This document shows positions 1-64,000 of a stretch of DNA of 64,000 nt, in pieces. The stretch lies in NCBI RefSeq assembly GCF_001904745.1, contig NZ_MRCD01000019.1:1-64000 (forward strand), read 5' to 3'. Source of the DNA: Calothrix sp. HK-06. Lineage in GTDB: Bacteria > Cyanobacteriota > Cyanobacteriia > Cyanobacteriales > Nostocaceae. Within the stretch, counting starts at the first letter, position 1; each line of letters starts with the position of its first letter. The notes under the pieces are model-generated. The model saw only the letters and a program-made list of their open reading frames with translations, made no database searches and had not been told where the DNA came from. Both the position numbers and the translations under genes were made by a program.

Positions 1-56
1 TTTCGTACAGAAGCCCGGTTTCTTTAAGCTTATTGAGAATGCTGCAAGATGTGAGG
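1..56. repeat. Half-copy of hairpin repeat (AAGCCCGGTTTCTT family)
   Basis: This stretch is nearly the exact reverse complement of positions 12255-12309, with one mismatch seen. It contains the AAGCCCGGTTTCTT core and the TGCAAGATGTGAG arm of the 12254-12376 hairpin element. The window edge cuts it, so the full extent is unknown. Confidence 0.75.
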
Positions 57-219
57 TAGGTTGATTGCCGCTCAACCGGAACGTAGGCAAAGTTCCGATG
101 AGTTAGTTACGCTGCAATTTACCTCATCTATCGATAGGTTGATAAAGATTGCATATAAATGAAATGTGTATAAATATAATTATTAAATAGTTATTAATCT
201 TTAATTAAACAGAGAAATC

Positions 220-792
220 ATGTTTATCGATTACATTACACTCATGTTAATTAACATGGTAGCCGGGTTATCTCTACTGGCTTACTATGTGTATGAAGGA
301 ATAGATAGTATAAAACAAAAGCAGTGGATTCCTGGTTTTGGGGTTGTGGGTGCAATCGCATTAACAACTGGTTTGCACATGATTTTTACGTGGCCTGTTA
401 ATGGTAGTTTTAATATTGCTTTTGGTGAATCTTCTGTTTTATTTGGAATATTATTTGTCGGTGCCTCAATTGCACTTGCTCAGGGTTGGGAGTTGTTAAC
501 GTTAGCTATTTATGCTTTTTTTGCGGGTATAGCTGCTGTTATCATTGGCATACGTCTCATGAATTTGGGGCTAACAAAACAACCGTTTCTATCAGGTGTT
601 GGATTTATTCTTACAGGTTTAGCTGGTATTTGTGCGGCGCCAACTCTTTATCTCAAAACAAATCGAGCTTGGCGCCTATTTGGAGCAGGTGTATTAATAG
701 CGGCAGCTTTAATTTGGGCTATTACTGGTTACATGGCTTACTGGAGTCATTTAGAGAGCTTTCAAAAGTGGGTTCCTGCGTCAATGCGATAG
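220..792 (+). CDS. DUF981-like membrane protein
   Basis: This 190-residue protein is almost entirely hydrophobic, with about six predicted membrane segments and short loops, and ends in a basic tail. The opening MFIDYITLMLINMVAG and the GLHMxFTWP pattern resemble the DUF981 family of small membrane proteins found in bacteria and archaea, whose function is not known to me. Upstream DNA is AT-rich with no strong ribosome binding site. The gene stands alone on the plus strand; the downstream neighbour is a truncated SDR remnant on the opposite strand. The family call rests on recall of the N-terminal pattern. Confidence 0.75.
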   Translation: MFIDYITLMLINMVAGLSLLAYYVYEGIDSIKQKQWIPGFGVVGAIALTTGLHMIFTWPVNGSFNIAFGESSVLFGILFVGASIALAQGWELLTLAIYAFFAGIAAVIIGIRLMNLGLTKQPFLSGVGFILTGLAGICAAPTLYLKTNRAWRLFGAGVLIAAALIWAITGYMAYWSHLESFQKWVPASMR

Positions 793-805
793 ATATCAGG
801 TGATA

Positions 806-880
806 TTACCACTTTTTATAGCTAGCGGCGCCTAAACCCGGATCTGCGCCCATAATTACTGCAACTTTTGATTGACTCAT
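806..880 (-). pseudogene. 5-prime remnant of a short-chain dehydrogenase
   Basis: An ATG at 880 sits behind a strong ribosome binding site (AGGAGGT) and opens a 24-codon frame with the nucleotide-binding start of an SDR enzyme: AVIMGADPGLGAA, which matches the Rossmann GxxxGxG pattern. A stop follows at once. A real SDR is about 250 residues, so only the first tenth survives. The good translation signal suggests the truncation is recent, or that the peptide is still made. Confidence 0.6.
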
Positions 881-921
881 TTTTTAACCTCCTATAGTTG
901 CAACCCTTCCGCCTCTTTTGA

Positions 922-1084
922 AGCTACGGTGTACACACATTGCTTAATTAAAAGCATATCCCTCTTTGTGTTCAAAGTGGTTCGTTAAAGAAATAAACTA
1001 CTGCATGTCACAAAGAAAGAAAATTAAATTATGGGTAATCTTGTACCAAAGCAACTTTAAAAGACTTGTTTGTACACCGTAGCT
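922..1084. mobile_element. MITE-like element with 14-15 bp terminal inverted repeats
   Basis: AGCTACGGTGTACA at 922-935 is matched by its reverse complement, TGTACACCGTAGCT, at 1071-1084. The 163-bp interval is AT-rich and has no coding frame. This layout is that of a small non-autonomous element. No clear target-site duplication was seen, and no transposase with these ends is present in the window. Confidence 0.5.
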
Positions 1085-1088
1085 ATTT

Positions 1089-1322
1089 TTAACGCGGTTC
1101 AATATGTCGTCGAGGAGAAATACCCGGATTGATTATTCCTGCTACTTCTTCTTCAGGCATCTTGTTAAGTTCTGTTTCCAATTCTTCGGCAGTAAAGTCA
1201 TAGCCAACATCTTCAGCAATCTCGGTGCAGCTTTTTGCATCCATTGCGGTTTGAAGTTTTTGTCTTAAGCCTTCATCTTGTTTAGCAGCTGTTAGAAATT
1301 CAACAACACTTGTTTGAGACAT
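1089..1322 (-). CDS. Nif11 family small protein
   Basis: This 77-residue protein has the Nif11 domain layout: an N-terminal helix (MSQTSVVEFLTAAKQDEGLR), the AKSCTEIAEDVGYDFTAEEL core at about 29-48, then a short acidic helix. The tail INPGISPRRHIEPR has no Gly-Gly leader cleavage site and is not cysteine-rich like RiPP cores. It is therefore more likely a stand-alone Nif11 protein than a peptide precursor, though no function is established. A clear AGGAG lies about 8 nt before the ATG. Despite the name, nothing here indicates nitrogen fixation. The MITE-like element ends just downstream of its stop. Confidence 0.85.
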   Translation of the reverse strand: MSQTSVVEFLTAAKQDEGLRQKLQTAMDAKSCTEIAEDVGYDFTAEELETELNKMPEEEVAGIINPGISPRRHIEPR

Positions 1323-2053
1323 AATTAAAATCTCCTTTTTTTAACTTTTATTTAGTGATATTAGGTAACATTTGGATAGATTGCATTTTGATGCTTTGCG
1401 GGTTTTAGATAAGTAATATGATTTTTTACTTCCTCCTCAAGATAGACATCTTTAACTTCATTAAGACCTATCTGCAATCTACTGCAATATTTAGTATCGT
1501 AGTAGTTTTTGCTTTGTCGAAGTCCTTATATAAAGGTGTGTCTACGGTTTCTCACATCACCGCATTTTCAACTTTTTTAAAGTGCCAATAAATACCTAAT
1601 ACCTTGAATATTGATAGATTATAAACTTTTCCTAGCTCGATCTTCCCCACACGGGTATATTTTTCATAGCCAGAAGAGGTTTATTGATAATTGCCTCATT
1701 AAAGTGATTGGAAAGTATATCAAAAATCTAGCGGCTTTCATCTTTTGAGGCACCCGTCTACTCTGTCAATAGCTTTACCACCGCTTTATTTTACTTAAAA
1801 GCTATAATTATTTATTTTTTTATATCTATCTATGGTATGATTTTTTTAAAAGTAAAGCTATTCAATGAATGAAAAAAACATAATTATAGGACTTACGTTA
1901 CATAAACTCAGCGTTGATGTGTTTTCTTGCTGCATAAAATCATATTCTTTCTTTAGTTTAGTTTATATATACCTTCGGCATGAAGTATAACTTGTAAATA
2001 ACAAATAATGTAAATATTAAATGTTTTAGAACTGATACAAGTAGATTTAGAGT
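1323..2053. other. AT-rich intergenic stretch with a dispersed AGGACTTACG repeat
   Basis: No continuous coding frame was recognised on either strand. Positions 1888-1907 carry AGGACTTACGTTACATAAAC, which recurs with small changes at 25255-25274. The Nif11 gene's ribosome binding site occupies the left edge. Confidence 0.6.
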
Positions 2054-2350
2054 ATGCAAACTACAGAAAGTTCATTATTCGATAAAATCTTCCGCGATAG
2101 CAATGGTAATATTGTTATCGCTCAACCACCAAACTTACCTCTAATTCTTTGGGGTGTGGCCAGTCTACTTAAGCTGATTTTTACAAGTAGTCAAATAAAC
2201 GTAAGCTTAGATGTAATCGCTTTTGGTGCCATATTTACTTGGGCATGGGAAGAATTATTTCAAGGTGTTAATTATTTTCGCAGAGCGTTAGGTCTTATCG
2301 TGTTGGTTGGAGTTGTTACGTCGAGAATTTTAAGCTATAGCATAATTTAA
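2054..2350 (+). CDS. Small membrane protein, hypothetical
   Basis: This is a 98-residue protein with a polar N-terminus (about 1-25) that contains NGNIVIAQPPNLPL, then three hydrophobic segments at about 28-45, 50-66 and 78-96. The charged link WEELFQGVNYFRR lies between the last two. The pattern looks like a conserved cyanobacterial small membrane protein, but I cannot name a family or function. It stands alone, upstream of and convergent with the paoC remnant and the pao operon. The ATG at 2054 is the first Met of the frame. Confidence 0.6.
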   Translation: MQTTESSLFDKIFRDSNGNIVIAQPPNLPLILWGVASLLKLIFTSSQINVSLDVIAFGAIFTWAWEELFQGVNYFRRALGLIVLVGVVTSRILSYSII

Positions 2351-2354
2351 GCGT

Positions 2355-2426
2355 TAATTTATATATAGCATTAGCTATACCTGCCGCTGTGGCAATAGTA
2401 TCAATTTCACCTACACCTTCATTTAA
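2355..2426 (-). pseudogene. Remnant of a molybdopterin-subunit C-terminus
   Basis: The minus strand encodes GVGEIDTIATAAGIANAIY, which aligns with GIGEIGITGVAAAVANAVY near the end of the intact neighbouring paoC. The surrounding frame is nonsense. It appears to be the decayed tail of a second paoC-type gene and retains the glutamate that is catalytic in the intact enzyme. Confidence 0.55.
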
Positions 2427-2578
2427 TAGCGGATTTACATAAGCGTTATTTTTTATGTAAAGCCAGTAACAGCAATTTGCACTCGAACACTTCCAGCAGC
2501 TTGTATTTGAATTCACGCTGCTGGACTTTTTTATTTATCTATATTAATCGTGCATTCCGGTCAGTTACTACGAACGAT

Positions 2579-4807
2579 TTACAGCAGCTTATCAGGTGTA
2601 ATTGGTAAATCGCGAATTCGCTTACCTGTAGCATGATATACAGCATTTGCGACTGCTGCCGCTACTCCTGTAATACCAATTTCGCCGATACCTTTGGCGC
2701 CAATACCATTAATATGAGGGTCAATCTCATCAACAAAGTATGGCTCAATAGCAGGAATATCAGCGTTAACAGGGACATGATACTCACCCAAATTAGCGTT
2801 GATAATACGTCCTGTACGCGCGTCGGTAATGGTTTCTTCGTGAAGTGCCATACCAATACCCATTGTGACACCACCGATAATTTGCGAACGCGCGGTTTTG
2901 GCATTAATTACTTTACCGACTCCATAAGCACCAATAAAGCGTGTTACCCGTACTTCACCTGTATCAGGGTCAACTCTGACTTCGGCAAACTGGGCGCCAA
3001 ATGCGTGTGAAGAATAAGGCTTCTTCTCCATCTCAAACTTCGCGTCAAAACTTTCTTCGAGATGTGGGAGATTTTGCCGCTTCAGTATATCTGCGTAAGT
3101 TTCACTTTTATTTGCTTTACTTTTAACAAATATCCGCCCGTCCTCAAAAGCGATATCGGTTTCTGGAACGTTATAAAGAGGTGATTTTGAATCAGCGCGC
3201 GCTAGTTCCAATAACTTAGCTTGTGCGACTTTTACCGCTCCATGTACAGCAGTTCCAACACTTCCCATTGTCGCCGAACCACCAGAAACTGGCGCCTTTG
3301 GTAAAGCAGTATCTCCCAATTCAAACCGCACTCGCTCAAACGGTACTCCCAACACATCAGCGGCAACTTGTGCCATCGCGGTTGCTGTACCTGTACCCAT
3401 TTCTTGGGAACCACTTTGCACTACAACACTACCATCTTGAAGAATACGCACTTTGGCAGTGGCGCCAAATAAGTAAACAGGGTAAGTTGCAGTTGCCATC
3501 CCCATACCTACTAAATAGCGTCCATCGCGCATCGAACGCGGTTGAGGATTGCGTCGTGACCAACCAATTTTTTCGGCTGCGACACGATAACATTCTTTTA
3601 GAGATTTACTTGACCAAGGACGTTTGTGGTCAGGGTCAGTTTCAGCGTAATTTCGTAATCGTAACTCAATTGGGTCAAGTTTAAGCGCATAAGCCATTTC
3701 ATCCATTGCCGACTCTAACGCAAAAGTACCAGGAGTTTCACCAGGCGCCCGCATAAAAGTCGGCGTACCTTTGTTAAGTTTTACAAGGCGTTGTGATGCT
3801 TGTAGATTAGGGGTAGCATACAGCATATGTGTACTAATTGTGAACGGTTCGACAAACTCATCAAAAGTCGAAGTGTGGGAAATACCTGTATGCTGAATTG
3901 CTGTTAAACGGCCATCGCGTGTTGCTCCCAACGCTACTTTCTGCTCAGTTTCTGCACGATGTCCAACCGAGGTAAACATTTGCTGCCGAGTTAATACTAA
4001 CTTCACCGGGCGCCCAACTTTTTGAGCCGCAATTGCTGCAATTGTAACATGAGGCCAAACTGAACCTTTACAACCGAAGGCGCCACCAATAAACTGACAT
4101 ATTACTCGAACATTATCTTCGGGAACACCAAACGTTGTTGCTAACGCTTGTCGCGTACCAAAGTTATACTGTGTCGCATCGTAAACAGTTAAACTGTTGC
4201 CTTGCCACACAGCAGTAGTCGCGTGTGTCTCCATTGGGTTGTGATTTTCAGTCGGTGTCCTGTAAGTTTGCTCTACCCGTACTTGAGCTTGTGCTAACCC
4301 CTGATTTGGATTCCCGCGTACTACATCAGGTGGCTTATTCGAGACTTTCACCTTCGGCACAACTGCCTTATTTCGCTCCCGTGCCATTTCGGTTAGGGGT
4401 CGTTGCACTTCATACTCAACACGCACAAGTGTAGCCGCATGTTTGGCATGTTCTAAGGTATCAGCTATTACAACACCAATATGCTGACCGCTGTGATGAA
4501 TTTCTGCATTTTGCAGTGGCAAACGGTTTTCAGCTGCTGGTCCATTGGCTGAGAAGGTTGGTACTGGTTTGAGTTTTGGAGCGTTTTTATAAGTGATAAT
4601 ATTAATGACACCAGGCAATTTTTCAGCCGTGCTAGTGTAAATATTTTTAATCCGTCCCCTAGCAATGGTGCTGCTGATAATCACTGCGTGAGTGATATTT
4701 TCTAAGGGAATTTCTGCTGAATAGCGAGCGGTGCCTGTTACCTTTAAGCGTCCATCTACTCTATCGATTGCTTTGCCAACAGCTTTGTTTGTATTAGTTT
4801 GATTCAT
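2579..4807 (-). CDS. paoC: Aldehyde oxidoreductase, molybdopterin-binding subunit (PaoC/YagR-like)
   Basis: This 742-residue large subunit of a xanthine-oxidase-family enzyme binds the molybdenum cofactor and performs hydroxylation of an aldehyde-type substrate. An ald_xan_dh-type N-domain occupies about 15-125. The Moco-binding part follows, with GGAFGCKG at 241-248, the RAPGE motif in the middle, and GIGEIGITG near the end, where Glu709 is the expected catalytic base. Length fits PaoC (about 730). It is the last gene of a minus-strand paoA-paoB-paoC operon, 49 bp after paoB. No Tat signal is present; in PaoABC the complex is exported through the signal on subunit A. The substrate is inferred from family resemblance only. 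Confidence 0.9.
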   Translation of the reverse strand: MNQTNTNKAVGKAIDRVDGRLKVTGTARYSAEIPLENITHAVIISSTIARGRIKNIYTSTAEKLPGVINIITYKNAPKLKPVPTFSANGPAAENRLPLQNAEIHHSGQHIGVVIADTLEHAKHAATLVRVEYEVQRPLTEMARERNKAVVPKVKVSNKPPDVVRGNPNQGLAQAQVRVEQTYRTPTENHNPMETHATTAVWQGNSLTVYDATQYNFGTRQALATTFGVPEDNVRVICQFIGGAFGCKGSVWPHVTIAAIAAQKVGRPVKLVLTRQQMFTSVGHRAETEQKVALGATRDGRLTAIQHTGISHTSTFDEFVEPFTISTHMLYATPNLQASQRLVKLNKGTPTFMRAPGETPGTFALESAMDEMAYALKLDPIELRLRNYAETDPDHKRPWSSKSLKECYRVAAEKIGWSRRNPQPRSMRDGRYLVGMGMATATYPVYLFGATAKVRILQDGSVVVQSGSQEMGTGTATAMAQVAADVLGVPFERVRFELGDTALPKAPVSGGSATMGSVGTAVHGAVKVAQAKLLELARADSKSPLYNVPETDIAFEDGRIFVKSKANKSETYADILKRQNLPHLEESFDAKFEMEKKPYSSHAFGAQFAEVRVDPDTGEVRVTRFIGAYGVGKVINAKTARSQIIGGVTMGIGMALHEETITDARTGRIINANLGEYHVPVNADIPAIEPYFVDEIDPHINGIGAKGIGEIGITGVAAAVANAVYHATGKRIRDLPITPDKLL

Positions 4808-4856
4808 ATTAAATAGTGCTGATTACTGAGTGTAGAGAGGTGATATATATCGTGTC

Positions 4857-5849
4857 TTATGCGGTTTCACCAGATGCAATAGTCAGCGCGCGCACAATTG
4901 CCCGTTTTACCATCTCGACTTTAAAAGCGTTGTACTTTTGTGGTTGGGATAAGCGAATAGTTGCTTCTGCTGCTCGTAAAAAAGTTTGTTGGTTTGCCTT
5001 TGCTCCTATTAAAATCTTCTCTGCTTCACTTGCTCGCCAAGGTTTGTGTGCTACTCCACCTAATGCTACCCGCGCGCCTCGAATTGTGTCACCATTTATA
5101 TCTAAAGCCACGGCAGATGAAACGAGCGCAAATGCATAAGATGCTCTATCGCGTATTTTCAGATAATGCGAACGTGGTGCAAATACTGCTGATGATGCAG
5201 GTAATTCAATGGCTGTAATTAGTTCATCGCGTCGCAAGTTAGTATCTATTTGCGGTGTATTACCTGGTAGCCGATGAAAATCTGCAAATGGTATTGTTCT
5301 AGAACCATTAGGACTGGAAACTACTACTACTGCGTCTAATGCAGTTAGGGCAACACACATATCTGATGGATGTGTAGCGATACATTGAGGGCTAGTACCA
5401 AAGATAGCGTGGATGCGATTGTAACCTTCTATAGCAGCACATCCTGAACCTGGCTCGCGTTTGTTGCAAGGCATTGTGGTGTCGGTAAAGTAGTAACAGC
5501 GTGTACGTTGTAACAAATTACCACCATTCGTTGCTTTATTCCGTAGTTGTGGACTGGCGCCTGCGAGAATAGCTTGCGACACTAGAGGAAAACGTTGACG
5601 AACTAGAGGGTTATTTGCAGTATCACTGTTACGTGCTAAGGCGCCTAAACGTACACCACCATTAATTTCATCTATACGTGCCAATTCTAAACGAGAAATG
5701 TCAACCAAACGGTCAGGCTGCTCAACCGAATCCTTCATTAAATCAATTAAGTTAGTACCACCAGCAATAAACTTTGCTCTTTGTTCGGCAGTAATAGTTT
5801 GAATAGCGGCACCAGTATTTGTGGCGCGGGTATAAGCAAATGGTTTCAT
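4857..5849 (-). CDS. paoB: Aldehyde oxidoreductase, FAD and 4Fe-4S subunit (PaoB/YagS-like)
   Basis: This 330-residue FAD-binding subunit passes electrons between the iron-sulfur subunit and the acceptor. The FAD-binding loop AGGTNLIDLMK is at about 29-39. Four cysteines (118, 128, 137 and 156) lie within the inserted segment CNKREPGSGC...CIATHPSD, which is the mark of YagS/PaoB and binds an extra [4Fe-4S] cluster absent from ordinary xanthine dehydrogenases. The C-terminal CO-dehydrogenase flavoprotein domain fills about 215-320. The gene lies 21 bp after paoA and 49 bp before paoC, so the three are surely co-transcribed. No strong ribosome binding site was seen. Confidence 0.9.
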   Translation of the reverse strand: MKPFAYTRATNTGAAIQTITAEQRAKFIAGGTNLIDLMKDSVEQPDRLVDISRLELARIDEINGGVRLGALARNSDTANNPLVRQRFPLVSQAILAGASPQLRNKATNGGNLLQRTRCYYFTDTTMPCNKREPGSGCAAIEGYNRIHAIFGTSPQCIATHPSDMCVALTALDAVVVVSSPNGSRTIPFADFHRLPGNTPQIDTNLRRDELITAIELPASSAVFAPRSHYLKIRDRASYAFALVSSAVALDINGDTIRGARVALGGVAHKPWRASEAEKILIGAKANQQTFLRAAEATIRLSQPQKYNAFKVEMVKRAIVRALTIASGETA

Positions 5850-5870
5850 AATTTAAGAGATTTGTATTAC

Positions 5871-6527
5871 TCAGATGTTACTGCTGGCTTCGCGTACTGC
5901 TGCAACAATGCCGGGATAGGCGCCGCAACGGCAAATATTTCCACTCATGCGCTCGCGTATTTCTGGATCTGTTAGCTCAACTTGACCATCTTGCTTTATA
6001 TCAGGAGTTACTGTACTCTTTGTACCTGCTTTGACTTCGCTTATTAATGCTACGGCAGAACAAATCTGTCCAGATGTACAATATCCACACTGAAAACCAT
6101 CGTGCTTGATAAATGCTGCTTGGACTGGATGCAGTTCTTCACCTTTCGCTAAACCTTCAATTGTTGTTATCTCGTCCCCATCATGCATACACGCTAAAGT
6201 CAAACACGAGTTAATTCTTCGTCCTTCTATTAATACAGTACAGGCGCCGCATTGCCCGTGGTCACAACCTTTCTTTGTACCTGTAAAACCTATATATTCA
6301 CGTAGAGCATCGAGTAAAGTTACGCGCGGTTCTATCTTTAAAGCTTGCTCCTTACCATTTACTCGCAGCGTTACGTCAATAACTTCAGAAACCGAGGGCG
6401 CCGCTTTATAAATTGGAATCGGAGGTTTCTGTGCTATTACTTTTTCAGTAAATTTGCTAAATGCTGCTGTTACAGCGGTAACAACAATTAACTGTCCAAA
6501 ACGTCGGCGTTGTAACCGGATTCTCAT
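5871..6527 (-). CDS. paoA: Aldehyde oxidoreductase, 2Fe-2S subunit with Tat-like signal (PaoA/YagT-like)
   Basis: This 218-residue iron-sulfur subunit begins with an arginine-rich, Tat-like signal (RRRFGQLIVVTAVTAAF at about 7-23), which suggests periplasmic export of the folded complex, as for PaoABC. The plant-type [2Fe-2S] cluster is formed by Cys88, 93, 96 and 108 (CDHGQCGACT). The second cluster uses Cys147, Cys150, Cys199 and Cys201 (CGYCTSGQ and NICRCGAY). It is first in the operon. The 450 bp upstream is non-coding and likely holds the promoter. A decayed second copy lies at 11884-12250. Confidence 0.92.
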   Translation of the reverse strand: MRIRLQRRRFGQLIVVTAVTAAFSKFTEKVIAQKPPIPIYKAAPSVSEVIDVTLRVNGKEQALKIEPRVTLLDALREYIGFTGTKKGCDHGQCGACTVLIEGRRINSCLTLACMHDGDEITTIEGLAKGEELHPVQAAFIKHDGFQCGYCTSGQICSAVALISEVKAGTKSTVTPDIKQDGQVELTDPEIRERMSGNICRCGAYPGIVAAVREASSNI

Positions 6528-6979
6528 GGGTTTGTTGTTTTGTTCAAATTATTATATTCTTCTGCTCGTAATCGGCGATAAATCGCTTAACGAAAGCATT
6601 GCTTATTACGAACTGTAAAGCAGTTAAAATCCTAGACAATTGAGAATTTACCTTTTGTCCTATCAAATACTAAAATCTACTTTACCTTAGTTATTAAATT
6701 TAAATGTCAAAGATATTACATCATATATCTTTAGTTAGATAAAACTAGTTAATACGCGACATAAATACCTATCGTAGGGATGATTTAAAATGCCTTGTGG
6801 TGCCACTCATTAAATAACTTTAATAGTAATTTAGTATTGTTGAACAATATAAGCGAATTACAGGCACCGCGCTTTAGTAGGCTGTGGTTCGAGAGCAAGA
6901 AGTATAAACTTAGCCTGCTGTTCTCATTTAGGTTTAACACAACTATCAAAAGGATTAATATTGATATCACCACTATTTT
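6528..6979. other. Intergenic region upstream of paoA
   Basis: This AT-rich stretch separates the XdhC-type gene from paoA. It has overlapping short frames on both strands that match nothing I recognise. It probably carries the pao promoter, but no convincing -35/-10 pair or operator could be singled out. Confidence 0.5.
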
Positions 6980-8179
6980 TTAATTATTTTTAATCGTATG
7001 GTGGGCACTGCCCACCTGACTCTGCCATTGAAGGTGCAAGATGTCAGTTAATGGATTATTCGCTGAGGAGTGAATTGGCTTCTTACGGTTTTTCAAAAAG
7101 CTAGCATTACGCTTAGACACTACAGCTTGAACTTCAGCAATAATTGCCATTGCTATTTCTTCTGGAGTTTCTGCTCCAATATCAATACCAATTGGAGCGT
7201 GTAGTTTTTCTAACGTGTTATCTGTATAAATTGTTTCTGCCGCGCGCAAGTCAGCCAACAATCGTTCGATACGTTGCTTTGCACCTAAAACTCCTACATA
7301 GCGGTTAGAAGATAAAAGCAACATCTTGACTATTTCTATGTCGTCAAGATAGTTATGCGTCATGACAACAGCAGCAGTTCGTTCAGTTATACATATTTGA
7401 TGTATAGTTTCTCGACGCGCGAGAATTATTTCATCAGCCATTGGAAAGCGTTCATAAGTTGCATTACTAGCGCGGCAGTCAACTACTGTAACATGCCAAC
7501 CAAGTGTTTTTGCATACTTTGCTACGGGTACAGCGTCACGACCTGCACCAAAAATTACTAAGGGAGTAGGAGGTTGAATAACTTCAATAAAAACTTCTAC
7601 GTTACCGTTGAGTAAATGATATTTCTTAACTGTAGATTTTTGATTGATAAGAGCAGTTTGTGCGTCATTAATTAAAGATTGAGTTACATTTATATCTGTA
7701 ATATCAGTGCTAATACTACCGTTAGGATAAAGAAGTAAGCTGGCGCCAGTTTTAATATTTACCTCACCCTGAATATCGAAAACAGTAGCAACAATACCAA
7801 AATGGTTGTAATTTAAGCACTCGCGCATAAAGGCTAACTTATTTACCGTATTATCTTTATATAAACATTCAATGAGAACTTGCACTACACCATTGCAACC
7901 TAAACCAAAACCCCAAATAATATCTTCCGGCGCCGTGTTATCGTAGGTAACAACAATAGCTTTTGAATTTGACATTGATTGCCGAGTATGCTCAAGCACA
8001 TCATTTTCTAAACAACCACCACTAATCGTCCCTACCATTTTACCTGTAGAAGTCATCAACATTTTGGCGCCTGCTCTACGGTAGGTTGAACCTTGAGTTT
8101 TGACGACAGTTGCTAGAAATGCAGTTTCACCATCTTGAGTTGATTCAAAGGCTTGTAAAATAGCTTGTAACTCGTTCAT
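6980..8179 (-). CDS. XdhC/CoxI family Moco maturation protein (PaoD-like)
   Basis: This protein of about 399 residues belongs to the family that binds, sulfurates and inserts molybdenum cofactor into xanthine-oxidase-type enzymes. The N-terminal XdhC_CoxI domain has TVVKTQGSTYRRAGAKML and SGGCLENDV at about 22-75. The C-terminal XdhC_C Rossmann domain starts at FGAGRDAVPVAKYAKTLGW and ends near IGAETPEEIAMAI. I chose the start MNELQAIL at 8179 rather than an upstream Met, because the longer form would run into the FUSC gene and the family starts here. It begins 4 nt after that gene's stop. Adjacent to paoABC, it is the likely PaoD counterpart. Confidence 0.88.
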   Translation of the reverse strand: MNELQAILQAFESTQDGETAFLATVVKTQGSTYRRAGAKMLMTSTGKMVGTISGGCLENDVLEHTRQSMSNSKAIVVTYDNTAPEDIIWGFGLGCNGVVQVLIECLYKDNTVNKLAFMRECLNYNHFGIVATVFDIQGEVNIKTGASLLLYPNGSISTDITDINVTQSLINDAQTALINQKSTVKKYHLLNGNVEVFIEVIQPPTPLVIFGAGRDAVPVAKYAKTLGWHVTVVDCRASNATYERFPMADEIILARRETIHQICITERTAAVVMTHNYLDDIEIVKMLLLSSNRYVGVLGAKQRIERLLADLRAAETIYTDNTLEKLHAPIGIDIGAETPEEIAMAIIAEVQAVVSKRNASFLKNRKKPIHSSANNPLTDILHLQWQSQVGSAHHTIKNN

Positions 8180-8183
8180 TTTA

Positions 8184-10400
8184 TTAACAGTTTGAATTAG
8201 TAGCGCTAATTTTTGAATGCATAACCGTAACTTGATCGACAATTCTATCAAGTAAGATACTAATAAAAGTATAATCTAGTATTGCATGGTGTGTATGAAT
8301 ATTAGGTTGTTCAACAATTTGTTCTAAATTTATATGAATATTATCTAATGTTCTATCTAAAGGAGGAAGCGGTTGTGGTACATGTTTATTTTCAATTGCA
8401 TCTGCTAAATCTAGTAATATCTCTTTGATTGATAGAGCAAATTTCTCTAAGTCAGGTAGTTGAAGGTGTTTATCGAAATCATGAACTTTTGTAAAGAGGG
8501 CTGTATTAATTTCAAATAAACGTTCTAAAGAATTAATTAAAATCATTGAAGAGTCAATAGAACCATAACATCTACTTGGTTCACTTAGTAGTTTCTGAAA
8601 AGATGCAGCAGTATTCGTATTTTCGAGTTCTGCTTGTCTGCGCGCTTCCCAAATTTCTTGGATGTTTTCTCTTTTTAGATAACCAGCTAGTATCTGCTGA
8701 TTATACACTTGATTGGCCATCACAGCGCGCGCAAGTTGTCTTGGAAAACGCAAACGTTCCCAACTTGGAAAAAGTAGATACCCTCCAACTAATGCAAGTC
8801 CACCACCAATAATTGTATTAAGTATCCGAATACCAGCAATTTGCCATCCCACATCCGGGTTTACAAGGTTTAACAGCAGCACTACAAGCGGAGTAATAAA
8901 AACAGTGGCAAAACCATAATTAACAGTTATTAGCGAAATGGCAGCAAATGTCATTAAAATAATAAAGATTAGTAGTAAAAAATTGTTATGAATTGTGATT
9001 GCTAAAACACTTGCTAAAGCGGCGCCAACAATAGTACCACCCATACGATGCAACGCGCGTTGTAATGTACTACCAAAATCAGGTTTGAGAATGACAACAA
9101 TGGTAAGCGTTATCCAAAAACCATGTTGCAGGTGAAAAAGAGTATATACGATTATAGAAAATGCAGTAGTTACACCCACGCGCAGCGCATGACGTAATAT
9201 CACTGACTCAAAAGTGAAATTTGCCCGCAAAGGTTCAAAAAATGTAGAGACGCGTAACATTGCGTCTCTCTGTATGACATTTCCATTTAATAATGGTGCA
9301 ATTTTACTGTCATCAATTTTCCAGTAACCAACACAAAGACATTTAACAGTATCAACTGCCGCAAGTAATTGCTCAATAAATTTCTCTGCTATTTGAGCAA
9401 TATTGCTAACATGCGCTTCGGCAAACATGACTCGCAATCTTTCTTTTTGCTGTTCAAGGGCAGTAATTATATTATTTATACTTTCAGTCTCAACAGCAGC
9501 AGCATTACCATTCTTAACTGCTACTACCAAGGCGCCTGTGACAACAGACATTTGATTGAATGTATCTTTAATTAATGTCCGAATAGAAGCAATTTGACTT
9601 TGATTGCCAGATTCTAATAACTGTGTTAATACAATTGTTGTATCAAGCATCTGGTTAGCGATTTCAAATAATACTAACAAATGCTCACCTGTTATATTAG
9701 CTGCGTGCTGCGTCAAGCGTACTGCAATCAATTGCGAACGGGCTATTTCTAAAGTGTTTTTTGCTTCTTGCTCCAATACTATAATGTGTTCCGATTGATC
9801 ACTAAGTACAGACCCTTGTTTAATAATCTCATCAAACGCAGTAATCAGCTTTGTTAAAGAACTATAACAATTAGAAATTACATCTTGAATCGGCTGATAA
9901 GGTTTTAAGAACCATAAAAACAGTGATAATGCCGTTGCCCATACTCCTCCAGCAAGGTTCTGTAGAAACATTTCAACGGCTACAGCTAAATTATTAGGTA
10001 GATTAATCGCACTTAGAAAAGCAATAGAAATAACTAAACCAATTGGAGTACCATTACTGCCATATACACCAGCAAAGCCTGCACAAACACCCCAAAGAAA
10101 CATCAAAGGTATTGTAAGCCAAATATGTCCACCAACCAGCGTTCCCACAAATGCTGAAGCTGCAACTCCAATTGTTGCTGTCACCATTGCCACAGCTTTT
10201 GTCTTGTAAGCTCCACCAACATCAGTTAAGGATACAAGCAAGGCGCCAACAGCTATGCTTATTCCGTTTAGAATATGACCTGTAACTACTCCTATGATTA
10301 ATGGAACACCAACAGCAATTGCAGTACGAAGACCGATGAATATTGCTATTTTTGTGGGATCAACAGAAATCAGTGATTTAAAAAAGCCAGTTTTACTCAT
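8184..10400 (-). CDS. FUSC family membrane protein
   Basis: This 738-residue protein has the duplicated layout of the FUSC / aromatic-acid exporter family: a hydrophobic bundle at about 20-175, a long soluble helical part, a second bundle at about 410-555 that contains FWITLTIVVILKPDFGSTLQRALHRMGGT, and a soluble tail. The HRxxGTxxG pattern in the second bundle is typical. Such proteins are thought to export small organic acids, but the substrate here is unknown. It is translationally close to the XdhC gene (4 nt), so the two may share a transcript. A palindromic repeat of the GTAGAGAC family is embedded in the reading frame at 9244-9270 without breaking it. Confidence 0.85.
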   Translation of the reverse strand: MSKTGFFKSLISVDPTKIAIFIGLRTAIAVGVPLIIGVVTGHILNGISIAVGALLVSLTDVGGAYKTKAVAMVTATIGVAASAFVGTLVGGHIWLTIPLMFLWGVCAGFAGVYGSNGTPIGLVISIAFLSAINLPNNLAVAVEMFLQNLAGGVWATALSLFLWFLKPYQPIQDVISNCYSSLTKLITAFDEIIKQGSVLSDQSEHIIVLEQEAKNTLEIARSQLIAVRLTQHAANITGEHLLVLFEIANQMLDTTIVLTQLLESGNQSQIASIRTLIKDTFNQMSVVTGALVVAVKNGNAAAVETESINNIITALEQQKERLRVMFAEAHVSNIAQIAEKFIEQLLAAVDTVKCLCVGYWKIDDSKIAPLLNGNVIQRDAMLRVSTFFEPLRANFTFESVILRHALRVGVTTAFSIIVYTLFHLQHGFWITLTIVVILKPDFGSTLQRALHRMGGTIVGAALASVLAITIHNNFLLLIFIILMTFAAISLITVNYGFATVFITPLVVLLLNLVNPDVGWQIAGIRILNTIIGGGLALVGGYLLFPSWERLRFPRQLARAVMANQVYNQQILAGYLKRENIQEIWEARRQAELENTNTAASFQKLLSEPSRCYGSIDSSMILINSLERLFEINTALFTKVHDFDKHLQLPDLEKFALSIKEILLDLADAIENKHVPQPLPPLDRTLDNIHINLEQIVEQPNIHTHHAILDYTFISILLDRIVDQVTVMHSKISATNSNC
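9244..9270. repeat. GTAGAGACGCG hairpin repeat inside a coding frame
   Basis: TGTAGAGACGCG...TGCGTCTCT forms a hairpin of the same family as intergenic copies at 26215, 29943, 33572, 42239 and 47238. This copy lies within the FUSC gene and encodes part of the soluble region. Confidence 0.7.
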
Positions 10401-10639
10401 TCATTTAAGCTTGTAGTAGCCAATGCGCGGGGCTAATGCCAAGTCCCTTTTTAGCAAATTAGAATCTATGGACATAATAGTTCTATTTTGTCTAACTGTA
10501 AATTAACGCCTTCTTTAGAGTAAGTAATCAAGTATCTTTTGGTAGAGGTTGCAAATACCTTCTGCTGAACTTAGGTATGAAATCTCTAAAAACTATCAAT
10601 TCATAATTATTTTAACAATTTTGCTTTGTGCCCGCCATT

Positions 10640-11021
10640 GTTGTACCTATAACGCTACAGGCATTGGCGCCCTCAACAGGCGCCAATCGAAGTTATTTTG
10701 CACGAGAAGCGTAAAAGCATGTATTGCGGCTCATGCTATTGATCTAATGCTGCATAAAGTGCTTAATCAACAAGTACCCCGCATCAACAACACGGATTTA
10801 GAAGAGCGGATTACGGCTTTTATCGTATTTATCTAGAACAAAAATGCGACCAAATTTAGCCGCAAAACCTTGATTTAGTAGTATTTATTTTAGAGCGTAA
10901 AGTTGAAGTTTTGACTCATACAGCAGTTATCGAGCGCCCATAATTATTGAGCGATGGACAGTTGGAGCAAGAAATTACAACCCTGTTATTGTCTTATTTA
11001 GTGGGAAAAACACAAATTTAA
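10640..11021 (+). pseudogene. Degenerate coding remnant, possibly a TetR-type C-terminus
   Basis: The plus strand holds broken frames with protein-like sequence. One runs to 10836 (HAIDLMLHKVLNQQVP). A second at about 10885-11021 reads ERKVEVLTHTAVIERP, a stop, then SDGQLEQEITTLLLSYLVG. The helical, leucine-rich ending resembles the C-terminal domain of TetR-type regulators, but this is a weak resemblance. Internal stops make a working gene unlikely. Two GGCGCC sites lie within 20 bp at about 10666-10684. Confidence 0.4.
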
Positions 11022-11083
11022 AGAATTAGGTAAAACTTTCCACAAAACATCTCATATTTCATGTTTGCCTGTTGCCGGATTGC

Positions 11084-11746
11084 CTATTTTACGTCTAAAC
11101 CCAATGTCCCCACAGCATATGACATTGCCTTTTTGACTAACTCAGCTCCCGCTTTTTCGGGTGAACCGACATCGAATGGAGGGGCTGGATCGTACTCCAT
11201 TAATAGTTGAGCCATCTTGGCGGCTTCCTCACCACAAAGCACTCCAGCAATTGTTAGACCAAAATCAATGCCTGCTGTAACCCCCCCGCCAGTCATGCGA
11301 TTTCGGTCAATCACAACTCGCTCCGTTCCGACCTCAACTCCCAACGTTGCGAGTTGTTCACGCATCATCCAGTGAGTAGCCGCTCTATAGCCTTGTAGCA
11401 GTCCTGCCTTCGCTAAAAACTCAGACCCGCCGCACACGGAGGTGATGAACTTTGCAGTGCGACCCTGTTTCTGGAAAAATTCAAGCACTTCTGGATCGTC
11501 TACTACTTTTACCTGTCCTAAGCCGCCCCCAACACAGATCACGTCCAAGGGCGGGCAATTTTCAAAGGTGGTATCAGGCAAAATCACCATTCCGTCATCT
11601 GTTTTGATCGGTAAGAGTGTTTTCCAGATTCGATGAATCTCAACATTGGGCAGCGCACTAAAAACTTGCTGCGGTCCCACAATATCTAGTGCTGTCATGC
11701 CTGGATAAATGACTAAACCAATAACGTGCTTTTGTGAATCACTCAT
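11084..11746 (-). CDS. DJ-1/PfpI family protein, isonitrile-hydratase-like
   Basis: This 220-residue protein has the class I glutamine-amidotransferase-like fold of the DJ-1/PfpI family. The opening GLVIYPGMTALDIVGP and the nucleophile elbow SVCGGSEFLAKAGLL, with Cys105, resemble isonitrile hydratase (InhA) and related proteins rather than DJ-1 itself. THWMMREQLA after the nucleophile is also typical of that branch. The real substrate is unknown. It has visibly higher GC than its neighbours and no GGCGCC site, which hints at later acquisition. It stands between two decayed genes on the minus strand. Confidence 0.88.
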   Translation of the reverse strand: MSDSQKHVIGLVIYPGMTALDIVGPQQVFSALPNVEIHRIWKTLLPIKTDDGMVILPDTTFENCPPLDVICVGGGLGQVKVVDDPEVLEFFQKQGRTAKFITSVCGGSEFLAKAGLLQGYRAATHWMMREQLATLGVEVGTERVVIDRNRMTGGGVTAGIDFGLTIAGVLCGEEAAKMAQLLMEYDPAPPFDVGSPEKAGAELVKKAMSYAVGTLGLDVK

Positions 11747-11883
11747 AAATTAATTTCCTTATGACAACCGCAATCAAATCTACACTTATACTAGGAGTAG
11801 CAACCCACCACGCCCAGTCCTCGATCGAGTACTTTTTTTAAGATCATGACGATTTCCTTGCAGTTTTTATTTAAAGAAATTAA

Positions 11884-12250
11884 TCAGTTAAAGGATGATC
11901 TCCCAACTACTGACATAATTTGTCCTGGTGTGCAATATCCACACTGAAAACCATCATGCTCAATAAATGCTGCTTGCACTGGATGCAAATCTTCGTCTTG
12001 TGCTAAACCCTCAATAGTTGTAATCTCTTCACCATCATACGAAGCAGCTAGCGCCAAACATGAAGTTAATACGGTATCCATTTACAAGTACAGTACAGGC
12101 GCCGCACTGCCCGTGGTCACATCGTTTCTTCGTCCCCGTCAAACCAATATATTCGCGCAGGGCATCAAGTAAAGTTACACGCGGGTCAAGTTGCAATTTC
12201 TGTTCTACATTGTTGATACGTAATGTTACGGTGATAGTATTGGCAACAGG
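11884..12250 (-). pseudogene. Frameshifted and truncated second copy of paoA
   Basis: The minus strand encodes TLRINNVEQKLQLDPRVTLL then TGTKKRCDHGQCGACTVLV, which closely match intact paoA. A frameshift near 12060-12070 moves the rest into another frame ([20 protein letters not shown] then [11 protein letters not shown]), and the protein stops before the last cysteine pair. The signal peptide is also missing: a hairpin repeat abuts the 5-prime end at about 12254. Cys ligands of the first cluster survive. It is therefore a dead duplicate. Confidence 0.85.
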
Positions 12251-12253
12251 AAT

Positions 12254-12376
12254 AGCTCACATCTTGCACCATTCTCAATAAGCTTAAAGAAACCGGGCTT
12301 CTGTACGAAAAATCAACGTTTTATAGCAAAGTTTTTGTCAAGAAGCCCGGTTTCTAGGCCTGGTGCAAGATGTGAG
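12254..12376. repeat. Long hairpin repeat (GCAAGATGTGAG arms, CCCGG core)
   Basis: Outer arms CTCACATCTTGCACC (12256-12270) and GGTGCAAGATGTGAG (12361-12375) are inverted copies. Inner arms AAGAAACCGGGCTTCT and AGAAGCCCGGTTTCT are inverted as well, giving a strong 120-bp hairpin. A half-copy opens the window at 1-56, and the core recurs at 44723, 46594, 53324 and 59097. Confidence 0.75.
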
Positions 12377-13116
12377 ATAGAAGAGGTAAAGCTAGAGTTA
12401 GGTAAAGGTATCTGTTCTAATATCGAGACGCGCGCTTCTTGGAAAGGACTACCGATGTTTGTGTTTTCCATACTCTTAGTCGCTTGATATTTTTTATACA
12501 AATATGTCAAAATCATCTTTTTTAATGGGCTTTATTTGAAAAGATTATTGACATGATAAGCAGAATATAAGTCGAAGCGTTTATAAGCCTTATAACTATA
12601 GAGTTAAGTCTTCTTATCTGACTCTAAAGATATAATTTACGAATTATCACTAAATATCAGTCTATAGGTAGATGGCAATACTTATTGTTTTATAGTTATA
12701 GGCGATAATGGTAATCGTTAAAACTTATATTGCATTACATCGTTTCTAATACATAAAAAAAAGACTGATATTAGACAAAATAAGAATCAACTTAGCCGCA
12801 AAGTTAATTTAATATACATAGTGTTGGTAAATATGGCGATTAAAAACGACATTAAGGGTGCGGTGTATACCGTTGCCCTAAGTGATGTCTTGGATATGTG
12901 TGCCGAACTTTTTTGCAGATAATATCAGCAATAACGTGCTTTACCAAACCTTAATACTACCTAAGTTTATTTTTTAATAACTTTATGTATATGATTCAAT
13001 GTATATTGCGATACAAGTGGTGTTACTTAAAAAAATATGAACAATTTCGATTAATAGCTATATAGTAGTTCATAAAAAGTATCTTTAGCGTAGTTTTATA
13101 AGCAGTAGGATATAAA
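12377..13116. other. AT-rich region upstream of the glycan cluster
   Basis: No recognised gene. A 29-codon frame at 12833-12922 (MAIKNDIKGAVYTVALSD...) lacks a ribosome binding site and matches nothing I know; it may be a fragment. A minus-strand frame at 12313-12516 runs through the hairpin repeat and is probably chance. The promoter of the glycosyltransferase operon should lie at the right end. Confidence 0.5.
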
Positions 13117-14346
13117 ATGCATTCAGATTTTTCTCTAGTATCGGTAATAATTCCTGCTTACAACGCAGAGGTGTTTATTGGTCGAACTTTAGAATCAGTT
13201 ATCTCTCAAACCTACAAGAATCTTGAAATTATAGTAGTTGATGATGGCTCACAAGATGGAACTGCGTCTATTGTAGAGTCATTTATGGAAATAGATAGTC
13301 GTATCGTTTTATTTAAACAAGCTAATGCAGGGGTAGCAGCAGCACGTAATTTAGCGATAGCCAAATCTAGTGGTGAATTTATTGCTCCTATCGATGCTGA
13401 TGATATTTGGTATCCAGAGAAAATAGAAAAGCAAGTACAATGTTTGTTGGCAAGTCATCCAAACGTTGGCTTAGTTTATAATTGGTCAGTGTTAATTGAT
13501 GAAGATGATGTAATTTTAGGGCAATACGAACCTGAACATTATTTCAGATTTTTGACTGCGGAAGGTAATGCTTATCCAGCATTGCTGTATATGAATATTG
13601 TTGGTAATGCAAGCGTACCTCTGATTCGGAGAAGTTGTTTTGAAAAAGTTGGAGGTTATAATTGTGAGTTAAAACAGCAGAATGCTCAAGGTTGTGAAGA
13701 TTGGGATATTTATTTACGTATAGCTGATTTTTACGAGTATCGCGTTGTACCAGAGTTTCTAGTTGGTTATCGTCAAGTTAAAGGCAGTATGTCAAGAGCA
13801 ACTAAATCAATGGCTAAGTCTTTTGAGTTAGTCATAACAGATGCTCGGCAACGTCGTTTAGAATTTCCCCAGGATATATATCAGCAAATATATAATTGGT
13901 CTGCTAGTTCTTTTTTCGTTTACTTGCTGGTAAATACTTTTGAGGGTGGTGATTATTGGAATACCTTAGTTTGGTTGTATAAAGCAATACAAAAAGATTA
14001 CATTATTCTATTGCGCCGTAGTACATATCAAATTATTACTGTTTGCGCTCTTAATATTTTTGCTAAACCAATAATATCTTCAATTGTAAATCTTCAAGAG
14101 CGGAGCCGTCATCAAAACAAAGTATCTGAATCAATATCAGCACTAATAACGATTAATGAAATTAATCAAATAATGCGAAAGCCGCAAAAAGTGGTAACAT
14201 GGAAGCCATATGAAAAGTTAACATGGCAAAGGTGGCTGACAATTTTGCAACATTGTGAAAGTACATCCTTATTATTAAACTCATCTGAGCGGCAAATAGC
14301 TTATTTATCATCTGGTTCATTGCTTAAAAAAGGGGTGAATTCATGA
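13117..14346 (+). CDS. Glycosyltransferase family 2
   Basis: This 409-residue protein starts with a GT-A fold GT2 domain: VSVIIPAYNAEVFIGRTLES, the nucleotide-sugar site VVDDGSQDGT at about 40-49, and the metal-binding IDADDIWYPE near 92-101, followed by GCEDWDIYLR as acceptor and catalytic region. The last 150 residues are less conserved and have weakly hydrophobic stretches. It would transfer a sugar from a nucleotide donor to a growing glycan; donor and acceptor cannot be told from sequence. The stop codon overlaps the start of the ABC exporter gene by 4 nt (ATGA), so the two are translationally coupled. Confidence 0.9.
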   Translation: MHSDFSLVSVIIPAYNAEVFIGRTLESVISQTYKNLEIIVVDDGSQDGTASIVESFMEIDSRIVLFKQANAGVAAARNLAIAKSSGEFIAPIDADDIWYPEKIEKQVQCLLASHPNVGLVYNWSVLIDEDDVILGQYEPEHYFRFLTAEGNAYPALLYMNIVGNASVPLIRRSCFEKVGGYNCELKQQNAQGCEDWDIYLRIADFYEYRVVPEFLVGYRQVKGSMSRATKSMAKSFELVITDARQRRLEFPQDIYQQIYNWSASSFFVYLLVNTFEGGDYWNTLVWLYKAIQKDYIILLRRSTYQIITVCALNIFAKPIISSIVNLQERSRHQNKVSESISALITINEINQIMRKPQKVVTWKPYEKLTWQRWLTILQHCESTSLLLNSSERQIAYLSSGSLLKKGVNS

Positions 14347-16148
14347 AAAATAAAAATGTTATTACCAGTCTGTTACCACTACTTAAGCTATATCCTTGGG
14401 CAATACCCACAATTATAATTCTTGGAATTATTTCCTCATTTTCTGAAGGGTTAGGAATAAGCTTATTTATTCCTTTACTGCAAAGCGTATCTGAGCCAAG
14501 TTCCCAGTTATCAAATCAATTAGGACATCCAAATTATTTAGTAGATACTTTAAATAAGTTTTTTGCAAATTACTCCTCGCAAACGCGGTTACTAATTATC
14601 GCTTTGTGTATTCTTGTCAGTATCATCATTAAAAATGGTCTGTCCTATATTAATAGCATTTTATTTTCTTGGTTTAATGCTCGCATCGGTCATCGACTAA
14701 GGTCAAAAATTTTTGAACAGCTTTTGAATGTAAGCTACAGTTTTTTAGAAACGAACGAATCAGGCAAGTTAATGAATACGCTGGCAAGCGAAACTTGGCG
14801 TACTAGTCAAGCTTTATCTACATTAGTCGGTTTAATTATTACTACTTGTACAATTACTGTTTATGTATTTCTATTAATACTCATTTCTTGGCGATTAACT
14901 TTATTAGTTACTGTTTGCATGGCGTTGATATCGTTTGTAATTCAATTATTAACACAGCAAATAAAAACTTTAGGAGAACAAGCGGTAGAAGCTAATTCTA
15001 ATTTAGCTATTCGGATGTGGGAAGGGTTTTCGGGAATGAAGACAATTCGCGCGTTTGGAAGAGAAAGATATGAGCAAAGGCAATTTGATGAGACATCAAA
15101 TAAAGTACGTACTACTTTTTTCAAGCTTGATATTCTCTCCGGTATTGTTAGTCCTTTATCAGAAGTTTTATCTGCCGTTTTATTATTGTGTATTCTTGTA
15201 GTGGCGTTACTGCAAGACAAAACTGCTTTACCAACGCTGTTAACTTTTATCTTCATTTTATATCGTCTTCAACCACAGGTGAAACAATTAGACGGCGCCC
15301 GTGTTGGTTTAATGGCTTTGACAAGTGCAGTAGATGAAGTAATTTCACTTTTAGATTGTTCTGATAAACCTTACATTCGTTCTGGGTCGATTAGTTTTCC
15401 GAGTTTAACACAAGGAATTTGTTTAAAATCGGTAGACTTTTATTATAATCGTGACGAAAAGCCTGCCCTTGAGGATATGTCGCTTTCTATACCCGCGTGT
15501 AAAACTACAGCGATAGTTGGCCCTTCCGGCGCCGGGAAATCGACTTTAATAGGTTTGATTTGTCGTTTTTATGATGCGACATCAGGAGAAATCTATGTTG
15601 ATGATTACCCGATACAAGAATTAAAGCTTGATGACTGGCGCCATCAAATCGCTATTGTTAGTCAAGATGTACATATGTTTAGTACAACCGTGTTAGAAAA
15701 TATTGCTTATGGTAGATTAGATGCAACAGAAAAAGAAATAATAGCAGCAGCAAAATTAGCGAATGCTCATAATTTTATTACTCAACTACCTCAAGGTTAT
15801 GACACAAAAGTTGGAGACCGTGGTATTCGTCTTTCAGGAGGACAAAAACAACGCATTGCTTTAGCAAGAGCAATTGTCCGTGACCCGCAAATTTTAATTT
15901 TAGATGAAGCAACGAATGCACTTGATAGTATTTCTGAACATTTAATTCAAGAAGCTTTAAATACCTTAAGTCAAAATCGTACAGTAATTGTCATTGCTCA
16001 CCGTTTATCAACGATTGAACAAGCTGACCAAATTATTGTACTTAATGAAGGACGTGTGACTGAACAAGGTAACTTAAAACAACTACTTAAATTAAACGGA
16101 CTGTTTGCTCGTCTTTATAATTTACAACACCGTAATGTACATAATTAA
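14343..16148 (+). CDS. ABC exporter, fused permease and ATPase (HepA/MsbA-like)
   Basis: This 601-residue half-transporter has six membrane segments in about 1-320 and an ATP-binding domain in about 350-590. Walker A GPSGAGKST is at about 393-401, the signature LSGGQKQR near 497, Walker B ILILDEATN near 517, and an H-loop in VIVIAHRLS. It would act as a homodimer moving a lipid-linked or polysaccharide product across the inner membrane. The layout is like HepA, which exports heterocyst envelope polysaccharide, but orthology cannot be asserted. It lies inside a glycosyltransferase operon, which supports glycan export. Confidence 0.92.
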   Translation: MKNKNVITSLLPLLKLYPWAIPTIIILGIISSFSEGLGISLFIPLLQSVSEPSSQLSNQLGHPNYLVDTLNKFFANYSSQTRLLIIALCILVSIIIKNGLSYINSILFSWFNARIGHRLRSKIFEQLLNVSYSFLETNESGKLMNTLASETWRTSQALSTLVGLIITTCTITVYVFLLILISWRLTLLVTVCMALISFVIQLLTQQIKTLGEQAVEANSNLAIRMWEGFSGMKTIRAFGRERYEQRQFDETSNKVRTTFFKLDILSGIVSPLSEVLSAVLLLCILVVALLQDKTALPTLLTFIFILYRLQPQVKQLDGARVGLMALTSAVDEVISLLDCSDKPYIRSGSISFPSLTQGICLKSVDFYYNRDEKPALEDMSLSIPACKTTAIVGPSGAGKSTLIGLICRFYDATSGEIYVDDYPIQELKLDDWRHQIAIVSQDVHMFSTTVLENIAYGRLDATEKEIIAAAKLANAHNFITQLPQGYDTKVGDRGIRLSGGQKQRIALARAIVRDPQILILDEATNALDSISEHLIQEALNTLSQNRTVIVIAHRLSTIEQADQIIVLNEGRVTEQGNLKQLLKLNGLFARLYNLQHRNVHN

Positions 16149-16168
16149 TTTATAATTTCAAAATATCT

Positions 16169-17380
16169 ATGTCTTATATTATTCAAGATATTGAAGTAAC
16201 GCAGCCATTACCGACTATCTCACTCAGTGAAAATGACGCAGGTCTTGCATTGATTTTACGTCGTAAAGATAGACCTATTGGTTTTGTAATGCAAGCGCTA
16301 CCAGAAAAAAGCGTATTAACATCAGATGAGCTAACGCCAATTATTACTAAAGAGGTAGGAAAAAAGCTACTTGAAGAAAGTCTGAAAGAAGAATTAAAAC
16401 TTAAAACTGCTAATATAGCTGATTTTCCCTCACTGACTGTTGCTATTTGTACTAAAGACCGTCCAGATAATTTAACACGCTGTTTAAATTCTTTACTTAA
16501 ATTACAAGAAAAATCTTACTTTGAAATTTTAGTTGTAGATAATGCACCTTCTGACCAACGTACTCAAGATGTAGTTGCTGCACTACCGACAGTCCGTTAT
16601 GTCCGTGAACCGAAACCAGGATTAGATTTCGCGCGGAATTTAGCTATATCATCTGCTACAGGTGAAATTCTCGCTTATATAGATGATGACGTCGTTGTAG
16701 ACCGTCAATGGTTAAATGGACTAAAGGAAGCATGGGCAGAAAACCCAGATGCTTCGGCATTCACTGGATTAATACTACCATTTGAATTAGATACAGAAGC
16801 TCAAATTCTGTTTGAAGAAGCCGGAGGTTTTCGACGCGGTTTTGAAAAAATTCGTTACGGTCAAGTTTTACCTGGTAATGAATTGTATCCTTGTGGTTCC
16901 GGTATCTTCGGCGCCGGATGTAACATGGCATTTCGTCGCGACATGTTAATTAAACTTGGTGGTTTTGATGAAGCGTTAGATACAGGCGCCCCGCTTCCTG
17001 GTGGTGGTGATTTAGATATTTTTTACCGCGTAATTCGTGCAGGTTATGTACTTGTATATGAGCCACGTTATTTAATTTATCACCAACATCGTCGAGAAAC
17101 AGCAAAATTACGCCATCAGTACTGGACTTGGGGTTTGGGATTAATGGCTTTTATTATAAAGTCTTACCAAAGTGATTTACCACAACGTGCAAATCTACGA
17201 CGCTTAATATTGTGGTGGTTTCAGTACGAATTCGACCGATTAAAACAATCTATAAAGGGAAAACACCCACTACCAATATCTATGTTGTTGGCGGAATTGT
17301 GGGGTGGAATTGTAGGACTATGGGGCGAATATCCCCGTTCGGTAAAACGTATTGAACAAATTCGGAGGCAATATTCATGA
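16169..17380 (+). CDS. Glycosyltransferase family 2 with N-terminal accessory domain
   Basis: This is a 403-residue protein. Residues about 20-75 form a small domain (LALILRRKDRPIGFVMQALP) also seen in the next two genes. The GT2 domain starts near 90 (LTVAICTKDRPDNLTRCLNS), with VVDNAPSDQRT at about 125-135 and the metal site IDDDVVVD near 171-178. An acceptor region, GGGDLDIFYRVIRAG, is followed by a C-terminal part with HQHRR. The CTKDRP form of the first motif is common in cyanobacterial GT2 enzymes. It overlaps the following GT2 by 4 nt. Confidence 0.9.
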   Translation: MSYIIQDIEVTQPLPTISLSENDAGLALILRRKDRPIGFVMQALPEKSVLTSDELTPIITKEVGKKLLEESLKEELKLKTANIADFPSLTVAICTKDRPDNLTRCLNSLLKLQEKSYFEILVVDNAPSDQRTQDVVAALPTVRYVREPKPGLDFARNLAISSATGEILAYIDDDVVVDRQWLNGLKEAWAENPDASAFTGLILPFELDTEAQILFEEAGGFRRGFEKIRYGQVLPGNELYPCGSGIFGAGCNMAFRRDMLIKLGGFDEALDTGAPLPGGGDLDIFYRVIRAGYVLVYEPRYLIYHQHRRETAKLRHQYWTWGLGLMAFIIKSYQSDLPQRANLRRLILWWFQYEFDRLKQSIKGKHPLPISMLLAELWGGIVGLWGEYPRSVKRIEQIRRQYS

Positions 17381-18648
17381 GTTGGGAAATAGTTCATATA
17401 GATTTAAGTCAAGATATCCCTGCGCTATCGAGTGATAAGAATATACATGCTGTGTTTTGGTGGCGCCATATTCCTTTAGCTCACACCGAGATTTTAACCA
17501 CTCAGTTACCAATGCCCGCAACGCAGGTAACAAATTTAGCAGCATCTGCCATTACGCCGACAGTTGGTGCCTATGTGCTAAAACAAAATTTACTCTTAAA
17601 TGCACCAATTGATTTTGAGGCTTTAGTTGGGTTAACACACCCTTTAACAAAATTAGAATACATTTCTCAACAGCATAATAATAAAACAGTTTCTATTGTC
17701 ATTTGTACCAGAAATCGTCCTGAACAACTTGCACGCTGTTTGCAGTCTCTACAAAACTTATCTCAACCTCCTCACGAAATTATAGTTGTAGATAATGCTC
17801 CTACAGATGATGCAACAATGCAAGTAGCAAAAATGTCAGGTGTAAAGTATGTAAAAGAACCGCGTCCTGGTTTGAGTATTGCTAGAAATACAGGCATTCG
17901 TCACAGCACAGGTGAAATTATTGCTTTTACTGATGATGATGTAGTTGTTCATTCTGATTGGATTATTCGTTTACAGGAAGCTTTTGATGACCCGAAAGTT
18001 ATGTCTGTAACTGGATTAGTATTACCTGGTGAGTTAGAAACAGAAGCACAAGTTATGTTTGAAAAACATCTTGGCTATTTTAACTTTGGGTATCAGCCAA
18101 AAACCTATGATAGTGATTTTTTCCAATCAACGAAAGTTTTCGGCGCCCCTGTTTGGCGTATTGGTGCAGGTGCTAATATGGCTATTTTACGTCAAGCTGT
18201 TAATTTAGTGGGTGAATTTGATGAACGTCTTGGCGCCGGAGCAGCTGGTTGTAGTGAAGATTCAGAATTTTGGTATCGACTTTTAGCAGCAGGTTGGATA
18301 TGTCGTTATTACCCTGCATCTGTAGTATATCATTACCATCGCGGTAGTGTGGATAGTTTGAAACAGCAAATGTATTGTTATATGCGCGGTCATGTTACTG
18401 CGCTTTTGGTGCAGTACGAAAAGTATAAAGACCAGGGCAATTTACGCCGATTATTCCGAACTATGCCGAAGTGGTATCTCAAGACTATTATTAAAGGTAA
18501 TAAGTATAAGTATAATACTTTGTTTGCAGAAATAATAGGCTGTCTTTCAGGTGTTATTTATTACATTATAAATTACAAATCACCCCAACCCCCCTTAATA
18601 AGGGGGGCTAAGAATAGGTTTTTCTTCCCCCTTATTAAGCAGGGTTAA
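17377..18648 (+). CDS. Glycosyltransferase family 2 with repeat-encoded C-terminus
   Basis: This 423-residue paralogue of the preceding gene has the same order: accessory domain (HAVFWWRHIPLAHTEILTTQ, about 24-43), GT2 domain with VSIVICTRNRPEQLARCLQS, VVDNAPTDDAT, metal site TDDDVVVH near 185, and GCSEDSEFWYRLLAAGW. The tail after about residue 397 (SPQPPLIRGAKNRFFFPLIK) is translated from a CCCCCTTAATAAGGGGG hairpin repeat and is not part of the family; a repeat has probably replaced or extended the original 3-prime end. The nucleotide donor is unknown. Confidence 0.9.
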   Translation: MSWEIVHIDLSQDIPALSSDKNIHAVFWWRHIPLAHTEILTTQLPMPATQVTNLAASAITPTVGAYVLKQNLLLNAPIDFEALVGLTHPLTKLEYISQQHNNKTVSIVICTRNRPEQLARCLQSLQNLSQPPHEIIVVDNAPTDDATMQVAKMSGVKYVKEPRPGLSIARNTGIRHSTGEIIAFTDDDVVVHSDWIIRLQEAFDDPKVMSVTGLVLPGELETEAQVMFEKHLGYFNFGYQPKTYDSDFFQSTKVFGAPVWRIGAGANMAILRQAVNLVGEFDERLGAGAAGCSEDSEFWYRLLAAGWICRYYPASVVYHYHRGSVDSLKQQMYCYMRGHVTALLVQYEKYKDQGNLRRLFRTMPKWYLKTIIKGNKYKYNTLFAEIIGCLSGVIYYIINYKSPQPPLIRGAKNRFFFPLIKQG

Positions 18649-18696
18649 GAATAAGCTCTTGTCCCCCCCTTAATAAGGGGGGCTAGGGGGGATTAA
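18581..18696. repeat. Tandem hairpins CCCCCCTTAATAAGGGGGG
   Basis: Two or more copies of a GC-rich palindrome (CCCCTTAATAAGGGGGGCTA) lie across the 3-prime end of a GT2 gene and the spacer before the next gene. A related pair is at 29590-29688. They may form strong hairpins able to slow or end transcription between the two genes. Confidence 0.75.
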
Positions 18697-18738
18697 ACCA
18701 CGCTCGTCACAAAGAAAGAAAAAGAGAAGACTATATAT

Positions 18739-21700
18739 ATGAAAGTATCTATTATTATACCAGCTTATAATGCGGCACCGACAATTAGTGAAACACTATT
18801 GTCTTTGCAGGCACAAACTTATTCTGATTGGGAAGCAATTGTAATTGATGATGGTTCGAGTGATGATACGTTTACAGTAGCTAATCAATTTGCAACACAA
18901 GACTCACGTATCAGAGTAATTAATCAGCTAAATCAAGGTGTAAGCGCTGCGCGCAATTTTGGAGTTAAAGAAGCATTGTCTGATTGGGTACTATTTCTTG
19001 ATGCTGATGATTGGATTTTACCTCAACATTTAGAAAAATTAACAGATGTTATTAAGCAAGATGCAAATGTTGATGCTGTTTACTCCGGTTGGGTAAGAGT
19101 TACACCTGATGGTAAATTTATAAATTACGATTTTTCTAATCAAGCTAGTCAAATGTTCGCTGCATTTGCTGGTAGCTGTGTGTTTGCGATTCATAGTTGT
19201 ATTGTTCGCCGTAGTATTATATTAGATGTTGGTGGTTTCGACCCAGAATTACCAACCTGTGAAGAATGGGATTTATGGCAAAGAATTGCGCGTACTGGCG
19301 CCCGTTTCGCTGCCATACCTGAGAAGAGCGCGTGTTATCGAATGCGTCCAAATTCGGCTTCTGCAAATACACGCCAACTTTTATATGATGGGTTAAAAGT
19401 AATTGCTCAAGGACATTCTCCTGACTCACGAGTTAAAAATCCATCTGTAGCTTATGCTACTGGAATGCCATCTCAGGAATTATCTGGCGCCAAACTCATA
19501 TTTGTTTGTTGGGTAGCTGGACTTGCACTCGGTAGTGGTGGTGACTTTTTACCAATACTTTCTGCTGTAGAAAACGAACAAGAACCTGGACTCAACCCAG
19601 AAATTGTTGCTCTATCAATTTTTTGGTCTACATTCTTACCTACTGGTCAAACACCATCAGATTGGTATGAGTTATGGTTGAAACTAGAATCAAAAATTAC
19701 AGAATTCTTAACAGCATTAGAGAAATTATCTTTGGCACCTGCTTTAACTATTCGTGCATCTAAAAAATTACAAGATTTAATTTTAGAACACACAACTGCC
19801 ACAAATCCATTGACTTTAGGCGCTACTTATGCTGTACAGCAAGAAGTTACAGAACCTTTTATAGATATTGTGGCGCCATCTGAAACAGAACGCTTGCATT
19901 GTGTCGTTACCATACAAGGTAAGTATTTAGGAAATGTTATTTTACCTATCTGTGACGGAGTTGTTTCTAGTCACGTTCTCCAAGATGCTATTGCTGTACA
20001 ATTTGCTTGGGAAATTCTCGGTCATTACTTTGATAACACAGTATACCGTCAACTTACCACTAAACGCACTTCCACAGGGTTATCAATTTGGCGGGGTAAT
20101 ATTCATCTTGCCTCAATGCCCGAAAATGAAATATTACACAACCACATAGGATGGATAGTTTTTCTCCAAGAACTTTGGGGAGCTAACTGGGAGCAAAGCT
20201 ATTTTTATAACCCAATGACAAAGCTGCAACAACTCAAAGCAGTTGTGAAGAGTTTACAGCAAAGGAACATTAAGTCGATAGCAGAAAATTTTATCCCGAC
20301 TCTTCAGCAAGTTCAAAATTGGGTAACAGTTGAAGTTAGTCAAAAATTACCTACGCTGATAACTAGTGCAGATAAACTACAAATTATTCCTACTGTTGGT
20401 GGAGTTGCTTTAGGAACAGTAGTTTATCAAGTCAAAGATAACAAAGTCACACCTCAACAACTACGAACCTTTATCATACAGGAAGCTAGGTATGAACTAG
20501 CTGTTGCTGCTGTCCGGGAAGCATTACTAGGAATGCCGCTAACTGGTAATTTAAGAGAACGGTTAGCCAAAAAACCATTGCTTCAAAATCATGATGATAC
20601 TAATATAATGCTTGGGCGCCATGCTGGAGCAATCGGAACAAGTAGCTCACGACTAGCGACTCTCCCCAAAGCTGCAAAACAAGACTTACTTATAGCAGCA
20701 TTACATACAGATGAAAAGTTAGTAGCAAAAAATAAGAGTGAGCATCCACACCAAAAAATTAACCTGCGCTCGAATTTTGAAGCACTGTTTGCCAAAAATC
20801 CTGACCCTTGGAAATATACTAGCTCATACGAACAGACAAAATACGAACAAACTTTAGAATTACTACCAAATGTCAAATTTGAACAGGTGCTGGAATTAGC
20901 ATGTGCCGAAGGACATTTTACAGCACAACTGGCGCCAAAAGTTGGTAACTTACTTGCAACTGATATTTCTCAAATTGCGTTAGAAAGAACAGCAGAGAGA
21001 TGTAAAGAATTAAACAACATTAGCTACGAACGTCTTGATGTAATTACAGAGTCAATTAATGGTAAATACGATTTAATTATTTGTAGCGAGGTTCTGTATT
21101 ATACCGAAAAAATAGAAATACTTTCTTTAGTTGCAAACAAAATAGCTAATGCTCTCAAACCAGGTGGTTACTTTATTACAGCACACGCTAACTTAGTTCG
21201 AGATGAACCAGACCGACCGGGTTATAATTGGGGTTATGCATTTGGAGCAAAAGTTATTGGTGAAACGTTTGCTAACACTCCACCACTACAATTAATAAAA
21301 GAGCTACACACCCCTTTATATAGGATTCAACTTTTTCAAGCTTTACCTAATTCGGCGCCAATAACACCAGAAATAATTGAAATACCTCAACCCACACCAC
21401 CACCAGCTAAGGTAGCAAATACTATATTATGGCATGGTGGCAAGCCGCAAGATTACTGGCACGAAGAAATCGTCACCGCAAAACTACCAATTCTTATGTA
21501 TCATCGTGTACATCCAGAAGGAAAAGCAGAGACTGCACGTTGGCGAGTTACACCCGATGCATTTGAGCAACAACTAAAATATTTACAAGAAGCTGGATAT
21601 TACAGCGTCAGTTTAGCAGATTGGGGTGAAGCAGTACTCAAAAAGCAACCGCTTCCAGGTCGAGCAATTTTAATTACGTTTGACGACGGTTATCAAGACT

Positions 21701-22170
21701 TTTATGACTATGCTTTTCCCTTATTAAAGCATTATGGTTTTTCCGCTACCGTCTTTCTCGTTGCCAATAACATCGGACAAACCAACACTTGGGATAGTTT
21801 TTATAACGAAGAACTACCTTTAATGGGGTGGGATAGTATAAAAGAACTCCAATCTGAAGGCATTGAATTCGGCGCCCATACAGCTACACATCCGCATTTA
21901 ACAGCACTTTCACCCCTTGAAATTGTCACTGAAGCCTTGAGCGCGCGAATCATATTACAACAAGGTTTGGGTAGAACACCTCTAACTTTTGCTTATCCAT
22001 ATGGTGATACAGATGCAGTTGTACAGCATTTGGTTGGCGCCTGTGGTTATATATATGGTGTTTCGTGCAAATCTGGGTTAAGCAGCTTTCAAGATTCTTT
22101 ACTTGCACTATCAAGAGTTGAAGTTACAGGAAGTGATACTTTGAGAGAATTTATAGCCAAATTGAGTTAG
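18739..22170 (+). CDS. Fusion of GT2, NodS-like methyltransferase and NodB-like deacetylase
   Basis: This 1143-residue multidomain protein starts with GT2 at about 1-215 (VSIIIPAYNAAPTISETLLS, VIDDGSSDDT, LDADDW near 87). A middle region of about 370-640 contains two copies of the small accessory domain found at the N-termini of the two preceding GT2s (IQGKYLGNVILP and VGGVALGTVVYQ). A NodS-type SAM methyltransferase lies at about 672-870 (FEALFAKNPDPWKYTSSYEQ, then VLELACAEGHFT). A polysaccharide deacetylase fills about 915-1143, with TFDDGY near 979-984, HTATHPHL near 1047 and FAYPYGD. It may polymerise, methylate and deacetylate an amino-sugar glycan. The combination is inferred from domains only. 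A ribosome binding site AGAGAAGA precedes the ATG. Confidence 0.88.
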   Translation: MKVSIIIPAYNAAPTISETLLSLQAQTYSDWEAIVIDDGSSDDTFTVANQFATQDSRIRVINQLNQGVSAARNFGVKEALSDWVLFLDADDWILPQHLEKLTDVIKQDANVDAVYSGWVRVTPDGKFINYDFSNQASQMFAAFAGSCVFAIHSCIVRRSIILDVGGFDPELPTCEEWDLWQRIARTGARFAAIPEKSACYRMRPNSASANTRQLLYDGLKVIAQGHSPDSRVKNPSVAYATGMPSQELSGAKLIFVCWVAGLALGSGGDFLPILSAVENEQEPGLNPEIVALSIFWSTFLPTGQTPSDWYELWLKLESKITEFLTALEKLSLAPALTIRASKKLQDLILEHTTATNPLTLGATYAVQQEVTEPFIDIVAPSETERLHCVVTIQGKYLGNVILPICDGVVSSHVLQDAIAVQFAWEILGHYFDNTVYRQLTTKRTSTGLSIWRGNIHLASMPENEILHNHIGWIVFLQELWGANWEQSYFYNPMTKLQQLKAVVKSLQQRNIKSIAENFIPTLQQVQNWVTVEVSQKLPTLITSADKLQIIPTVGGVALGTVVYQVKDNKVTPQQLRTFIIQEARYELAVAAVREALLGMPLTGNLRERLAKKPLLQNHDDTNIMLGRHAGAIGTSSSRLATLPKAAKQDLLIAALHTDEKLVAKNKSEHPHQKINLRSNFEALFAKNPDPWKYTSSYEQTKYEQTLELLPNVKFEQVLELACAEGHFTAQLAPKVGNLLATDISQIALERTAERCKELNNISYERLDVITESINGKYDLIICSEVLYYTEKIEILSLVANKIANALKPGGYFITAHANLVRDEPDRPGYNWGYAFGAKVIGETFANTPPLQLIKELHTPLYRIQLFQALPNSAPITPEIIEIPQPTPPPAKVANTILWHGGKPQDYWHEEIVTAKLPILMYHRVHPEGKAETARWRVTPDAFEQQLKYLQEAGYYSVSLADWGEAVLKKQPLPGRAILITFDDGYQDFYDYAFPLLKHYGFSATVFLVANNIGQTNTWDSFYNEELPLMGWDSIKELQSEGIEFGAHTATHPHLTALSPLEIVTEALSARIILQQGLGRTPLTFAYPYGDTDAVVQHLVGACGYIYGVSCKSGLSSFQDSLLALSRVEVTGSDTLREFIAKLS

Positions 22171-22171
22171 T

Positions 22172-22414
22172 CTAATGTCTAATTGTTTTAATTACAACTT
22201 GACTAGCTACCCAATCATCGTATTCCTCAACTGGTTCATCTAAAATGATATCGCGCGGTTGCCAGCGACTCATTAAACGGTTGAGGGTACTTGTTCGTAA
22301 ACTGCGTTGAGTATATTTTTTACGCGGTACATCGAGTTTATTTTGTTCTAATAATCTGGCATCAAATTCATTGGTGCAAACGATGAGTTTTAAAATATCT
22401 TGATACTCTGTCAC
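22172..22414 (-). CDS. Hypothetical protein
   Basis: This 80-residue soluble, charged protein has no signal, membrane segment or motif I recognise. It ends one base from the stop of the large fusion gene, convergently. The clustering of basic residues in the middle (VPRKKYTQRSLRTSTLNRLM) and the acidic DEPVEEYDDW might suit nucleic-acid or protein binding, but this is speculation. It could also be a fragment of a longer gene. Confidence 0.4.
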   Translation of the reverse strand: MTEYQDILKLIVCTNEFDARLLEQNKLDVPRKKYTQRSLRTSTLNRLMSRWQPRDIILDEPVEEYDDWVASQVVIKTIRH

Positions 22415-22451
22415 TCCCTGCTGCCAATGTCAAATTATGCACCCAAGTTTG

Positions 22452-23855
22452 TTATGGACACAAGTCGCGTTCCTGAAGGTTTGAATTATTCTGAAGGTAA
22501 TTCCGCACCCGATTACAAACCTGCTGTATCAGTTCGTTAGATGATTGAATTGGCCACGATTTGATGCTACCATCGCTGCCGATAGTCGTTAGTTGCTTAC
22601 CATCTGCTAAACTAATGCTCTTAACCGCTCCTTGTTGAGTATCCCATGAAGAAGACGGTAATTGCGCTTTGGGGTCTTGTAGATTCCATAATTGGATGCG
22701 ACCCTTGCTATCGCTACTAATAATTCTTTTTTTATCTGGAGTAAAGGTGACTGCGGTAATTTGAGGCCCGTATATTTGAAAAATTTTTGTCCATTTACCG
22801 TCAAGCTTCCACAAACGAACCGTACCATCATTCCCACCACTCACGATTTGCTTGCCGTCTTGACTAAAAGCTACACTATTAACGGCACCCAAGTGGCCTT
22901 CAAAGGGTTTTTGCAAAAGTTGACCTTGCAAGTCCCATAGATACATCTTGCCGTCATCGCTACCACCAAGTATTTTCTTATTATCTGGACTTAAAGCCAA
23001 GCTTTTAATTGGAGACGCATTTGTTGGGAATGATTTTCCTTCCTGTAACAATTGCAAGTTCCACAAACTGATTTTACCGTCATCGCTACTACTAATTATT
23101 TTCTGACTATCTTGGCTCAATGCCACACTTGTAACTCGACGCGAATTTGTTGAAAATGATTGTCTTTCTTGTTGACCTTGTAAATTCCAAAAACTAATTG
23201 TACCGCCTTTATTGCCACTAATGATTTGTCTATCGTTGGCGCCGAAACTAGCAATGTTGGCAAAATTGTTATCATTAAAGTGATTAAATTCTCGATTCTG
23301 TAAATTCCAGATACGAACTATTGTATCATCGCTGCTACTTGCTAACTGCTGACCATCAGGGCTAAAACTCACACTTCTGACAGGTCCTTTATGACCGATA
23401 AATTCCTCTAATTCCTGACCTTCCAAATTCCAAATCTTAACAGTTCCGTCTCCTCCAGCAGTCGCTAATTGCTGGTCATCGGGACTAAATACAACATCCC
23501 AAAGTTTACCCTGTTCTGCATTCCATTCTTTAATAGGTTTTTTTAAAGGTGCTTGTATTGGTGTTTTTACTGCTGTTTTGATTGATTGTTGAAATAACTT
23601 GCTATCGACTATCCAAACGCGGACAAAATTACCATCTTCTTCATCATCATTTCCGACGCTAGTTAATTTTTGATTATCTCGACTAAAACTTAAACTATTT
23701 ACCGATTTTTGATAACCTGTAAATTCTGCTAACTCCTGACCTTGAAAATTCCACAGACGGATAATGCCATCATCTCCACCGCTAGCTATTAACTGACCAT
23801 CAGAACTAAAACTGATACTTTTAACTGGTTTTTGATGCCCTTTTAATTCTACCAA
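22452..23855 (-). CDS. WD40 repeat protein, apparently 5-prime truncated
   Basis: About ten WD40 repeats cover the whole 467 residues (units ending IRLWNF, VRVW, VKIWNL, VRIWNL, ISFWNL, ISLWNL, MYLWDL, VRLWKL, IQLWNL, IKSWPI), enough for one or two beta-propellers. The closing helix CNRVRNYLQNNSNLQERDLC is the usual end of large cyanobacterial WD40 proteins. The frame begins at a TTG without a ribosome binding site, and similar codons continue upstream (SGLANNLIFNGAKSAIKQL) to a stop at about 23920. It therefore seems to be the 3-prime part of a larger gene whose N-terminal effector domain is gone. It may still be expressed. Confidence 0.75.
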   Translation of the reverse strand: MVELKGHQKPVKSISFSSDGQLIASGGDDGIIRLWNFQGQELAEFTGYQKSVNSLSFSRDNQKLTSVGNDDEEDGNFVRVWIVDSKLFQQSIKTAVKTPIQAPLKKPIKEWNAEQGKLWDVVFSPDDQQLATAGGDGTVKIWNLEGQELEEFIGHKGPVRSVSFSPDGQQLASSSDDTIVRIWNLQNREFNHFNDNNFANIASFGANDRQIISGNKGGTISFWNLQGQQERQSFSTNSRRVTSVALSQDSQKIISSSDDGKISLWNLQLLQEGKSFPTNASPIKSLALSPDNKKILGGSDDGKMYLWDLQGQLLQKPFEGHLGAVNSVAFSQDGKQIVSGGNDGTVRLWKLDGKWTKIFQIYGPQITAVTFTPDKKRIISSDSKGRIQLWNLQDPKAQLPSSSWDTQQGAVKSISLADGKQLTTIGSDGSIKSWPIQSSNELIQQVCNRVRNYLQNNSNLQERDLCP

Positions 23856-23998
23856 TAACTGTTTAATCGCCGATTTGGCACCGTTGAAGATGAGATTGTT
23901 AGCTAATCCAGACTTTTAAGTTTTATTACATACATTGATGTGAATATGGAAATAATGATACACAAATGTCATCTGCTCAAAACTACCTCAAAATAAAT

Positions 23999-25135
23999 TT
24001 ATTTTTTATATTCAAAGTTGTGTTTTAGAGCATTTATAGGCTTTTCTAAAAGTTGCCATGACAAAACTGCCGCGATTATAGTCGCTACTGTATATAAAAT
24101 AAATCTAATCCATATAGAATCAGGAAATGGTAAACCAAAATAAGTAACAATCTTGTTGATAGTATAATGTACTAAAAGATGGTAAACATAAATTCCATAA
24201 CTGATTTTGCCAAGATATACGAAACACGGTAATTCTAGAATAACCCCTGCTAAACCATTGAATCCGCGTGCTGCACTATCTATTAACCATATGAAAAATA
24301 GAGAAGCAGTTGTATCTCCTAAGCTCAATTGTATAGTATTATTTAGATGGGGAATAGGCATCAAGTTAAAAGCAATAAATAAAGGAATGCCTATCCAAAA
24401 ACTAAAAGTGCGTAAATATTTTTTAGCGCGTGTAAATTGTTTATTATAATTTAAAAATGCCAATAATGCGCCAAAACCAAGGGAATCAAAACAAGCCAAA
24501 GTCAAAATATACTCTCTAGTTCCGTTGGTTATATTCAAACCAATCATTAGCAATTTAAAAACAGGCCCTATAAAGATTGTTGAAATAATTGCTGGTAATA
24601 AATATTTTTTAGGTAAGAATATTATAACGATTGGCCAAAATACATAAAACTGTTCTTCTACTGACAGTGACCAAAAATGTGATGTAACTTCATCCCATTT
24701 ATTTAGTGAAAAGTAAATATTTGATGTATAAATTAAATGCCAATTTAAAGAATTTTTAATCTGGCTACCAGCTATGATTATAGTCAGAAAAATTGTTAAA
24801 TAATATATAGGTATAAGGCGTATAAACCGCCGCATATAAAATCGTTTAATTGTAAACCAGGTATCTTGTTGACTTGAATCTACCAGTTCTTTGCATCTCA
24901 GTAAAATGCCAGTAATAAGAAAACCACTGAGTACGAAAAAGAATCTGACTCCCAAGGGACCCCAGTGAAATTTTGAATTGAGAAAAAATTCTTGCGGTAG
25001 AAAGTGGTGAACCAATACACCCAATACAGCAAATGCTCGTAAAGCATCTAACTGAACCATGTAATGTGGCTGAACATTCTGTGGCGCCTTTGCTATCAAG
25101 TTCATATGACCTAAATTTTTTAAAGATATTTTCAT
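23999..25135 (-). CDS. Acyltransferase family 3 membrane protein
   Basis: This 378-residue integral membrane protein belongs to the OafA-type acyltransferase-3 family, which moves acetyl or other acyl groups onto surface sugars. The opening LDALRAFAVLGVLVHHF has the characteristic R and H, FFFVLSGFLITGILL follows, and HFWSLSVEEQFYVFWP near 148 is the second family signature. About ten hydrophobic segments are visible. It sits beside the glycan cluster and could decorate its product, though it is on the opposite strand. A shorter start at MVQLDALRAF (about residue 26) is also possible. Confidence 0.9.
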   Translation of the reverse strand: MKISLKNLGHMNLIAKAPQNVQPHYMVQLDALRAFAVLGVLVHHFLPQEFFLNSKFHWGPLGVRFFFVLSGFLITGILLRCKELVDSSQQDTWFTIKRFYMRRFIRLIPIYYLTIFLTIIIAGSQIKNSLNWHLIYTSNIYFSLNKWDEVTSHFWSLSVEEQFYVFWPIVIIFLPKKYLLPAIISTIFIGPVFKLLMIGLNITNGTREYILTLACFDSLGFGALLAFLNYNKQFTRAKKYLRTFSFWIGIPLFIAFNLMPIPHLNNTIQLSLGDTTASLFFIWLIDSAARGFNGLAGVILELPCFVYLGKISYGIYVYHLLVHYTINKIVTYFGLPFPDSIWIRFILYTVATIIAAVLSWQLLEKPINALKHNFEYKK

Positions 25136-25252
25136 CCGTGCAGTTGTTGACGACCCAGATAACTAAAAATGCTTATTTAATGCTATTATTACTTACGTAG
25201 CTCTAGATAAAATTATACAATTTATATCAGAATATGATAAAAGTTTAGATAT

Positions 25253-25300
25253 TAGGACTTACGCTGCATAAACCTGGTTTCTAGGTTTCTACCCTGGATA
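25253..25300. repeat. AGGACTTACG / AAACCTGGTTTCT dispersed repeat
   Basis: AGGACTTACGCTGCATAAAC joins an AACCTGGTTTCTAGGTTTCT palindromic part. The first half resembles positions 1888-1907; the second half resembles the CCGGG hairpin family elsewhere in the window. Confidence 0.65.
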
Positions 25301-25403
25301 TATCAGAAATATTTTATTTGCCAAATCACTTTAGGCACATAGCTGATATTTGTTGAAAATTAAAATCAAAATGTCAAGTAATTTTTCATTAAATTTTAAT
25401 AAT

Positions 25404-25919
25404 TCACGAATGAAAATTCCATTCTTTGGGTAAATAGCTATTGCATACACCACAATAAAACCAATCATATTTAACAATATTTGTTGTACTACAAACCTCA
25501 CATAAACTAAAAACAAACTTACTAGTAAAATCTGACGGACAAGATAAATTAGCTTGACTTAGTGCAGACGCGACAACTTCCCACGATTTGCTTTCAGGAC
25601 AATAACCCGTAGACTGATTAGTTACTTCTGACACCTCTACACTTGATGATGTAAGCGTAAAAGTTATTTCCCCAGCAGATAACACAGGTTGACCACGCGC
25701 GCATTGTACATGTTCAGAATGCCTATCTGCAATCCACAACTGCTCATCAACATCTATAATAAAAGTTGCAACAATAGACTTTTCCTCATCAAGTCGCTGC
25801 TGTGTCTTAATAATCCAGTTTAAAATATCTTGCTCACACTTTACAGGCTGACGTTGCGGCAACTCTTGAAAAAAGTATAATAAATCCGGAGAGCCAATAT
25901 AATAATACTTCTTAGACAT
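25404..25919 (-). CDS. Hypothetical protein with C-terminal zinc-ribbon-like cysteines
   Basis: This 171-residue soluble protein ends in two CxxC pairs, Cys140/Cys143 and Cys156/Cys159 (CEVC...CGVC), arranged like a zinc ribbon. The middle contains IADRHSEHVQCARGQPVLSA and TNQSTGYCPE, which look conserved rather than random. I believe similar proteins occur in other cyanobacteria but know no function. Its ATG lies one base from the ATG of the divergent neighbour, so its promoter must overlap that gene. Confidence 0.7.
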   Translation of the reverse strand: MSKKYYYIGSPDLLYFFQELPQRQPVKCEQDILNWIIKTQQRLDEEKSIVATFIIDVDEQLWIADRHSEHVQCARGQPVLSAGEITFTLTSSSVEVSEVTNQSTGYCPESKSWEVVASALSQANLSCPSDFTSKFVFSLCEVCSTTNIVKYDWFYCGVCNSYLPKEWNFHS

Positions 25920-25920
25920 T

Positions 25921-26109
25921 ATGCCGAATAATTACGGGTTTGCAGCCAAAAAGGTTTATCCTTCTGACAAAGGTATTCACATCGAACATTATACTGAAGA
26001 AGAAGCTAAAGCAGCCTATGAAGATGCCTTGCGAAAAAATAAGAACGTTACTATAGATGGTGTGGTTTTGGCTTGGCATTTGCCACCAAGAAAAAACCAC
26101 TTCACATAG
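25921..26109 (+). CDS. Small hypothetical protein, head-to-head with its neighbour
   Basis: This 62-residue basic protein reads KVYPSDKGIHIEHYTEEEAK and IDGVVLAWHLPPRKNHFT, with balanced, protein-like composition. The start codon lies one base from that of the oppositely oriented 171-residue gene, so any ribosome binding site would sit inside that gene's coding sequence. It may be leaderless, or start differently. Function is unknown. Confidence 0.5.
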   Translation: MPNNYGFAAKKVYPSDKGIHIEHYTEEEAKAAYEDALRKNKNVTIDGVVLAWHLPPRKNHFT

Positions 26110-26214
26110 TTCTCCCATTTAAAAACTAATTTGCAAGTCAGTATAAAACAGGTATAGCAACGGCGCCTTCATCAGCAACATTTGCCATCACGTATGATAT
26201 ATAATGATAACCGT

Positions 26215-26244
26215 GTAGAGACGCGAGGAACATCGCGTCTCTAC
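26215..26244. repeat. GTAGAGACGCG hairpin repeat
   Basis: GTAGAGACGCGA...TCGCGTCTCTAC is a near-perfect inverted repeat with a short loop, one of six copies in the window. Confidence 0.85.
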
Positions 26245-26302
26245 TGTGGGCACCTCAGCAGCCGCAGTGCGATTATAAGCTAAAACTAAAATACTAGTTT
26301 TA

Positions 26303-26416
26303 ATGAAAAAAGAACATTATCCCCAATGTTCGTGGCAAGCTTCGGAAAATCTAGCGCTTGAGTCATTCGTGACTTTACCTGTCGCTATTCGATTAATAAA
26401 AGATACTAATGACTAA
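26303..26416 (+). CDS. Micro-ORF, 37 residues, overlapping the next small ORF
   Basis: MKKEHYPQCSWQASENLALE begins at 26303 and the frame ends at 26416, overlapping the start of the following 58-codon frame by 8 nt. Composition is protein-like and the overlap suggests translational coupling. No family was recognised; it could also be a remnant of a longer gene. Confidence 0.4.
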   Translation: MKKEHYPQCSWQASENLALESFVTLPVAIRLIKDTND

Positions 26417-26585
26417 CGCTAAAAGCCCTACCCCCGAACAACTTCAACGTTGGGCAAAACTTGATGAATTAGAAAGTACAGCTTTTGCTGGGAAAGAGAT
26501 TTCACGACAAGAATTTAATTCGTTAGTACAAAATATGCTAGATGGAAGTAATCTGGTGAAACATTTAGGAGAATTGAGAAATTAA
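26409..26585 (+). CDS. Small hypothetical protein, 58 residues
   Basis: The frame MTNAKSPTPEQLQRWAKLDE... followed by FAGKEISRQEFNSLVQNMLD is helical and charged, and ends LGELRN. It overlaps the upstream micro-ORF, which is typical of small coupled gene pairs such as toxin-antitoxin modules, but neither partner matches a family I know. Stable sense over 58 codons in AT-rich DNA gives moderate support. Confidence 0.45.
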   Translation: MTNAKSPTPEQLQRWAKLDELESTAFAGKEISRQEFNSLVQNMLDGSNLVKHLGELRN

Positions 26586-26707
26586 AAGAAACTGCATTTA
26601 ATCAACTTAAGCTATTGTTGGGTTACGCAAAGCCTCCACCCAACCTACAGTTCTTCTTTGTGTACTCTGTGTAAGAGTGGTAATTATTTTTACCACTAGA
26701 AATAGAA

Positions 26708-26734
26708 TAACGGGCAGGATGCCCGTTCCACAAG
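26708..26734. repeat. CGGGCAGGATGCCCG hairpin repeat
   Basis: CGGGCAGGATGCCCGTTCCAC belongs to a family that recurs at 36893, 51307 and 53605 next to island genes. It lies just downstream of the CoBaHMA gene's stop and could act as a terminator-like hairpin. Confidence 0.65.
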
Positions 26735-26765
26735 ACAAGAGTGAAGTATTTAAAATTGGGTGTTG

Positions 26766-27176
26766 TTAGCTGACTTTGTTGACTGTGGTTTTGTCTTCCC
26801 AGGGGTCTTCTTCTAGATTTACTGGTTCGCCGACGTAAATGAACGTTTGTTCAACTTCGTGTGATTGATGAGTTTGTGGAGTTTTTTCTACTGTAGGTGG
26901 GGACGGCACCTTTTCTGGTGCAGGGGGTGGTTCAACGGGTGGAGCAACTTGTACAATTGCTTGTTCGAGTTGCGCTAACATTGCTGCACATGAAATTTTT
27001 TTGTATTTGTAGGTGACGATTATAGATTCGGCTTGAGGGTTAATGCGAATGTCTGTGACAAAATTTAAGGACTCAACTAAGCTTTGAAGTTTGCTGTTAT
27101 AGTTTGTCTCTTCTGCTAATAAGGGAATCCGAATACGTATTCGTCCTTCGATTGCATGAACTATTTGATAATCCAT
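26766..27176 (-). CDS. Stand-alone CoBaHMA/HMA_2-type domain protein
   Basis: In this 136-residue protein, residues 1-75 form a ferredoxin-like HMA-type domain without the metal-binding CxxC. It carries the basic first-strand motif GRIRIRIPLL and the RINPQAESIIVTY second half, shared with the N-termini of three P-type ATPases in this window. These are features of the CoBaHMA family (HMA fold with conserved basic residues, first described with calcyanin). A proline-rich linker (PPVEPPPAPEKVPSPP) and an acidic tail follow. It closes a minus-strand run that includes a Ca2+ ATPase, an acidic peptide, a UbiB kinase and a hydrophobic peptide. Anionic-lipid binding has been proposed for the family; that role here is inference. 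Confidence 0.85.
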   Translation of the reverse strand: MDYQIVHAIEGRIRIRIPLLAEETNYNSKLQSLVESLNFVTDIRINPQAESIIVTYKYKKISCAAMLAQLEQAIVQVAPPVEPPPAPEKVPSPPTVEKTPQTHQSHEVEQTFIYVGEPVNLEEDPWEDKTTVNKVS

Positions 27177-27223
27177 AATTATATAAGGTTTTTATAAAAT
27201 TAAATTGATAGTTACAGAGTGTA

Positions 27224-27442
27224 TTACGCTGGGGTTGGGATAAGTGTATTTCTGATTAAAGCTATTAGCTGTGCGAATAGTTCTGATATTACTTCTATTA
27301 TCCACTCGCTAATTATAGCAGCTACGAATTCTACAAAGAAGGTGACAAATGCCTCAACTAGTACTTCAATCACCCACTTGGCAACATATTCGGCGATAAA
27401 TCCGGCAATTACCTCTGTTAACGACACGATTAAACAAGCCAT
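27224..27442 (-). CDS. Hydrophobic micropeptide with glutamates at 4/8 spacing
   Basis: This 72-residue protein is almost wholly hydrophobic, with glutamates at 10, 18, 26, 30, 38, 46, 50 and 54, every spacing a multiple of four. In an alpha helix this places the acidic side chains along roughly one face. It could be a membrane or amphipathic helix hairpin that oligomerises or binds cations; no family is known to me. It sits 47 bp upstream of the CoBaHMA gene and downstream of the UbiB gene on the same strand. Confidence 0.7.
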   Translation of the reverse strand: MACLIVSLTEVIAGFIAEYVAKWVIEVLVEAFVTFFVEFVAAIISEWIIEVISELFAQLIALIRNTLIPTPA

Positions 27443-27671
27443 AAGTTACCCTAATATAAATGTTAGATTTGTTTATGAATTAATTTTGTTTAATATATAG
27501 TTTATTCATCTAGAGCTAATCGTACCAAACTTGCTTGGCTTTGATTGTCACAGTTTGTAACAATTTTTGTTGTAGGACAAGTGGTTAATTATGTCAAGGG
27601 CAATCAAGGGCGCCGATGTTTTATGCTAAAACTGGTTACAACTTGACTTTTAAAGTAAGTTAAATTCTTAC

Positions 27672-27723
27672 TAGATGCTTCGTTCCTCAGCATGACTTTA
27701 GATGCTTCGTTCCTCAGCATGAC
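27672..27723. repeat. Direct repeat, two 25-bp copies
   Basis: TAGATGCTTCGTTCCTCAGC plus ATGAC occurs at 27672-27696 and again at 27699-27723, ending just before the UbiB gene's stop. This phrase resembles short dispersed repeats common in Nostocales genomes. Confidence 0.85.
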
Positions 27724-27725
27724 AA

Positions 27726-29567
27726 TTAAGATGGTTTGTTGAAGAGTCGGTCGAGAGTTCGTTGCAGTACTGTGTTGGCAAGATAATGACCTAGTTGATG
27801 AGTTTCTGGTTTGACCAAGATTTTGGTTATTGCTTGCGTTAGTTTTATAAAGTTAAATCCTGGGGAGTTTTGCAATAGTTTCCAGATGTTTTTGATGTAG
27901 CTTAGTGTTTGAGGGTCTATACTTGTGGTTAGGTTGGAATAAGGGGAGTCTATTTGCATTTGCAGAAGTACGTTTGCTCTGTATAATACTGTTTCGCCAA
28001 AGGTGTCAAAAATTTGGATTAGTTCATTTGCTAGACGGGTACGAATATATTCTCCTCTTTCTGAAAATAAAAAGTCTATGCCTTGGTCTAATGCTAAGTT
28101 CAGGTTATAGTCGTTATGATTACGAGCGTTAGTTAAGAGTCTTTCTAAACGATTCCAACGGAAGCTACCGTCTTTGAAGAGTAAGTTGTTTAGAGAGGTT
28201 CTTAGTTCGGGTGCTGGGTCGGTTAGTAAACGTTTGGCGATGTAGGGATATGCAGATACTAATACTTTGAAGTCTGGGTCTATTTTCATTGCGATTCCTT
28301 CTAATGCTACCAACGCGCGGATGATGAGGGCGTAGTATGCTGGTACTTGGAAGGAGTGTTCGTACATTAATTCGGAAAGTTGTTGAATTATGACTTGAAA
28401 ATTTAATTCGGCAACGTTTGAAGTTAGTGCATTATTAAATAATGTTGTTAAGGCGCCACGAACGGGAGCTACGTCTACATCGGGTAATAGAAAATCTAGG
28501 TCTATATAATCTTGAACTAAAGCTGTAAAGTCTCGGTTGACTACGTGAACGAGGGCATTTATTAAGGCATATCTTTGATAGGGTTGAATGTAGCTCATCA
28601 TGCCGAAGTCAAGATAAGCTAGTTTGCCGTTTTCCATTGCCAGTAAGTTACCTGGGTGGGGGTCGGCGTGGAAAAAGCCGTGTTCTAATAGTTGCCGTAG
28701 AGTACACTGAATACCAACTTCTATTAATTGACGCGCGTTTATGCCTTGTGCTTGAATGGATGATAGATTAGTTAATTTTGTTCCCTGTATCCACTCCATT
28801 GTTAATACGCGACGGTTGGTATATTGCCAGTAAATTTTTGGCACGTATATATCAGCAATATTACTATAAAGACTGGCAAATTTTTCGGCGTTGTTACCTT
28901 CTTGGATATAGTCCATTTCTTCAAATAAACGGGCGCCGAATTCATCTAAGATGGCAACTAAGTTACTACGAATTTCGCTAAAACGTTTTTCTATCCAGAG
29001 AGTTAACCCTCGCAGGATATACATGTCTAAAGCAATTTTTTCTGCTAGGTCAGGTCGCTGTACTTTTACAGCTACTGTCTCTCCGGTTTTAAGTTTGCCT
29101 TTATATACTTGTCCTAGGGATGCTGCGGCAACTGGTTCAATAGTTAATTCTGCGTATATTTGGTCTGGTGTGGCGCCTAGTTCTTCTAAAATAAATTGAT
29201 GTGCTATTTCGGTAGGAAATGCTGGTAATTCGTCTTGGAGTTTGGCAAGTTCATCGAGGTAAGCTGTTGGTAGTAAGTCGGGACGGGTAGATAGTGCTTG
29301 ACCTACTTTTATATAGGCTGTTCCTAGGTTTGTTAGGTGTTGTCGTAGTTTTATTGCTAGACGGTGGTGTTTTATGTGGGGTTTTAATCGTATGATTCTA
29401 TACCACCACCATTGAGCGGCGAAGCTAATTATAGGAAGCAGTATTTCTAGCCACCGTTTTATTACTCGTATTTTGTTTGAGTTAAATTTATGCGCTATTT
29501 CCTCTGGGTCATAGCAGAGTGGTTGTTCAGAAATTTGAATTGCGATGGGCTGATTTTTTACTTCCAT
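27726..29567 (-). CDS. AarF/ABC1/UbiB family atypical kinase
   Basis: This 613-residue protein has the hallmarks of the UbiB family: the KxGQ helix (KVGQALSTRPDLLP), the alanine-rich loop AAASLGQVYKG in place of a glycine-rich loop, VAVKVQRPDL with the catalytic lysine, and HADPHPGN plus LDFGMM for catalysis and metal binding. Two C-terminal hydrophobic segments may anchor it. UbiB-type ATPases serve quinone and lipid biology in membranes. Its placement between a Ca2+ ATPase with acidic peptide and the hydrophobic/CoBaHMA pair suggests a membrane-lipid role in this island, as inference. Confidence 0.92.
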   Translation of the reverse strand: MEVKNQPIAIQISEQPLCYDPEEIAHKFNSNKIRVIKRWLEILLPIISFAAQWWWYRIIRLKPHIKHHRLAIKLRQHLTNLGTAYIKVGQALSTRPDLLPTAYLDELAKLQDELPAFPTEIAHQFILEELGATPDQIYAELTIEPVAAASLGQVYKGKLKTGETVAVKVQRPDLAEKIALDMYILRGLTLWIEKRFSEIRSNLVAILDEFGARLFEEMDYIQEGNNAEKFASLYSNIADIYVPKIYWQYTNRRVLTMEWIQGTKLTNLSSIQAQGINARQLIEVGIQCTLRQLLEHGFFHADPHPGNLLAMENGKLAYLDFGMMSYIQPYQRYALINALVHVVNRDFTALVQDYIDLDFLLPDVDVAPVRGALTTLFNNALTSNVAELNFQVIIQQLSELMYEHSFQVPAYYALIIRALVALEGIAMKIDPDFKVLVSAYPYIAKRLLTDPAPELRTSLNNLLFKDGSFRWNRLERLLTNARNHNDYNLNLALDQGIDFLFSERGEYIRTRLANELIQIFDTFGETVLYRANVLLQMQIDSPYSNLTTSIDPQTLSYIKNIWKLLQNSPGFNFIKLTQAITKILVKPETHQLGHYLANTVLQRTLDRLFNKPS

Positions 29568-29589
29568 AATTGTTTCTTCGCCTCTAATT

Positions 29590-29688
29590 TAATCCCCCTA
29601 ACCCCCCTTGATAAGGGGGGCTAAGAGGGGGTTTCTTGTTCTAAGATTTGTTTCCTTTCTTGTCCCCCGGGGGGCTAGGGGGGATTAA
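29590..29688. repeat. CCCCCCTTGATAAGGGGGG hairpins
   Basis: Two GC-rich palindromic units of the same family as 18581-18696 occupy the spacer between the acidic peptide gene and the UbiB gene. They may form RNA hairpins that attenuate read-through. Confidence 0.75.
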
Positions 29689-29715
29689 AATCTTATTTAA
29701 CTTTTCAAACATTCT

Positions 29716-29910
29716 CTAATCGTCATCTTCGTCATCGTCATCTTCGTCTTCGTCTTCGTCGTCATCACGTTTATTTCTGAACTTTCTATTTTCTCTGTCT
29801 TCTTCATCTTTGTTTGACTGACCAAATATACCTCCCATTGCTACTTCAGCTTTTTCCTTGATGCCATCAAAAAAATTAGTGTCGGATTCTTGTCTTTCTT
29901 TCTCACCCAT
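29716..29910 (-). CDS. Acidic peptide with Asp/Glu-only tail
   Basis: In this 64-residue protein, the first half (GEKERQESDTNFFDGIKEKA) is helical and charged, with a short AMGGIFG stretch. The last 16 residues contain only Asp and Glu, after a basic patch, FRNKR. Such tails bind Ca2+ or other cations with low affinity and high capacity. It lies between the P2A Ca2+ ATPase and the UbiB gene on the same strand, so co-expression is likely. A ribosome-binding site (AGAGGTAAC) precedes the ATG. No family was recognised; the Ca2+ role is inference. Confidence 0.7.
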   Translation of the reverse strand: MGEKERQESDTNFFDGIKEKAEVAMGGIFGQSNKDEEDRENRKFRNKRDDDEDEDEDDDDEDDD

Positions 29911-29942
29911 TTTTTGTTACCTCTAATAATGATTGTGGATTG

Positions 29943-29971
29943 TGTAGAGACCGTATTAATTGGGTCTCTAC
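29943..29971. repeat. GTAGAGACCG hairpin repeat
   Basis: GTAGAGACCGTATTAATTGG then GTCTCTAC forms an inverted repeat between the acidic peptide and P2A ATPase genes, one of six related copies. Confidence 0.75.
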
Positions 29972-29978
29972 ATATTGT

Positions 29979-32816
29979 TTATTTGCGGGCTTTTAGGAAC
30001 CAACGGGTGAATAGTTTTTCTGCTTCAATCCATACAAAGATGATGGCGCTGAAGCCAACACATATCATTAACTCTGTGAATGTTAGATAATGGGTGCTAA
30101 AGAAGTTCCGTAATGGTTCAACGTAAATTAAGAGTAGTTGCAGTATTGAGGTGAATACTACTGAAAGCAGTATGAAAGGGTTGGAGAAGGGGTTAATTTC
30201 TATAAGCAAGCGAGTGTTTGAACGAATTGCTAATGCATGTCCCATTTGTGCTAAACACAAGGTCGTAAATACCATTGTTTTCCATCGGTCTGGGTCGAGT
30301 CCACCTTCTGTGTATGACCGAGTGTAACCGTAAGCCCAGGACATCATCCCAATTGTCACTACTGCTAACACGATTCCAATGCGAATCATGTATGAGCCTA
30401 AACCCCGTGCAAAAATGTTTTCTTTCGGATTTTTGGGAGGTTGTTGCATCACAATTGGTCTACCAGGTTCAACTGCTAGAGCTAATGCTGGGACTCCATC
30501 TGTTACCAGGTTCATCCAAAGAATTTGTAGTGGTGATAATGGTACACCTCCTAGTCCCATTAACGGCGCCGCTGCAATGGTTAATACTTCTCCAATATTA
30601 CTTCCAAGAATATACCGAATGAAGCGACGAATGTTGATATAAACAACACGTCCCTCTTCTGCAGCTGCAACAATAGTTGAAAAGTTGTCATCTAACAGTA
30701 CCATGTCACTGGCTTCTTTGCTGACATCGGTTCCTGTTATTCCCATTGCAACACCGATATCCGCTTGCTTCAATGCAGGTGCATCATTGACTCCATCTCC
30801 TGTCATTGCAACTACATGACCCCGACGTTGGAGTGCTTGAACTATTTTGAGTTTGTGTTCTGGAGAAACACGCGCGTATACACTTACTCGGTCTACATGT
30901 TGCTCTAGTTGAGCCATGTCAAGTTTTTCTAACTCGCGACCTGTAAGAACTTCGTCTTCTGGTTTGGCAATACCCAAGTCTTCAGCAACTGCTTTCGCTG
31001 TTAATTGGTGGTCACCTGTAATCATTACTGGGCGAATACCCGCACTTCGACAACGCGCGACCGCATCCCGCACTTCTGGACGAGGTGCATCGAGCATTCC
31101 TACTAACCCTAACCAAGTTAAGCCATTTTCAGAAGTTTCTTCAGAACCTTCTGGAGGTAGTTCTTTTAATAGTTTGTTGGCAAATCCTAAAACTCTTAAT
31201 CCTCGTCCTGCCATTTGGTTGTTTTGTTCCAAAATTTGCGAACGCTGTTGTGAAGTTAAAGGTTCTATTTCATGACCAACTTGAATGTGGGTGCATCGCT
31301 CTAATGTTAATTCAGGTGAACCTTTGGTAAACATTAAATAATTTGTTGCATGTAGATGAAAAGCACTTATTCCGGCGCCGGAACCTTCTGCTTCTACCAT
31401 TACACTCATGCGTTTGCGTTCTGAAGAAAATGGAAATTCTGCTACACGAGCAAATCTATTATCTTGTTCGTCTTTACGGAAACCTCCTTTACCTGCTACT
31501 GATAATAAGGCGCCTTCTGTAGGGTCTCCTAAAATTGACCAATCACCATTTTCCTTCTGTAAGATGGCATCATTACATAGCACACAAGCTAGTAACAATG
31601 CTTGAAGTTCTGGATGTGCATTAGAAAGGTGTCTTTTATCTTGCCATTGAAATTCACCATTCGGTGTATATCCTTCCCCTGTAACACGTGCGGTATTACT
31701 ATTGGTACAAACATTTTGCACCACCATTTTGTTTTGAGTTAAAGTTCCGGTTTTGTCGGAACAAATGGTAGTAACTGAACCAAGAGTTTCCACTGCTGGC
31801 AACTTACGAATAAGCGCGTTCCGCTTCACCATGCGTTGCGTTCCTAGTGCAAGCGTCACTGTAATAACAGCAGGTAAACCTTCTGGTACTACTGCCACTG
31901 CCATGCTTAAAGACACTTTTACCAGTTCTTCAAACAAACTGGGATTATATATAGTACCACCCGCAATTACCAACACTACTAACACTAAGGCGCCTGTCAC
32001 CAAAACGTTACCTAGTTGGTTCATACGTTTTTGCAGTGGTGTAGGTTCAGACTCTACCGACTGCAAAGCACTAGCAATTTTTCCCAATTCGGTTTGCATT
32101 CCCGTGCTTGTTACCAAAACAGTTGCTCGTCCCTGCACTACTTCTGTTCCAGAAAACACAAGATTAATTCGGTCTCCTAGAGGTGCATCTTCAGGTAGCT
32201 GTACTTCGGCTTGTTTGTTAACCGCGTGTGCTTCTCCCGTTAAAGCAGATTCTCGAACTTGCAAATTTACAGCTTCCAATAACCGTCCATCAGCAGGTAC
32301 TTTTACTCCTGCTTCAAGTAACATTACATCCCCTGGTACAAGTTCTTTCGATTCGATTTCTAGTGTTTTTCCGTCGCGAATTACTCGTACCTTAGATGAT
32401 GCCATATTTTTTAAAGCAGCTAGAGCTTTTTCGGCGCCGCTTTCTTGGATGTAACCTAACACCCCGTTCAAAATCACCACTACAAAAATAGCAACAGCAT
32501 CTTTTGGAAATACAAACTTGCCTTGAGTAACCGCTTCACGTATATCCAAAACAGCAGAAATAATTGCCACAGCAATCAACATCAATAACATGATGTTTTT
32601 GAACTGATCCCAAAGAATTTCTGCGGGAGTACGTGTTCCGCTTTCTACCAGTTCATTCGAGCCATAGCGATTGAAATATTCTCCAACTTTTGATGTCGTT
32701 AAACCAAATGTGCGGTCGCTTCCCAACCGCTTAAGAGCCTTAACAACTTCTAAGGTATGCCAAGCAGACGTTTCGGTCGGTTGAGCAAACCCAGAGTCTG
32801 AAGCAGTAGAAGTCAT
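29979..32816 (-). CDS. P2A-type Ca2+-transporting ATPase (PacL-like)
   Basis: This 945-residue pump has a cation-ATPase N-domain at about 20-90, TGEAHAV for the dephosphorylation loop, and [16 protein letters not shown] in TM4 with the PEGL calcium motif (Pro311, Glu312). The phosphorylation site [11 protein letters not shown] has Asp354, and [17 protein letters not shown] is the hinge. TM5-TM6 contain GEVLTI and [17 protein letters not shown], which carry site residues of SERCA/PacL pumps. It therefore exports Ca2+ (or possibly Mn2+) from the cytoplasm using ATP. It heads a minus-strand run with the acidic peptide, UbiB, hydrophobic peptide and CoBaHMA genes. Confidence 0.93.
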
Positions 32817-33145
32817 AAAAATATTCTCTTCTAATTGAATAAGGAAGATGAAATTAGAAAGAAGCTATTCGCAGTAGGTATAATTACGTAGCATAGGCAT
32901 CTTGCCTGTGCTTGGCATCTTGCCTGTGCGTGCTAATTTATTCTTAAATTGGGCACCGCTTACACCCTTGAAAGCTTTAAGCTTGAAGACTTGCTTTGTC
33001 TGTGTTCTTACTTCTTTCTAGTAAGTACTCGTGTGTCTACAGCACTATAAATGAGTGCTACAAACATTTCTAATTACCACTATTAGATAATACAATGATT
33101 AGTCACAAAATAGCCTAATGTCTAATGTAAAGATAAATAAACTAT
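32817..33145. other. Upstream region of the Ca2+ ATPase with a GGCATCTTGCCTGTG repeat
   Basis: Positions 32895-32930 hold two direct copies of GGCATCTTGCCTGTGC, each a small hairpin. Otherwise the region is AT-rich and non-coding. It should hold the ATPase promoter. I saw no yybP-ykoY-like riboswitch signature. Confidence 0.5.
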
Positions 33146-33517
33146 TTAAGTAAACTTAAAACATTCCCATTCACCATAGACGGTTTCAGTATTTAGCTTA
33201 ATTTGACCAGCAGCTAATTCTATACCCTTTGAAGCTGCATAGGCGCCAAATGTTCGTAGAAAAAGTGGCATTGCTATTACACCTCCTGGTACGCATCCAG
33301 CTAATAGCACAGAGGCGCCAGCCATCATAATAGATTGTATAAAAGCTTTTAATACTTCTTCGTTGATATTCTCAGTGCGCTCTATGACAACAGAAGCTAT
33401 TAAAGTTGTTTTTCTGGTTTCAACTACTGGCATTGGTAAAATGTTACCATCATTCATCACAACTCTAAACTCTGGCAAGCCGCCGATGCTTCCTAGTTCA
33501 ACTATTTTAGTTGCCAT
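33146..33517 (-). CDS. Hypothetical protein with glycine-rich hydrophobic segment
   Basis: This protein has 123 residues from MATKIVELGSIGGLPEFRVV; the longer frame to 33556 adds an unlikely polar start. The centre (MMAGASVLLAGCVPGGVIAM) is a Gly/Ala-rich hydrophobic stretch that could span or insert in a membrane, flanked by soluble parts. No family was recognised. It lies between the Ca2+ ATPase and two CAX genes on the same strand, so it probably belongs to the island. Confidence 0.55.
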   Translation of the reverse strand: MATKIVELGSIGGLPEFRVVMNDGNILPMPVVETRKTTLIASVVIERTENINEEVLKAFIQSIMMAGASVLLAGCVPGGVIAMPLFLRTFGAYAASKGIELAAGQIKLNTETVYGEWECFKFT

Positions 33518-33571
33518 TATTCTAGTTTGGTGATTGTTATTTTTTTTAGAACACATGTATATTATATCAAT

Positions 33572-33599
33572 GTAGAGACCGAATATATTCGGTCTCTAC
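33572..33599. repeat. GTAGAGACCGAATATATTCGGTCTCTAC hairpin
   Basis: This is a perfect 28-bp palindrome (arms GTAGAGACCGAATA) downstream of the divergent CAX gene's end; same family as five other copies. Confidence 0.85.
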
Positions 33600-33616
33600 T
33601 AAATTGCAACCTAAAT

Positions 33617-34750
33617 TTAGGTTGGGTCATAGTAGAACAATACAGAGATAACGCCAAAGAAAATTAGCATTTGCAGCCCATTCAACCAATTACATCGTCC
33701 ATCTTGGGATATTTGAGTCATAATCATAACACTACCAATTAGTGCTGCGATTTGAGGAGGAGAGAAAAGGAAATCAACTGGTTTCCCAACTATGCTAGAG
33801 GCAATGATTAACGTTGGAATTACGAGTAATGCGATTTGAGAGGCAGCATTCATGCCTATTTCAAAGCTTAAGTCTACTTTACTTCTATACGCGACAATCA
33901 CAGCACTCATTATGGCGCCCACATTACCAATTATGCCAATGACTATGGCGCCTACAAAAATCTCTGTCCAACCAAATCCAGCTGTAACAGAATCGACGCA
34001 ATCCGCAACAAAATTAGAAAGAAAAGCCATGAACACGCTAGAAACAGCGAGTACACCAATACAGAAAGAGATGCTCCAAGAAAGTTCATTATTCTCCTCC
34101 ATTTCAAACGCTTCGCTTAAATTTGTGGCTTTTTGAGCTGGTTCTGAGTGCCTAAACCTGGCAAATGTATAGACTATACTGCCTCCATAAGCCATGAGCA
34201 AAAATAAAGATAACCAAACAGAAACGTTTTTAATAACATCTCCAGCATTTATAGTTTCGCTAGAAAAGTCTACTGCATGAGCATAAATAGATGGCATTAG
34301 AATTGCGACGGCAGCTATCATCAATCCTGCTGCTGCATCTTTTGCCCGCTCTAAGGGGAATGTCACTGTACCATAACGATAGCCACCAACCATTACAGCG
34401 GCACCAACTGCAACTAACATGTTACTAATAATGGCGCCTGTCCAAGCAGCTTTTGCTAATGGGCCTAACCCTTTAGCTACCGCTATTAAGCCAAAAATTA
34501 GTTCTGGTAAATTACTAAATGCAGCATTCAACATTCCACCCCAGACAGACCCGACTCTAGCAGCTAATTCTTCTGTTGCATTACCTAACCAATAGGCAAC
34601 AACGACCATTCCTAAACAAGATGTACAAAATAGAACTATTTCCGAGTGCAATATCGGTAAATATGCTACGGCTAAACTTATTGGTAAAAAAATAGCTAAC
34701 CAGTGAATACTAGGTCTAGCTAATGCGTGCTTAACTTCTTGTATTTGCAT
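33617..34750 (-). CDS. CAX-type cation/proton exchanger, divergent second motif
   Basis: This 377-residue exchanger has about eleven membrane segments. The first alpha repeat reads LNAAFSNLPELIFGLIAVA, which keeps the NxPE acidic residue. The second reads GIIGNVGAIMSAVIVAYRSK, where the glutamate of the usual GNAAEH motif is missing, and NAASQIA replaces GSSLQIA. The Ca2+/H+ family call is sound but ion specificity or activity may be changed. It lies 15 bp after a canonical CAX gene on the same strand, so the two may work as a pair. Confidence 0.85.
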   Translation of the reverse strand: MQIQEVKHALARPSIHWLAIFLPISLAVAYLPILHSEIVLFCTSCLGMVVVAYWLGNATEELAARVGSVWGGMLNAAFSNLPELIFGLIAVAKGLGPLAKAAWTGAIISNMLVAVGAAVMVGGYRYGTVTFPLERAKDAAAGLMIAAVAILMPSIYAHAVDFSSETINAGDVIKNVSVWLSLFLLMAYGGSIVYTFARFRHSEPAQKATNLSEAFEMEENNELSWSISFCIGVLAVSSVFMAFLSNFVADCVDSVTAGFGWTEIFVGAIVIGIIGNVGAIMSAVIVAYRSKVDLSFEIGMNAASQIALLVIPTLIIASSIVGKPVDFLFSPPQIAALIGSVMIMTQISQDGRCNWLNGLQMLIFFGVISVLFYYDPT

Positions 34751-34765
34751 AATTTTGATACTTGC

Positions 34766-35938
34766 TTATCCTGCCATGTCAGGGTGTAAAAAGAATGCTG
34801 TAGCTAGCATGAAATAAGTCATTAGCAGGAGTATTCCTTCTAACCAGTTCGAGCGACTGTTCGGTCTGACTGAGTTGGTCATTAGAACTGCGATACCCAT
34901 TCCTAAGACTGTAAAGTTATCGAAATCAAGGTTCATTGGTTTTCCTAGCGCTAAACCAGCAAAAACCAAAATTGGAGTTACAAACATTGCTATTTGTAAA
35001 CTAGAACCTATTGCCACAGACGAGGCTAAATTAACTTTATTTTTTACTCCACAAATTCCACAGGTAATGATTTCAACGGCGGCGCCAAAGATAGGAAGTA
35101 GAATTACACCAGTAAACAGACTTGTCATGCCAGTAGTAGCAATTGCTTCTCCTAAGCTATCTACCAGTACTTCTGAAACGAACACCAAAACAACTGTTGT
35201 TGCTAGCAGTAATCCAATATGCAGTTTTAAGTTATATTTTTCACCTCTGGCTTCACTACCGTAGCTTTCTGGTTCTGCGTCTTCATCAAGTCCATAGAGA
35301 TGACTATGAGTTTTCATTGAGAACAACAGCATTAATAAGTAAGATGCCAGCAGTAATCCAGAGGCAATGTATGAAAACTCATTAGTGGTTTTGATATGTA
35401 GCGCCATTGATGTAACTTCTATAGCAGTAGGCGCCAGTAAAAACACAACCACTAAGTTAAGTAGAGAAGCATTAACGCGGCCAACTGTGCTTAAATGCTC
35501 GTGGTTAACACGTGTACATGAAGAGCGATTACGCATTCCACCTAAAAACAGAGCAAAACCTAAACCTAAGAGTAGATTGGCAATCATCGAACCCATTAAG
35601 CTAGCTTTTACCACGTCTATTAAACCAGCATTAAGCGCAACAACTGAAACAATCATTTCAGTAGCATTACCGAAAGTTGCATTTAGCAAACCACCCAAAG
35701 CAGGTCCAATTTGACTAGCTATAGCTTCTGTAAAGTTGGCTGTCCACGCAGCTAAAGGAATTATTGCTAACCCAGCAGTTAAGAATACAATCTTGGGGTT
35801 AACATTTAAATGGTGTAAAACCAAGCATAGAGGAACAAATATCAGCATCCGTAATAGAAAAGCATCCTTACGCGACATGGAAGCTGGTTTAGCAGATTTT
35901 TTCCTTAATGCTAGTTTATTGAACTTTGTAGTAGACAT
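34766..35938 (-). CDS. CAX-type Ca2+/H+ exchanger
   Basis: This 390-residue exchanger has both acidic alpha-repeat motifs: LLNATFGNATEMIVSVVAL and PIFGAAVEIITCGICGVKNK, with GSSLQIAMFVTPILV after the second. An N-terminal basic stretch (about 1-25) precedes the first membrane helix. It would expel Ca2+ from the cytoplasm in exchange for protons. It is upstream of the divergent CAX gene, separated by 15 bp. The start at 35938 gives an ordinary family length. Confidence 0.9.
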   Translation of the reverse strand: MSTTKFNKLALRKKSAKPASMSRKDAFLLRMLIFVPLCLVLHHLNVNPKIVFLTAGLAIIPLAAWTANFTEAIASQIGPALGGLLNATFGNATEMIVSVVALNAGLIDVVKASLMGSMIANLLLGLGFALFLGGMRNRSSCTRVNHEHLSTVGRVNASLLNLVVVFLLAPTAIEVTSMALHIKTTNEFSYIASGLLLASYLLMLLFSMKTHSHLYGLDEDAEPESYGSEARGEKYNLKLHIGLLLATTVVLVFVSEVLVDSLGEAIATTGMTSLFTGVILLPIFGAAVEIITCGICGVKNKVNLASSVAIGSSLQIAMFVTPILVFAGLALGKPMNLDFDNFTVLGMGIAVLMTNSVRPNSRSNWLEGILLLMTYFMLATAFFLHPDMAG

Positions 35939-36364
35939 TGCTTTGCCTTCATAATCTGGTTACTAGTGGTCTATGTCATTAAAATAACTAGTATTTATAT
36001 TTACCACAGAGACGCAGAGTACACAGAGAAGAGGGCAAGATTGGCAACGGATTATGAGCGGATGTAACGGATGGTTAATTTTAAATAACTAGATTTTGTT
36101 GTTTATAACTAATAACTTATTAGTTACATTTTTTGCCAGCATTGATAGCAACGTTAAATCAAAGCTATAATTGAATGTAAACATCTTCACTACAACAGTA
36201 AAATCCTGACATCCATTCTTGAAATGCTACAAAATTTTTGAGAGAATAGTAAAAAACTCTTTTCTCTCTTCCTCTGTGTATTCTGTGTAAGAGTGGTAAA
36301 TTCTAAGTGCTAGATAAGAAAGATATGCGCTAATTAGCATTCATAAATACTAGCTGGATGTATA
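35939..36364. other. Intergenic with dispersed repeats
   Basis: Positions 36002-36035 carry a CACAGAGACGCAGAGTACAC phrase that also appears, inverted, at about 36265 and 26654. Positions 36045-36110 are an inverted relative of 60650-60720 (GGATGTAACGGATGG core). No gene was seen. Confidence 0.6.
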
Positions 36365-36865
36365 TTATCCAAAAGTAGCGACTTGGTGAACTCGAATATT
36401 AGAAGCGCTAAAGTTTTCTGGTCCTTGCACTATCATTACTGAGCATGGAGCGTAATGGGTGACATAGTTACTTACACTACCCAAAATTAGTTCGCTCATT
36501 CCTGAAAGTCCGCGTCGTCCAATCACAATTAGTCCAGCTTCCCATGTTCTCGCGGTTTCACAGATAATATGTCCTGGTCTACCTAAAGTTTGGTAATATT
36601 CTGCTACTACAGAAGCTGCTATTGCTTCTTGAGTTAGAGACTTTAGTAAGTTTAGACCTGGTTTCTCAAATTCCTCCCAATGTTTTTTGTTTTCTGGGGT
36701 GTTTATTAAACTTAAGATACTTGGACTATCATTTTCATCTACTGATAGAACATGCAGTAGTTTTAAAGATGCTTTGGTGGCAAGCGCAAGATTAAGCGCT
36801 TCTCTAAAAACATGCTCGCTCATCTCATCGGAGCGATGGAGTGCTACTAAAATTTTACGAAACAT
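36365..36865 (-). CDS. Universal stress protein, UspA family
   Basis: This 166-residue single-domain UspA protein begins MFRKILVALHRSDEMSEHVF and ends with the nucleotide-binding motif GRRGLSGMSELILGSVSN, which has the G-x2-G-x9-G-S spacing of ATP-binding members, then APCSVMIVQ. USPs respond to ionic, osmotic and energy stress, and often partner membrane transporters. It lies downstream of the 918-residue ATPase gene on the same strand, with a hairpin repeat between them. Confidence 0.92.
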   Translation of the reverse strand: MFRKILVALHRSDEMSEHVFREALNLALATKASLKLLHVLSVDENDSPSILSLINTPENKKHWEEFEKPGLNLLKSLTQEAIAASVVAEYYQTLGRPGHIICETARTWEAGLIVIGRRGLSGMSELILGSVSNYVTHYAPCSVMIVQGPENFSASNIRVHQVATFG

Positions 36866-36892
36866 ACAAGTCTCAGAAAATAAATCTATTCG

Positions 36893-36964
36893 GGTTGTGG
36901 AATGGGCCTCAAAAGCCCGTTCCTTAGTTTGAATAAGGCGGGCAAAGATGCCCGCTCTACAAGA
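36893..36964. repeat. GGGC hairpin repeat pair
   Basis: GGAATGGGCCTCAAAAGCCC is followed by GGCGGGCAAAGATGCCCGC. An almost identical arrangement occurs at 51307-51387, also next to a P-type ATPase gene. Each half folds into a hairpin. Confidence 0.75.
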
Positions 36965-39721
36965 TTAGACCATGCTTGCAGCAACTGGTTTTTCCTCACT
37001 CATAGATTCAACTGTGTAGAAGGATTTTGTACTTGGTTCGTAAACCCATGCTATGCCTTCTGGATCTTGGGTCATGCTCCAATTAACAAAATTCTCTCTG
37101 GTGCGATAACGTGTTAATGTTTGGCTTGGTAATCCTAAGCGTTTTGCTAAGGCGCCTTGTTTGAGTTCCACACCCTTTTTAAAGAGCTTTTTTACTTCAA
37201 GGTTCATATTGTCCAACTCAGATAAAATAGCGTTGGCAGAATAACCGTTGGTTGAGTGACCGTTGGTAGAATGACCGTTGGTTGAGTGACCGTTGGTTGA
37301 GTGACCGTTGGTTGAGTGACCGTTAGTTGTAGATAGAGTGTCTTCTATTTCGGTATTGAAATTAGAGGAAACTATTACTACTTCTGTTTCAAACTGTTGT
37401 GGTTCGAGTGTAATGTGTTTGGGTTTGGTGTTTTGATGAGTAGCTTCATGTAGGCGCCGTTCTTCTTCTATAAGTTCGGCTGGATTGAGTCGATGTTGTA
37501 AAGGTGCAACTTCGCCAGGGCCTATAAGTGGACGTAAACCATTTAGTTCTGCCAAAATTGCAGTACCGTTGTTGATGACGACTGCCAAAAGTGGATCGAG
37601 GGCGAAGAAAATACCGCAGACCAATGCACCTAAGTTGGGACCTGCCACAATTGCTGTGTTTTGCCAAATGATATCCATTGCTTGTCGCGCACATTTAACT
37701 GCCATGATTAAACCGCGTAAATCGTCTTCCATTAAAACAACATCGGCAGTTTCTCTTGCAATGTCAGTTGCACCCGCAAAGGATATAGAGACATCGGCAT
37801 AGGCTAAAGCAGCAGAGTCATTAATACCATCTCCGCAGAATGCAACTGTTTTACCACTGTCATGCACTGCTTTGACGACTTCGACTTTCTTCTCAGGGAA
37901 AGCTTCCGCATAAACGTGTTTAGGCTCGATACCAAGATTATTTGCGATGGAGTCGGCAACTCGTTGTACGTCACCAGTAAGCATATGAACGGTTATGCCC
38001 ATTTCCTTTAGTTCTTGGATAACTTGCTTACTTTCTGGACGTGGTGGGTCACTGTAGCGAATTACGCCAAGTAGTTCACCGTCACCTGCAACGTAAACTA
38101 GCGATTGTCCACCTGCTTTTGCATCAGGATAACGAATGTCGTAAGCTTCTAAATCGATGTTTTCCTGCCTCATAAAGCGGGGACTACCGACAAGAATATT
38201 TATACCGTCAATTTTGGCAATTGCACCTAAACCAACTTTATATTCCCATTCTTCGCATTCCTTAAGCGCAACTCCTGTATCTTTAGCGTGGTGAACAATT
38301 GCTTCAGCTATTGGGTGTGTTAGACCTTTCTCTGCACTAGCGGCATAGCATAGAACTTCTTCTTTGCTAAAGCGTGTCATGATATCAATATCATTTACAC
38401 CTGCGTGACCTATTGTTAATGTTCCTGTCTTATCGCATACAACGGTGTCTATCTTCGCTAAAATTTCAATCGCGCGACCACTACGTATCAATACACCATT
38501 ACGTGCGGCATAGGTTAGTACTGACAGAATTGTTGTTGGGACTGATACCCGAATACCTGTACCAAAGTCTAAGGTTAAAAGTGCAATCGCTCTAGCTAAG
38601 TTGCCGCTGGCAAGACCAACACCTGCACCAATTAATAAGGTTGGAAGCACCATTTGGTTTGCCACTGCTGCTGCGTAGTTCTCTACACGGGTATCATGTA
38701 CAGGCGCCGCTTGCATTAAGTTGACAATTACACCAGCGCGTGTATTGTTACCAACTCGTTCAGCTAGGATAGTTAACGTTCCATCTACAAGTAATGTAGA
38801 TGCAAATACTTCTTCACCTATGGTGCGCGTTACAGGAACTGATTCACCAGTAAGTTTGCATTGATCGAGAATACCTGTACCTTCTGTTATTACACCATCA
38901 ATAGGAATTTGGTCACCAGGATAAACAATTACGTGGTCTCCAACGACTACTTGTTCGGTGGGAATTTCCACTACTTGCCCATCACGCAGTACAAATGCAG
39001 TTTTGCTCAAGCAATCTAATAAATCTAAAGATGCTCGCTCACTGCCTCGTGCCGTCATATCACGAATAGCTTCACCACCTTCTACTAAACCCAACATAAA
39101 TGATGGTGCAAAGAAGTGACCTGTGGCTGTGTGTAATGCAATTGCTAAACCATCTAAGAAATCAATTGTTAACTGACGTTCTTGCACAATAGCTTCCCAC
39201 GCTCGTTTAAATACTGGTATTGCACCAACAAATACAACTGCACCAACTAAAACAGGAGGAATTGGCGCCCCGGCCATGACTCCAAGCGAAAGTGCTAAAC
39301 CTGCTACAGGAAAACCTAAACGCTCAACAAAATCAACTTCATTATTGGCTTTTTCGTGCCCCTCTACGCTATGAACTGTAGGCGCCCATCCCATAGGAAC
39401 TTCAGCATTAGACGCTTGTTGAATTGCATCAAATAATTTTTCTTGAATCGTTGCAATCGCCACAGCAGTACATTCATAATTGTAATTAACAGTTAATGAA
39501 CTAGCTTGTGGGTTAATTTGAGATTCAGTGACAAAATTTTGTTTCTCTAAAACATATTTCAGTTGGTTTGCATATTCTTCGTCCCAAGCAAGAATCGGAA
39601 TGCGAATGCGAAACCGTCCTGGAACCCAGTGAACTACTTCGTAATATACAGTTTCAACGTGACTGGAGTATGTCTCAATAACTGTTCTTTCGAGCCTTTG
39701 AGCAGTAGTTTGAAGTGACAT
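36965..39721 (-). CDS. CoBaHMA-P1B-like P-type ATPase with repeat linker and HTH-like tail
   Basis: This 918-residue protein starts with a CoBaHMA/HMA_2-type domain at about 25-105 (PGRFRIRIPILAW, no CxxC). The P1B-type pump core follows, with TGESVPV intact, DKTGTLT with Asp430, the HP motif (THPIAEAIV), TGDVQRV and GDGINDSAAL. The P1B CPC metal site is absent: the helix reads LDFGTGIRVSVPTT. After the last helices comes a cytosolic extension with TNGHS repeats (about 796-831) and a terminal segment, GALAKRLGLPSQTLTRYR, that looks like a helix-turn-helix. It is catalytically intact by motifs but its substrate is unknown. It lies upstream of the UspA gene. Confidence 0.88.
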   Translation of the reverse strand: MSLQTTAQRLERTVIETYSSHVETVYYEVVHWVPGRFRIRIPILAWDEEYANQLKYVLEKQNFVTESQINPQASSLTVNYNYECTAVAIATIQEKLFDAIQQASNAEVPMGWAPTVHSVEGHEKANNEVDFVERLGFPVAGLALSLGVMAGAPIPPVLVGAVVFVGAIPVFKRAWEAIVQERQLTIDFLDGLAIALHTATGHFFAPSFMLGLVEGGEAIRDMTARGSERASLDLLDCLSKTAFVLRDGQVVEIPTEQVVVGDHVIVYPGDQIPIDGVITEGTGILDQCKLTGESVPVTRTIGEEVFASTLLVDGTLTILAERVGNNTRAGVIVNLMQAAPVHDTRVENYAAAVANQMVLPTLLIGAGVGLASGNLARAIALLTLDFGTGIRVSVPTTILSVLTYAARNGVLIRSGRAIEILAKIDTVVCDKTGTLTIGHAGVNDIDIMTRFSKEEVLCYAASAEKGLTHPIAEAIVHHAKDTGVALKECEEWEYKVGLGAIAKIDGINILVGSPRFMRQENIDLEAYDIRYPDAKAGGQSLVYVAGDGELLGVIRYSDPPRPESKQVIQELKEMGITVHMLTGDVQRVADSIANNLGIEPKHVYAEAFPEKKVEVVKAVHDSGKTVAFCGDGINDSAALAYADVSISFAGATDIARETADVVLMEDDLRGLIMAVKCARQAMDIIWQNTAIVAGPNLGALVCGIFFALDPLLAVVINNGTAILAELNGLRPLIGPGEVAPLQHRLNPAELIEEERRLHEATHQNTKPKHITLEPQQFETEVVIVSSNFNTEIEDTLSTTNGHSTNGHSTNGHSTNGHSTNGHSTNGYSANAILSELDNMNLEVKKLFKKGVELKQGALAKRLGLPSQTLTRYRTRENFVNWSMTQDPEGIAWVYEPSTKSFYTVESMSEEKPVAASMV
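37231..37335. repeat. 15-bp tandem repeat encoding TNGHS units
   Basis: About six or seven copies of CGTTGGTTGAGTGAC lie in frame within the ATPase gene and encode TNGHS on the minus strand. The unit is a multiple of three, so copy number can change without frameshift. Four copies are identical, which suggests recent slippage. Confidence 0.9.
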
Positions 39722-40211
39722 ATGACTATTAATCCGCTTAGAAGTGAATGGTTTGCATTTGGAGAAAATTGCACAGCAATAGAAACGTGCGTTGAATATT
39801 CTTAACTCTGCCTATTTAATAGCTCTAGAATATTTATCCTAAATTCAGGCGCATTGAAAAGTAATAAACAACTGTTTGCTAGCCCCTATACAGAGCAAAT
39901 GCTTGTGTAAATTTCAATTGGGAATTTTGATGATTGCAATTTCAAATCCTAATACTTCCCTCTAAATCACTACGTACCAAAATCTGATACATAGCTCTGA
40001 CTAAAAATATTTAGGTTACTAATCAATCAGGGAAGTATTTGCAATACAGAGTTGCTATTAGTTTAATGCTTCTGCTGCGATTATATTCATTGTACAGTAA
40101 ATTCTTTACAGAAATCAGAAAACTTTAGAAAACTAAATCACTTGAAGTTATATGTATTTATATTGAAATAAAGTCCTGATTAATGCAGAAATGACTGTAG
40201 CCTCGTTTTTT
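39722..40211. other. Intergenic upstream of the 918-residue ATPase
   Basis: This AT-rich stretch has no recognised gene or strong repeat. It should contain the ATPase promoter and the end of the Nif11 gene's transcript. Confidence 0.5.
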
Positions 40212-40436
40212 TCAAGAAAATTGCCTAATTAAGGTCAATAAGTTTTCTTTAATGTAAACTTCGACCTCTTTTGAGGTGAAGCTATAACCATATTCCCCGC
40301 CTAATTGTACAATTAACTTTACAAAACTGTCTCGGTCGGATGCACTTTTTAGCCTTTTTAGCAGAGGCGGGTTCTGCATCACCATTTGGTGAAATTGTTT
40401 GACGTGTTTTGACATATCTTGTCCCACTTCTTTCAT
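40212..40436 (-). CDS. Nif11 family small protein paired with an FGE gene
   Basis: This 74-residue protein has a Nif11-type domain from MSKHVKQFHQMVMQNPPLLK to YGYSFTSKEVEVYIKEN. There is no double-glycine leader site, no cysteine and no obvious core peptide after it. The ATG at 40436 overlaps the stop of the formylglycine-generating-enzyme-like gene by 4 nt (ATGA), so the two are coupled. A start at MSKH (40415) is possible too. It might be a recognition partner or substrate carrier for the upstream enzyme; this is inference from the overlap. Confidence 0.75.
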   Translation of the reverse strand: MKEVGQDMSKHVKQFHQMVMQNPPLLKRLKSASDRDSFVKLIVQLGGEYGYSFTSKEVEVYIKENLLTLIRQFS

Positions 40437-41905
40437 ACTGAGAACACTACTCGAAAACTAATACCGCTTCCTCCGTGGTTTGCTTCATCCCAGTGTCGTT
40501 GTGCTGAACGACATAAAGAGGGTAAGCAATACCAGGCGCCACCTCGCAAGAGACGACGATTTTGACTTCCTCCCTCCTCCCAAACAGAGCCATTATCGGG
40601 AGCTTCATGATAGTTGTCGTGCCAAGGGTCATAGCACCACTCCCACACATTGCCATGCATATCAACAAGTCCAAATGCATTTGCAATTTTGTAATTATCT
40701 ACTCTTACTGCTTGTTGACAATATTGACCCGGCGCCTCCAAGTTATATGTATAGTTACCATCATAATTTGCAAGGGTCGATGTAATAGTTTCGCCAAAGT
40801 GAAAGGGAGTTGAAGTACCAGCACGGCAAGCATATTCCCATTCAGCTTCGCTAGGCAGTCTGTAATTTCTTCCTGTGGCATGAGCCAGTCTTTCACAAAA
40901 TTCAACCGCATCATACCAGGACACTTGTTCTACAGGTTGATTGTCACCTTTAATATTAGATGGATCAGGATTAAGCGAACGATTAATAGTAGGCAAATTA
41001 GCAATTACTCGCCATTGTGACTGAGTAATAGGAAATCTGCTCATATAAAAAGGTTGGATTTTGACGAGATGCTGAGGTTCTTCATGAATTTCTCGTCCTT
41101 GCTCCGTCGTTTGAGAACCCATCCAAAATTCACCCTTTGGCAACTCAACAATTTCTAAATCAAAATCAAAATCAAAATCAAAATTTTCCAGCTTTTCTTG
41201 GAAATAAGAGACTTTATTTTGATAGCAATCTATTTGGTTTCCCCAAGCATCAACATTGACTATATAAATAGTCAATGTTTGCTTATTGATTGTTGAAGCT
41301 GGTACAACTTGAGGTTGAATGTCAACTATTTTTTTTTTCTCTTCTTCTTTTTTTTCCTCCTGAACTTGAGACTTAACTAATAAAACTGTTTCTATTGGAA
41401 CTTCAGCTTCCAAGTGGTTCTGCGCTTGTTTGACTTTTTCAAGTTCTGAACGCAAATGAATCAACTCTTGGTTTACTCGCTCTGACTGATAAAGCACGTT
41501 TGCTTGATTTGATTCTCTTTGTTGCAATGTTGCTAGAAGCTGATCATGGGTTTGATTTGCCTGTTCTAGCAATAAGCGCAGGTGTGTAAGGTCTAATTCC
41601 CTTTGATTAAGGTTTGTCTCAAATTGGTCGCGTGTTTGTTTTACTTGCTCTAACTCAGAACGAAGTTGGATTGTTGTTTGCTCTGTATCTTTGAGTTTGA
41701 GTTGAAACTGCTGTATTTGTTCTCGATAAAATTTGACGCTTGCCCATAGTGCTTGTGCCCATTCCAACCGAGTCTGCTCTTTGAGCATAACTTCTGGTAC
41801 TAAGCCTACAACTAGGGAGTATGGCTGAAGGTTCCAACCACAAAGTGAACAGTTATCAACTTTACCTACAACATATTTCGTTCGGCAAACAGGACATCGA
41901 GGCAT
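40433..41905 (-). CDS. Zinc-ribbon, coiled-coil, FGE-sulfatase (SUMF1) protein
   Basis: This 490-residue protein begins with a zinc ribbon (Cys4, Cys7, Cys19, Cys22), then a long coiled coil at about 55-170 rich in Gln, Glu and Leu, a linker with Lys/Glu runs, and a C-terminal formylglycine-generating-enzyme domain from about 255 (GEFWMGSQTTEQG, PSEAEWEYACRAG, DMHGNVWEWCYDPW). The pair Cys460-x4-Cys465 in GGAWYCLPSLCRSAQRHW has the spacing of the two copper-binding active-site cysteines of true FGE; many bacterial relatives lack the first. It may be an active oxidase. No sulfatase is nearby. Confidence 0.88.
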   Translation of the reverse strand: MPRCPVCRTKYVVGKVDNCSLCGWNLQPYSLVVGLVPEVMLKEQTRLEWAQALWASVKFYREQIQQFQLKLKDTEQTTIQLRSELEQVKQTRDQFETNLNQRELDLTHLRLLLEQANQTHDQLLATLQQRESNQANVLYQSERVNQELIHLRSELEKVKQAQNHLEAEVPIETVLLVKSQVQEEKKEEEKKKIVDIQPQVVPASTINKQTLTIYIVNVDAWGNQIDCYQNKVSYFQEKLENFDFDFDFDLEIVELPKGEFWMGSQTTEQGREIHEEPQHLVKIQPFYMSRFPITQSQWRVIANLPTINRSLNPDPSNIKGDNQPVEQVSWYDAVEFCERLAHATGRNYRLPSEAEWEYACRAGTSTPFHFGETITSTLANYDGNYTYNLEAPGQYCQQAVRVDNYKIANAFGLVDMHGNVWEWCYDPWHDNYHEAPDNGSVWEEGGSQNRRLLRGGAWYCLPSLCRSAQRHWDEANHGGSGISFRVVFSV

Positions 41906-42299
41906 ACTAATTTCCTCTGAACCTGAACCAGTATTTGCAATAATCTCAAAATTCGATATTGCAACTTAGTAACTATAGTACAACGCACATTTTCTAAATT
42001 TGGAAAATATGCAATAAAGCTTAAACTTCACTAAATACCGTGTGGGCGTGAAACTTAAGAATTTCTTCATCATGTGAACTATGTACTTAAGTATAAGGCT
42101 ATTTTTAACCTACAAGATCAATGTGGTTAACAAAACTTAACCTATAAATATAACCAAAGGATGATTAGCGGATGTAATGGATGTAATGATAGTGTTTTAC
42201 GAAATTGATTTTGATGGGTTGGTTAAACAACAAAACATGTAGAGACGCGATGTTCCTCGCGTCTCTACGTCTATCATATTTAATGACGGCGAACAACAA
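41906..42299. other. Intergenic between FGE gene and 753-residue ATPase
   Basis: This stretch contains a GGATGTAATGGATGTAATG phrase at about 42172 and the GTAGAGACGCG hairpin at 42239. No gene frame was recognised. Confidence 0.5.
42239..42268. repeat. GTAGAGACGCG hairpin repeat
   Basis: GTAGAGACGCGATGTTCCTC then GCGTCTCTAC is an inverted repeat just downstream of the 753-residue ATPase gene. The copy at 26215 is nearly its reverse complement. Confidence 0.85.
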
Positions 42300-44561
42300 T
42301 TAAACTGGACTAGGTGTTAAAGCTTCTATTCTTTTAGATAGAGAAGAAGGTTGAGGTGTAGGTGAAGATTTGACGGGTTCTGGGTTGGGAGTAGAGAAAC
42401 CACTTTCAAACAGAGGTCGGAAACTATTTAACTCAGCAACCAAAGCTGAACCGTTACTGATGATAACGCCTAATACTGGGTCGAAGGCAAATAAGACTCC
42501 TGCCAACACTACACCAATATTGGGAATGGCAATGAGCGCTGTATTTTGATAGACAATATCCATTGCTTGTTTGGCAATGGCGATAGCATCAGCGATACCA
42601 CGTAGGTCATCTTCTAATAATACTACATCGGCGGTTTCTCTAGCAATATCAATACCACTTGCAAAAGAAATAGAAACGTCAGCATGAGCTAAGGCAGCAG
42701 CATCATTTATTCCTTCACCAACAAAAGCAACGGTACGTTCCTGACTTTGAAGCTGTCGAATAAGTTCAACTTTTTGGTCAGGGAAGGATTCTGCATAAAC
42801 ATGGTTGTTTTTAATACCTAACTGTTCTGCAACATGATTCGCAACCCGTTTACTATCACCCGTTAACATAAAGGTCTCGTTTCCAAGGTTTTCTAAAGTA
42901 GTAATTACTTCGGCACTTTCTGCACGGGCTGGGTCTGTATATAAAATTACGCCAAGTAATTCGCCGCCTTTGGCAACATAGACTGTTGAGTAACTTCCTG
43001 TTTGTAATTGTGGATGATATTTATAGATGGGATTTAAATCAATACCTTCTTGAGAAATTAAACGATGACTTCCTGCCAAAATCTTTTCACCGCCAATTTC
43101 GGCGACTACACCAAAACCGATGCGATAATCCCATGCTGAACAAGGTTGAGTTTGAATACTTTGGGCTTCAGCACAACGCAAAATGGCGCCTGCGACAGGA
43201 TGGGTGTTACCTTGTTCTGCTGAGGCTGCAACTTGTAATACCTCAGTTGATGAAATAGTTGAACTTGCCGTTAAAATCTCTACAACTTCGGCGTTGCCTT
43301 GGGTAAGTGTTCCTGTTTTATCAAATACTACTGTATCTATTCGCGCTAACATTTCCAAAGCACGACCGCTACGAATATAAACTCCGTGCCGCGCGGCATA
43401 GGTAAGAGCAGCAATTATGGTAGAAGGTACGGCAATACGGATGTTATGACTAAAATCAAGATGCAGTGGCGCCAGCGACCGAGAAATATCCTGAGTCAAA
43501 GCAAAAATGGCGCCGCTTAACAACATGCTAGGAAGAATTGTGGCATCTGCAACTTTTGCGGCGTAGTCTTCAACACGAGTATCGTGAACTGGAGCGGACT
43601 GTAAAAGTTGTACTGTTAATCCAACGCGCGTATTTGAACCAAGTCGTTTTGTTAAAACGCTGATTTTACCTTCTAAAACTAATGTAGACGCATGAACTAC
43701 CTGCCCTTCTGAGCGAGATACTAAAGTAGATTCTCCTGTCAAGCGATGTTCGTCAATTAGTGCAGTTCCTCGCAGTACCCTGCCACTCACCGGAATTATT
43801 TCACCTGGATAAACAACAACGCGGTCTCCCTTTTGTACTTCTTTAAGTGGAACTAATACCTCAACTCCGTCGCGTTCTAAGCGAGCAAATTTATCCATGC
43901 TACTTAGCAAATCAAATACCTGTCGCTCTGATGCGCGCGCAGTGGCATCTCGAAGTGCATCTCCCGTATACATTAAACTCAGCATCAGCGATGGACCGAC
44001 AAAATCTCCTTTTAATGTATATAAACCTAGCCAAATAGCATCGAGAATATCAGAATCGAGGCGCCGTTCCTTGATTACTATTTCTATGATTCGACTTACG
44101 AAAGGAATTGCCGCAGTTGTAACTAAGGCGCCGAGTGCAATAGCTGGTATGGGCATGACCTGAGTTGATAGCACAGCCAAGCTCAAACTCAGAATGGGTA
44201 ATCCTAATCGTTCTATCCAGTCAATTTCTGGTCTAGATTCGGTTTTAATTGGCACAATACCCGCAGGAACTTCCGCTTCGCTTGCCTTTTCAATACACCT
44301 TAACAAGCTTGACTGAACGGTTGTAACTGGTACATCCGGGTCATAATTGACGATGAGCGAGCTAGATAACAAGCTAATACGGACACTAAGTACAAAATCA
44401 AAAGATTCAACTAGCCAAGTTAACTTACTCGCGTACTCTGGGTCAAAGGCTAGTCTTGATATGCGGATGCGAAACCGCTCTGAGGTAACGTGAATAATTT
44501 CGTAGTCTATTTTTGGCGATTGCTTTAGTATCAGAGCTTCATATTCCGGTAAGACTGGCAT
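42300..44561 (-). CDS. CoBaHMA-P1B-like P-type ATPase, GEGIND variant
   Basis: In this 753-residue protein, an N-terminal CoBaHMA/HMA_2-like domain at about 15-95 (SERFRIRISRLAF, no CxxC) precedes a P1B-type core with TGESTLV, DKTGTLT (Asp414), the HP motif (THPVAGAIL) and TGDSKRV. The CPC metal site is replaced by LDFSHNIRIAVPST. The hinge motif reads VGEGINDAAAL, where the canonical GDG aspartate is glutamate. The fold looks complete, but the altered hinge could lower activity. The short tail has only a Pro/Ser-rich segment, unlike the 918-residue relative. Substrate unknown. Confidence 0.86.
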   Translation of the reverse strand: MPVLPEYEALILKQSPKIDYEIIHVTSERFRIRISRLAFDPEYASKLTWLVESFDFVLSVRISLLSSSLIVNYDPDVPVTTVQSSLLRCIEKASEAEVPAGIVPIKTESRPEIDWIERLGLPILSLSLAVLSTQVMPIPAIALGALVTTAAIPFVSRIIEIVIKERRLDSDILDAIWLGLYTLKGDFVGPSLMLSLMYTGDALRDATARASERQVFDLLSSMDKFARLERDGVEVLVPLKEVQKGDRVVVYPGEIIPVSGRVLRGTALIDEHRLTGESTLVSRSEGQVVHASTLVLEGKISVLTKRLGSNTRVGLTVQLLQSAPVHDTRVEDYAAKVADATILPSMLLSGAIFALTQDISRSLAPLHLDFSHNIRIAVPSTIIAALTYAARHGVYIRSGRALEMLARIDTVVFDKTGTLTQGNAEVVEILTASSTISSTEVLQVAASAEQGNTHPVAGAILRCAEAQSIQTQPCSAWDYRIGFGVVAEIGGEKILAGSHRLISQEGIDLNPIYKYHPQLQTGSYSTVYVAKGGELLGVILYTDPARAESAEVITTLENLGNETFMLTGDSKRVANHVAEQLGIKNNHVYAESFPDQKVELIRQLQSQERTVAFVGEGINDAAALAHADVSISFASGIDIARETADVVLLEDDLRGIADAIAIAKQAMDIVYQNTALIAIPNIGVVLAGVLFAFDPVLGVIISNGSALVAELNSFRPLFESGFSTPNPEPVKSSPTPQPSSLSKRIEALTPSPV

Positions 44562-45255
44562 AAATTTCTGCCTCAGTAGTAGTACTAGCTTAACTTTTTG
44601 TTAGGAAAGAAAACATTTCATCATCAAATGTGAATCATTAAATTTTAAAAACGCTTGCTGTCGCTGTAAAAATATTATTGCGCTCGTGCGTTTAATGTGC
44701 GCTTCTACCTACAGTATGAAATATAAACCGGGTTTTTTCGTATAAACCCGGTTTCTTGAGTATTTAAATTTATTATATTGTGAGATATCTTAACTTATAT
44801 TTACATTGTTTGATATTTTGACATCTATCTTTCTACTGATAGAGGCGTTAAGCTAAAATTATCTTTATTATGGTTTCTATATGAAGGCTTGATGATTCAG
44901 AGTGTTTGTAATTTATTAATTTATTTTTTCTTTATAAGCACTTTCTCAGCAACTCTCATTTAAAAAATCAACTTTACTTACTTATAGCTGTTTAACCTGA
45001 GAGCGAAAGCTATGTAAGTTAACGCTTGGGGATTGATATTTCGTCCCCAAGTTAGATGCATGTGTGGAAAACTCGGCTATAATCAGCGATTCGACTTGAA
45101 TAAGGCAAAGATTTGATTTTAAAAGTCATTTCATATATAGTACTGAATTTAGATGAGTCTCGGATGTAACAGTCCAATATTTAAAAAAATCCAAAGAATA
45201 TCAAGCTTCTGGATTTGTTGTCTCTGTAGCGCCAGTTGATTATTTGGTAATTTTT
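44562..45255. other. Intergenic with CCGGG hairpin repeat (44723-44757)
   Basis: AAACCGGGTTTTTTCG and TATAAACCCGGTTTCTTGAG form an inverted pair. The rest is AT-rich with no recognised gene. Promoters of the divergent ATPase and ParB-type genes should both lie here. Confidence 0.6.
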
Positions 45256-46593
45256 ATGTCCCTTGTTGCCATTGACCGCGTTAGTATCCATTCCAACAGG
45301 CGTCCTCTGAATGACCAGAAAGTTGCAGAGTTGATGCAGTCAATTAAAGCGAATGGACTCTTAAATCCTATTACTATCGATCAAAACCTTAATCTTGTTG
45401 CAGGACTCCACCGACTTACTGCCTGTAAGTTATTGGGGTTAGACCAAATAGAGTGTCATGTTGTTACCTGTGTTGACACTGACCACGCACGGTTGGCGGA
45501 AATTGACGAAAATTTAATTCGCAACGAACTAGAGGCTTTAGAACGGGCTGAACTTTGGTTGGAGCGAGATAAAATTTTAGAGCGTATTGGTTTACGCGCT
45601 CAATCGGGAGAGAACCAATATACGAAAAAAGGGGGTGAATTGATTTCACCCCCAACTAAAACAACACAGCAACTTGCTCAAGAAACTGGTTACAATAAGC
45701 GTACTTACCAATTAGGCAAACAAATTGCCAAAAATATAGACCCAGAAGTTAAAGAAGTTATTAAGAAGACACCTGTTGCAAAAAGTCACTCAAATCTACT
45801 CAAAATAGCGAGAGCAGGTACTAAAGAGCGAGAAATTGCAGAACAGGCTGAACAAAAGGCCTTAGAAGCTGGGCGCAATTCAAAGCGTCTAGAACAGGAA
45901 AAACACGAAAAGCTAGCAGCAGAGGCGAGAGCTAAATATAAGGAGCAACAACTAATGGCACTTCAAAGTACTACCGCCGAAATTGAGGCGAAACAATCCG
46001 TTAAACTCCATAGGACGAAACCAAGTTTTGAAGAGAAACACTCTAGATATAAAGCTTCACCCGAAGTAAATATTGGCGACGAGTGGATGCTTGAGCGTCA
46101 TTTAGTTTATTGTGGCGACACAGCAGATGGTAAATTTGTAAATAAATTATTGCCTTCAAATGCGTCTTTAGCAATTGCCACGGTTTCTTCACCTTGGAAT
46201 CATGATTATTTGGTTGATGAAGCTCATGTTGTTGCTGTAATTGCTCGTGAAGGTCAAATTCAAGATTTTTGCACTCGTCACCGAATGCCTTTAAGATTCG
46301 AGTGGATTTTAGATAATACGTATATAGGGGTTTACTCTCGTAAACCTATGCTAAAGCCAGAAAAACCTATTGCGATTGAGGGAATCGAAGGTATTGTCTC
46401 TTATTTAATGAGTTTGTATACTAAGGTTGAGAACTTTGTTTTGGCGCCTTTTTTAGGAAACGCTGAGGTATTAATGGCCTGCGAGCGGATGGGGAGGATT
46501 TGTTTCAGCGGAGATAAAAACCCTGAAAACGTCGAACGAGCTATTGAGCGTTGGCAAAAGTGGACTGGTCAAGAAGCAAGAAAAGAAAATTAA
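45256..46593 (+). CDS. ParB-N domain protein with degenerate DNA-methylase-like C-terminus
   Basis: This protein has 445 residues from MSLVAIDRVSIHSNRRPLND. The ParB/sulfiredoxin-like N-domain at about 5-100 includes VAGLHRLTACKLLGL. A helical DNA-binding part follows, then a Lys/Glu-rich coiled coil at about 190-250. The C-terminal 170 residues start GDEWMLERHLVYCGDTA and end LAPFLGNAEVLMACERMGRI with GDKNPENVERAIERW, which copies a beta-class DNA methyltransferase. The catalytic DPPY is replaced by SSPWNHDY, so it is probably inactive as a methylase. A TTG at 45244 is less likely as start. Confidence 0.82.
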   Translation: MSLVAIDRVSIHSNRRPLNDQKVAELMQSIKANGLLNPITIDQNLNLVAGLHRLTACKLLGLDQIECHVVTCVDTDHARLAEIDENLIRNELEALERAELWLERDKILERIGLRAQSGENQYTKKGGELISPPTKTTQQLAQETGYNKRTYQLGKQIAKNIDPEVKEVIKKTPVAKSHSNLLKIARAGTKEREIAEQAEQKALEAGRNSKRLEQEKHEKLAAEARAKYKEQQLMALQSTTAEIEAKQSVKLHRTKPSFEEKHSRYKASPEVNIGDEWMLERHLVYCGDTADGKFVNKLLPSNASLAIATVSSPWNHDYLVDEAHVVAVIAREGQIQDFCTRHRMPLRFEWILDNTYIGVYSRKPMLKPEKPIAIEGIEGIVSYLMSLYTKVENFVLAPFLGNAEVLMACERMGRICFSGDKNPENVERAIERWQKWTGQEARKEN

Positions 46594-46625
46594 AGAAACC
46601 GGGTTTCTAAAGAAACCCGGTTTCT
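46594..46625. repeat. AGAAACCGGGTTTCT hairpin pair
   Basis: AAGAAACCGGGTTTCT and AAAGAAACCCGGTTTCT are each palindromic and lie immediately after the ParB-type gene's stop, where they may serve as its terminator-like hairpin. The 46626-46901 stretch beyond holds no recognised gene. Confidence 0.8.
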
Positions 46626-46901
46626 GGATTCATTAGTTTTTACTAATCAATAGTTATGAAGAATTAAACTCGAATACTTTAATATTGCGATTCCAGCAGC
46701 TTATAATAGCGTAACTTGTGAGGAGGTGTCACTAGAATTACTCTAGCTGCTGGTATTTTTTGTCCAAAAATTGCTATGAATCTGTACCTAAAGCAGTATA
46801 TGCAATTTTCACATAATTTGTAGTTCCAGCAGACTTTAAAAATTCTAATTAAAAACCAAGAGTTTCATCAATTGTTCTTTTACCCACAAACATTTAAATA
46901 T

Positions 46902-47186
46902 ATGGCATTTATCAGAGTTGATAATATGATCATCAATACTACTTACATCGCTGCTGTTAGACTGGAGGGTCAAGACCCTTATGGTGAAGAAAAAGTGTCT
47001 CTACTTCTTGCGATACCTACTTGTTCTATGCCTTTAGAGCAAGTTAACCCAACTAACTTATTCCAGTACGAATGGATTGAATTTACTGGTTGTTCAGCCA
47101 TTGCTCTCATAGATTACTTCAGCAGCTTTAATAATGTAATTGATTTAATGCCAACTAACAATAGACGCCATCAGCAAATCAAATAG
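46902..47186 (+). CDS. Conserved-looking hypothetical protein
   Basis: This protein has 94 residues from MAFIRVDNMIINTTYIAAVR. The pattern of short beta strands, then EWIEFTGCSAIALIDYFSSF and NNVIDLMP at the end, resembles small soluble proteins widespread in cyanobacteria whose function is unknown to me. The first strand is reminiscent of FlbD-like proteins but too weak to name. I chose the ATG at 46902 over an upstream TTG at 46872. Confidence 0.65.
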   Translation: MAFIRVDNMIINTTYIAAVRLEGQDPYGEEKVSLLLAIPTCSMPLEQVNPTNLFQYEWIEFTGCSAIALIDYFSSFNNVIDLMPTNNRRHQQIK

Positions 47187-47237
47187 ATGTTTCTGTTAGA
47201 TATTGGTGTAAAACCACGTAAAGACGCGATTAATCAT

Positions 47238-47266
47238 GTAGAGACCGTAAATTTACGGTCTCTACA
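47238..47266. repeat. GTAGAGACCGTAAATTTACGGTCTCTAC hairpin
   Basis: This is a perfect 28-bp palindrome (arms GTAGAGACCGTAAA) placed 3-prime to the convergent MntP/YtaF gene; same family as five other copies. Confidence 0.85.
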
Positions 47267-47270
47267 AAGG

Positions 47271-48023
47271 TTACGGAACAACGAAATATTCATATACGCC
47301 AATGATAATCACTAATGCTCCTGAGAGAATTCCAGACCAATATCCAGATATTCTGCCTGTAAAGCGATTGCCTAAAAAATATCCCATTGATATTCCTAAA
47401 ATACTGAGTACCAAAACTAACAAGCTAGTTACCCAGACATTTAAGTTAGAAATGCCTCCCCCAATACCCGAACCTAAGTTATTGAGCGTCAACCCAAAGG
47501 CAAGGGCAATAGATTCTCGCACGTCGATATAACCAGAATGGTCTAAATCAGCTTTTTCGGGATGTTCCAAGAACTTCTCATAAGAAAACTCGTGTAAAAA
47601 TTCTTGGGAAAAATCTTTAGAAGAATCATTGTACACAGTGTCAGATACTGTTGGCGCCATAACTTGGTCACTTGAAGCCAGTAGATAAGTAGCTCCCTCA
47701 CGCACTCTGGCTTTTTTTCTGGCTTTTTTACGTTTCAACTTCAACGTTTCCCAAATACTCCATGCTCCGACAGCTACCAAGACAAAGCTGCCTATTACAT
47801 TGGCTGTATTTATAGATAAATAATGATTAATATCTTTGCCAACAGCAACCGATAAATATGTACCAATAGCAGAAACAAGAGCAATGAATAGATTTGTCAG
47901 AATACCGATTTTGAGTTTTTTAACTCCATAAGCGATTCCGACGGCAAAGTTATCTATATTAGAGGCGATAGCAAGTAATAAAGCTGAGATGACATGCATA
48001 ATGGTAGCTCCTGCCACTTTCAA
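47271..48023 (-). CDS. MntP/YtaF-type membrane protein with EF-hand-like loop
   Basis: This 250-residue protein has six membrane segments in two repeats. The first has ASNIDNFAVGIAYG with the conserved Asp of MntP/YtaF proteins; the second has GLTLNNLGSGIGGG, where the acidic residue is Asn. The cytosolic loop holds DLDHSGYIDVRE (about 159-170), an EF-hand-like calcium loop. The family includes manganese exporters (MntP) and YtaF; the Ca2+ loop suggests calcium sensing, as inference. Its start overlaps the stop of the upstream DUF1345 gene by 4 nt, so the two are coupled. Confidence 0.85.
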   Translation of the reverse strand: MKVAGATIMHVISALLLAIASNIDNFAVGIAYGVKKLKIGILTNLFIALVSAIGTYLSVAVGKDINHYLSINTANVIGSFVLVAVGAWSIWETLKLKRKKARKKARVREGATYLLASSDQVMAPTVSDTVYNDSSKDFSQEFLHEFSYEKFLEHPEKADLDHSGYIDVRESIALAFGLTLNNLGSGIGGGISNLNVWVTSLLVLVLSILGISMGYFLGNRFTGRISGYWSGILSGALVIIIGVYEYFVVP

Positions 48024-48676
48024 ATGAGTCCAGAAATAATGCTGATAGTCAAAGCCAAAATCACACTGTAGAAAAAGAATGCCATTACTGTATGTCCCAA
48101 AGCCAAACGTCGAATGCTAGATGTGACAAGCGCTGTATCTGAAGTTTGGGAGGTCATTGCCAAAGTAAAGGCGAAATACATAAAGTCTAAATAGTCAGGT
48201 GGTTGCTCGTTAGAAAAGTTCAACCCACCACTGTATTCTATTTCTGAATCCAACGGCAGCTTACGGTAATAACACGCTGCGTAGTGTAACGCGAACATTG
48301 TGTGTGCCAAAAGCCAAGAACAAACAATTGCGACGATAGACATCGCTACTTCTGGTGTAAAAGTATCTTTATGCTTTGCTAGCACTGCTGCAATAATAAA
48401 TAAACTCGTAAAAGCCACCGAGACAACCAGAATAAAAAGTGCTAGATGGTCTATTTCTTGATTTTGGGCGCATTTTTTGGTTTTTTGAGAATTGGCGCCA
48501 ACCACCATCAACCCAAGTAACGCTAAGAAACATACAATTCCTGTATCCCAAGTAGCGAGTAGACGAAATTCCCAAGTCGCAGACGGCATAATGAGAAAAA
48601 CAACCCCTGCCATTATCAACGATAGCAGCAAGCGTGGTAATGGTTGTTCAATTACGTTAAGTAAAACTTGTGTCAT
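48020..48676 (-). CDS. DUF1345 membrane protein
   Basis: This 218-residue protein has five or six membrane segments. The family pattern HTMFALHYAACYY near the middle, then PDYLDFMYFAFTLAMTSQTS, matches DUF1345 proteins of unknown function. It overlaps the MntP/YtaF gene by 4 nt and lies 15 bp after a second DUF1345 gene, forming a three-gene operon. The pair may form a heteromeric membrane complex with the transporter; this is inference from order only. Confidence 0.85.
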   Translation of the reverse strand: MTQVLLNVIEQPLPRLLLSLIMAGVVFLIMPSATWEFRLLATWDTGIVCFLALLGLMVVGANSQKTKKCAQNQEIDHLALFILVVSVAFTSLFIIAAVLAKHKDTFTPEVAMSIVAIVCSWLLAHTMFALHYAACYYRKLPLDSEIEYSGGLNFSNEQPPDYLDFMYFAFTLAMTSQTSDTALVTSSIRRLALGHTVMAFFFYSVILALTISIISGLI

Positions 48677-48691
48677 AGCTTTATGAGGGTA

Positions 48692-49471
48692 TTAAAGTAA
48701 TCCGGATGCAATATTAACGCTCGAAGCTAAAATCACCATGTAGAAGAAAAAAGAAATCATTCCATGTCCCAAAGCGAGTCTTCGCATGGGTAAAGATGGA
48801 ATCGAAACATCTGAAGTTTGAGCGGTCATTCCCAAAGTGAAAGAGAAATACATAAAATCCCAGTAGTCAGGTAAGTCATCACCAGGAAAATCTAAGCCCC
48901 CAGCATACCCCAATTCCTCGTTCATGAAATCTTGACGGTAGTAACAAGTGGCGTAATGCAGGGCAAACATTGTATGAGTCAGAAACCAAGAACCAATAAC
49001 TGCTATTAAAGACAAACTAACTTCGATTGCTTGGGTAGAAGCTGGAATATTTTTGGTGTCGCTTACTGCCTGCATTAACCCAATGGCGAAGATACTAGTG
49101 CAAGCTGTCATAACCACCAACATAAAGACAGTTAAATGCTGTGCTTCTTGACGTTGGGCACGGTAGCGCGTTTTTTGGGGAGTTGCATTGCATATCATTA
49201 ACACTACCAAGCTCAGGAAGCAGAGAATTCCTGAAATCCAACTGATTAGGATACGGTTATCAAAATGCATGGAATCTGGCATCACTAAAAAAGCAACCAT
49301 CCCCAACATAATAGATAACCCTAGTCGAGTTTTGGAATCTAAATGGCTTAACAAGCTGTGTGCGAGTCTCAAACTTGTTGTTAATAGATTCTTAAAAGAC
49401 CCTATGCGTTGAGGATAGCTGATATTTTGCGCTTGTTCAGAATTCTGTTTCTTACCTGGAGAAGCTTTCAT
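48692..49471 (-). CDS. DUF1345 membrane protein, longer paralogue
   Basis: This is a 259-residue paralogue of the next gene with an extra polar N-terminus of about 45 residues. The shared patterns HTMFALHYATCYY and PDYWDFMYFSFTLGMTAQTS are clear. Function is unknown. It is first in the minus-strand DUF1345-DUF1345-MntP/YtaF run. Confidence 0.85.
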   Translation of the reverse strand: MKASPGKKQNSEQAQNISYPQRIGSFKNLLTTSLRLAHSLLSHLDSKTRLGLSIMLGMVAFLVMPDSMHFDNRILISWISGILCFLSLVVLMICNATPQKTRYRAQRQEAQHLTVFMLVVMTACTSIFAIGLMQAVSDTKNIPASTQAIEVSLSLIAVIGSWFLTHTMFALHYATCYYRQDFMNEELGYAGGLDFPGDDLPDYWDFMYFSFTLGMTAQTSDVSIPSLPMRRLALGHGMISFFFYMVILASSVNIASGLL

Positions 49472-50026
49472 GGTCTTTTTGCTTTTGGTTAAAGTTGAAA
49501 CTGCTATACCTATATATAGAGAAGAATCGGTGCCTCTATGTCGCTTGCGATATACTCCGGCTACAAATTCTATCTATTAAACCTGACTATTGGCAGATAG
49601 TACAAAATCTTGGTGGTGCTACGGTAATTATAGGACAGATACTTAAAAACAATAACTCTATTTTTCTTCAAAGTTTACTAAAACGTCATAAACTGTATCA
49701 TCATAAATAATTATTGATGATATATGCAAAAAATGCTGAGTCGATTGATTAACAATTCTTAATCTCCAAAACATCTGCAATACTTGTATTATTAGTGAGT
49801 AGGAACACAGAATCAAAACAAGTAGTGATTCTTTCCACCAAGTAATCATCTTTCGCATTAGCTACTATCCTGGGACACACTATAGCCTGTCGGCTTTTTT
49901 CCATACAAGCTTGGATAAAGTTGAATCAACGAGCCACTAGATTTACGGAAAATTGCCGTCATCTATAGTGCGGTAGTTAAATGAATGATGGTTTGTAATA
50001 TCCTTATTATCGGAGCCTGAATTGAT
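49472..50026. other. Intergenic region with unresolved short frames
   Basis: A plus-strand frame at 49495-49710 ends in a protein-like segment (PDYWQIVQNLGGATVIIGQI) that could be a fragment of a lost gene, but it has no start signal and I cannot place it. An overlapping minus frame is equally unsupported. The DUF5132-like gene's promoter should be at the right edge. Confidence 0.4.
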
Positions 50027-50338
50027 ATGTTTGAGTTAGAAGCTTTATTGCTAGGACTAGAACCAATGACTGCTGCTGTAATTGGTGTTGGCGCCTTAGT
50101 TGCTGCACCAGTACTTGGCGCCATCGATGCTGCGACAGGTCATAATGTTTCCGAGGCAGCAAGATCATCAGCTAAAACTGGCTTGGTATGGGTTTTCCAA
50201 GCATTCGATAAAGTCCAGTCGAGCGCAGCTGAAGCGAGTGAATCTTTCCAAGATTTAGTTGCAGAAGCAAAAGCAGACCTTAGATCATCGAAGAATGGTA
50301 CTGGCGATTTATCCCCGCGCGAAGTGACAATCGGTTAG
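50027..50338 (+). CDS. DUF5132-like protein with glycine-zipper-like segment
   Basis: This is a 103-residue protein. Residues about 14-42 form a Gly/Ala-rich hydrophobic segment (VIGVGALVAAPVLGAIDAAT) with G-x3-G-like spacing, followed by an amphipathic helix (VFQAFDKVQSSAAEASESFQ) and a polar tail. The layout resembles DUF5132 proteins, which I recall as neighbours of HMA_2-type ATPases. Helix-helix packing in or on a membrane is likely. A GGAG lies about 10 nt before the ATG. Two GGCGCC sites fall in the hydrophobic part. A strong terminator follows. Confidence 0.7.
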   Translation: MFELEALLLGLEPMTAAVIGVGALVAAPVLGAIDAATGHNVSEAARSSAKTGLVWVFQAFDKVQSSAAEASESFQDLVAEAKADLRSSKNGTGDLSPREVTIG

Positions 50339-50378
50339 ACTCTTTCCAACACAGTTGCTCTATTCTGAATATCCATTC

Positions 50379-50425
50379 AAGGCTGATAACTTTAAGTTAA
50401 TTCAGTTATCAGCCTTTTACTTCAT
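50379..50425 (+). terminator. Rho-independent terminator after the DUF5132-like gene
   Basis: AAGGCTGATAACT (50379-50391) and AGTTATCAGCCTT (50404-50416) form a perfect 13-bp stem with a 12-nt loop, followed by a T-rich run. This is the clearest intrinsic terminator in the window. Confidence 0.85.
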
Positions 50426-50440
50426 TTTGTGAGACATATA

Positions 50441-50632
50441 ATGGTTAACTATCCAGATTTTTTGAATGTGCGTAAACTCGCATTCATGCTTGTTGTTGGG
50501 CCTTTAGCGTTGCTAATGCTATTTGCAACGCTTGACCTTACCATACACCCCAGTAAAGTATTAAAAGTTTCCGAGCAATCTTGTGCAAAGCTTGAAAATC
50601 AAAGTGGAATTCAAAATGTTGATTGCCCTTAA
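50441..50632 (+). CDS. Small single-pass membrane protein
   Basis: This protein has 63 residues from MVNYPDFLNVRKLAFMLVVG. One hydrophobic segment (about 12-31) is followed by a short external part with two cysteines (Cys48 and Cys62, counted from this start), which could form a disulfide outside the cytoplasm. The frame can also start at a GTG at 50429. It lies 25 bp before the carbonic anhydrase gene on the same strand, so the two are probably co-transcribed. No family was recognised. Confidence 0.6.
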   Translation: MVNYPDFLNVRKLAFMLVVGPLALLMLFATLDLTIHPSKVLKVSEQSCAKLENQSGIQNVDCP

Positions 50633-50657
50633 CCTATATAAAAAAAGGGTTTAATCT

Positions 50658-51287
50658 ATGCGAAAATTAATAGCTGGTCTGCACGAATTCCAAACCAAGT
50701 ATTTTAGCCAACATCGAGACCTTTTCGAGCAACTCTCTCAAGAACAGCATCCCAGAGCATTATTTATTACCTGCTCAGACTCCAGAATTGACCCAAATTT
50801 ATTGACTCAAACCGAACCAGGTGAACTCTTCATTATTCGTAACGCGGGTAATATAATTCCTCCTTACGGTGCAACGAATGGTGGTGAAGGAGCAGCGGTT
50901 GAGTATGCAGTCCAAGTTTTAGGAATAAGACAAATAATTGTCTGCGGTCATTCCAACTGTGGCGCCATGAAAGGTTTATTGCAACTGGGTAGATTAGCCG
51001 AAGATATGCCCTTAGTGTACGACTGGTTGAAACATGCTGAAGCAACTCGTCGATTAATTAAAGAAAATTATCAAGACTACGAGGGAGAAGAATTATTAAA
51101 TGCCACAATCGAGGAGAATGTTTTAACCCAGTTAGAAAACTTACGGACTTATCCTGTAATTCATTCCAAACTTCATAAGGGTGAAATTACCCTCTACGGT
51201 TGGGTTTATAAAATTGATACAGGAGGAGTTTTTGTTTATAGCATGGAGCGTTGTAACATCCAAGCTGAACATGAAGTTCTCGTTTAA
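50658..51287 (+). CDS. Beta-class carbonic anhydrase
   Basis: This 209-residue enzyme interconverts CO2 and bicarbonate. Zinc ligands Cys39, His98 and Cys101 and the Asp41-Arg43 dyad are all present (CSDSRID and CGHSNCGAMKG), and the length suits a compact beta-CA without the long C-terminal extension of carboxysomal CcaA. There is no signal peptide, so it is cytosolic. It is surrounded by cation transport genes and downstream of a small membrane protein. In that company a role in supplying carbonate or buffering protons is plausible, as inference. Confidence 0.95.
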   Translation: MRKLIAGLHEFQTKYFSQHRDLFEQLSQEQHPRALFITCSDSRIDPNLLTQTEPGELFIIRNAGNIIPPYGATNGGEGAAVEYAVQVLGIRQIIVCGHSNCGAMKGLLQLGRLAEDMPLVYDWLKHAEATRRLIKENYQDYEGEELLNATIEENVLTQLENLRTYPVIHSKLHKGEITLYGWVYKIDTGGVFVYSMERCNIQAEHEVLV

Positions 51288-51306
51288 TAACATACTCTTG
51301 TGGAAA

Positions 51307-51387
51307 TTAATCTTGTGGAATGGGCGTCAAAAGCCCATTCCATTCCAATTTAATAAGGCGGGGAAGGATGCCCACCCCACAAGATTG
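51307..51387. repeat. GGGC hairpin repeat pair
   Basis: GGAATGGGCGTCAAAAGCCC plus GGCGGGGAAGGATGCCCACC recapitulates the arrangement at 36893-36964. It sits between the carbonic anhydrase and the convergent ATPase-like gene and could end both transcripts. Confidence 0.75.
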
Positions 51388-51405
51388 CCCGTTATAACAA
51401 AATTG

Positions 51406-53301
51406 CTAAGTAGCATAGCGCCACTGTTGAGAATTTACCGCAACAGGCAAAGCCAATTCTTCAGAACCAGGTGCAATTGCAAGCATAGTTGGTTTTTTCT
51501 GCTGTTTTGAACTATTTGCTAATACAGGCGCCGGGATTGACGCAAAATCTGTACGTGCGCTATTTATAAACTCAGCGATGAATGCAGAGCTATTATTAAC
51601 AATAACGTTCCAAACGGGATTAACACCCAGTACCATACCCCCACCAATTTGCATCATCAAGTTGGGGACAACAATTGTTGCTGTATTTTCGTAAACTACC
51701 TGCATTGCTTTTTTGGCAATTGCAATTCCATAAATTAATCCCCACAGTTGAGAATCTAGTAGTACTACATCTGCTGTTTCTTCTGTAATAGACTCATTAC
51801 GAGCAATTGAGATAGAAACATCACCAATCTTAAACTCTGGTTTGTAATTATACTTATCTTGCAGTACTCCTACAGTTCTTCCCTGATGTTGAAGTCCACG
51901 AACCAGATTTAAATGTTTTTGTGGGTTAGCTTCACTCAATATATAGTCAGGGTGAAGGGCAATTTGTTGATTTAAATTGTAGCTAACAATATAGATAGAA
52001 ATACCCTGTTGTTGTAAGGCGTTGATTACTCCAGTTACATCAGAACCAATAGCATGTAAATACATTAGTACTGACTCATCAATCACCAAAGTATCCATCT
52101 GTGATAGTACCTCTAAAGCGCGACCACTACGGATGTAGACTCCATTTTCGGTGGCATAAGTTAAAGCGCTAAGAAATGTAGTAGAGATAGAAATGGGAAT
52201 ACCGCTACCAAAGTCAAATTGGAATGGAGAAATTGCTGCTCCTAAGTTACCAGTTGTGGCAAAAATCGTGCCTCCTAATAACAAAGTTGGTAAAATTGCA
52301 TTTTTAACAAATTCTGCTTGGTGCATCCCTATTTGCGTATCATACACAGGTTCAGTTTGCATGATATTGGCCACAAGCCCAATACGAGTATTATCGAGTG
52401 TTCGCTTGACTTCGATAAATAATTCCCCTTCTAACAAAATAGAAGAAGCATAAACTTCTTTACCTGTACCACAATGAACAGGGGTAGCTTTTCTAGTTAG
52501 ATGATAGCAATCTATTAAACCGGCGCCTGAAATAATCACCCCATCTACAGGAATGAAATCACCCGCGCGAACCTTAATACAATCCCCAACTTCTAACTCA
52601 CTAGCTTTCAGGCTTAGTTCAACATTATCACGTTCCACCAAAACATCTTGATTTAGACAATCTAACAAATCCCAAGCCTTTTGTTCTCGACTTTTCTCAG
52701 CTTGACCGCGAAAACTGCGGCGAATTTCTACCAAACTTGTTTTGAGTGCTGGAGCAATATACTGTCCTTGCAGAGTTTGCATAGTCATCCATACCGAATC
52801 AAGTAGGTCAATATTAGGATGACGATGGTTAATAAGGCTATCTGCCGCACGGTTAAACCAAGGTAATGCGGCGCCTGCAATAGCTGTACCCACTATTAAA
52901 GGTGGCACTTCTAATGGAGCAGCCATCATAGCCAGGGTAAAACTGAGTAAAGGCATACCCAAATCTTTCCATTGGTTAACCTCTGGAATTTGGTCTAAAT
53001 CATCAAATGAGTCTGTTGCAGTTTGTTTAGACTCAGAATCATTTGTCTGTTTTGTATAGCTTGCCTGCTCTATGCAACTCAAAATAACTTCTTGAATTTT
53101 GCTATGGCTCGTACTATCCCTAGCCGCACTAGCCTTACAGTCAACAACAACAGAGCTAGCCGCCGAATTAATACGAACTTCCTTAACAAACTGCAATGAT
53201 TCAAGTAAATTACTGACAGCTTCAGCAAACTCTAAATCATCAGCTAATCTAGGCACTCGGATACGATAGCGTCCTAACGTGCTATGAACAACTTCATACA
53301 T
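51406..53301 (-). CDS. CoBaHMA-P-type pseudo-ATPase lacking catalytic motifs
   Basis: This protein has 631 residues from MYEVVHSTLGRYRIRVPRLA; the longer frame to 53343 is translated from a repeat. An N-terminal CoBaHMA/HMA_2-type domain is followed by membrane helices that align with the two active relatives nearby. The TGES loop reads HLTRKATPV. The phosphorylation motif DKTGTLT is reduced to Asp408 followed by ESVLMY. The nucleotide domain with the HP motif is deleted, and GDGIND is replaced by YNYKPEFKIGD. The CPC site is DFGSGIPISIST. It can hardly hydrolyse ATP, yet the frame is intact. A regulatory or structural role is inferred. Confidence 0.85.
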   Translation of the reverse strand: MYEVVHSTLGRYRIRVPRLADDLEFAEAVSNLLESLQFVKEVRINSAASSVVVDCKASAARDSTSHSKIQEVILSCIEQASYTKQTNDSESKQTATDSFDDLDQIPEVNQWKDLGMPLLSFTLAMMAAPLEVPPLIVGTAIAGAALPWFNRAADSLINHRHPNIDLLDSVWMTMQTLQGQYIAPALKTSLVEIRRSFRGQAEKSREQKAWDLLDCLNQDVLVERDNVELSLKASELEVGDCIKVRAGDFIPVDGVIISGAGLIDCYHLTRKATPVHCGTGKEVYASSILLEGELFIEVKRTLDNTRIGLVANIMQTEPVYDTQIGMHQAEFVKNAILPTLLLGGTIFATTGNLGAAISPFQFDFGSGIPISISTTFLSALTYATENGVYIRSGRALEVLSQMDTLVIDESVLMYLHAIGSDVTGVINALQQQGISIYIVSYNLNQQIALHPDYILSEANPQKHLNLVRGLQHQGRTVGVLQDKYNYKPEFKIGDVSISIARNESITEETADVVLLDSQLWGLIYGIAIAKKAMQVVYENTATIVVPNLMMQIGGGMVLGVNPVWNVIVNNSSAFIAEFINSARTDFASIPAPVLANSSKQQKKPTMLAIAPGSEELALPVAVNSQQWRYAT

Positions 53302-53323
53302 AATTTTTAAATTAATTAGCCCA

Positions 53324-53358
53324 CAGAAACCTGGTTTCTCCAAGAAACCGGGTTTCTA
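53324..53358. repeat. AGAAACCTGGTTTCT / AGAAACCGGGTTTCT hairpins
   Basis: Two near-identical palindromes lie back to back between the micropeptide gene and the pseudo-ATPase gene, in the pseudo-ATPase leader. Confidence 0.8.
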
Positions 53359-53363
53359 AAGAA

Positions 53364-53558
53364 TTACAGCATAATCAAGAAAAAAGGAACCATTGGAATT
53401 CCAAAGGCAGCATTCAGCGAATAAGCTAAACCAGTTAAAACAACTGAAGCAGCAACCGAAACAACTAACGAAACTACTACATTCGGAATTGCAACCTTGA
53501 GAGTATCAATTGCTCTATGTACAAAAGAAGAATTAGCCGAGCTTGCAGAATAAGACAT
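53364..53558 (-). CDS. Small membrane protein beside the pseudo-ATPase
   Basis: In this 64-residue protein, a polar N-terminus (about 1-22) precedes one long hydrophobic segment or a tight hairpin (VVVSLVVSVAASVVLTGLAY) that ends AAFGIPMVPFFLIML. It could be a subunit or regulator of the adjacent ATPase-like protein; the two genes are 62 bp apart on the same strand. No family was recognised. Confidence 0.6.
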   Translation of the reverse strand: MSYSASSANSSFVHRAIDTLKVAIPNVVVSLVVSVAASVVLTGLAYSLNAAFGIPMVPFFLIML

Positions 53559-53604
53559 AAGCGCCTCACCGAGTAAATTATTAAGTGAATGAAATCTTGT
53601 GGGA

Positions 53605-53632
53605 TGAAATTTTGTGGGATGGGCATCCTGCC
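53605..53632. repeat. GGGCATCCTGCCCG hairpin repeat
   Basis: GATGGGCATCCTGCCCGTCC is a small inverted repeat related to 26708-26734 and parts of 36893 and 51307. Confidence 0.65.
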
Positions 53633-53717
53633 CGTCCTAACATCCAAAACTGTTCATAACATAATCATCACTTAATATGCCAAATAAAACAAGCACTTTT
53701 AACAACTCGTAGGAATA

Positions 53718-53753
53718 ACGGCGCCCCGAAGCAAAAACCAGCAAGGCGCCGTT
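53718..53753. repeat. CGGCGCC stem-loop
   Basis: ACGGCGCC at the left and GGCGCCGT at the right form an 8-bp GC-rich stem that contains two copies of the over-represented GGCGCC palindrome. It lies just past the stop of the 40-residue gene and may act as its terminator, though no strong U-run follows. Confidence 0.6.
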
Positions 53754-53774
53754 TTACAAGGGTGAGCTTTCATT

Positions 53775-53897
53775 TTAACGATATTTTAGCCGTTTGGAAA
53801 TAGCTTTAATCTCTTGAACATAATTATGAACGACCCAAGCGGTCATACAGAACAGAACAACATAAGTAACTAAAGCGACTACAACCATAGTATCCAT
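53775..53897 (-). CDS. Micropeptide with one membrane helix
   Basis: This 40-residue protein starts MDTMVVVALVTYVVLFCMTA and ends in a basic, amphipathic tail, KAISKRLKYR. GAGGAAAAAT precedes the ATG as a good ribosome binding site. A single helix followed by a positive tail suits an accessory subunit of a membrane pump. No family was recognised. The 53898-54205 stretch beyond it is AT-rich and empty, and divergent from the CAX gene. Confidence 0.6.
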   Translation of the reverse strand: MDTMVVVALVTYVVLFCMTAWVVHNYVQEIKAISKRLKYR

Positions 53898-54205
53898 AAT
53901 TTTTCCTCGATTTTTATTTTATCTTTGTTTTTGTAATTATATTTATCCACGTACTGGCGCAACGTTTAACAAACCTTAAAAGAATTTTACGTTGCTAAAT
54001 ATTTTATTCAACTTGTTATATATTACTTTATATAAATTTACCTATCCTGTCTTCTGCTTAAATATGTAGACTTAATCAGTCATAAGAAATAAAATACTGA
54101 TTAAATTTTGTATATCAGTGGTAATATTGAGCTACGATAGCTATTTATAATGGAATTCATCCTGTAGGTTATGCTTCGCTTCAATTTGATACAGGAACAA
54201 TTAAT

Positions 54206-55285
54206 ATGAAAACAAAAGATAAAGTTTTACTTCGGATGCTGGTGTTTGTGCCCATTGCTTTCGCGACAGAATGGCTGCATTTACATCCAGTGATTGTTTT
54301 TCTGGCTTCTGGTTTAGCAATCGTTCCTCTTGCTGCTTGGATTGCTAATTCTACAGAAGAAATTGCTAGTGTTGTGGGCCCCTCACTCGGTGGGTTACTC
54401 AATGCGACTTTTGGCAATGCCACTGAAATGATTATTTCTATCGTGGCTTTACAAGCTGGTTTGGTTGAGGTGGTCAAAGCTAGTATTACAGGTACTATCG
54501 TCGCTAATTTACTTTTAGCTTTAGGCGCCGCAATTACGTTAGGAGGGTTACAGTATAAAGAACAAGAATTTCAGCCTACAGTTGCTCGTATTAATGCTTC
54601 TTCACTTAATCTGGCATTAGTAGTACTACTGACACCAACTGCTATCGACTTTACATCAAAAGGATTACAACCTTCAACAATTAATAATTTTTCAGCGGTT
54701 GCTTCTGTTCTTTTATTAGTGTTCTACCTTTTGACGCTTTTATTCTCGATGAAGACTCACAAGGATATGTATGAACTCAGAGCAACTGAAGTAGATGATG
54801 CAATACATGAATCTAGTGGTGATAAAACTTCATTATGGAAAAACATTGCAACTTTACTAGTATGTACTATTGTACTGGTATTCGTTTCTGATGTATTAGT
54901 TGCCAGTTTAGAAAAAGCCATTACGACTTTGGGTTTTACGAGTTTATTTACAGGGGTGATTTTAATACCACTATTTGGAGGTATCGTAGAGTACATAGCT
55001 GCTGCCACATTCGCCATGAAGAATAAAATGGACTTAGCGGTGGCAGTAGCTATGGGTTCGAGTTTGCAAATTGCGATGTTTGTTGCCCCAATTTTGGTAT
55101 TAGTCGGTCAATTAATGGGAAAACCGATGAATTTGGATTTTAACCCGTTTGAAGTTTTGGCGGTAGCAATTGCAGTTATTATTACCAACTCTATCAGTAG
55201 CGATGGACGTTCTAATTGGCTGGAAGGCGCCTTGCTACTTACTACATACGTTGTGTTAGGCACCGCATTTTACTTTCATCCGTGA
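54206..55285 (+). CDS. CAX-type Ca2+/H+ exchanger
   Basis: This 359-residue exchanger has both acidic motifs: LLNATFGNATEMIISIVAL and PLFGGIVEYIAAATFAMKNK, with GSSLQIAMFVAPILV. It lacks the long basic N-terminus of some relatives. It is a close paralogue of the gene at 59208, including the leader (GATACAGGA before the ATG), which indicates gene duplication within the island. Its 3-prime end overlaps the convergent GDT1-type gene by 10 bp. It should remove Ca2+ from the cytoplasm at the expense of the proton gradient. Confidence 0.93.
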   Translation: MKTKDKVLLRMLVFVPIAFATEWLHLHPVIVFLASGLAIVPLAAWIANSTEEIASVVGPSLGGLLNATFGNATEMIISIVALQAGLVEVVKASITGTIVANLLLALGAAITLGGLQYKEQEFQPTVARINASSLNLALVVLLTPTAIDFTSKGLQPSTINNFSAVASVLLLVFYLLTLLFSMKTHKDMYELRATEVDDAIHESSGDKTSLWKNIATLLVCTIVLVFVSDVLVASLEKAITTLGFTSLFTGVILIPLFGGIVEYIAAATFAMKNKMDLAVAVAMGSSLQIAMFVAPILVLVGQLMGKPMNLDFNPFEVLAVAIAVIITNSISSDGRSNWLEGALLLTTYVVLGTAFYFHP

Positions 55286-55851
55286 ACTAAAAATCCTACT
55301 CCAACAATAGCAAACACAGTTGCAGCCATTCTTTGTAAAAATGTGGGATTAATAAAACGTTTGACGCGATACCCGATAATAACTCCAATTGCAGTCACAG
55401 CCCAAAGTGCCAAAGTCGCGGATGTAAAAATTGTAATTGGAGCATGATACTTTGCTGCAAGTGTTGCCGTTGCAAGTTGCGTCAAATCTCCCCACTCAGC
55501 GATAAATATAGTTAGAAAAGCTTGGGTTACAGACTTAAAGAAACGTGATGCTTTTGCTTTATCGTCGCATTTTGCTTCTTCACACTCACTTTCTCTTCGC
55601 CACATCAATATAGCGAATACCAAAAATAAAATTCCTGCTGCAACATGAACCCACTGTTCCGGTAAAACACTAAGGAAACTACCAAATATTACAGCCACAA
55701 AACTTTGAATAACAAAAGCTGCGGCGGCACCGAGAAAAACAGCGAAAGGATGGTGACAAGTTGCAAGGAAAAGTGCAGCAAAAGCCGTCTTATCAGGCAA
55801 TTCTGCAACAAAAATAAGCGCGAAAGTAGAAATAAATAAATTCGTCTCCAT
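55276..55851 (-). CDS. GDT1/TMEM165 (UPF0016) family Ca2+/Mn2+ transporter
   Basis: This protein has 191 residues from METNLFISTFALIFVAELPD, behind an AAGGA ribosome binding site. It has six membrane segments with the two family motifs in variant form: ELPDKTAFAAL and EWGDLTQLATATLA, which carry the cation-binding acidic residues. The central loop is charged (RRESECEEAKCDDK). The family exports Mn2+ or Ca2+ in exchange for protons. It is convergent with, and overlaps, a CAX gene. A longer start at 55881 lacks such a signal. Confidence 0.9.
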   Translation of the reverse strand: METNLFISTFALIFVAELPDKTAFAALFLATCHHPFAVFLGAAAAFVIQSFVAVIFGSFLSVLPEQWVHVAAGILFLVFAILMWRRESECEEAKCDDKAKASRFFKSVTQAFLTIFIAEWGDLTQLATATLAAKYHAPITIFTSATLALWAVTAIGVIIGYRVKRFINPTFLQRMAATVFAIVGVGFLVHG

Positions 55852-55965
55852 TTTGAGATTCCTTAACTTGCCATTAGTCACGTAGCGTAAACGGAGTTTT
55901 CCCGCAGGGTAGCATCTGAAGTCTGATTATATACTAAGATGTTTCACTACGTTCAACATGACAAA

Positions 55966-57069
55966 TCAGAAAGAAATAATCAAATATGGTTCTTCAAATT
56001 TGCCTCCTACAACTGGTTGATTTCGTAGCTCTTTTGGTAAAACAATATTTCGTCGTTGTTCTCCAGCTTCAACGGTAAGCTCTGTACCCAAAATAGTAAG
56101 CTTAACTTGTTGCTTAGTAAATCCTGGTAAAAATACTTTTACTTGACGTTGCTGTAAATCAAAAGTTAAAGGTTGAGGAATATGAGGAATATTGTTGAAA
56201 TTAGGTAGTGCTTGTAGCAAAGGTTCCCAGTCAAGTTTTTGTAATCTTGGAATCAAGTTGACTTCTAATGGAGAAAAAGCTTCATCGAGTAAAGCTTTAT
56301 TTTCTACAGCGTGACTTTGATACAAAAGAACACCACTCACCCTCAAATCAATTTGCTGGGCACTACCCCACAACCAACGAGCTTCTGCGATGGCGCCTAC
56401 TTCATCTGTTGTTACCAGATATGCAGTTAACCGTTTAGCATCTCCAACTACAGTAAGACTTTTAGTAATCCAACTTTGGATTTGCCCTATTGCTTCCTGG
56501 ACTTTTCGACTGTCCATATTTGCTGCAACAAAAGCGCTAGCAATTGGACCACCAATAGAGTCAGCAATTTTGCTCAAGTCTAAAGATTCAAAAACTTCGC
56601 GAAATCGTCGGAAATACCAATCTGCGCTCTCTGGAAGTCCAAATAATCGCAATGACTCTAAATCTCCACGTCCATCATAGATAATCACATCATAATCATC
56701 ACTTTGATAGTACTGTCGCAGAGCATTGAAGCCAAGAAGACTATCAAATCCTGGTAATATGACGACCTCTCCCGAATAGACATCTACTTTTACAGAGTCA
56801 GGAATATAAAGAGCCAACCATTTTTTGACTTCATCCCAAACTTGTTCTAATAAAACCGTAGTTTGCAACTGCACCACATCTAGTAATGGTGCAATCTTCT
56901 GGGGAGTTGAGCTAAGAGAAGTTTCTAAAAGAACTTCCGCACAGGGGCTAGGATTATGAGTAACGAGTAGAACCCGTTGAGAATTTTTAGCAAACCACTT
57001 GGCAGTTGCAACTGCGAGTGTGGTCTGTCCAGTACACGCTTTGCCTAAAAATGTAATAATTCTGCTCAT
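55966..57069 (-). CDS. ArsA-family ATPase with HSP20-like C-domain, variant P-loop
   Basis: This protein has 367 residues from MSRIITFLGKACTGQTTLAV. The deviant Walker A reads GKACTGQTT: the first (signature) lysine of the ArsA/Get3 family is kept, but the usual lysine before TT is glutamine. YDVIIYDGRGDLESLRLFGL is the switch region. The last 80 residues (VKVFLPGFTKQQVKLTILGT then AGEQRRNIVLP) form the ArsA_HSP20 domain common in cyanobacteria. It may handle membrane-bound client proteins rather than arsenic; no arsenic genes are nearby. The longer start at 57123 is not supported. Confidence 0.85.
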   Translation of the reverse strand: MSRIITFLGKACTGQTTLAVATAKWFAKNSQRVLLVTHNPSPCAEVLLETSLSSTPQKIAPLLDVVQLQTTVLLEQVWDEVKKWLALYIPDSVKVDVYSGEVVILPGFDSLLGFNALRQYYQSDDYDVIIYDGRGDLESLRLFGLPESADWYFRRFREVFESLDLSKIADSIGGPIASAFVAANMDSRKVQEAIGQIQSWITKSLTVVGDAKRLTAYLVTTDEVGAIAEARWLWGSAQQIDLRVSGVLLYQSHAVENKALLDEAFSPLEVNLIPRLQKLDWEPLLQALPNFNNIPHIPQPLTFDLQQRQVKVFLPGFTKQQVKLTILGTELTVEAGEQRRNIVLPKELRNQPVVGGKFEEPYLIISF

Positions 57070-57334
57070 CTTTCGTTGCGAGATACCCCGACCTCTACTA
57101 CGTAGGTCGGGGAGGGATAGCAATCAAATTTGATGGTTCGATGCCATCAAATTTGATAATTTTCTAGTTGGTAACACAATTAATCCTGTATTACGTCGTA
57201 CCAAGTGGACTTTATTTTTACTGCATTGACCTAACCGTTCCCAGTTAAAGTTAGATATAGAAACTTGTGTTTTCGTATCACCACTTACCCAGCCAAAAAA
57301 GGTCTTTTTACCTTTAATGGAAAAGCAACGCGCG

Positions 57335-57481
57335 TTATTGCTCTAAACTGGAAAAGCAAGCAGCAGCAACTAAAAGAAAGGGAGTACCAGGTAGAAGGGG
57401 AAGTAGTATTCCAATTATACCTATTACAGTACACACGGAACCGACAACAATTCTTGCTGTGTTTCTAACTTGTTTGAACAT
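57335..57481 (-). pseudogene. Truncated DUF454/YbaN-like gene
   Basis: The minus strand encodes ARIVVGSVCTVIGIIGILLP then LLPGTPFLLVAAACF, the N-terminal pattern of the YbaN/DUF454 membrane family, but a stop comes after 48 residues. Sequence further downstream in another frame (FFGWVSGDTKTQVSISNFNW, about 57190-57300) looks like the tail of a different cyanobacterial protein. The 57070-57691 stretch is therefore a graveyard of at least two gene fragments. Confidence 0.6.
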
Positions 57482-57691
57482 ATCAAACTATCCAAATTGT
57501 TAACATTGCCTGTCGAATTAGTAACATCCCATATCTTCAAACTTTTGGGATGTTCCTATTTAATATAGCTTATCAGCTATTACTGTAATTATGAGCAGTA
57601 TTTTCAGTCAACTGCATGACTTTTAACGTACTGTAACATTTAATATGCTTATATTGTGGCACAGGCGCCTAATGCCTGTGCAGTCAACAAC

Positions 57692-58273
57692 TTAATCAGG
57701 TAAAGCAAAACCAGTCCTAGGGTCACCAATATATAGTCCTAAAGTAAGCGAGCGTATCACCTCATCCCAGTGAGGTATTAACTGTTCAGCCTGGTCAGCC
57801 CAATAATCGAATGTAATCAAACATTGAATATTTGACCCAATACCAACACAAGTTCGCGAAAAAGCCTCGCGCGGTTCAGCTTGAGTATCAATAAATTTAA
57901 TTTCCATCCAAACAATGCGTGCGGTTTGGCGTTTGACGGTGATAACTTCTCCCCGCTCAATAATATTGCGGTCATCTTCTTCCATTGCTTGTCTCAGAAC
58001 CGACTTAAGCGGGAACAAGCTCCAATCACGTGATGAAGGTAAACGATTAAAAGATACTTCCAAACAGCAATCATCATCAGGCGGTTCTTTATCGGTAAAC
58101 TTAAAAGACTTTTCTTTTGGCTCAAAAGCCCAGTCACGGGGGACATTAAAACGAACGGCGCCTCTATCAGCCACAAAAATTTTATAGCCAGGTGGACCTT
58201 CCCAGCCGTGGTCTGGCTTTAATTCAAGCGTTTTTTTAATCCACTGGAGATTGTCTTTCTTACGCTTTGACAT
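57692..58273 (-). CDS. Hypothetical soluble protein, possibly Mog1/PsbP-like fold
   Basis: This 193-residue protein has a basic N-terminus and VRFNVPRDWAFEPKEKSFKF, then CCLEVSFNRLPSSRDW and a C-terminal helix, PHWDEVIRSLTLG. The strand-rich start and closing helix are reminiscent of Mog1/PsbP/DcrB-type sandwiches, which is only a guess. There is no signal peptide and no metal motif. The gene stands alone on the minus strand. Confidence 0.65.
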   Translation of the reverse strand: MSKRKKDNLQWIKKTLELKPDHGWEGPPGYKIFVADRGAVRFNVPRDWAFEPKEKSFKFTDKEPPDDDCCLEVSFNRLPSSRDWSLFPLKSVLRQAMEEDDRNIIERGEVITVKRQTARIVWMEIKFIDTQAEPREAFSRTCVGIGSNIQCLITFDYWADQAEQLIPHWDEVIRSLTLGLYIGDPRTGFALPD

Positions 58274-58627
58274 AGTGCTTACGTATTACTCACATATGTT
58301 TGCCCACTTAGCCTATAATATCAAACTACTAGATTTTTAACTCTTATTTTGAGAAAAGCAAAAATTGACACTTCAAAAATCACTTTTCGAGTGTGTCAAA
58401 TTCTCGAAACAATAAATATCTGGCGCTTGTAAAAAATTACCGATACGTAAAGGTACGGCTATTAGCTTGTTTAATAGTACGACTATAGGTGCAACTGAGC
58501 CTGCACAGTAAACTAGAAACCCCAGGAGCCTGCGCGGTGGGGTGGTTCATTGTAAATCGTTTAAGAGCAAGTTTTGGAGGATTTTTGACTTTCGACGGTT
58601 GAAGGTAACAGCGGAAATAGGCGCCAG
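58274..58627. other. Intergenic, no gene seen
   Basis: This AT-rich stretch holds short imperfect inverted phrases around 58440-58520. No coding frame or strong repeat was recognised. Confidence 0.5.
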
Positions 58628-59026
58628 CTATTCAAAGATTGAGGTTGTATCTGTATAAAATCTAAAAGAGCTTACTAAGCCTTGTTTGTTGCGCTCGGTA
58701 ATAGCTACTGCTCTAACAGTTACACGTTTTCCATCCAATCTTACATAATGATTTAAAGCTTCAAGAACGAAAGATAAATCATCACCATAAATATTTAATA
58801 AATCATGTTCTAAGCTACTAAAAGTTTTCCAGTAATGAGAAAGGTTTTGTAAAATAGTAGCTTTACCTTGAACAGGAGAATTATTGTTCGGTAACATTAC
58901 ACAGTCATCAGCTAGAAAATTTATATACGCTTCAATGTCTTTATTGTCAATAGCCTCTAAGTATGAAAGATACCATTCATAGACTTCAGGCGCCAGTTGA
59001 TTAATTTTGAGGTTATGGGTTTTCAT
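58628..59026 (-). CDS. SnoaL/NTF2-like protein
   Basis: This 132-residue protein has the alpha+beta cone layout of the SnoaL/NTF2-like superfamily: WYLSYLEAIDNKDIEAYINF, LADDCVMLPNNNSPVQGK, and closing strands VRAVAITERNKQGLVSSFRF. Such proteins bind or convert small hydrophobic molecules, but many have no known substrate. It stands alone, next to a hairpin repeat and the last CAX gene. Confidence 0.85.
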   Translation of the reverse strand: MKTHNLKINQLAPEVYEWYLSYLEAIDNKDIEAYINFLADDCVMLPNNNSPVQGKATILQNLSHYWKTFSSLEHDLLNIYGDDLSFVLEALNHYVRLDGKRVTVRAVAITERNKQGLVSSFRFYTDTTSIFE

Positions 59027-59096
59027 AAATTATTCTTCTTAATATTTTTGCTTACTAGTAATATAATTCAAGACTGTACAATGCGTCATACAAGCT

Positions 59097-59166
59097 CAAA
59101 GAAACCGGGCTTTTATACGATGATTTGCTTTTTTAGCACAATATTTGGCAAAAAGCCCGGTTTCTA
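59097..59166. repeat. AAGAAACCGGGCTTTT ... AAAAGCCCGGTTTCT hairpin
   Basis: Inverted arms of about 17 bp enclose roughly 35 bp, like a shorter form of the 12254-12376 element. It lies upstream of the CAX gene at 59208. Confidence 0.8.
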
Positions 59167-59207
59167 GTCTTGCTGAAAAGTAGATAATGATACAGGATAA
59201 ATTAAAA

Positions 59208-60284
59208 ATGACAACGAAGGATAAAATCTTACTTGGGATGCTGGTGTTTGTGCCAATTTGTTTTGTAACTGAATGGCTGCATTTAAATTCTGTAATTGTT
59301 TTCCTTGCTTCTGGCTTGGCAATTATTCCTTTAGCGGCTCGCATTGCTAATTCTACAGAGGAAATTGCTAGTGTTATCGGGCCTTCTTTGGGAGGACTGC
59401 TTAATGCCACCTTTGGCAATGCAACTGAAATGATTATCTCTATTGTTGCTCTCCAAGCTGGTTTAGTGGAGGTGGTAAAAGCTAGTATTACGGGGACTAT
59501 CATTGCTAATTTGCTCTTGGCTTTAGGCGCCGCAATTACTTTAGGAGGGTTACGGTTCAAAGAGCAAAATTTTCAGCCCACGGTTGCAAGAATTAATGCT
59601 TCTTCACTCAACTTGGCGCTAGTTGTACTACTAACACCTACTGCCATAGATTTTACATCAAAAGGGTTAGAGCCTGCAACTATTAACGATTTCTCCGCAG
59701 TTGCTTCTGTTCTTTTGTTGCTATTCTACGTTTTGTCGTTGTTGTTCTCCATAAAAACTCACAAATATGTATATGAGGTGCCAGCAACTGAAGGAGATGA
59801 ACCTAATGATACTACTCATCAACATGAACCTTTATGGCAACCAATCATTATTTTATTAGTATGTACTATTGTACTGGTATTCGTTTCTGATATATTAGTT
59901 GAGAGTTTAGAAAAAGCCATTACGACTTTGGGCTTTACTAAACTATTTACAGGGGTAATTTTAATTCCACTGTTTGGAGGCGCCGTTGAGTATATCACAG
60001 CCGCGACCTTTGCCATTAAAAACAAAATGGATTTAGCAGTGGCGGTAGCAATGGGTTCAAGCCTACAAATTGCCATGTTTGTCGCTCCAATTTTAGTATT
60101 AGTTGGTCAGTTCATGGGGCAACCGATGAATTTAGAATTTAATCCTTTTGAAGTTTTGACAGTGGGAATTGCTGTTGTTATTACTAACTCTATTAGCACC
60201 GATGGAAGTTCTAATTGGCTAGAAGGCGCCTTGCTACTTATTACCTACGCAGTTTTAGGAACAGCATTTTATTTCCATCCTTAG
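59208..60284 (+). CDS. CAX-type Ca2+/H+ exchanger, recent paralogue
   Basis: This protein has 358 residues from MTTKDKILLGMLVFVPICFV, behind AGGA at a suitable distance; an upstream Met at 59187 is less likely because the paralogue at 54206 starts at the equivalent point. Both exchanger motifs are intact (LLNATFGNATEMIISIVAL, PLFGGAVEYITAATFAIKNK). Identity to the 54206 gene is very high except in the central charged loop, so they arose by duplication about 5 kb apart. It marks the right end of the cation island. Confidence 0.93.
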   Translation: MTTKDKILLGMLVFVPICFVTEWLHLNSVIVFLASGLAIIPLAARIANSTEEIASVIGPSLGGLLNATFGNATEMIISIVALQAGLVEVVKASITGTIIANLLLALGAAITLGGLRFKEQNFQPTVARINASSLNLALVVLLTPTAIDFTSKGLEPATINDFSAVASVLLLLFYVLSLLFSIKTHKYVYEVPATEGDEPNDTTHQHEPLWQPIIILLVCTIVLVFVSDILVESLEKAITTLGFTKLFTGVILIPLFGGAVEYITAATFAIKNKMDLAVAVAMGSSLQIAMFVAPILVLVGQFMGQPMNLEFNPFEVLTVGIAVVITNSISTDGSSNWLEGALLLITYAVLGTAFYFHP

Positions 60285-60890
60285 TTATAAATAAATCAAC
60301 TAGCATACAACGCGCGCACAGTCATCATTTAATATATGCCTAAAGCAAGATGGTATATACAACTCGATACGATTAAAGTCATATGATAATTTTTACTTAT
60401 TACAACAAGTAACTAATGACTTTTAATCAAGAGCAAAAAGAACAAACTACTGTAACGTTAAATCGTTGGTCATGCTAGTACTCCATGTCATTAATTTTGG
60501 AGAGTTGGATAAGCGTACAATTGTATGCTGGGCATTGCCCACCTTACTAACAACCTACCAAAACTTATGACACGAACCAATAGTATTCCATGTCATTAAA
60601 TTTGAGGAGTTAACTTGCAACGGATACAACGGATGTAACGAATAGATTATTGGTTATAAACAAAATTTAACAATTTAAAATCAACCATCCGTTACATCCG
60701 TTCATCATCCGTTGCCAATATTCTACCTTTCAAAACTTATGACACGAACCACTACCTGCATAGGACTGTAAGTCCTCATGCTAATAGCAAAAGTCCTCTA
60801 TAAGAGGACTAAGTATGAATACTATTTTTACTAATTTATATTAGCTAATATGTAGTTATTGCGTATAAGTGGCAGATATTAGAAAAGACA
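60285..60890. other. Repeat-rich intergenic region
   Basis: TACTCCATGTCATTAA (60479) and TATTCCATGTCATTAAATTT (60585) are direct copies, as are two AACTTATGACACGAACCA phrases (about 60560 and 60735). An inverted GGATGTAACG...CGTTACATCC structure spans about 60620-60720. AGTCCTC phrases at about 60770-60820 form a small hairpin. No gene was found. Confidence 0.65.
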
Positions 60891-61340
60891 TTAATACTCA
60901 TTTAATAACTGCTCTGCTTGAACTTTTAGCGCACGGTTCATTTCCTCAAAACCTTGCCTTGTTTGAGTATCTAAACTACGCCAAAGTAAGGGTAAAAGCA
61001 ATCCAGAAAATGCTTCACTATGCACAAATCTAACCGAATTTTCACTTAGTGACTCAATTATAAAACGATGTTCTCCATCGAATAAACCAGGCACAAAAAG
61101 GCGCCCAAGCCAACGAAGTTCTTGTTCTAACTCTGCAACAAGCACTACAGGATGAAAGGTCATTCCACTACCACCTGGTGGTTGAATATATACTTTTAAC
61201 CTTGTATCTTGCTTTGCGGCGCCTGAAATAGAACGGATAAAAGGATTCCATTTAGGGTAATTATCAAAGTCGGTTAACACCCGCCATACTATACTTGCTG
61301 GCGCATTTACTTCAATACTTGTAATTAATTCTCTCTTCAT
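60891..61340 (-). CDS. SRPBCC (START-like) family protein
   Basis: This protein has 149 residues from MKRELITSIEVNAPASIVWR, preceded by a strong AGGAGGAATTAAT site. The helix-grip fold pattern is clear: VWRVLTDFDNYPKWNPFIRS, then strands, and a C-terminal helix, TRQGFEEMNRALKVQAEQLL. The family binds hydrophobic ligands. It starts just after the stop of the epimerase gene, so the two are co-transcribed. Ligand unknown. Confidence 0.9.
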   Translation of the reverse strand: MKRELITSIEVNAPASIVWRVLTDFDNYPKWNPFIRSISGAAKQDTRLKVYIQPPGGSGMTFHPVVLVAELEQELRWLGRLFVPGLFDGEHRFIIESLSENSVRFVHSEAFSGLLLPLLWRSLDTQTRQGFEEMNRALKVQAEQLLNEY

Positions 61341-61341
61341 A

Positions 61342-62313
61342 TTAATTCCTCCTAAATGCAAGTTCTGCTAACCCAGCATCACGGTTCATTATCGGCATAT
61401 AACCAAGCTCAGTTCTAGCTTTGTAATCGCTAAATGTTAACTCTTGACCAATCAACCTCACCATTGTTTGCGTAATTGGTGGAACGTCTTTGCGTCTAGT
61501 TGTCTTCCAAACCATCTCCATAAATCCGGCAACATTCCAAGCTAACCATCGGGGGATACTTTGCTTCCCCGGTCTAACCCCCTCAATTTTTAACAGCATT
61601 GTCACCCACTCCCGAAATTGCACTACATCACCGTCACTCAGAAAATATGACTGCCCACCAGGACTTTTCTCTGCTGCTAAAATGGCGCCATGACAAACGT
61701 TGGTAACATGAGTTGTCATATAAGGATAAGTTCCCTGATTAATCCAAATAAACTGACCTGTACGAACAGCTTTTACTAATTGTGGTAAAACGTGATCTCC
61801 CCTACCCCAAATCCACGAGGGACGAACAACAGAAGTTGTGAAACCAGTCTTATTTGCTGCAAGTACTTTTTGTTCGGCAATGCTTTTAGTTGCAATATAA
61901 GGAGAAAAAGCGGGTTGTTGGAGTGGCACCAGTTCATCAATATTAGATAGTGGCTTGTGATTGAAGACTGAGGCAGCAGCACCAATTTGAACGAACCGTG
62001 ACACACCCGCTTTATTTGCGGCAGCTAGCGCATATTCTGTTCCCAGTACATTAGTTTCATAGAATGCTTTGTAGGCGCCCCAAATACTTAAAAATCCAGC
62101 TACATGAAAAACAACATCGCACCCTTCCATTCCTTGTATCATCACCGTCTCCGAAAGCAAATCACCCAGAACAGCAGACGCACCTAACGCAGTAACTTGT
62201 GTTGCAGCTTGTTTTGAGCGCGCGAGTGCATTCACCTCATAACCACGTTCTCGTAACATCTGAATCATCTTGCCACCTACAAAACCTGAACCTCCCGTAA
62301 CAAAGGCTTTCAT
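61342..62313 (-). CDS. NAD-dependent epimerase/dehydratase family protein
   Basis: This protein has 323 residues from MKAFVTGGSGFVGGKMIQML, which carries the GxxGxxG nucleotide site. YIATKSIAEQ is the YxxxK catalytic motif, and the serine/threonine before it lies in VQIGAAAS. The C-terminal substrate domain is typical of extended SDRs of the 3-beta-HSD/sterol or dihydroflavonol type. Substrate is unknown. It is co-transcribed with the SRPBCC gene and probably controlled by the TetR gene 128 bp upstream. Confidence 0.9.
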   Translation of the reverse strand: MKAFVTGGSGFVGGKMIQMLRERGYEVNALARSKQAATQVTALGASAVLGDLLSETVMIQGMEGCDVVFHVAGFLSIWGAYKAFYETNVLGTEYALAAANKAGVSRFVQIGAAASVFNHKPLSNIDELVPLQQPAFSPYIATKSIAEQKVLAANKTGFTTSVVRPSWIWGRGDHVLPQLVKAVRTGQFIWINQGTYPYMTTHVTNVCHGAILAAEKSPGGQSYFLSDGDVVQFREWVTMLLKIEGVRPGKQSIPRWLAWNVAGFMEMVWKTTRRKDVPPITQTMVRLIGQELTFSDYKARTELGYMPIMNRDAGLAELAFRRN

Positions 62314-62390
62314 GACTTGCTCCCGTAACAACTTACAATTATTGAAATTTGTCAGTCACTAGATAAACGTTAATTTAGTCACAGCCATTG

Positions 62391-62402
62391 TGTCAAGTGA
62401 CA
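62391..62402. promoter_or_regulatory. Possible TetR operator, TGTCAAGTGACA
   Basis: A perfect inverted repeat TGTCA-AG-TGACA lies between the TetR gene and the epimerase gene it precedes. Further GTCAC/GTGAC phrases lie around it (62352 and 62378). The size and place suit a TetR dimer site that represses the epimerase-SRPBCC pair; binding is inferred. Confidence 0.5.
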
Positions 62403-62441
62403 AAAAATGAAATTTGTTACAATAGTTCTAATTCAAACTTT

Positions 62442-63044
62442 TTAAATAAAGCCTATAGATAACGCAGCAATCAATAATTTAGCAACTGTAGCCACTTGCT
62501 CGTCTGTTGGAGAATCGTTTGCATCTGCCATCAGCAAAGGATGACGGAATTTTAGGGTAGCATCCAAGACAGCATGAGTCGCGCGGTCGAGGTCTATGAT
62601 TTTAAATTCCCCAGATTGGGCGCCACGGTTTAAAATTTCTTTTATAGAAGCGTAAATGTGAACAAGATGCTGCTCAATGACACTTCGATGTGCTTGTAGA
62701 ATTGCGCTGAGTGCCTCAAAGATTTCTGGCTCGGTTAAAGCTTGCGAACGTTTGCTGCGAAAAAGTTCCAAAATATAAGCTTCAAGCAGTTCGCTGGCAG
62801 GCTTAGACTGTATCATAACTTTAGCTAACGCTTTTTCGGTGTCACCTAGAGAACGCGCGACCACTGCATCAATAATGTCAGCTTTTGTTTTAAAGAAGCG
62901 GTAGACATTAGCATGTGACATACCACAAGCGCGCGCAATTTCGCTAACCGTAGTTCGTGCATAGCCAAAACGCCGCAGATGCGCTTCTGCGGTGGCTAAA
63001 ATTAGGTCACGAGTTTCTTGGCTTGTGTTTTCAACCTCTGGCAT
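62442..63044 (-). CDS. TetR family transcriptional regulator
   Basis: This protein has 200 residues from MPEVENTSQETRDLILATAE. The N-terminal helix-turn-helix is canonical: YARTTVSEIARACGMSHANV then YRFFKTKADIIDAVV. The C-terminal ligand domain has no assigned effector. It lies in the same direction upstream of the epimerase and SRPBCC genes and likely represses them until a small molecule binds. The upstream extension to 63077 would run into the stop of the next gene and has no start signal. Confidence 0.93.
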   Translation of the reverse strand: MPEVENTSQETRDLILATAEAHLRRFGYARTTVSEIARACGMSHANVYRFFKTKADIIDAVVARSLGDTEKALAKVMIQSKPASELLEAYILELFRSKRSQALTEPEIFEALSAILQAHRSVIEQHLVHIYASIKEILNRGAQSGEFKIIDLDRATHAVLDATLKFRHPLLMADANDSPTDEQVATVAKLLIAALSIGFI

Positions 63045-63077
63045 TATTACACCGACGTTACATATAACATATAACAA

Positions 63078-63257
63078 TTAACATATTTCAATATCTGTAA
63101 CACTATCATGTGCGGGTCTTGCGGCGCCAATACCCAAATCTTCACGTAATGTTCGCTCAACATCTTCCCATTCAGTTCCACAATAGTAATATTTTTTTTT
63201 TAATATATTGGCTAAGTAGAAACCGTGAGTTGCATTATTAATTTTTCTACTCGGCAT
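63078..63257 (-). CDS. Small hypothetical protein, 59 residues
   Basis: The frame MPSRKINNATHGFYLANILK, then YYYCGTEWEDVERTLREDLG and a closing DSVTDIEIC, is protein-like. It starts 14 bp after the stop of the following 149-residue gene, which supports an operon. A GGCGCC site lies inside it. I suspect a conserved cyanobacterial family but cannot name one. Confidence 0.6.
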   Translation of the reverse strand: MPSRKINNATHGFYLANILKKKYYYCGTEWEDVERTLREDLGIGAARPAHDSVTDIEIC

Positions 63258-63271
63258 ATTTTAATGTATTA

Positions 63272-63721
63272 TTAGTCCCATCTTTGATTGTCAGTATGTG
63301 ATTTCCATTCATAATTAGCATCTGATGTCCAACCTCGGTTCTGCCAGCCTTGTTCATCAAAATATGTTAGCGTTATTAAATCCTTACGATGCGAACTAGT
63401 TAGTCGATGCCCAGATGCAGTAAAAAGCAATAAATCGCATGATGCCCAAACTGCTTCACCAAAATTAATATCTAGACATAGAACTCCACAAACTTGAAGT
63501 GCCAAACCTGTATGGACTTGAGCTTTAATATCCACGCTATTAGAAGAGTTTGAATACCCAGGTTTATCATCTTGAACATACCAGGAAACAGGTTCAAAAT
63601 CGAGTCCAATAAATGATGATAATGATACAACTAATTCAGAGAGAATATGGCGCCACTCCGAAGCTGTGCGTAATTCTGGGTTTACGTCAAATAAATTGCT
63701 TAATATATTCTCACTAGCCAT
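63272..63721 (-). CDS. Hypothetical protein
   Basis: This protein has 149 residues from MASENILSNLFDVNPELRTA. Recognisable pieces are WRHILSELVVSLSSFIGLDF, INFGEAVWASCDLLLFTASG and a Trp-rich polar tail. It looks soluble and conserved but has no known motif. The longer frame to 63853 adds a cysteine-rich start without a ribosome binding site. It is upstream of the 59-residue gene in the same direction. Confidence 0.6.
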   Translation of the reverse strand: MASENILSNLFDVNPELRTASEWRHILSELVVSLSSFIGLDFEPVSWYVQDDKPGYSNSSNSVDIKAQVHTGLALQVCGVLCLDINFGEAVWASCDLLLFTASGHRLTSSHRKDLITLTYFDEQGWQNRGWTSDANYEWKSHTDNQRWD

Positions 63722-64000
63722 TTTAAACTGCTCAAGCAACAACTTGCACTTGAAAAAATGATTGAATAAACCATGATTACAAGTACCTAGTATATTTATA
63801 CAGTATAGTGTTTTAAACTTGTCCATCAAAAGTATAAGGCAATACTTATGCATAAAGTATACTTAAAAAACCTTAAATCCTAAAATTTATAATTAATTTT
63901 GATAAGTCGATATCTTATATAATTCTTTGTGTCCTTTGTGTCTAAAGAGCGGGAAATCCTCCGGATTATGTGGTTAATTTCTCTTCTTTCTGTGGACTCT

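What the first reader, a model, noticed from the sequence alone, without database searches (positions are those of the whole stretch)
26766..60284. A 33-kb island joining CoBaHMA-type domains, Ca2+ pumps and exchangers, carbonic anhydrase and acidic or hydrophobic peptides
Four HMA-fold domains without CxxC and with a basic GRxRIRxP strand occur here: one alone (26766) and three on P-type ATPases (36965, 42300, 51406). Around them are a PacL-like Ca2+ ATPase, four CAX genes, a GDT1-type gene, an MntP/YtaF gene with an EF-hand-like loop, a beta-carbonic anhydrase, an Asp-tailed peptide and several membrane micropeptides. Established: CoBaHMA domains were recognised through calcyanin, linked to intracellular amorphous CaCO3 in cyanobacteria. 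Inference: this island manages Ca2+ (or another cation) and carbonate in a membrane compartment.
Basis: partly seen in the sequence, partly recalled or inferred. Interest (0 to 1): 0.85.

Follow-up and report, generated by a model that had tools for sequence, protein, structure and literature searches.

The report
Calcification-type island with dead pump
A cyanobacterial gene island for calcium and carbonate handling contains a pump-like protein that has lost the parts needed to burn ATP yet is preserved by selection, and in related cyanobacteria the island usually travels with calcyanin-like genes, a marker linked to making calcium carbonate inside cells.

Summary
(1) ORF 51406-53343 is not a pump: it keeps the CoBaHMA/HMA_2 domain and membrane part of a P1B-ATPase but lost DKTGT, TGES, GDGxND and the N domain. 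All 15 orthologues read in full (of 18) are dead, with dN/dS (0.16-0.25) near that of live paralogues. (2) It occurs in 18 of 217 family genomes, each with two live CoBaHMA-ATPases. (3) Orthologues of 26766 in 6 islands are CoBaHMA plus glycine zippers (a 7th partial), i.e. calcyanin-like; 6 more islands have a zipper protein with another N-terminus. Strong zipper hits: 14 of 18 island genomes, 0 of 199 others. (4) In 386 genomes of the phylum, close homologues of ATPase 36965 (58% identity or more) occur in 11: the 10 with calcyanin architecture, plus this one; three family genomes outside that sample break the rule. (5) This genome has no zipper: 26766 ends after the CoBaHMA part, so intracellular carbonate in this strain is not supported by the known marker. 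Best reading: a calcyanin-associated alkaline-earth cation/carbonate module with an active pump and a pseudo-ATPase partner. Cation, membrane and the dead protein's role are inferred.

The parts
26766..27176 (-). CoBaHMA/HMA_2 single-domain protein, 136 aa; shortened orthologue of calcyanin-like proteins, glycine zipper absent
   Evidence: PF19991 42 bits; alignment A5 shares MDYQIVHAIEGRIRIRIPLL and DPWE, ends where relatives continue; no zipper remnant downstream in 3 frames
27224..27442 (-). 72-aa hydrophobic peptide, in 6 of 17 other islands
27726..29567 (-). ABC1/UbiB-type kinase-like protein, 10 of 17
   Evidence: PF03109
29716..29910 (-). Asp/Glu-tailed peptide, 5 of 17
29979..32816 (-). 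PacL-type P2A Ca2+-ATPase, 15 of 17, 80-98% identical
   Evidence: Pfam N, E1-E2, HAD and C domains
33146..33556 (-). conserved 136-aa protein, no Pfam family, 11 of 17
33617..34750 (-). CAX-type exchanger, 10 of 17
   Evidence: PF01699
34766..35938 (-). CAX-type exchanger, 16 of 17
   Evidence: PF01699
36365..36865 (-). universal stress protein, 16 of 17
   Evidence: PF00582
36965..39721 (-). ATPase A: live CoBaHMA P1B-type ATPase with DFGTGIRVSVPTT in place of the CPC motif, plus a C-terminal ~53-aa module also seen on some dead ATPases and calcyanin-like proteins of relatives
   Evidence: TIGR01525 E 3.7e-146; motifs; module; 17 of 17 islands; in the 10 calcyanin-architecture genomes of 386
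40212..40436 (-). Nif11-domain small protein, 16 of 17
   Evidence: PF07862 34.2 bits
40433..41905 (-). FGE/SUMF1-like protein with N-terminal CxxC pairs, 17 of 17
   Evidence: PF03781
42300..44561 (-). ATPase B: live CoBaHMA P1B-type ATPase (DFSHNIRIAVPST), 17 of 17
   Evidence: TIGR01525 E 1e-133; motifs
45244..46593 (+). ParB-N-domain protein, 17 of 17
   Evidence: PF02195
46872..47186 (+). conserved 104-aa protein, no family, 17 of 17
47271..48023 (-). MntP-like transporter with an EF-hand-like loop, 14 of 17
   Evidence: PF02659
48020..48676 (-). DUF1345 membrane protein, 14 of 17
48692..49471 (-). DUF1345 membrane protein, 13 of 17
50027..50338 (+). DUF5132-like 103-aa protein, 17 of 17
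   Evidence: PF17195 18.8 bits, below its cut-off of 25
50429..50632 (+). 67-aa hydrophobic protein, 17 of 17
50658..51287 (+). beta-carbonic anhydrase, 14 of 17 (4 partial matches)
   Evidence: PF00484
51406..53343 (-). CoBaHMA pseudo-P-type ATPase (dead): no DKTGT, TGES or GDGxND, N domain deleted, membrane part conserved
   Evidence: AlphaFold pLDDT 79.0, pTM 0.70; nearest folds P1B-ATPases
53364..53558 (-). 64-aa hydrophobic peptide, 15 of 17
54206..55285 (+). CAX-type exchanger; each of the 17 relatives has a match to this one or to 59187
   Evidence: PF01699
55966..57123 (-). ArsA-type ATPase with HSP20-like C-terminus, 16 of 17
   Evidence: PF02374, PF17886
59187..60284 (+). CAX-type exchanger, 81-93% identical to the nearest copy in G004, G002, G003 and G009

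Best explanation
A conserved module that moves a hard divalent cation, most likely Ca2+ or another alkaline earth, and works with calcyanin-like proteins in cyanobacteria that carry them. Shown: colinear conservation in the family; co-occurrence with calcyanin-architecture genes; loss of every catalytic motif in the third ATPase together with its preservation by selection; CoBaHMA domains on ATPases A, B, the dead protein and some calcyanin-like proteins; a second, C-terminal module on A, on some dead ATPases and on some calcyanin-like proteins (in the window itself only A has it). Inferred: (a) ATPase A, and perhaps B, pumps the cation across a membrane using oxygen ligands (an invariant Asp) where P1B pumps use Cys; (b) the dead paralogue is a non-pumping partner, a scaffold or regulatory subunit, held at the same membrane by its CoBaHMA domain; (c) PacL and CAX keep cytosolic Ca2+ low and carbonic anhydrase adjusts the carbonate pool; (d) calcyanin acts where A and the dead protein sit. 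In this strain and its near relatives G002 and G004 no zipper protein was found while the rest stays, so here the module probably does cation storage or export without calcyanin.
For: Dead orthologue in 18 of 217 family genomes; A and B with intact motifs in all 18 (some rows cut by stretch ends). Zipper hits at E<=1e-6 in 13 of 217, one being the query's own genome; all 13 are among those 18 and 12 lie within 10 kb of the dead gene. With the profile A4, hits at E<=2.8e-13 in 14 of 18 against 0 of 199. Phylum sample: 10 of 386 genomes have calcyanin architecture; ATPase A at 58% identity or more in those 10 plus this genome, next best 52%. In the four f30 genomes A, the dead protein and calcyanin are unlinked yet all present. 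Dead clade support 100/100, 17 rows. dN/dS dead 0.16-0.25 (7 pairs), A 0.12-0.15 (4), B 0.13-0.29 (7). Shared C-terminal module. Asp377 invariant in 54 of 54 rows. Phormidium sp. LEGE 05292 has an A-type gene (72%), a dead-type gene and a 208-aa zipper gene in one locus.
Against: This genome, G002, G004 and G212 have the island but no strong zipper hit. A-type ATPases (63-65% identical) occur in G200, G211 and G216, family genomes outside the phylum sample; G200 has a weak zipper hit (E 3.8e-7) beside it, the other two none at E<=1e-4. A was not searched for in the other family genomes. In the f29 genomes G298 and G436 no dead-type protein was seen: three of their four ATPase-like proteins were read and keep DKTGT, the fourth (725 aa) was not read. 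Zipper proteins of the Fischerella-type islands, f8 and f29 have no CoBaHMA domain by eye. The window's dead protein and the f30 proteins lack the C-terminal module. G430 has a zipper fragment at a contig end but no A at E<=1e-120. No substrate has been measured; TIGR01525 names the pump family 'heavy metal'. ACC granules are not bounded by a bilayer, so a membrane pump cannot sit directly on them. Co-occurrence counts are not phylogenetically independent.
Confidence: 0.55

Rival explanations
1. General Ca2+ or divalent-cation homeostasis or detoxification island; calcyanin is a later, optional passenger and the link with intracellular carbonate is indirect.
For: PacL, CAX and MntP are ordinary transporter families; four island genomes lack a strong zipper hit; A-type ATPases in G200, G211 and G216 without a strong zipper hit.
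Against: Across 386 genomes A at 58% identity or more is in all 10 genomes with calcyanin architecture and one other, although unlinked in f30; A, some dead proteins and some calcyanin-like proteins share two modules.
Confidence: 0.25
2. The pumps carry Mn2+, Mg2+ or another non-mineral cation, and EF-hand, CAX and PacL genes are nearby for a different reason.
For: MntP and GDT1 families include Mn2+ transporters (recalled; Pfam calls PF02659 a putative manganese efflux pump); the M4 site lacks CPC and its specificity is unknown.
Against: PacL in 15 of 17 islands at 80-98% identity and a 54206/59187-type CAX in 17 of 17; GDT1 in 0 of 17.
Confidence: 0.15
3. A ferrosome-like lipid-bounded organelle for a metal, built around P1B-type ATPases and small hydrophobic proteins.
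For: P-type ATPases with several small hydrophobic proteins.
Against: No DUF4405 match among the island proteins scanned against Pfam (weak matches below the printed thresholds would not show); no FezB sequence could be fetched for comparison.
Confidence: 0.04
4. The dead ATPase is a decaying pseudogene.
For: All catalytic motifs lost; tail dN/dS 0.78-0.87, P remnant up to 0.56.
Against: Same loss in 15 of 15 read, present in 17 of 17 relatives' islands and in family f30, whole-gene dN/dS 0.16-0.25, membrane segments near-invariant.
Confidence: 0.01

Closest known systems
Calcyanin (ccyA) and its neighbourhood (Benzerara et al. 2022, recalled; mentioned in PMC11773610 and PMC12836880, passages seen)
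   Same: CoBaHMA-type N-terminus and C-terminal glycine zippers in island orthologues; Ca transport genes nearby
   Different: Window protein has no zipper; a phylum-wide live and dead CoBaHMA-ATPase pair is not described in the passages I saw, and the source paper could not be read
CoBaHMA domains (Gaschignard et al. 2024, recalled, not held in the library)
   Same: HMA fold without CxxC, conserved basic strand, found alone and on P-type ATPases
   Different: I recall no report of a catalytically dead CoBaHMA-ATPase; the paper was not available to check
P1B (heavy-metal) ATPases CopA/ZntA
   Same: TIGR01525 match for A and B over its cut-off; best PDB sequence and fold matches are P1B pumps
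   Different: CPC replaced by FGT/FGS-type motifs with an invariant Asp; no CxxC; one paralogue dead
Pseudoenzymes in general (PMC5106787, PMC10211241, search listing only)
   Same: Conserved fold with lost catalytic motifs, kept by selection
   Different: A pseudo-P-type ATPase whose membrane part is the best conserved part

Membership tests
CoBaHMA / HMA_2 (PF19991) | profile match above cut-off | tested here: met
   3 of 4 domains pass; 42300 scores 17.9 against 30
CoBaHMA / HMA_2 (PF19991) | no CxxC metal site | tested here: met
CoBaHMA / HMA_2 (PF19991) | separate CoBaHMA profile distinct from HMA_2 | not testable with these tools
   no such profile held
Calcyanin: window 26766 | C-terminal glycine zippers | tested here: not met
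   136 aa; best zipper match anywhere in the genome E 0.042
Calcyanin: 26766 orthologues of G009, G042, G114, G126, G225, G231 | variable N-terminus plus repeated glycine zippers | tested here: inconclusive
   CoBaHMA plus two zipper repeats; three repeats are described for calcyanin (recalled)
Calcyanin: zipper proteins of G192 and of families f30, f8, f29 | repeated zipper clusters in a 325-438 aa protein | tested here: met
   three clusters in G192, G472, f8 and f29; two by this count in G441, G379 and G301
Active P-type ATPase: ATPases A and B | DKTGT, TGES, GDGxND/GEGxND | tested here: met
Active P-type ATPase: 51406 | DKTGT phosphorylation site, TGES, GDGxND, N domain | tested here: not met
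P1B heavy-metal ATPase: ATPases A and B | CPx motif in M4 | tested here: not met
   DFGTGIRVSVPTT / DFSHNIRIAVPST; subfamily model TIGR01525 is met
Ferrosome (fez) cluster | FezC-like DUF4405 cytochrome | tested here: not met
   no DUF4405 in the Pfam scans of the island proteins
Intracellular ACC formation in this strain | ACC granules | not testable with these tools
   needs microscopy

The most novel reading that the evidence does not exclude
Cyanobacterial intracellular carbonate formation uses a dedicated machine: a CoBaHMA P-type pump (36965 type) and a pseudo-ATPase paralogue that has given up ATP hydrolysis to act as membrane scaffold or cation path, joined with calcyanin through the shared CoBaHMA and C-terminal modules. 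The window shows a natural calcyanin-less version of it.
Probability: 0.33. Interest if true: 0.92.

Novelty: new variant of a known kind. Interest (0 to 1): 0.78.

Why it matters
How cyanobacteria concentrate Ca to form intracellular amorphous carbonate is open: Blondeau et al. [quoted passage not shown] ATPase A, found with calcyanin-like genes in four families here, and its dead paralogue, in two of them, are named, testable candidates. A P-type ATPase kept by selection without any catalytic motif would also be an unusual pseudoenzyme. Whether the authors of the calcyanin and CoBaHMA papers already noticed this could not be checked.

Tried and rejected
Rejected: decaying pseudogene (dN/dS); the GDT1 gene as part of the core (0 of 17); a zipper remnant downstream of 26766 (none seen in three frames); the short 496-520 aa CoBaHMA proteins of genus g76 as members of the dead clade (no DKTGT, but two of three put in the tree fall elsewhere on a long branch, so parallel loss is possible); zipper hits in G392, G028 and G396 as calcyanin (one N-terminal zipper cluster). 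An independent loss of the catalytic Asp (DKTGT to AKTGT) was seen in G216 (L086 12849-15038). The first structure job, with 15 rows, was poor (pLDDT 54.3); the second, with 54 rows, was good. Literature: searches for CoBaHMA, calcyanin (10), DUF5132/CoBaHMA terms (11), ferrosome/FezB (27), P-type ATPase pseudoenzyme terms, ccyA terms and ACC with P-type ATPase (96, zero papers) listed no paper whose title or abstract start describes the dead ATPase or the co-occurrence; the listings were read, and passages of six papers. Benzerara 2022, Gaschignard 2024 and Grant 2022 are recalled only.

Rows left out of counts: 3 of 18 dead orthologues (G042, G114, G225) were cut by stretch ends and not read in full; G192 was counted over two contigs. 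Of 21 zipper genomes in the phylum sample, G525 had no locus, G273 no frame with more than two zipper hits, and G430 was set aside as a contig-end fragment; the other 18 were sorted by architecture (10 kept: two or more clusters of 28 residues or longer; 8 not). That rule was written down after the ATPase A result was known, though G472, G441, G540, G298, G436, G028, G396 and G392 had been read before it; by E-value alone G298 and G436 do not stand out from G392 and G028. The zipper profile A4 was built from 11 of the proteins that it later finds, so those match by construction; G114, G180, G231 and the f30, f8 and f29 proteins were not in it.
Full report
Observation. The window is G000:C100:1-64000 of a 9.99-Mb genome. 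The listed genes are present. Three of four HMA-fold domains pass the PF19991 cut-off; 42300 does not (17.9 against 30 bits) but aligns with them. None of the four proteins has CxxC. The genome holds 12 HMA_2 matches at E<=0.001, three of them in this island.

The dead ATPase. ORF 51406-53343 (645 aa) matches the E1-E2 ATPase family (70.7 bits) but no HAD or Hydrolase family. Aligned to its live paralogues it lacks TGES, DKTGT, TGD and GDGxND, and about 120 residues of the N domain are missing. Fifteen of the 18 family orthologues, this one included, were read in full; all 15 lack DKTGT, while membrane stretches such as QFDFGSG and PNLxMQIGGGMxxGxNP are near-invariant. In all 23 dead-type rows of alignment A6 the Arg and the Pro of the M4 motif IRxSxPT are gone and the Asp before them remains (Asp377 is invariant in 54 of 54 rows). 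Pairwise dN/dS is 0.16-0.25 (7 pairs), against 0.12-0.15 for A (4 pairs) and 0.13-0.29 for B (7 pairs); by segment, for two pairs, CoBaHMA 0.03-0.07, membrane 0.00-0.17, A domain 0.11-0.20, P remnant 0.17-0.56, tail 0.78-0.87. The AlphaFold model (pLDDT 79.0, pTM 0.70) is nearest to P1B-ATPases in the PDB (7r0g, E 1e-22, TM-score 0.55).

The island. A search of 217 family genomes found the dead orthologue (53% identity or more) in 18 including this one; the next match is 41% and is a live ATPase (its match list was cut, in E-value order). Rows for A and B in all 18 genomes keep TGES, DKTGT and GDGxND/GEGxND. In 17 of 17 relatives the fetched stretches hold matches to A and B, in G192 on a second contig. 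Roholtiella LEGE 12411, Anabaena azotica FACHB-119, Fischerella muscicola PCC 7414, Chlorogloeopsis fritschii PCC 6912, Westiellopsis prolifica and Pelatocladus maniniholoensis. Outside the family, dead relatives at 48% identity lie in a Synechococcales MAG (C42_A2020_086), an Oculatellaceae MAG and an Aphanocapsa MAG; the Aphanocapsa locus holds PacL, the 33146 family, a CoBaHMA-zipper protein of 356 aa, ArsA, the dead ATPase, ATPase B and more. The gene order differs between relatives: in G009 and its like the 26766 orthologue lies between the carbonic anhydrase and 53364.

Calcyanin. A protein of G003 away from the island (L119) proved to be CoBaHMA plus glycine zipper. Its zipper half finds 13 of 217 genomes at E<=1e-6, G003 itself included; all 13 are among the 18 island genomes and 12 of the matches lie within 10 kb of the dead gene. 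In G009, G042, G114, G126, G225 and G231 the protein is CoBaHMA, a DPWE linker, a ~53-aa module and two zippers; G180 has a partial zipper and G212 none; in G069, G095, G096, G192, G194 and G217 the N-terminus is different, and G192 has three zippers. With the profile A4, strong hits (E<=2.8e-13) are in 14 of 18 island genomes and 0 of 199 others; three weak hits (G179, G200, G209) are at E 3.8e-7 to 8.5e-5. Fisher's test gives 8e-19, but related genomes are not independent. The window's 26766, and its orthologues read in G003 and G004 (135 and 145 aa), end after the DPWE/DPWG linker; the G002 copy matches 26766 over its whole length. No zipper better than E 0.01 was found in G000 (best 0.042), G002 or G004.

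Phylum. In 386 genomes drawn evenly, the zipper profile hits 21 at E<=1e-5. Looking at the loci (19, G042) leaves 10 with calcyanin architecture, by the rule of two or more zipper clusters of 28 residues or longer: G042, G472, G441, G379, G301, G540, G308, G432, G298 and G436; G430 is a contig-end fragment. ATPase A at 58-100% identity is in exactly those 10 and this genome; the next is 52% (the two best candidates of each genome scored). The rule is not perfect outside the sample: G200, G211 and G216 have A-type ATPases (63-65%) with a weak zipper hit or none. Dead-type proteins of 606-617 aa without DKTGT are in G472, G441, G379 and G301, unlinked to A and to calcyanin; they join the dead clade with support 100/100. 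The contig lengths 2,593,857 (G301) and 3,049,282 (G436) agree, from memory, with Thermosynechococcus vestitus (elongatus) BP-1 and Gloeomargarita lithophora; the genomes themselves are unnamed. BP-1 and G. lithophora are described as ACC formers in PMC6087745 (passages).

Shared module. A ~53-aa C-terminal module with the pattern LA[KR]RL...[IV]AW is found on A-type ATPases (8 distinct), dead ATPases (9) and zipper or CoBaHMA-only calcyanin-like proteins (10), and on no other of 5,287 ORFs of the loci fetched by then at E<=0.01. The loci are biased towards the island. In the window only ATPase A has it; the window's dead protein, the f30 proteins and the Fischerella-type zipper proteins do not.

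Against. Four island genomes lack a strong zipper hit; G200, G211 and G216 have A-type ATPases without one; no dead protein was seen in the f29 genomes (three of four ATPase-like proteins read); no substrate is known; ACC granules have no bilayer.

Verdict. A conserved, probably calcyanin-linked cation module with a pseudo-ATPase. Function inferred; this strain is a zipper-less variant.

Noticed in passing
L086 12849-15038 (G216): A second, independent dead CoBaHMA-ATPase in which DKTGT reads AKTGT while the N domain is kept, next to an A-type ATPase.
   Followed up: partly
L185 9086-10573, L186 5068-6627, L187 3904-5409 (genus g76): 496-520 aa CoBaHMA membrane proteins with most of the A domain and the N domain gone and no DKTGT, in genomes that also hold calcyanin-like genes; possible parallel loss.
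   Followed up: partly
window 40212-41905: A Nif11-domain small protein overlapping an FGE/SUMF1-like gene, in 16 and 17 of 17 islands; what it modifies is unknown.
   Followed up: no
window 45244-46593: A ParB-N-domain protein conserved in 17 of 17 islands, matching a type II methyltransferase model in PADLOC.
   Followed up: no
G000:C179, locus L021 8094-13123: A second CoBaHMA locus: a 406-aa CoBaHMA protein, ATPase, DUF5132-like protein and HMA_2 protein; related ATPases are common in relatives.
   Followed up: partly
L109-L117, L122 and L123 (several genomes): CoBaHMA-like N-terminus fused to a PAP2-type phosphatase-like membrane protein (SFPSGH motif read by eye), also in this genome at C237.
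   Followed up: no
window 13117-22170: Four genes with glycosyltransferase-2 domains and an ABC transporter, likely a polysaccharide cluster.
   Followed up: no
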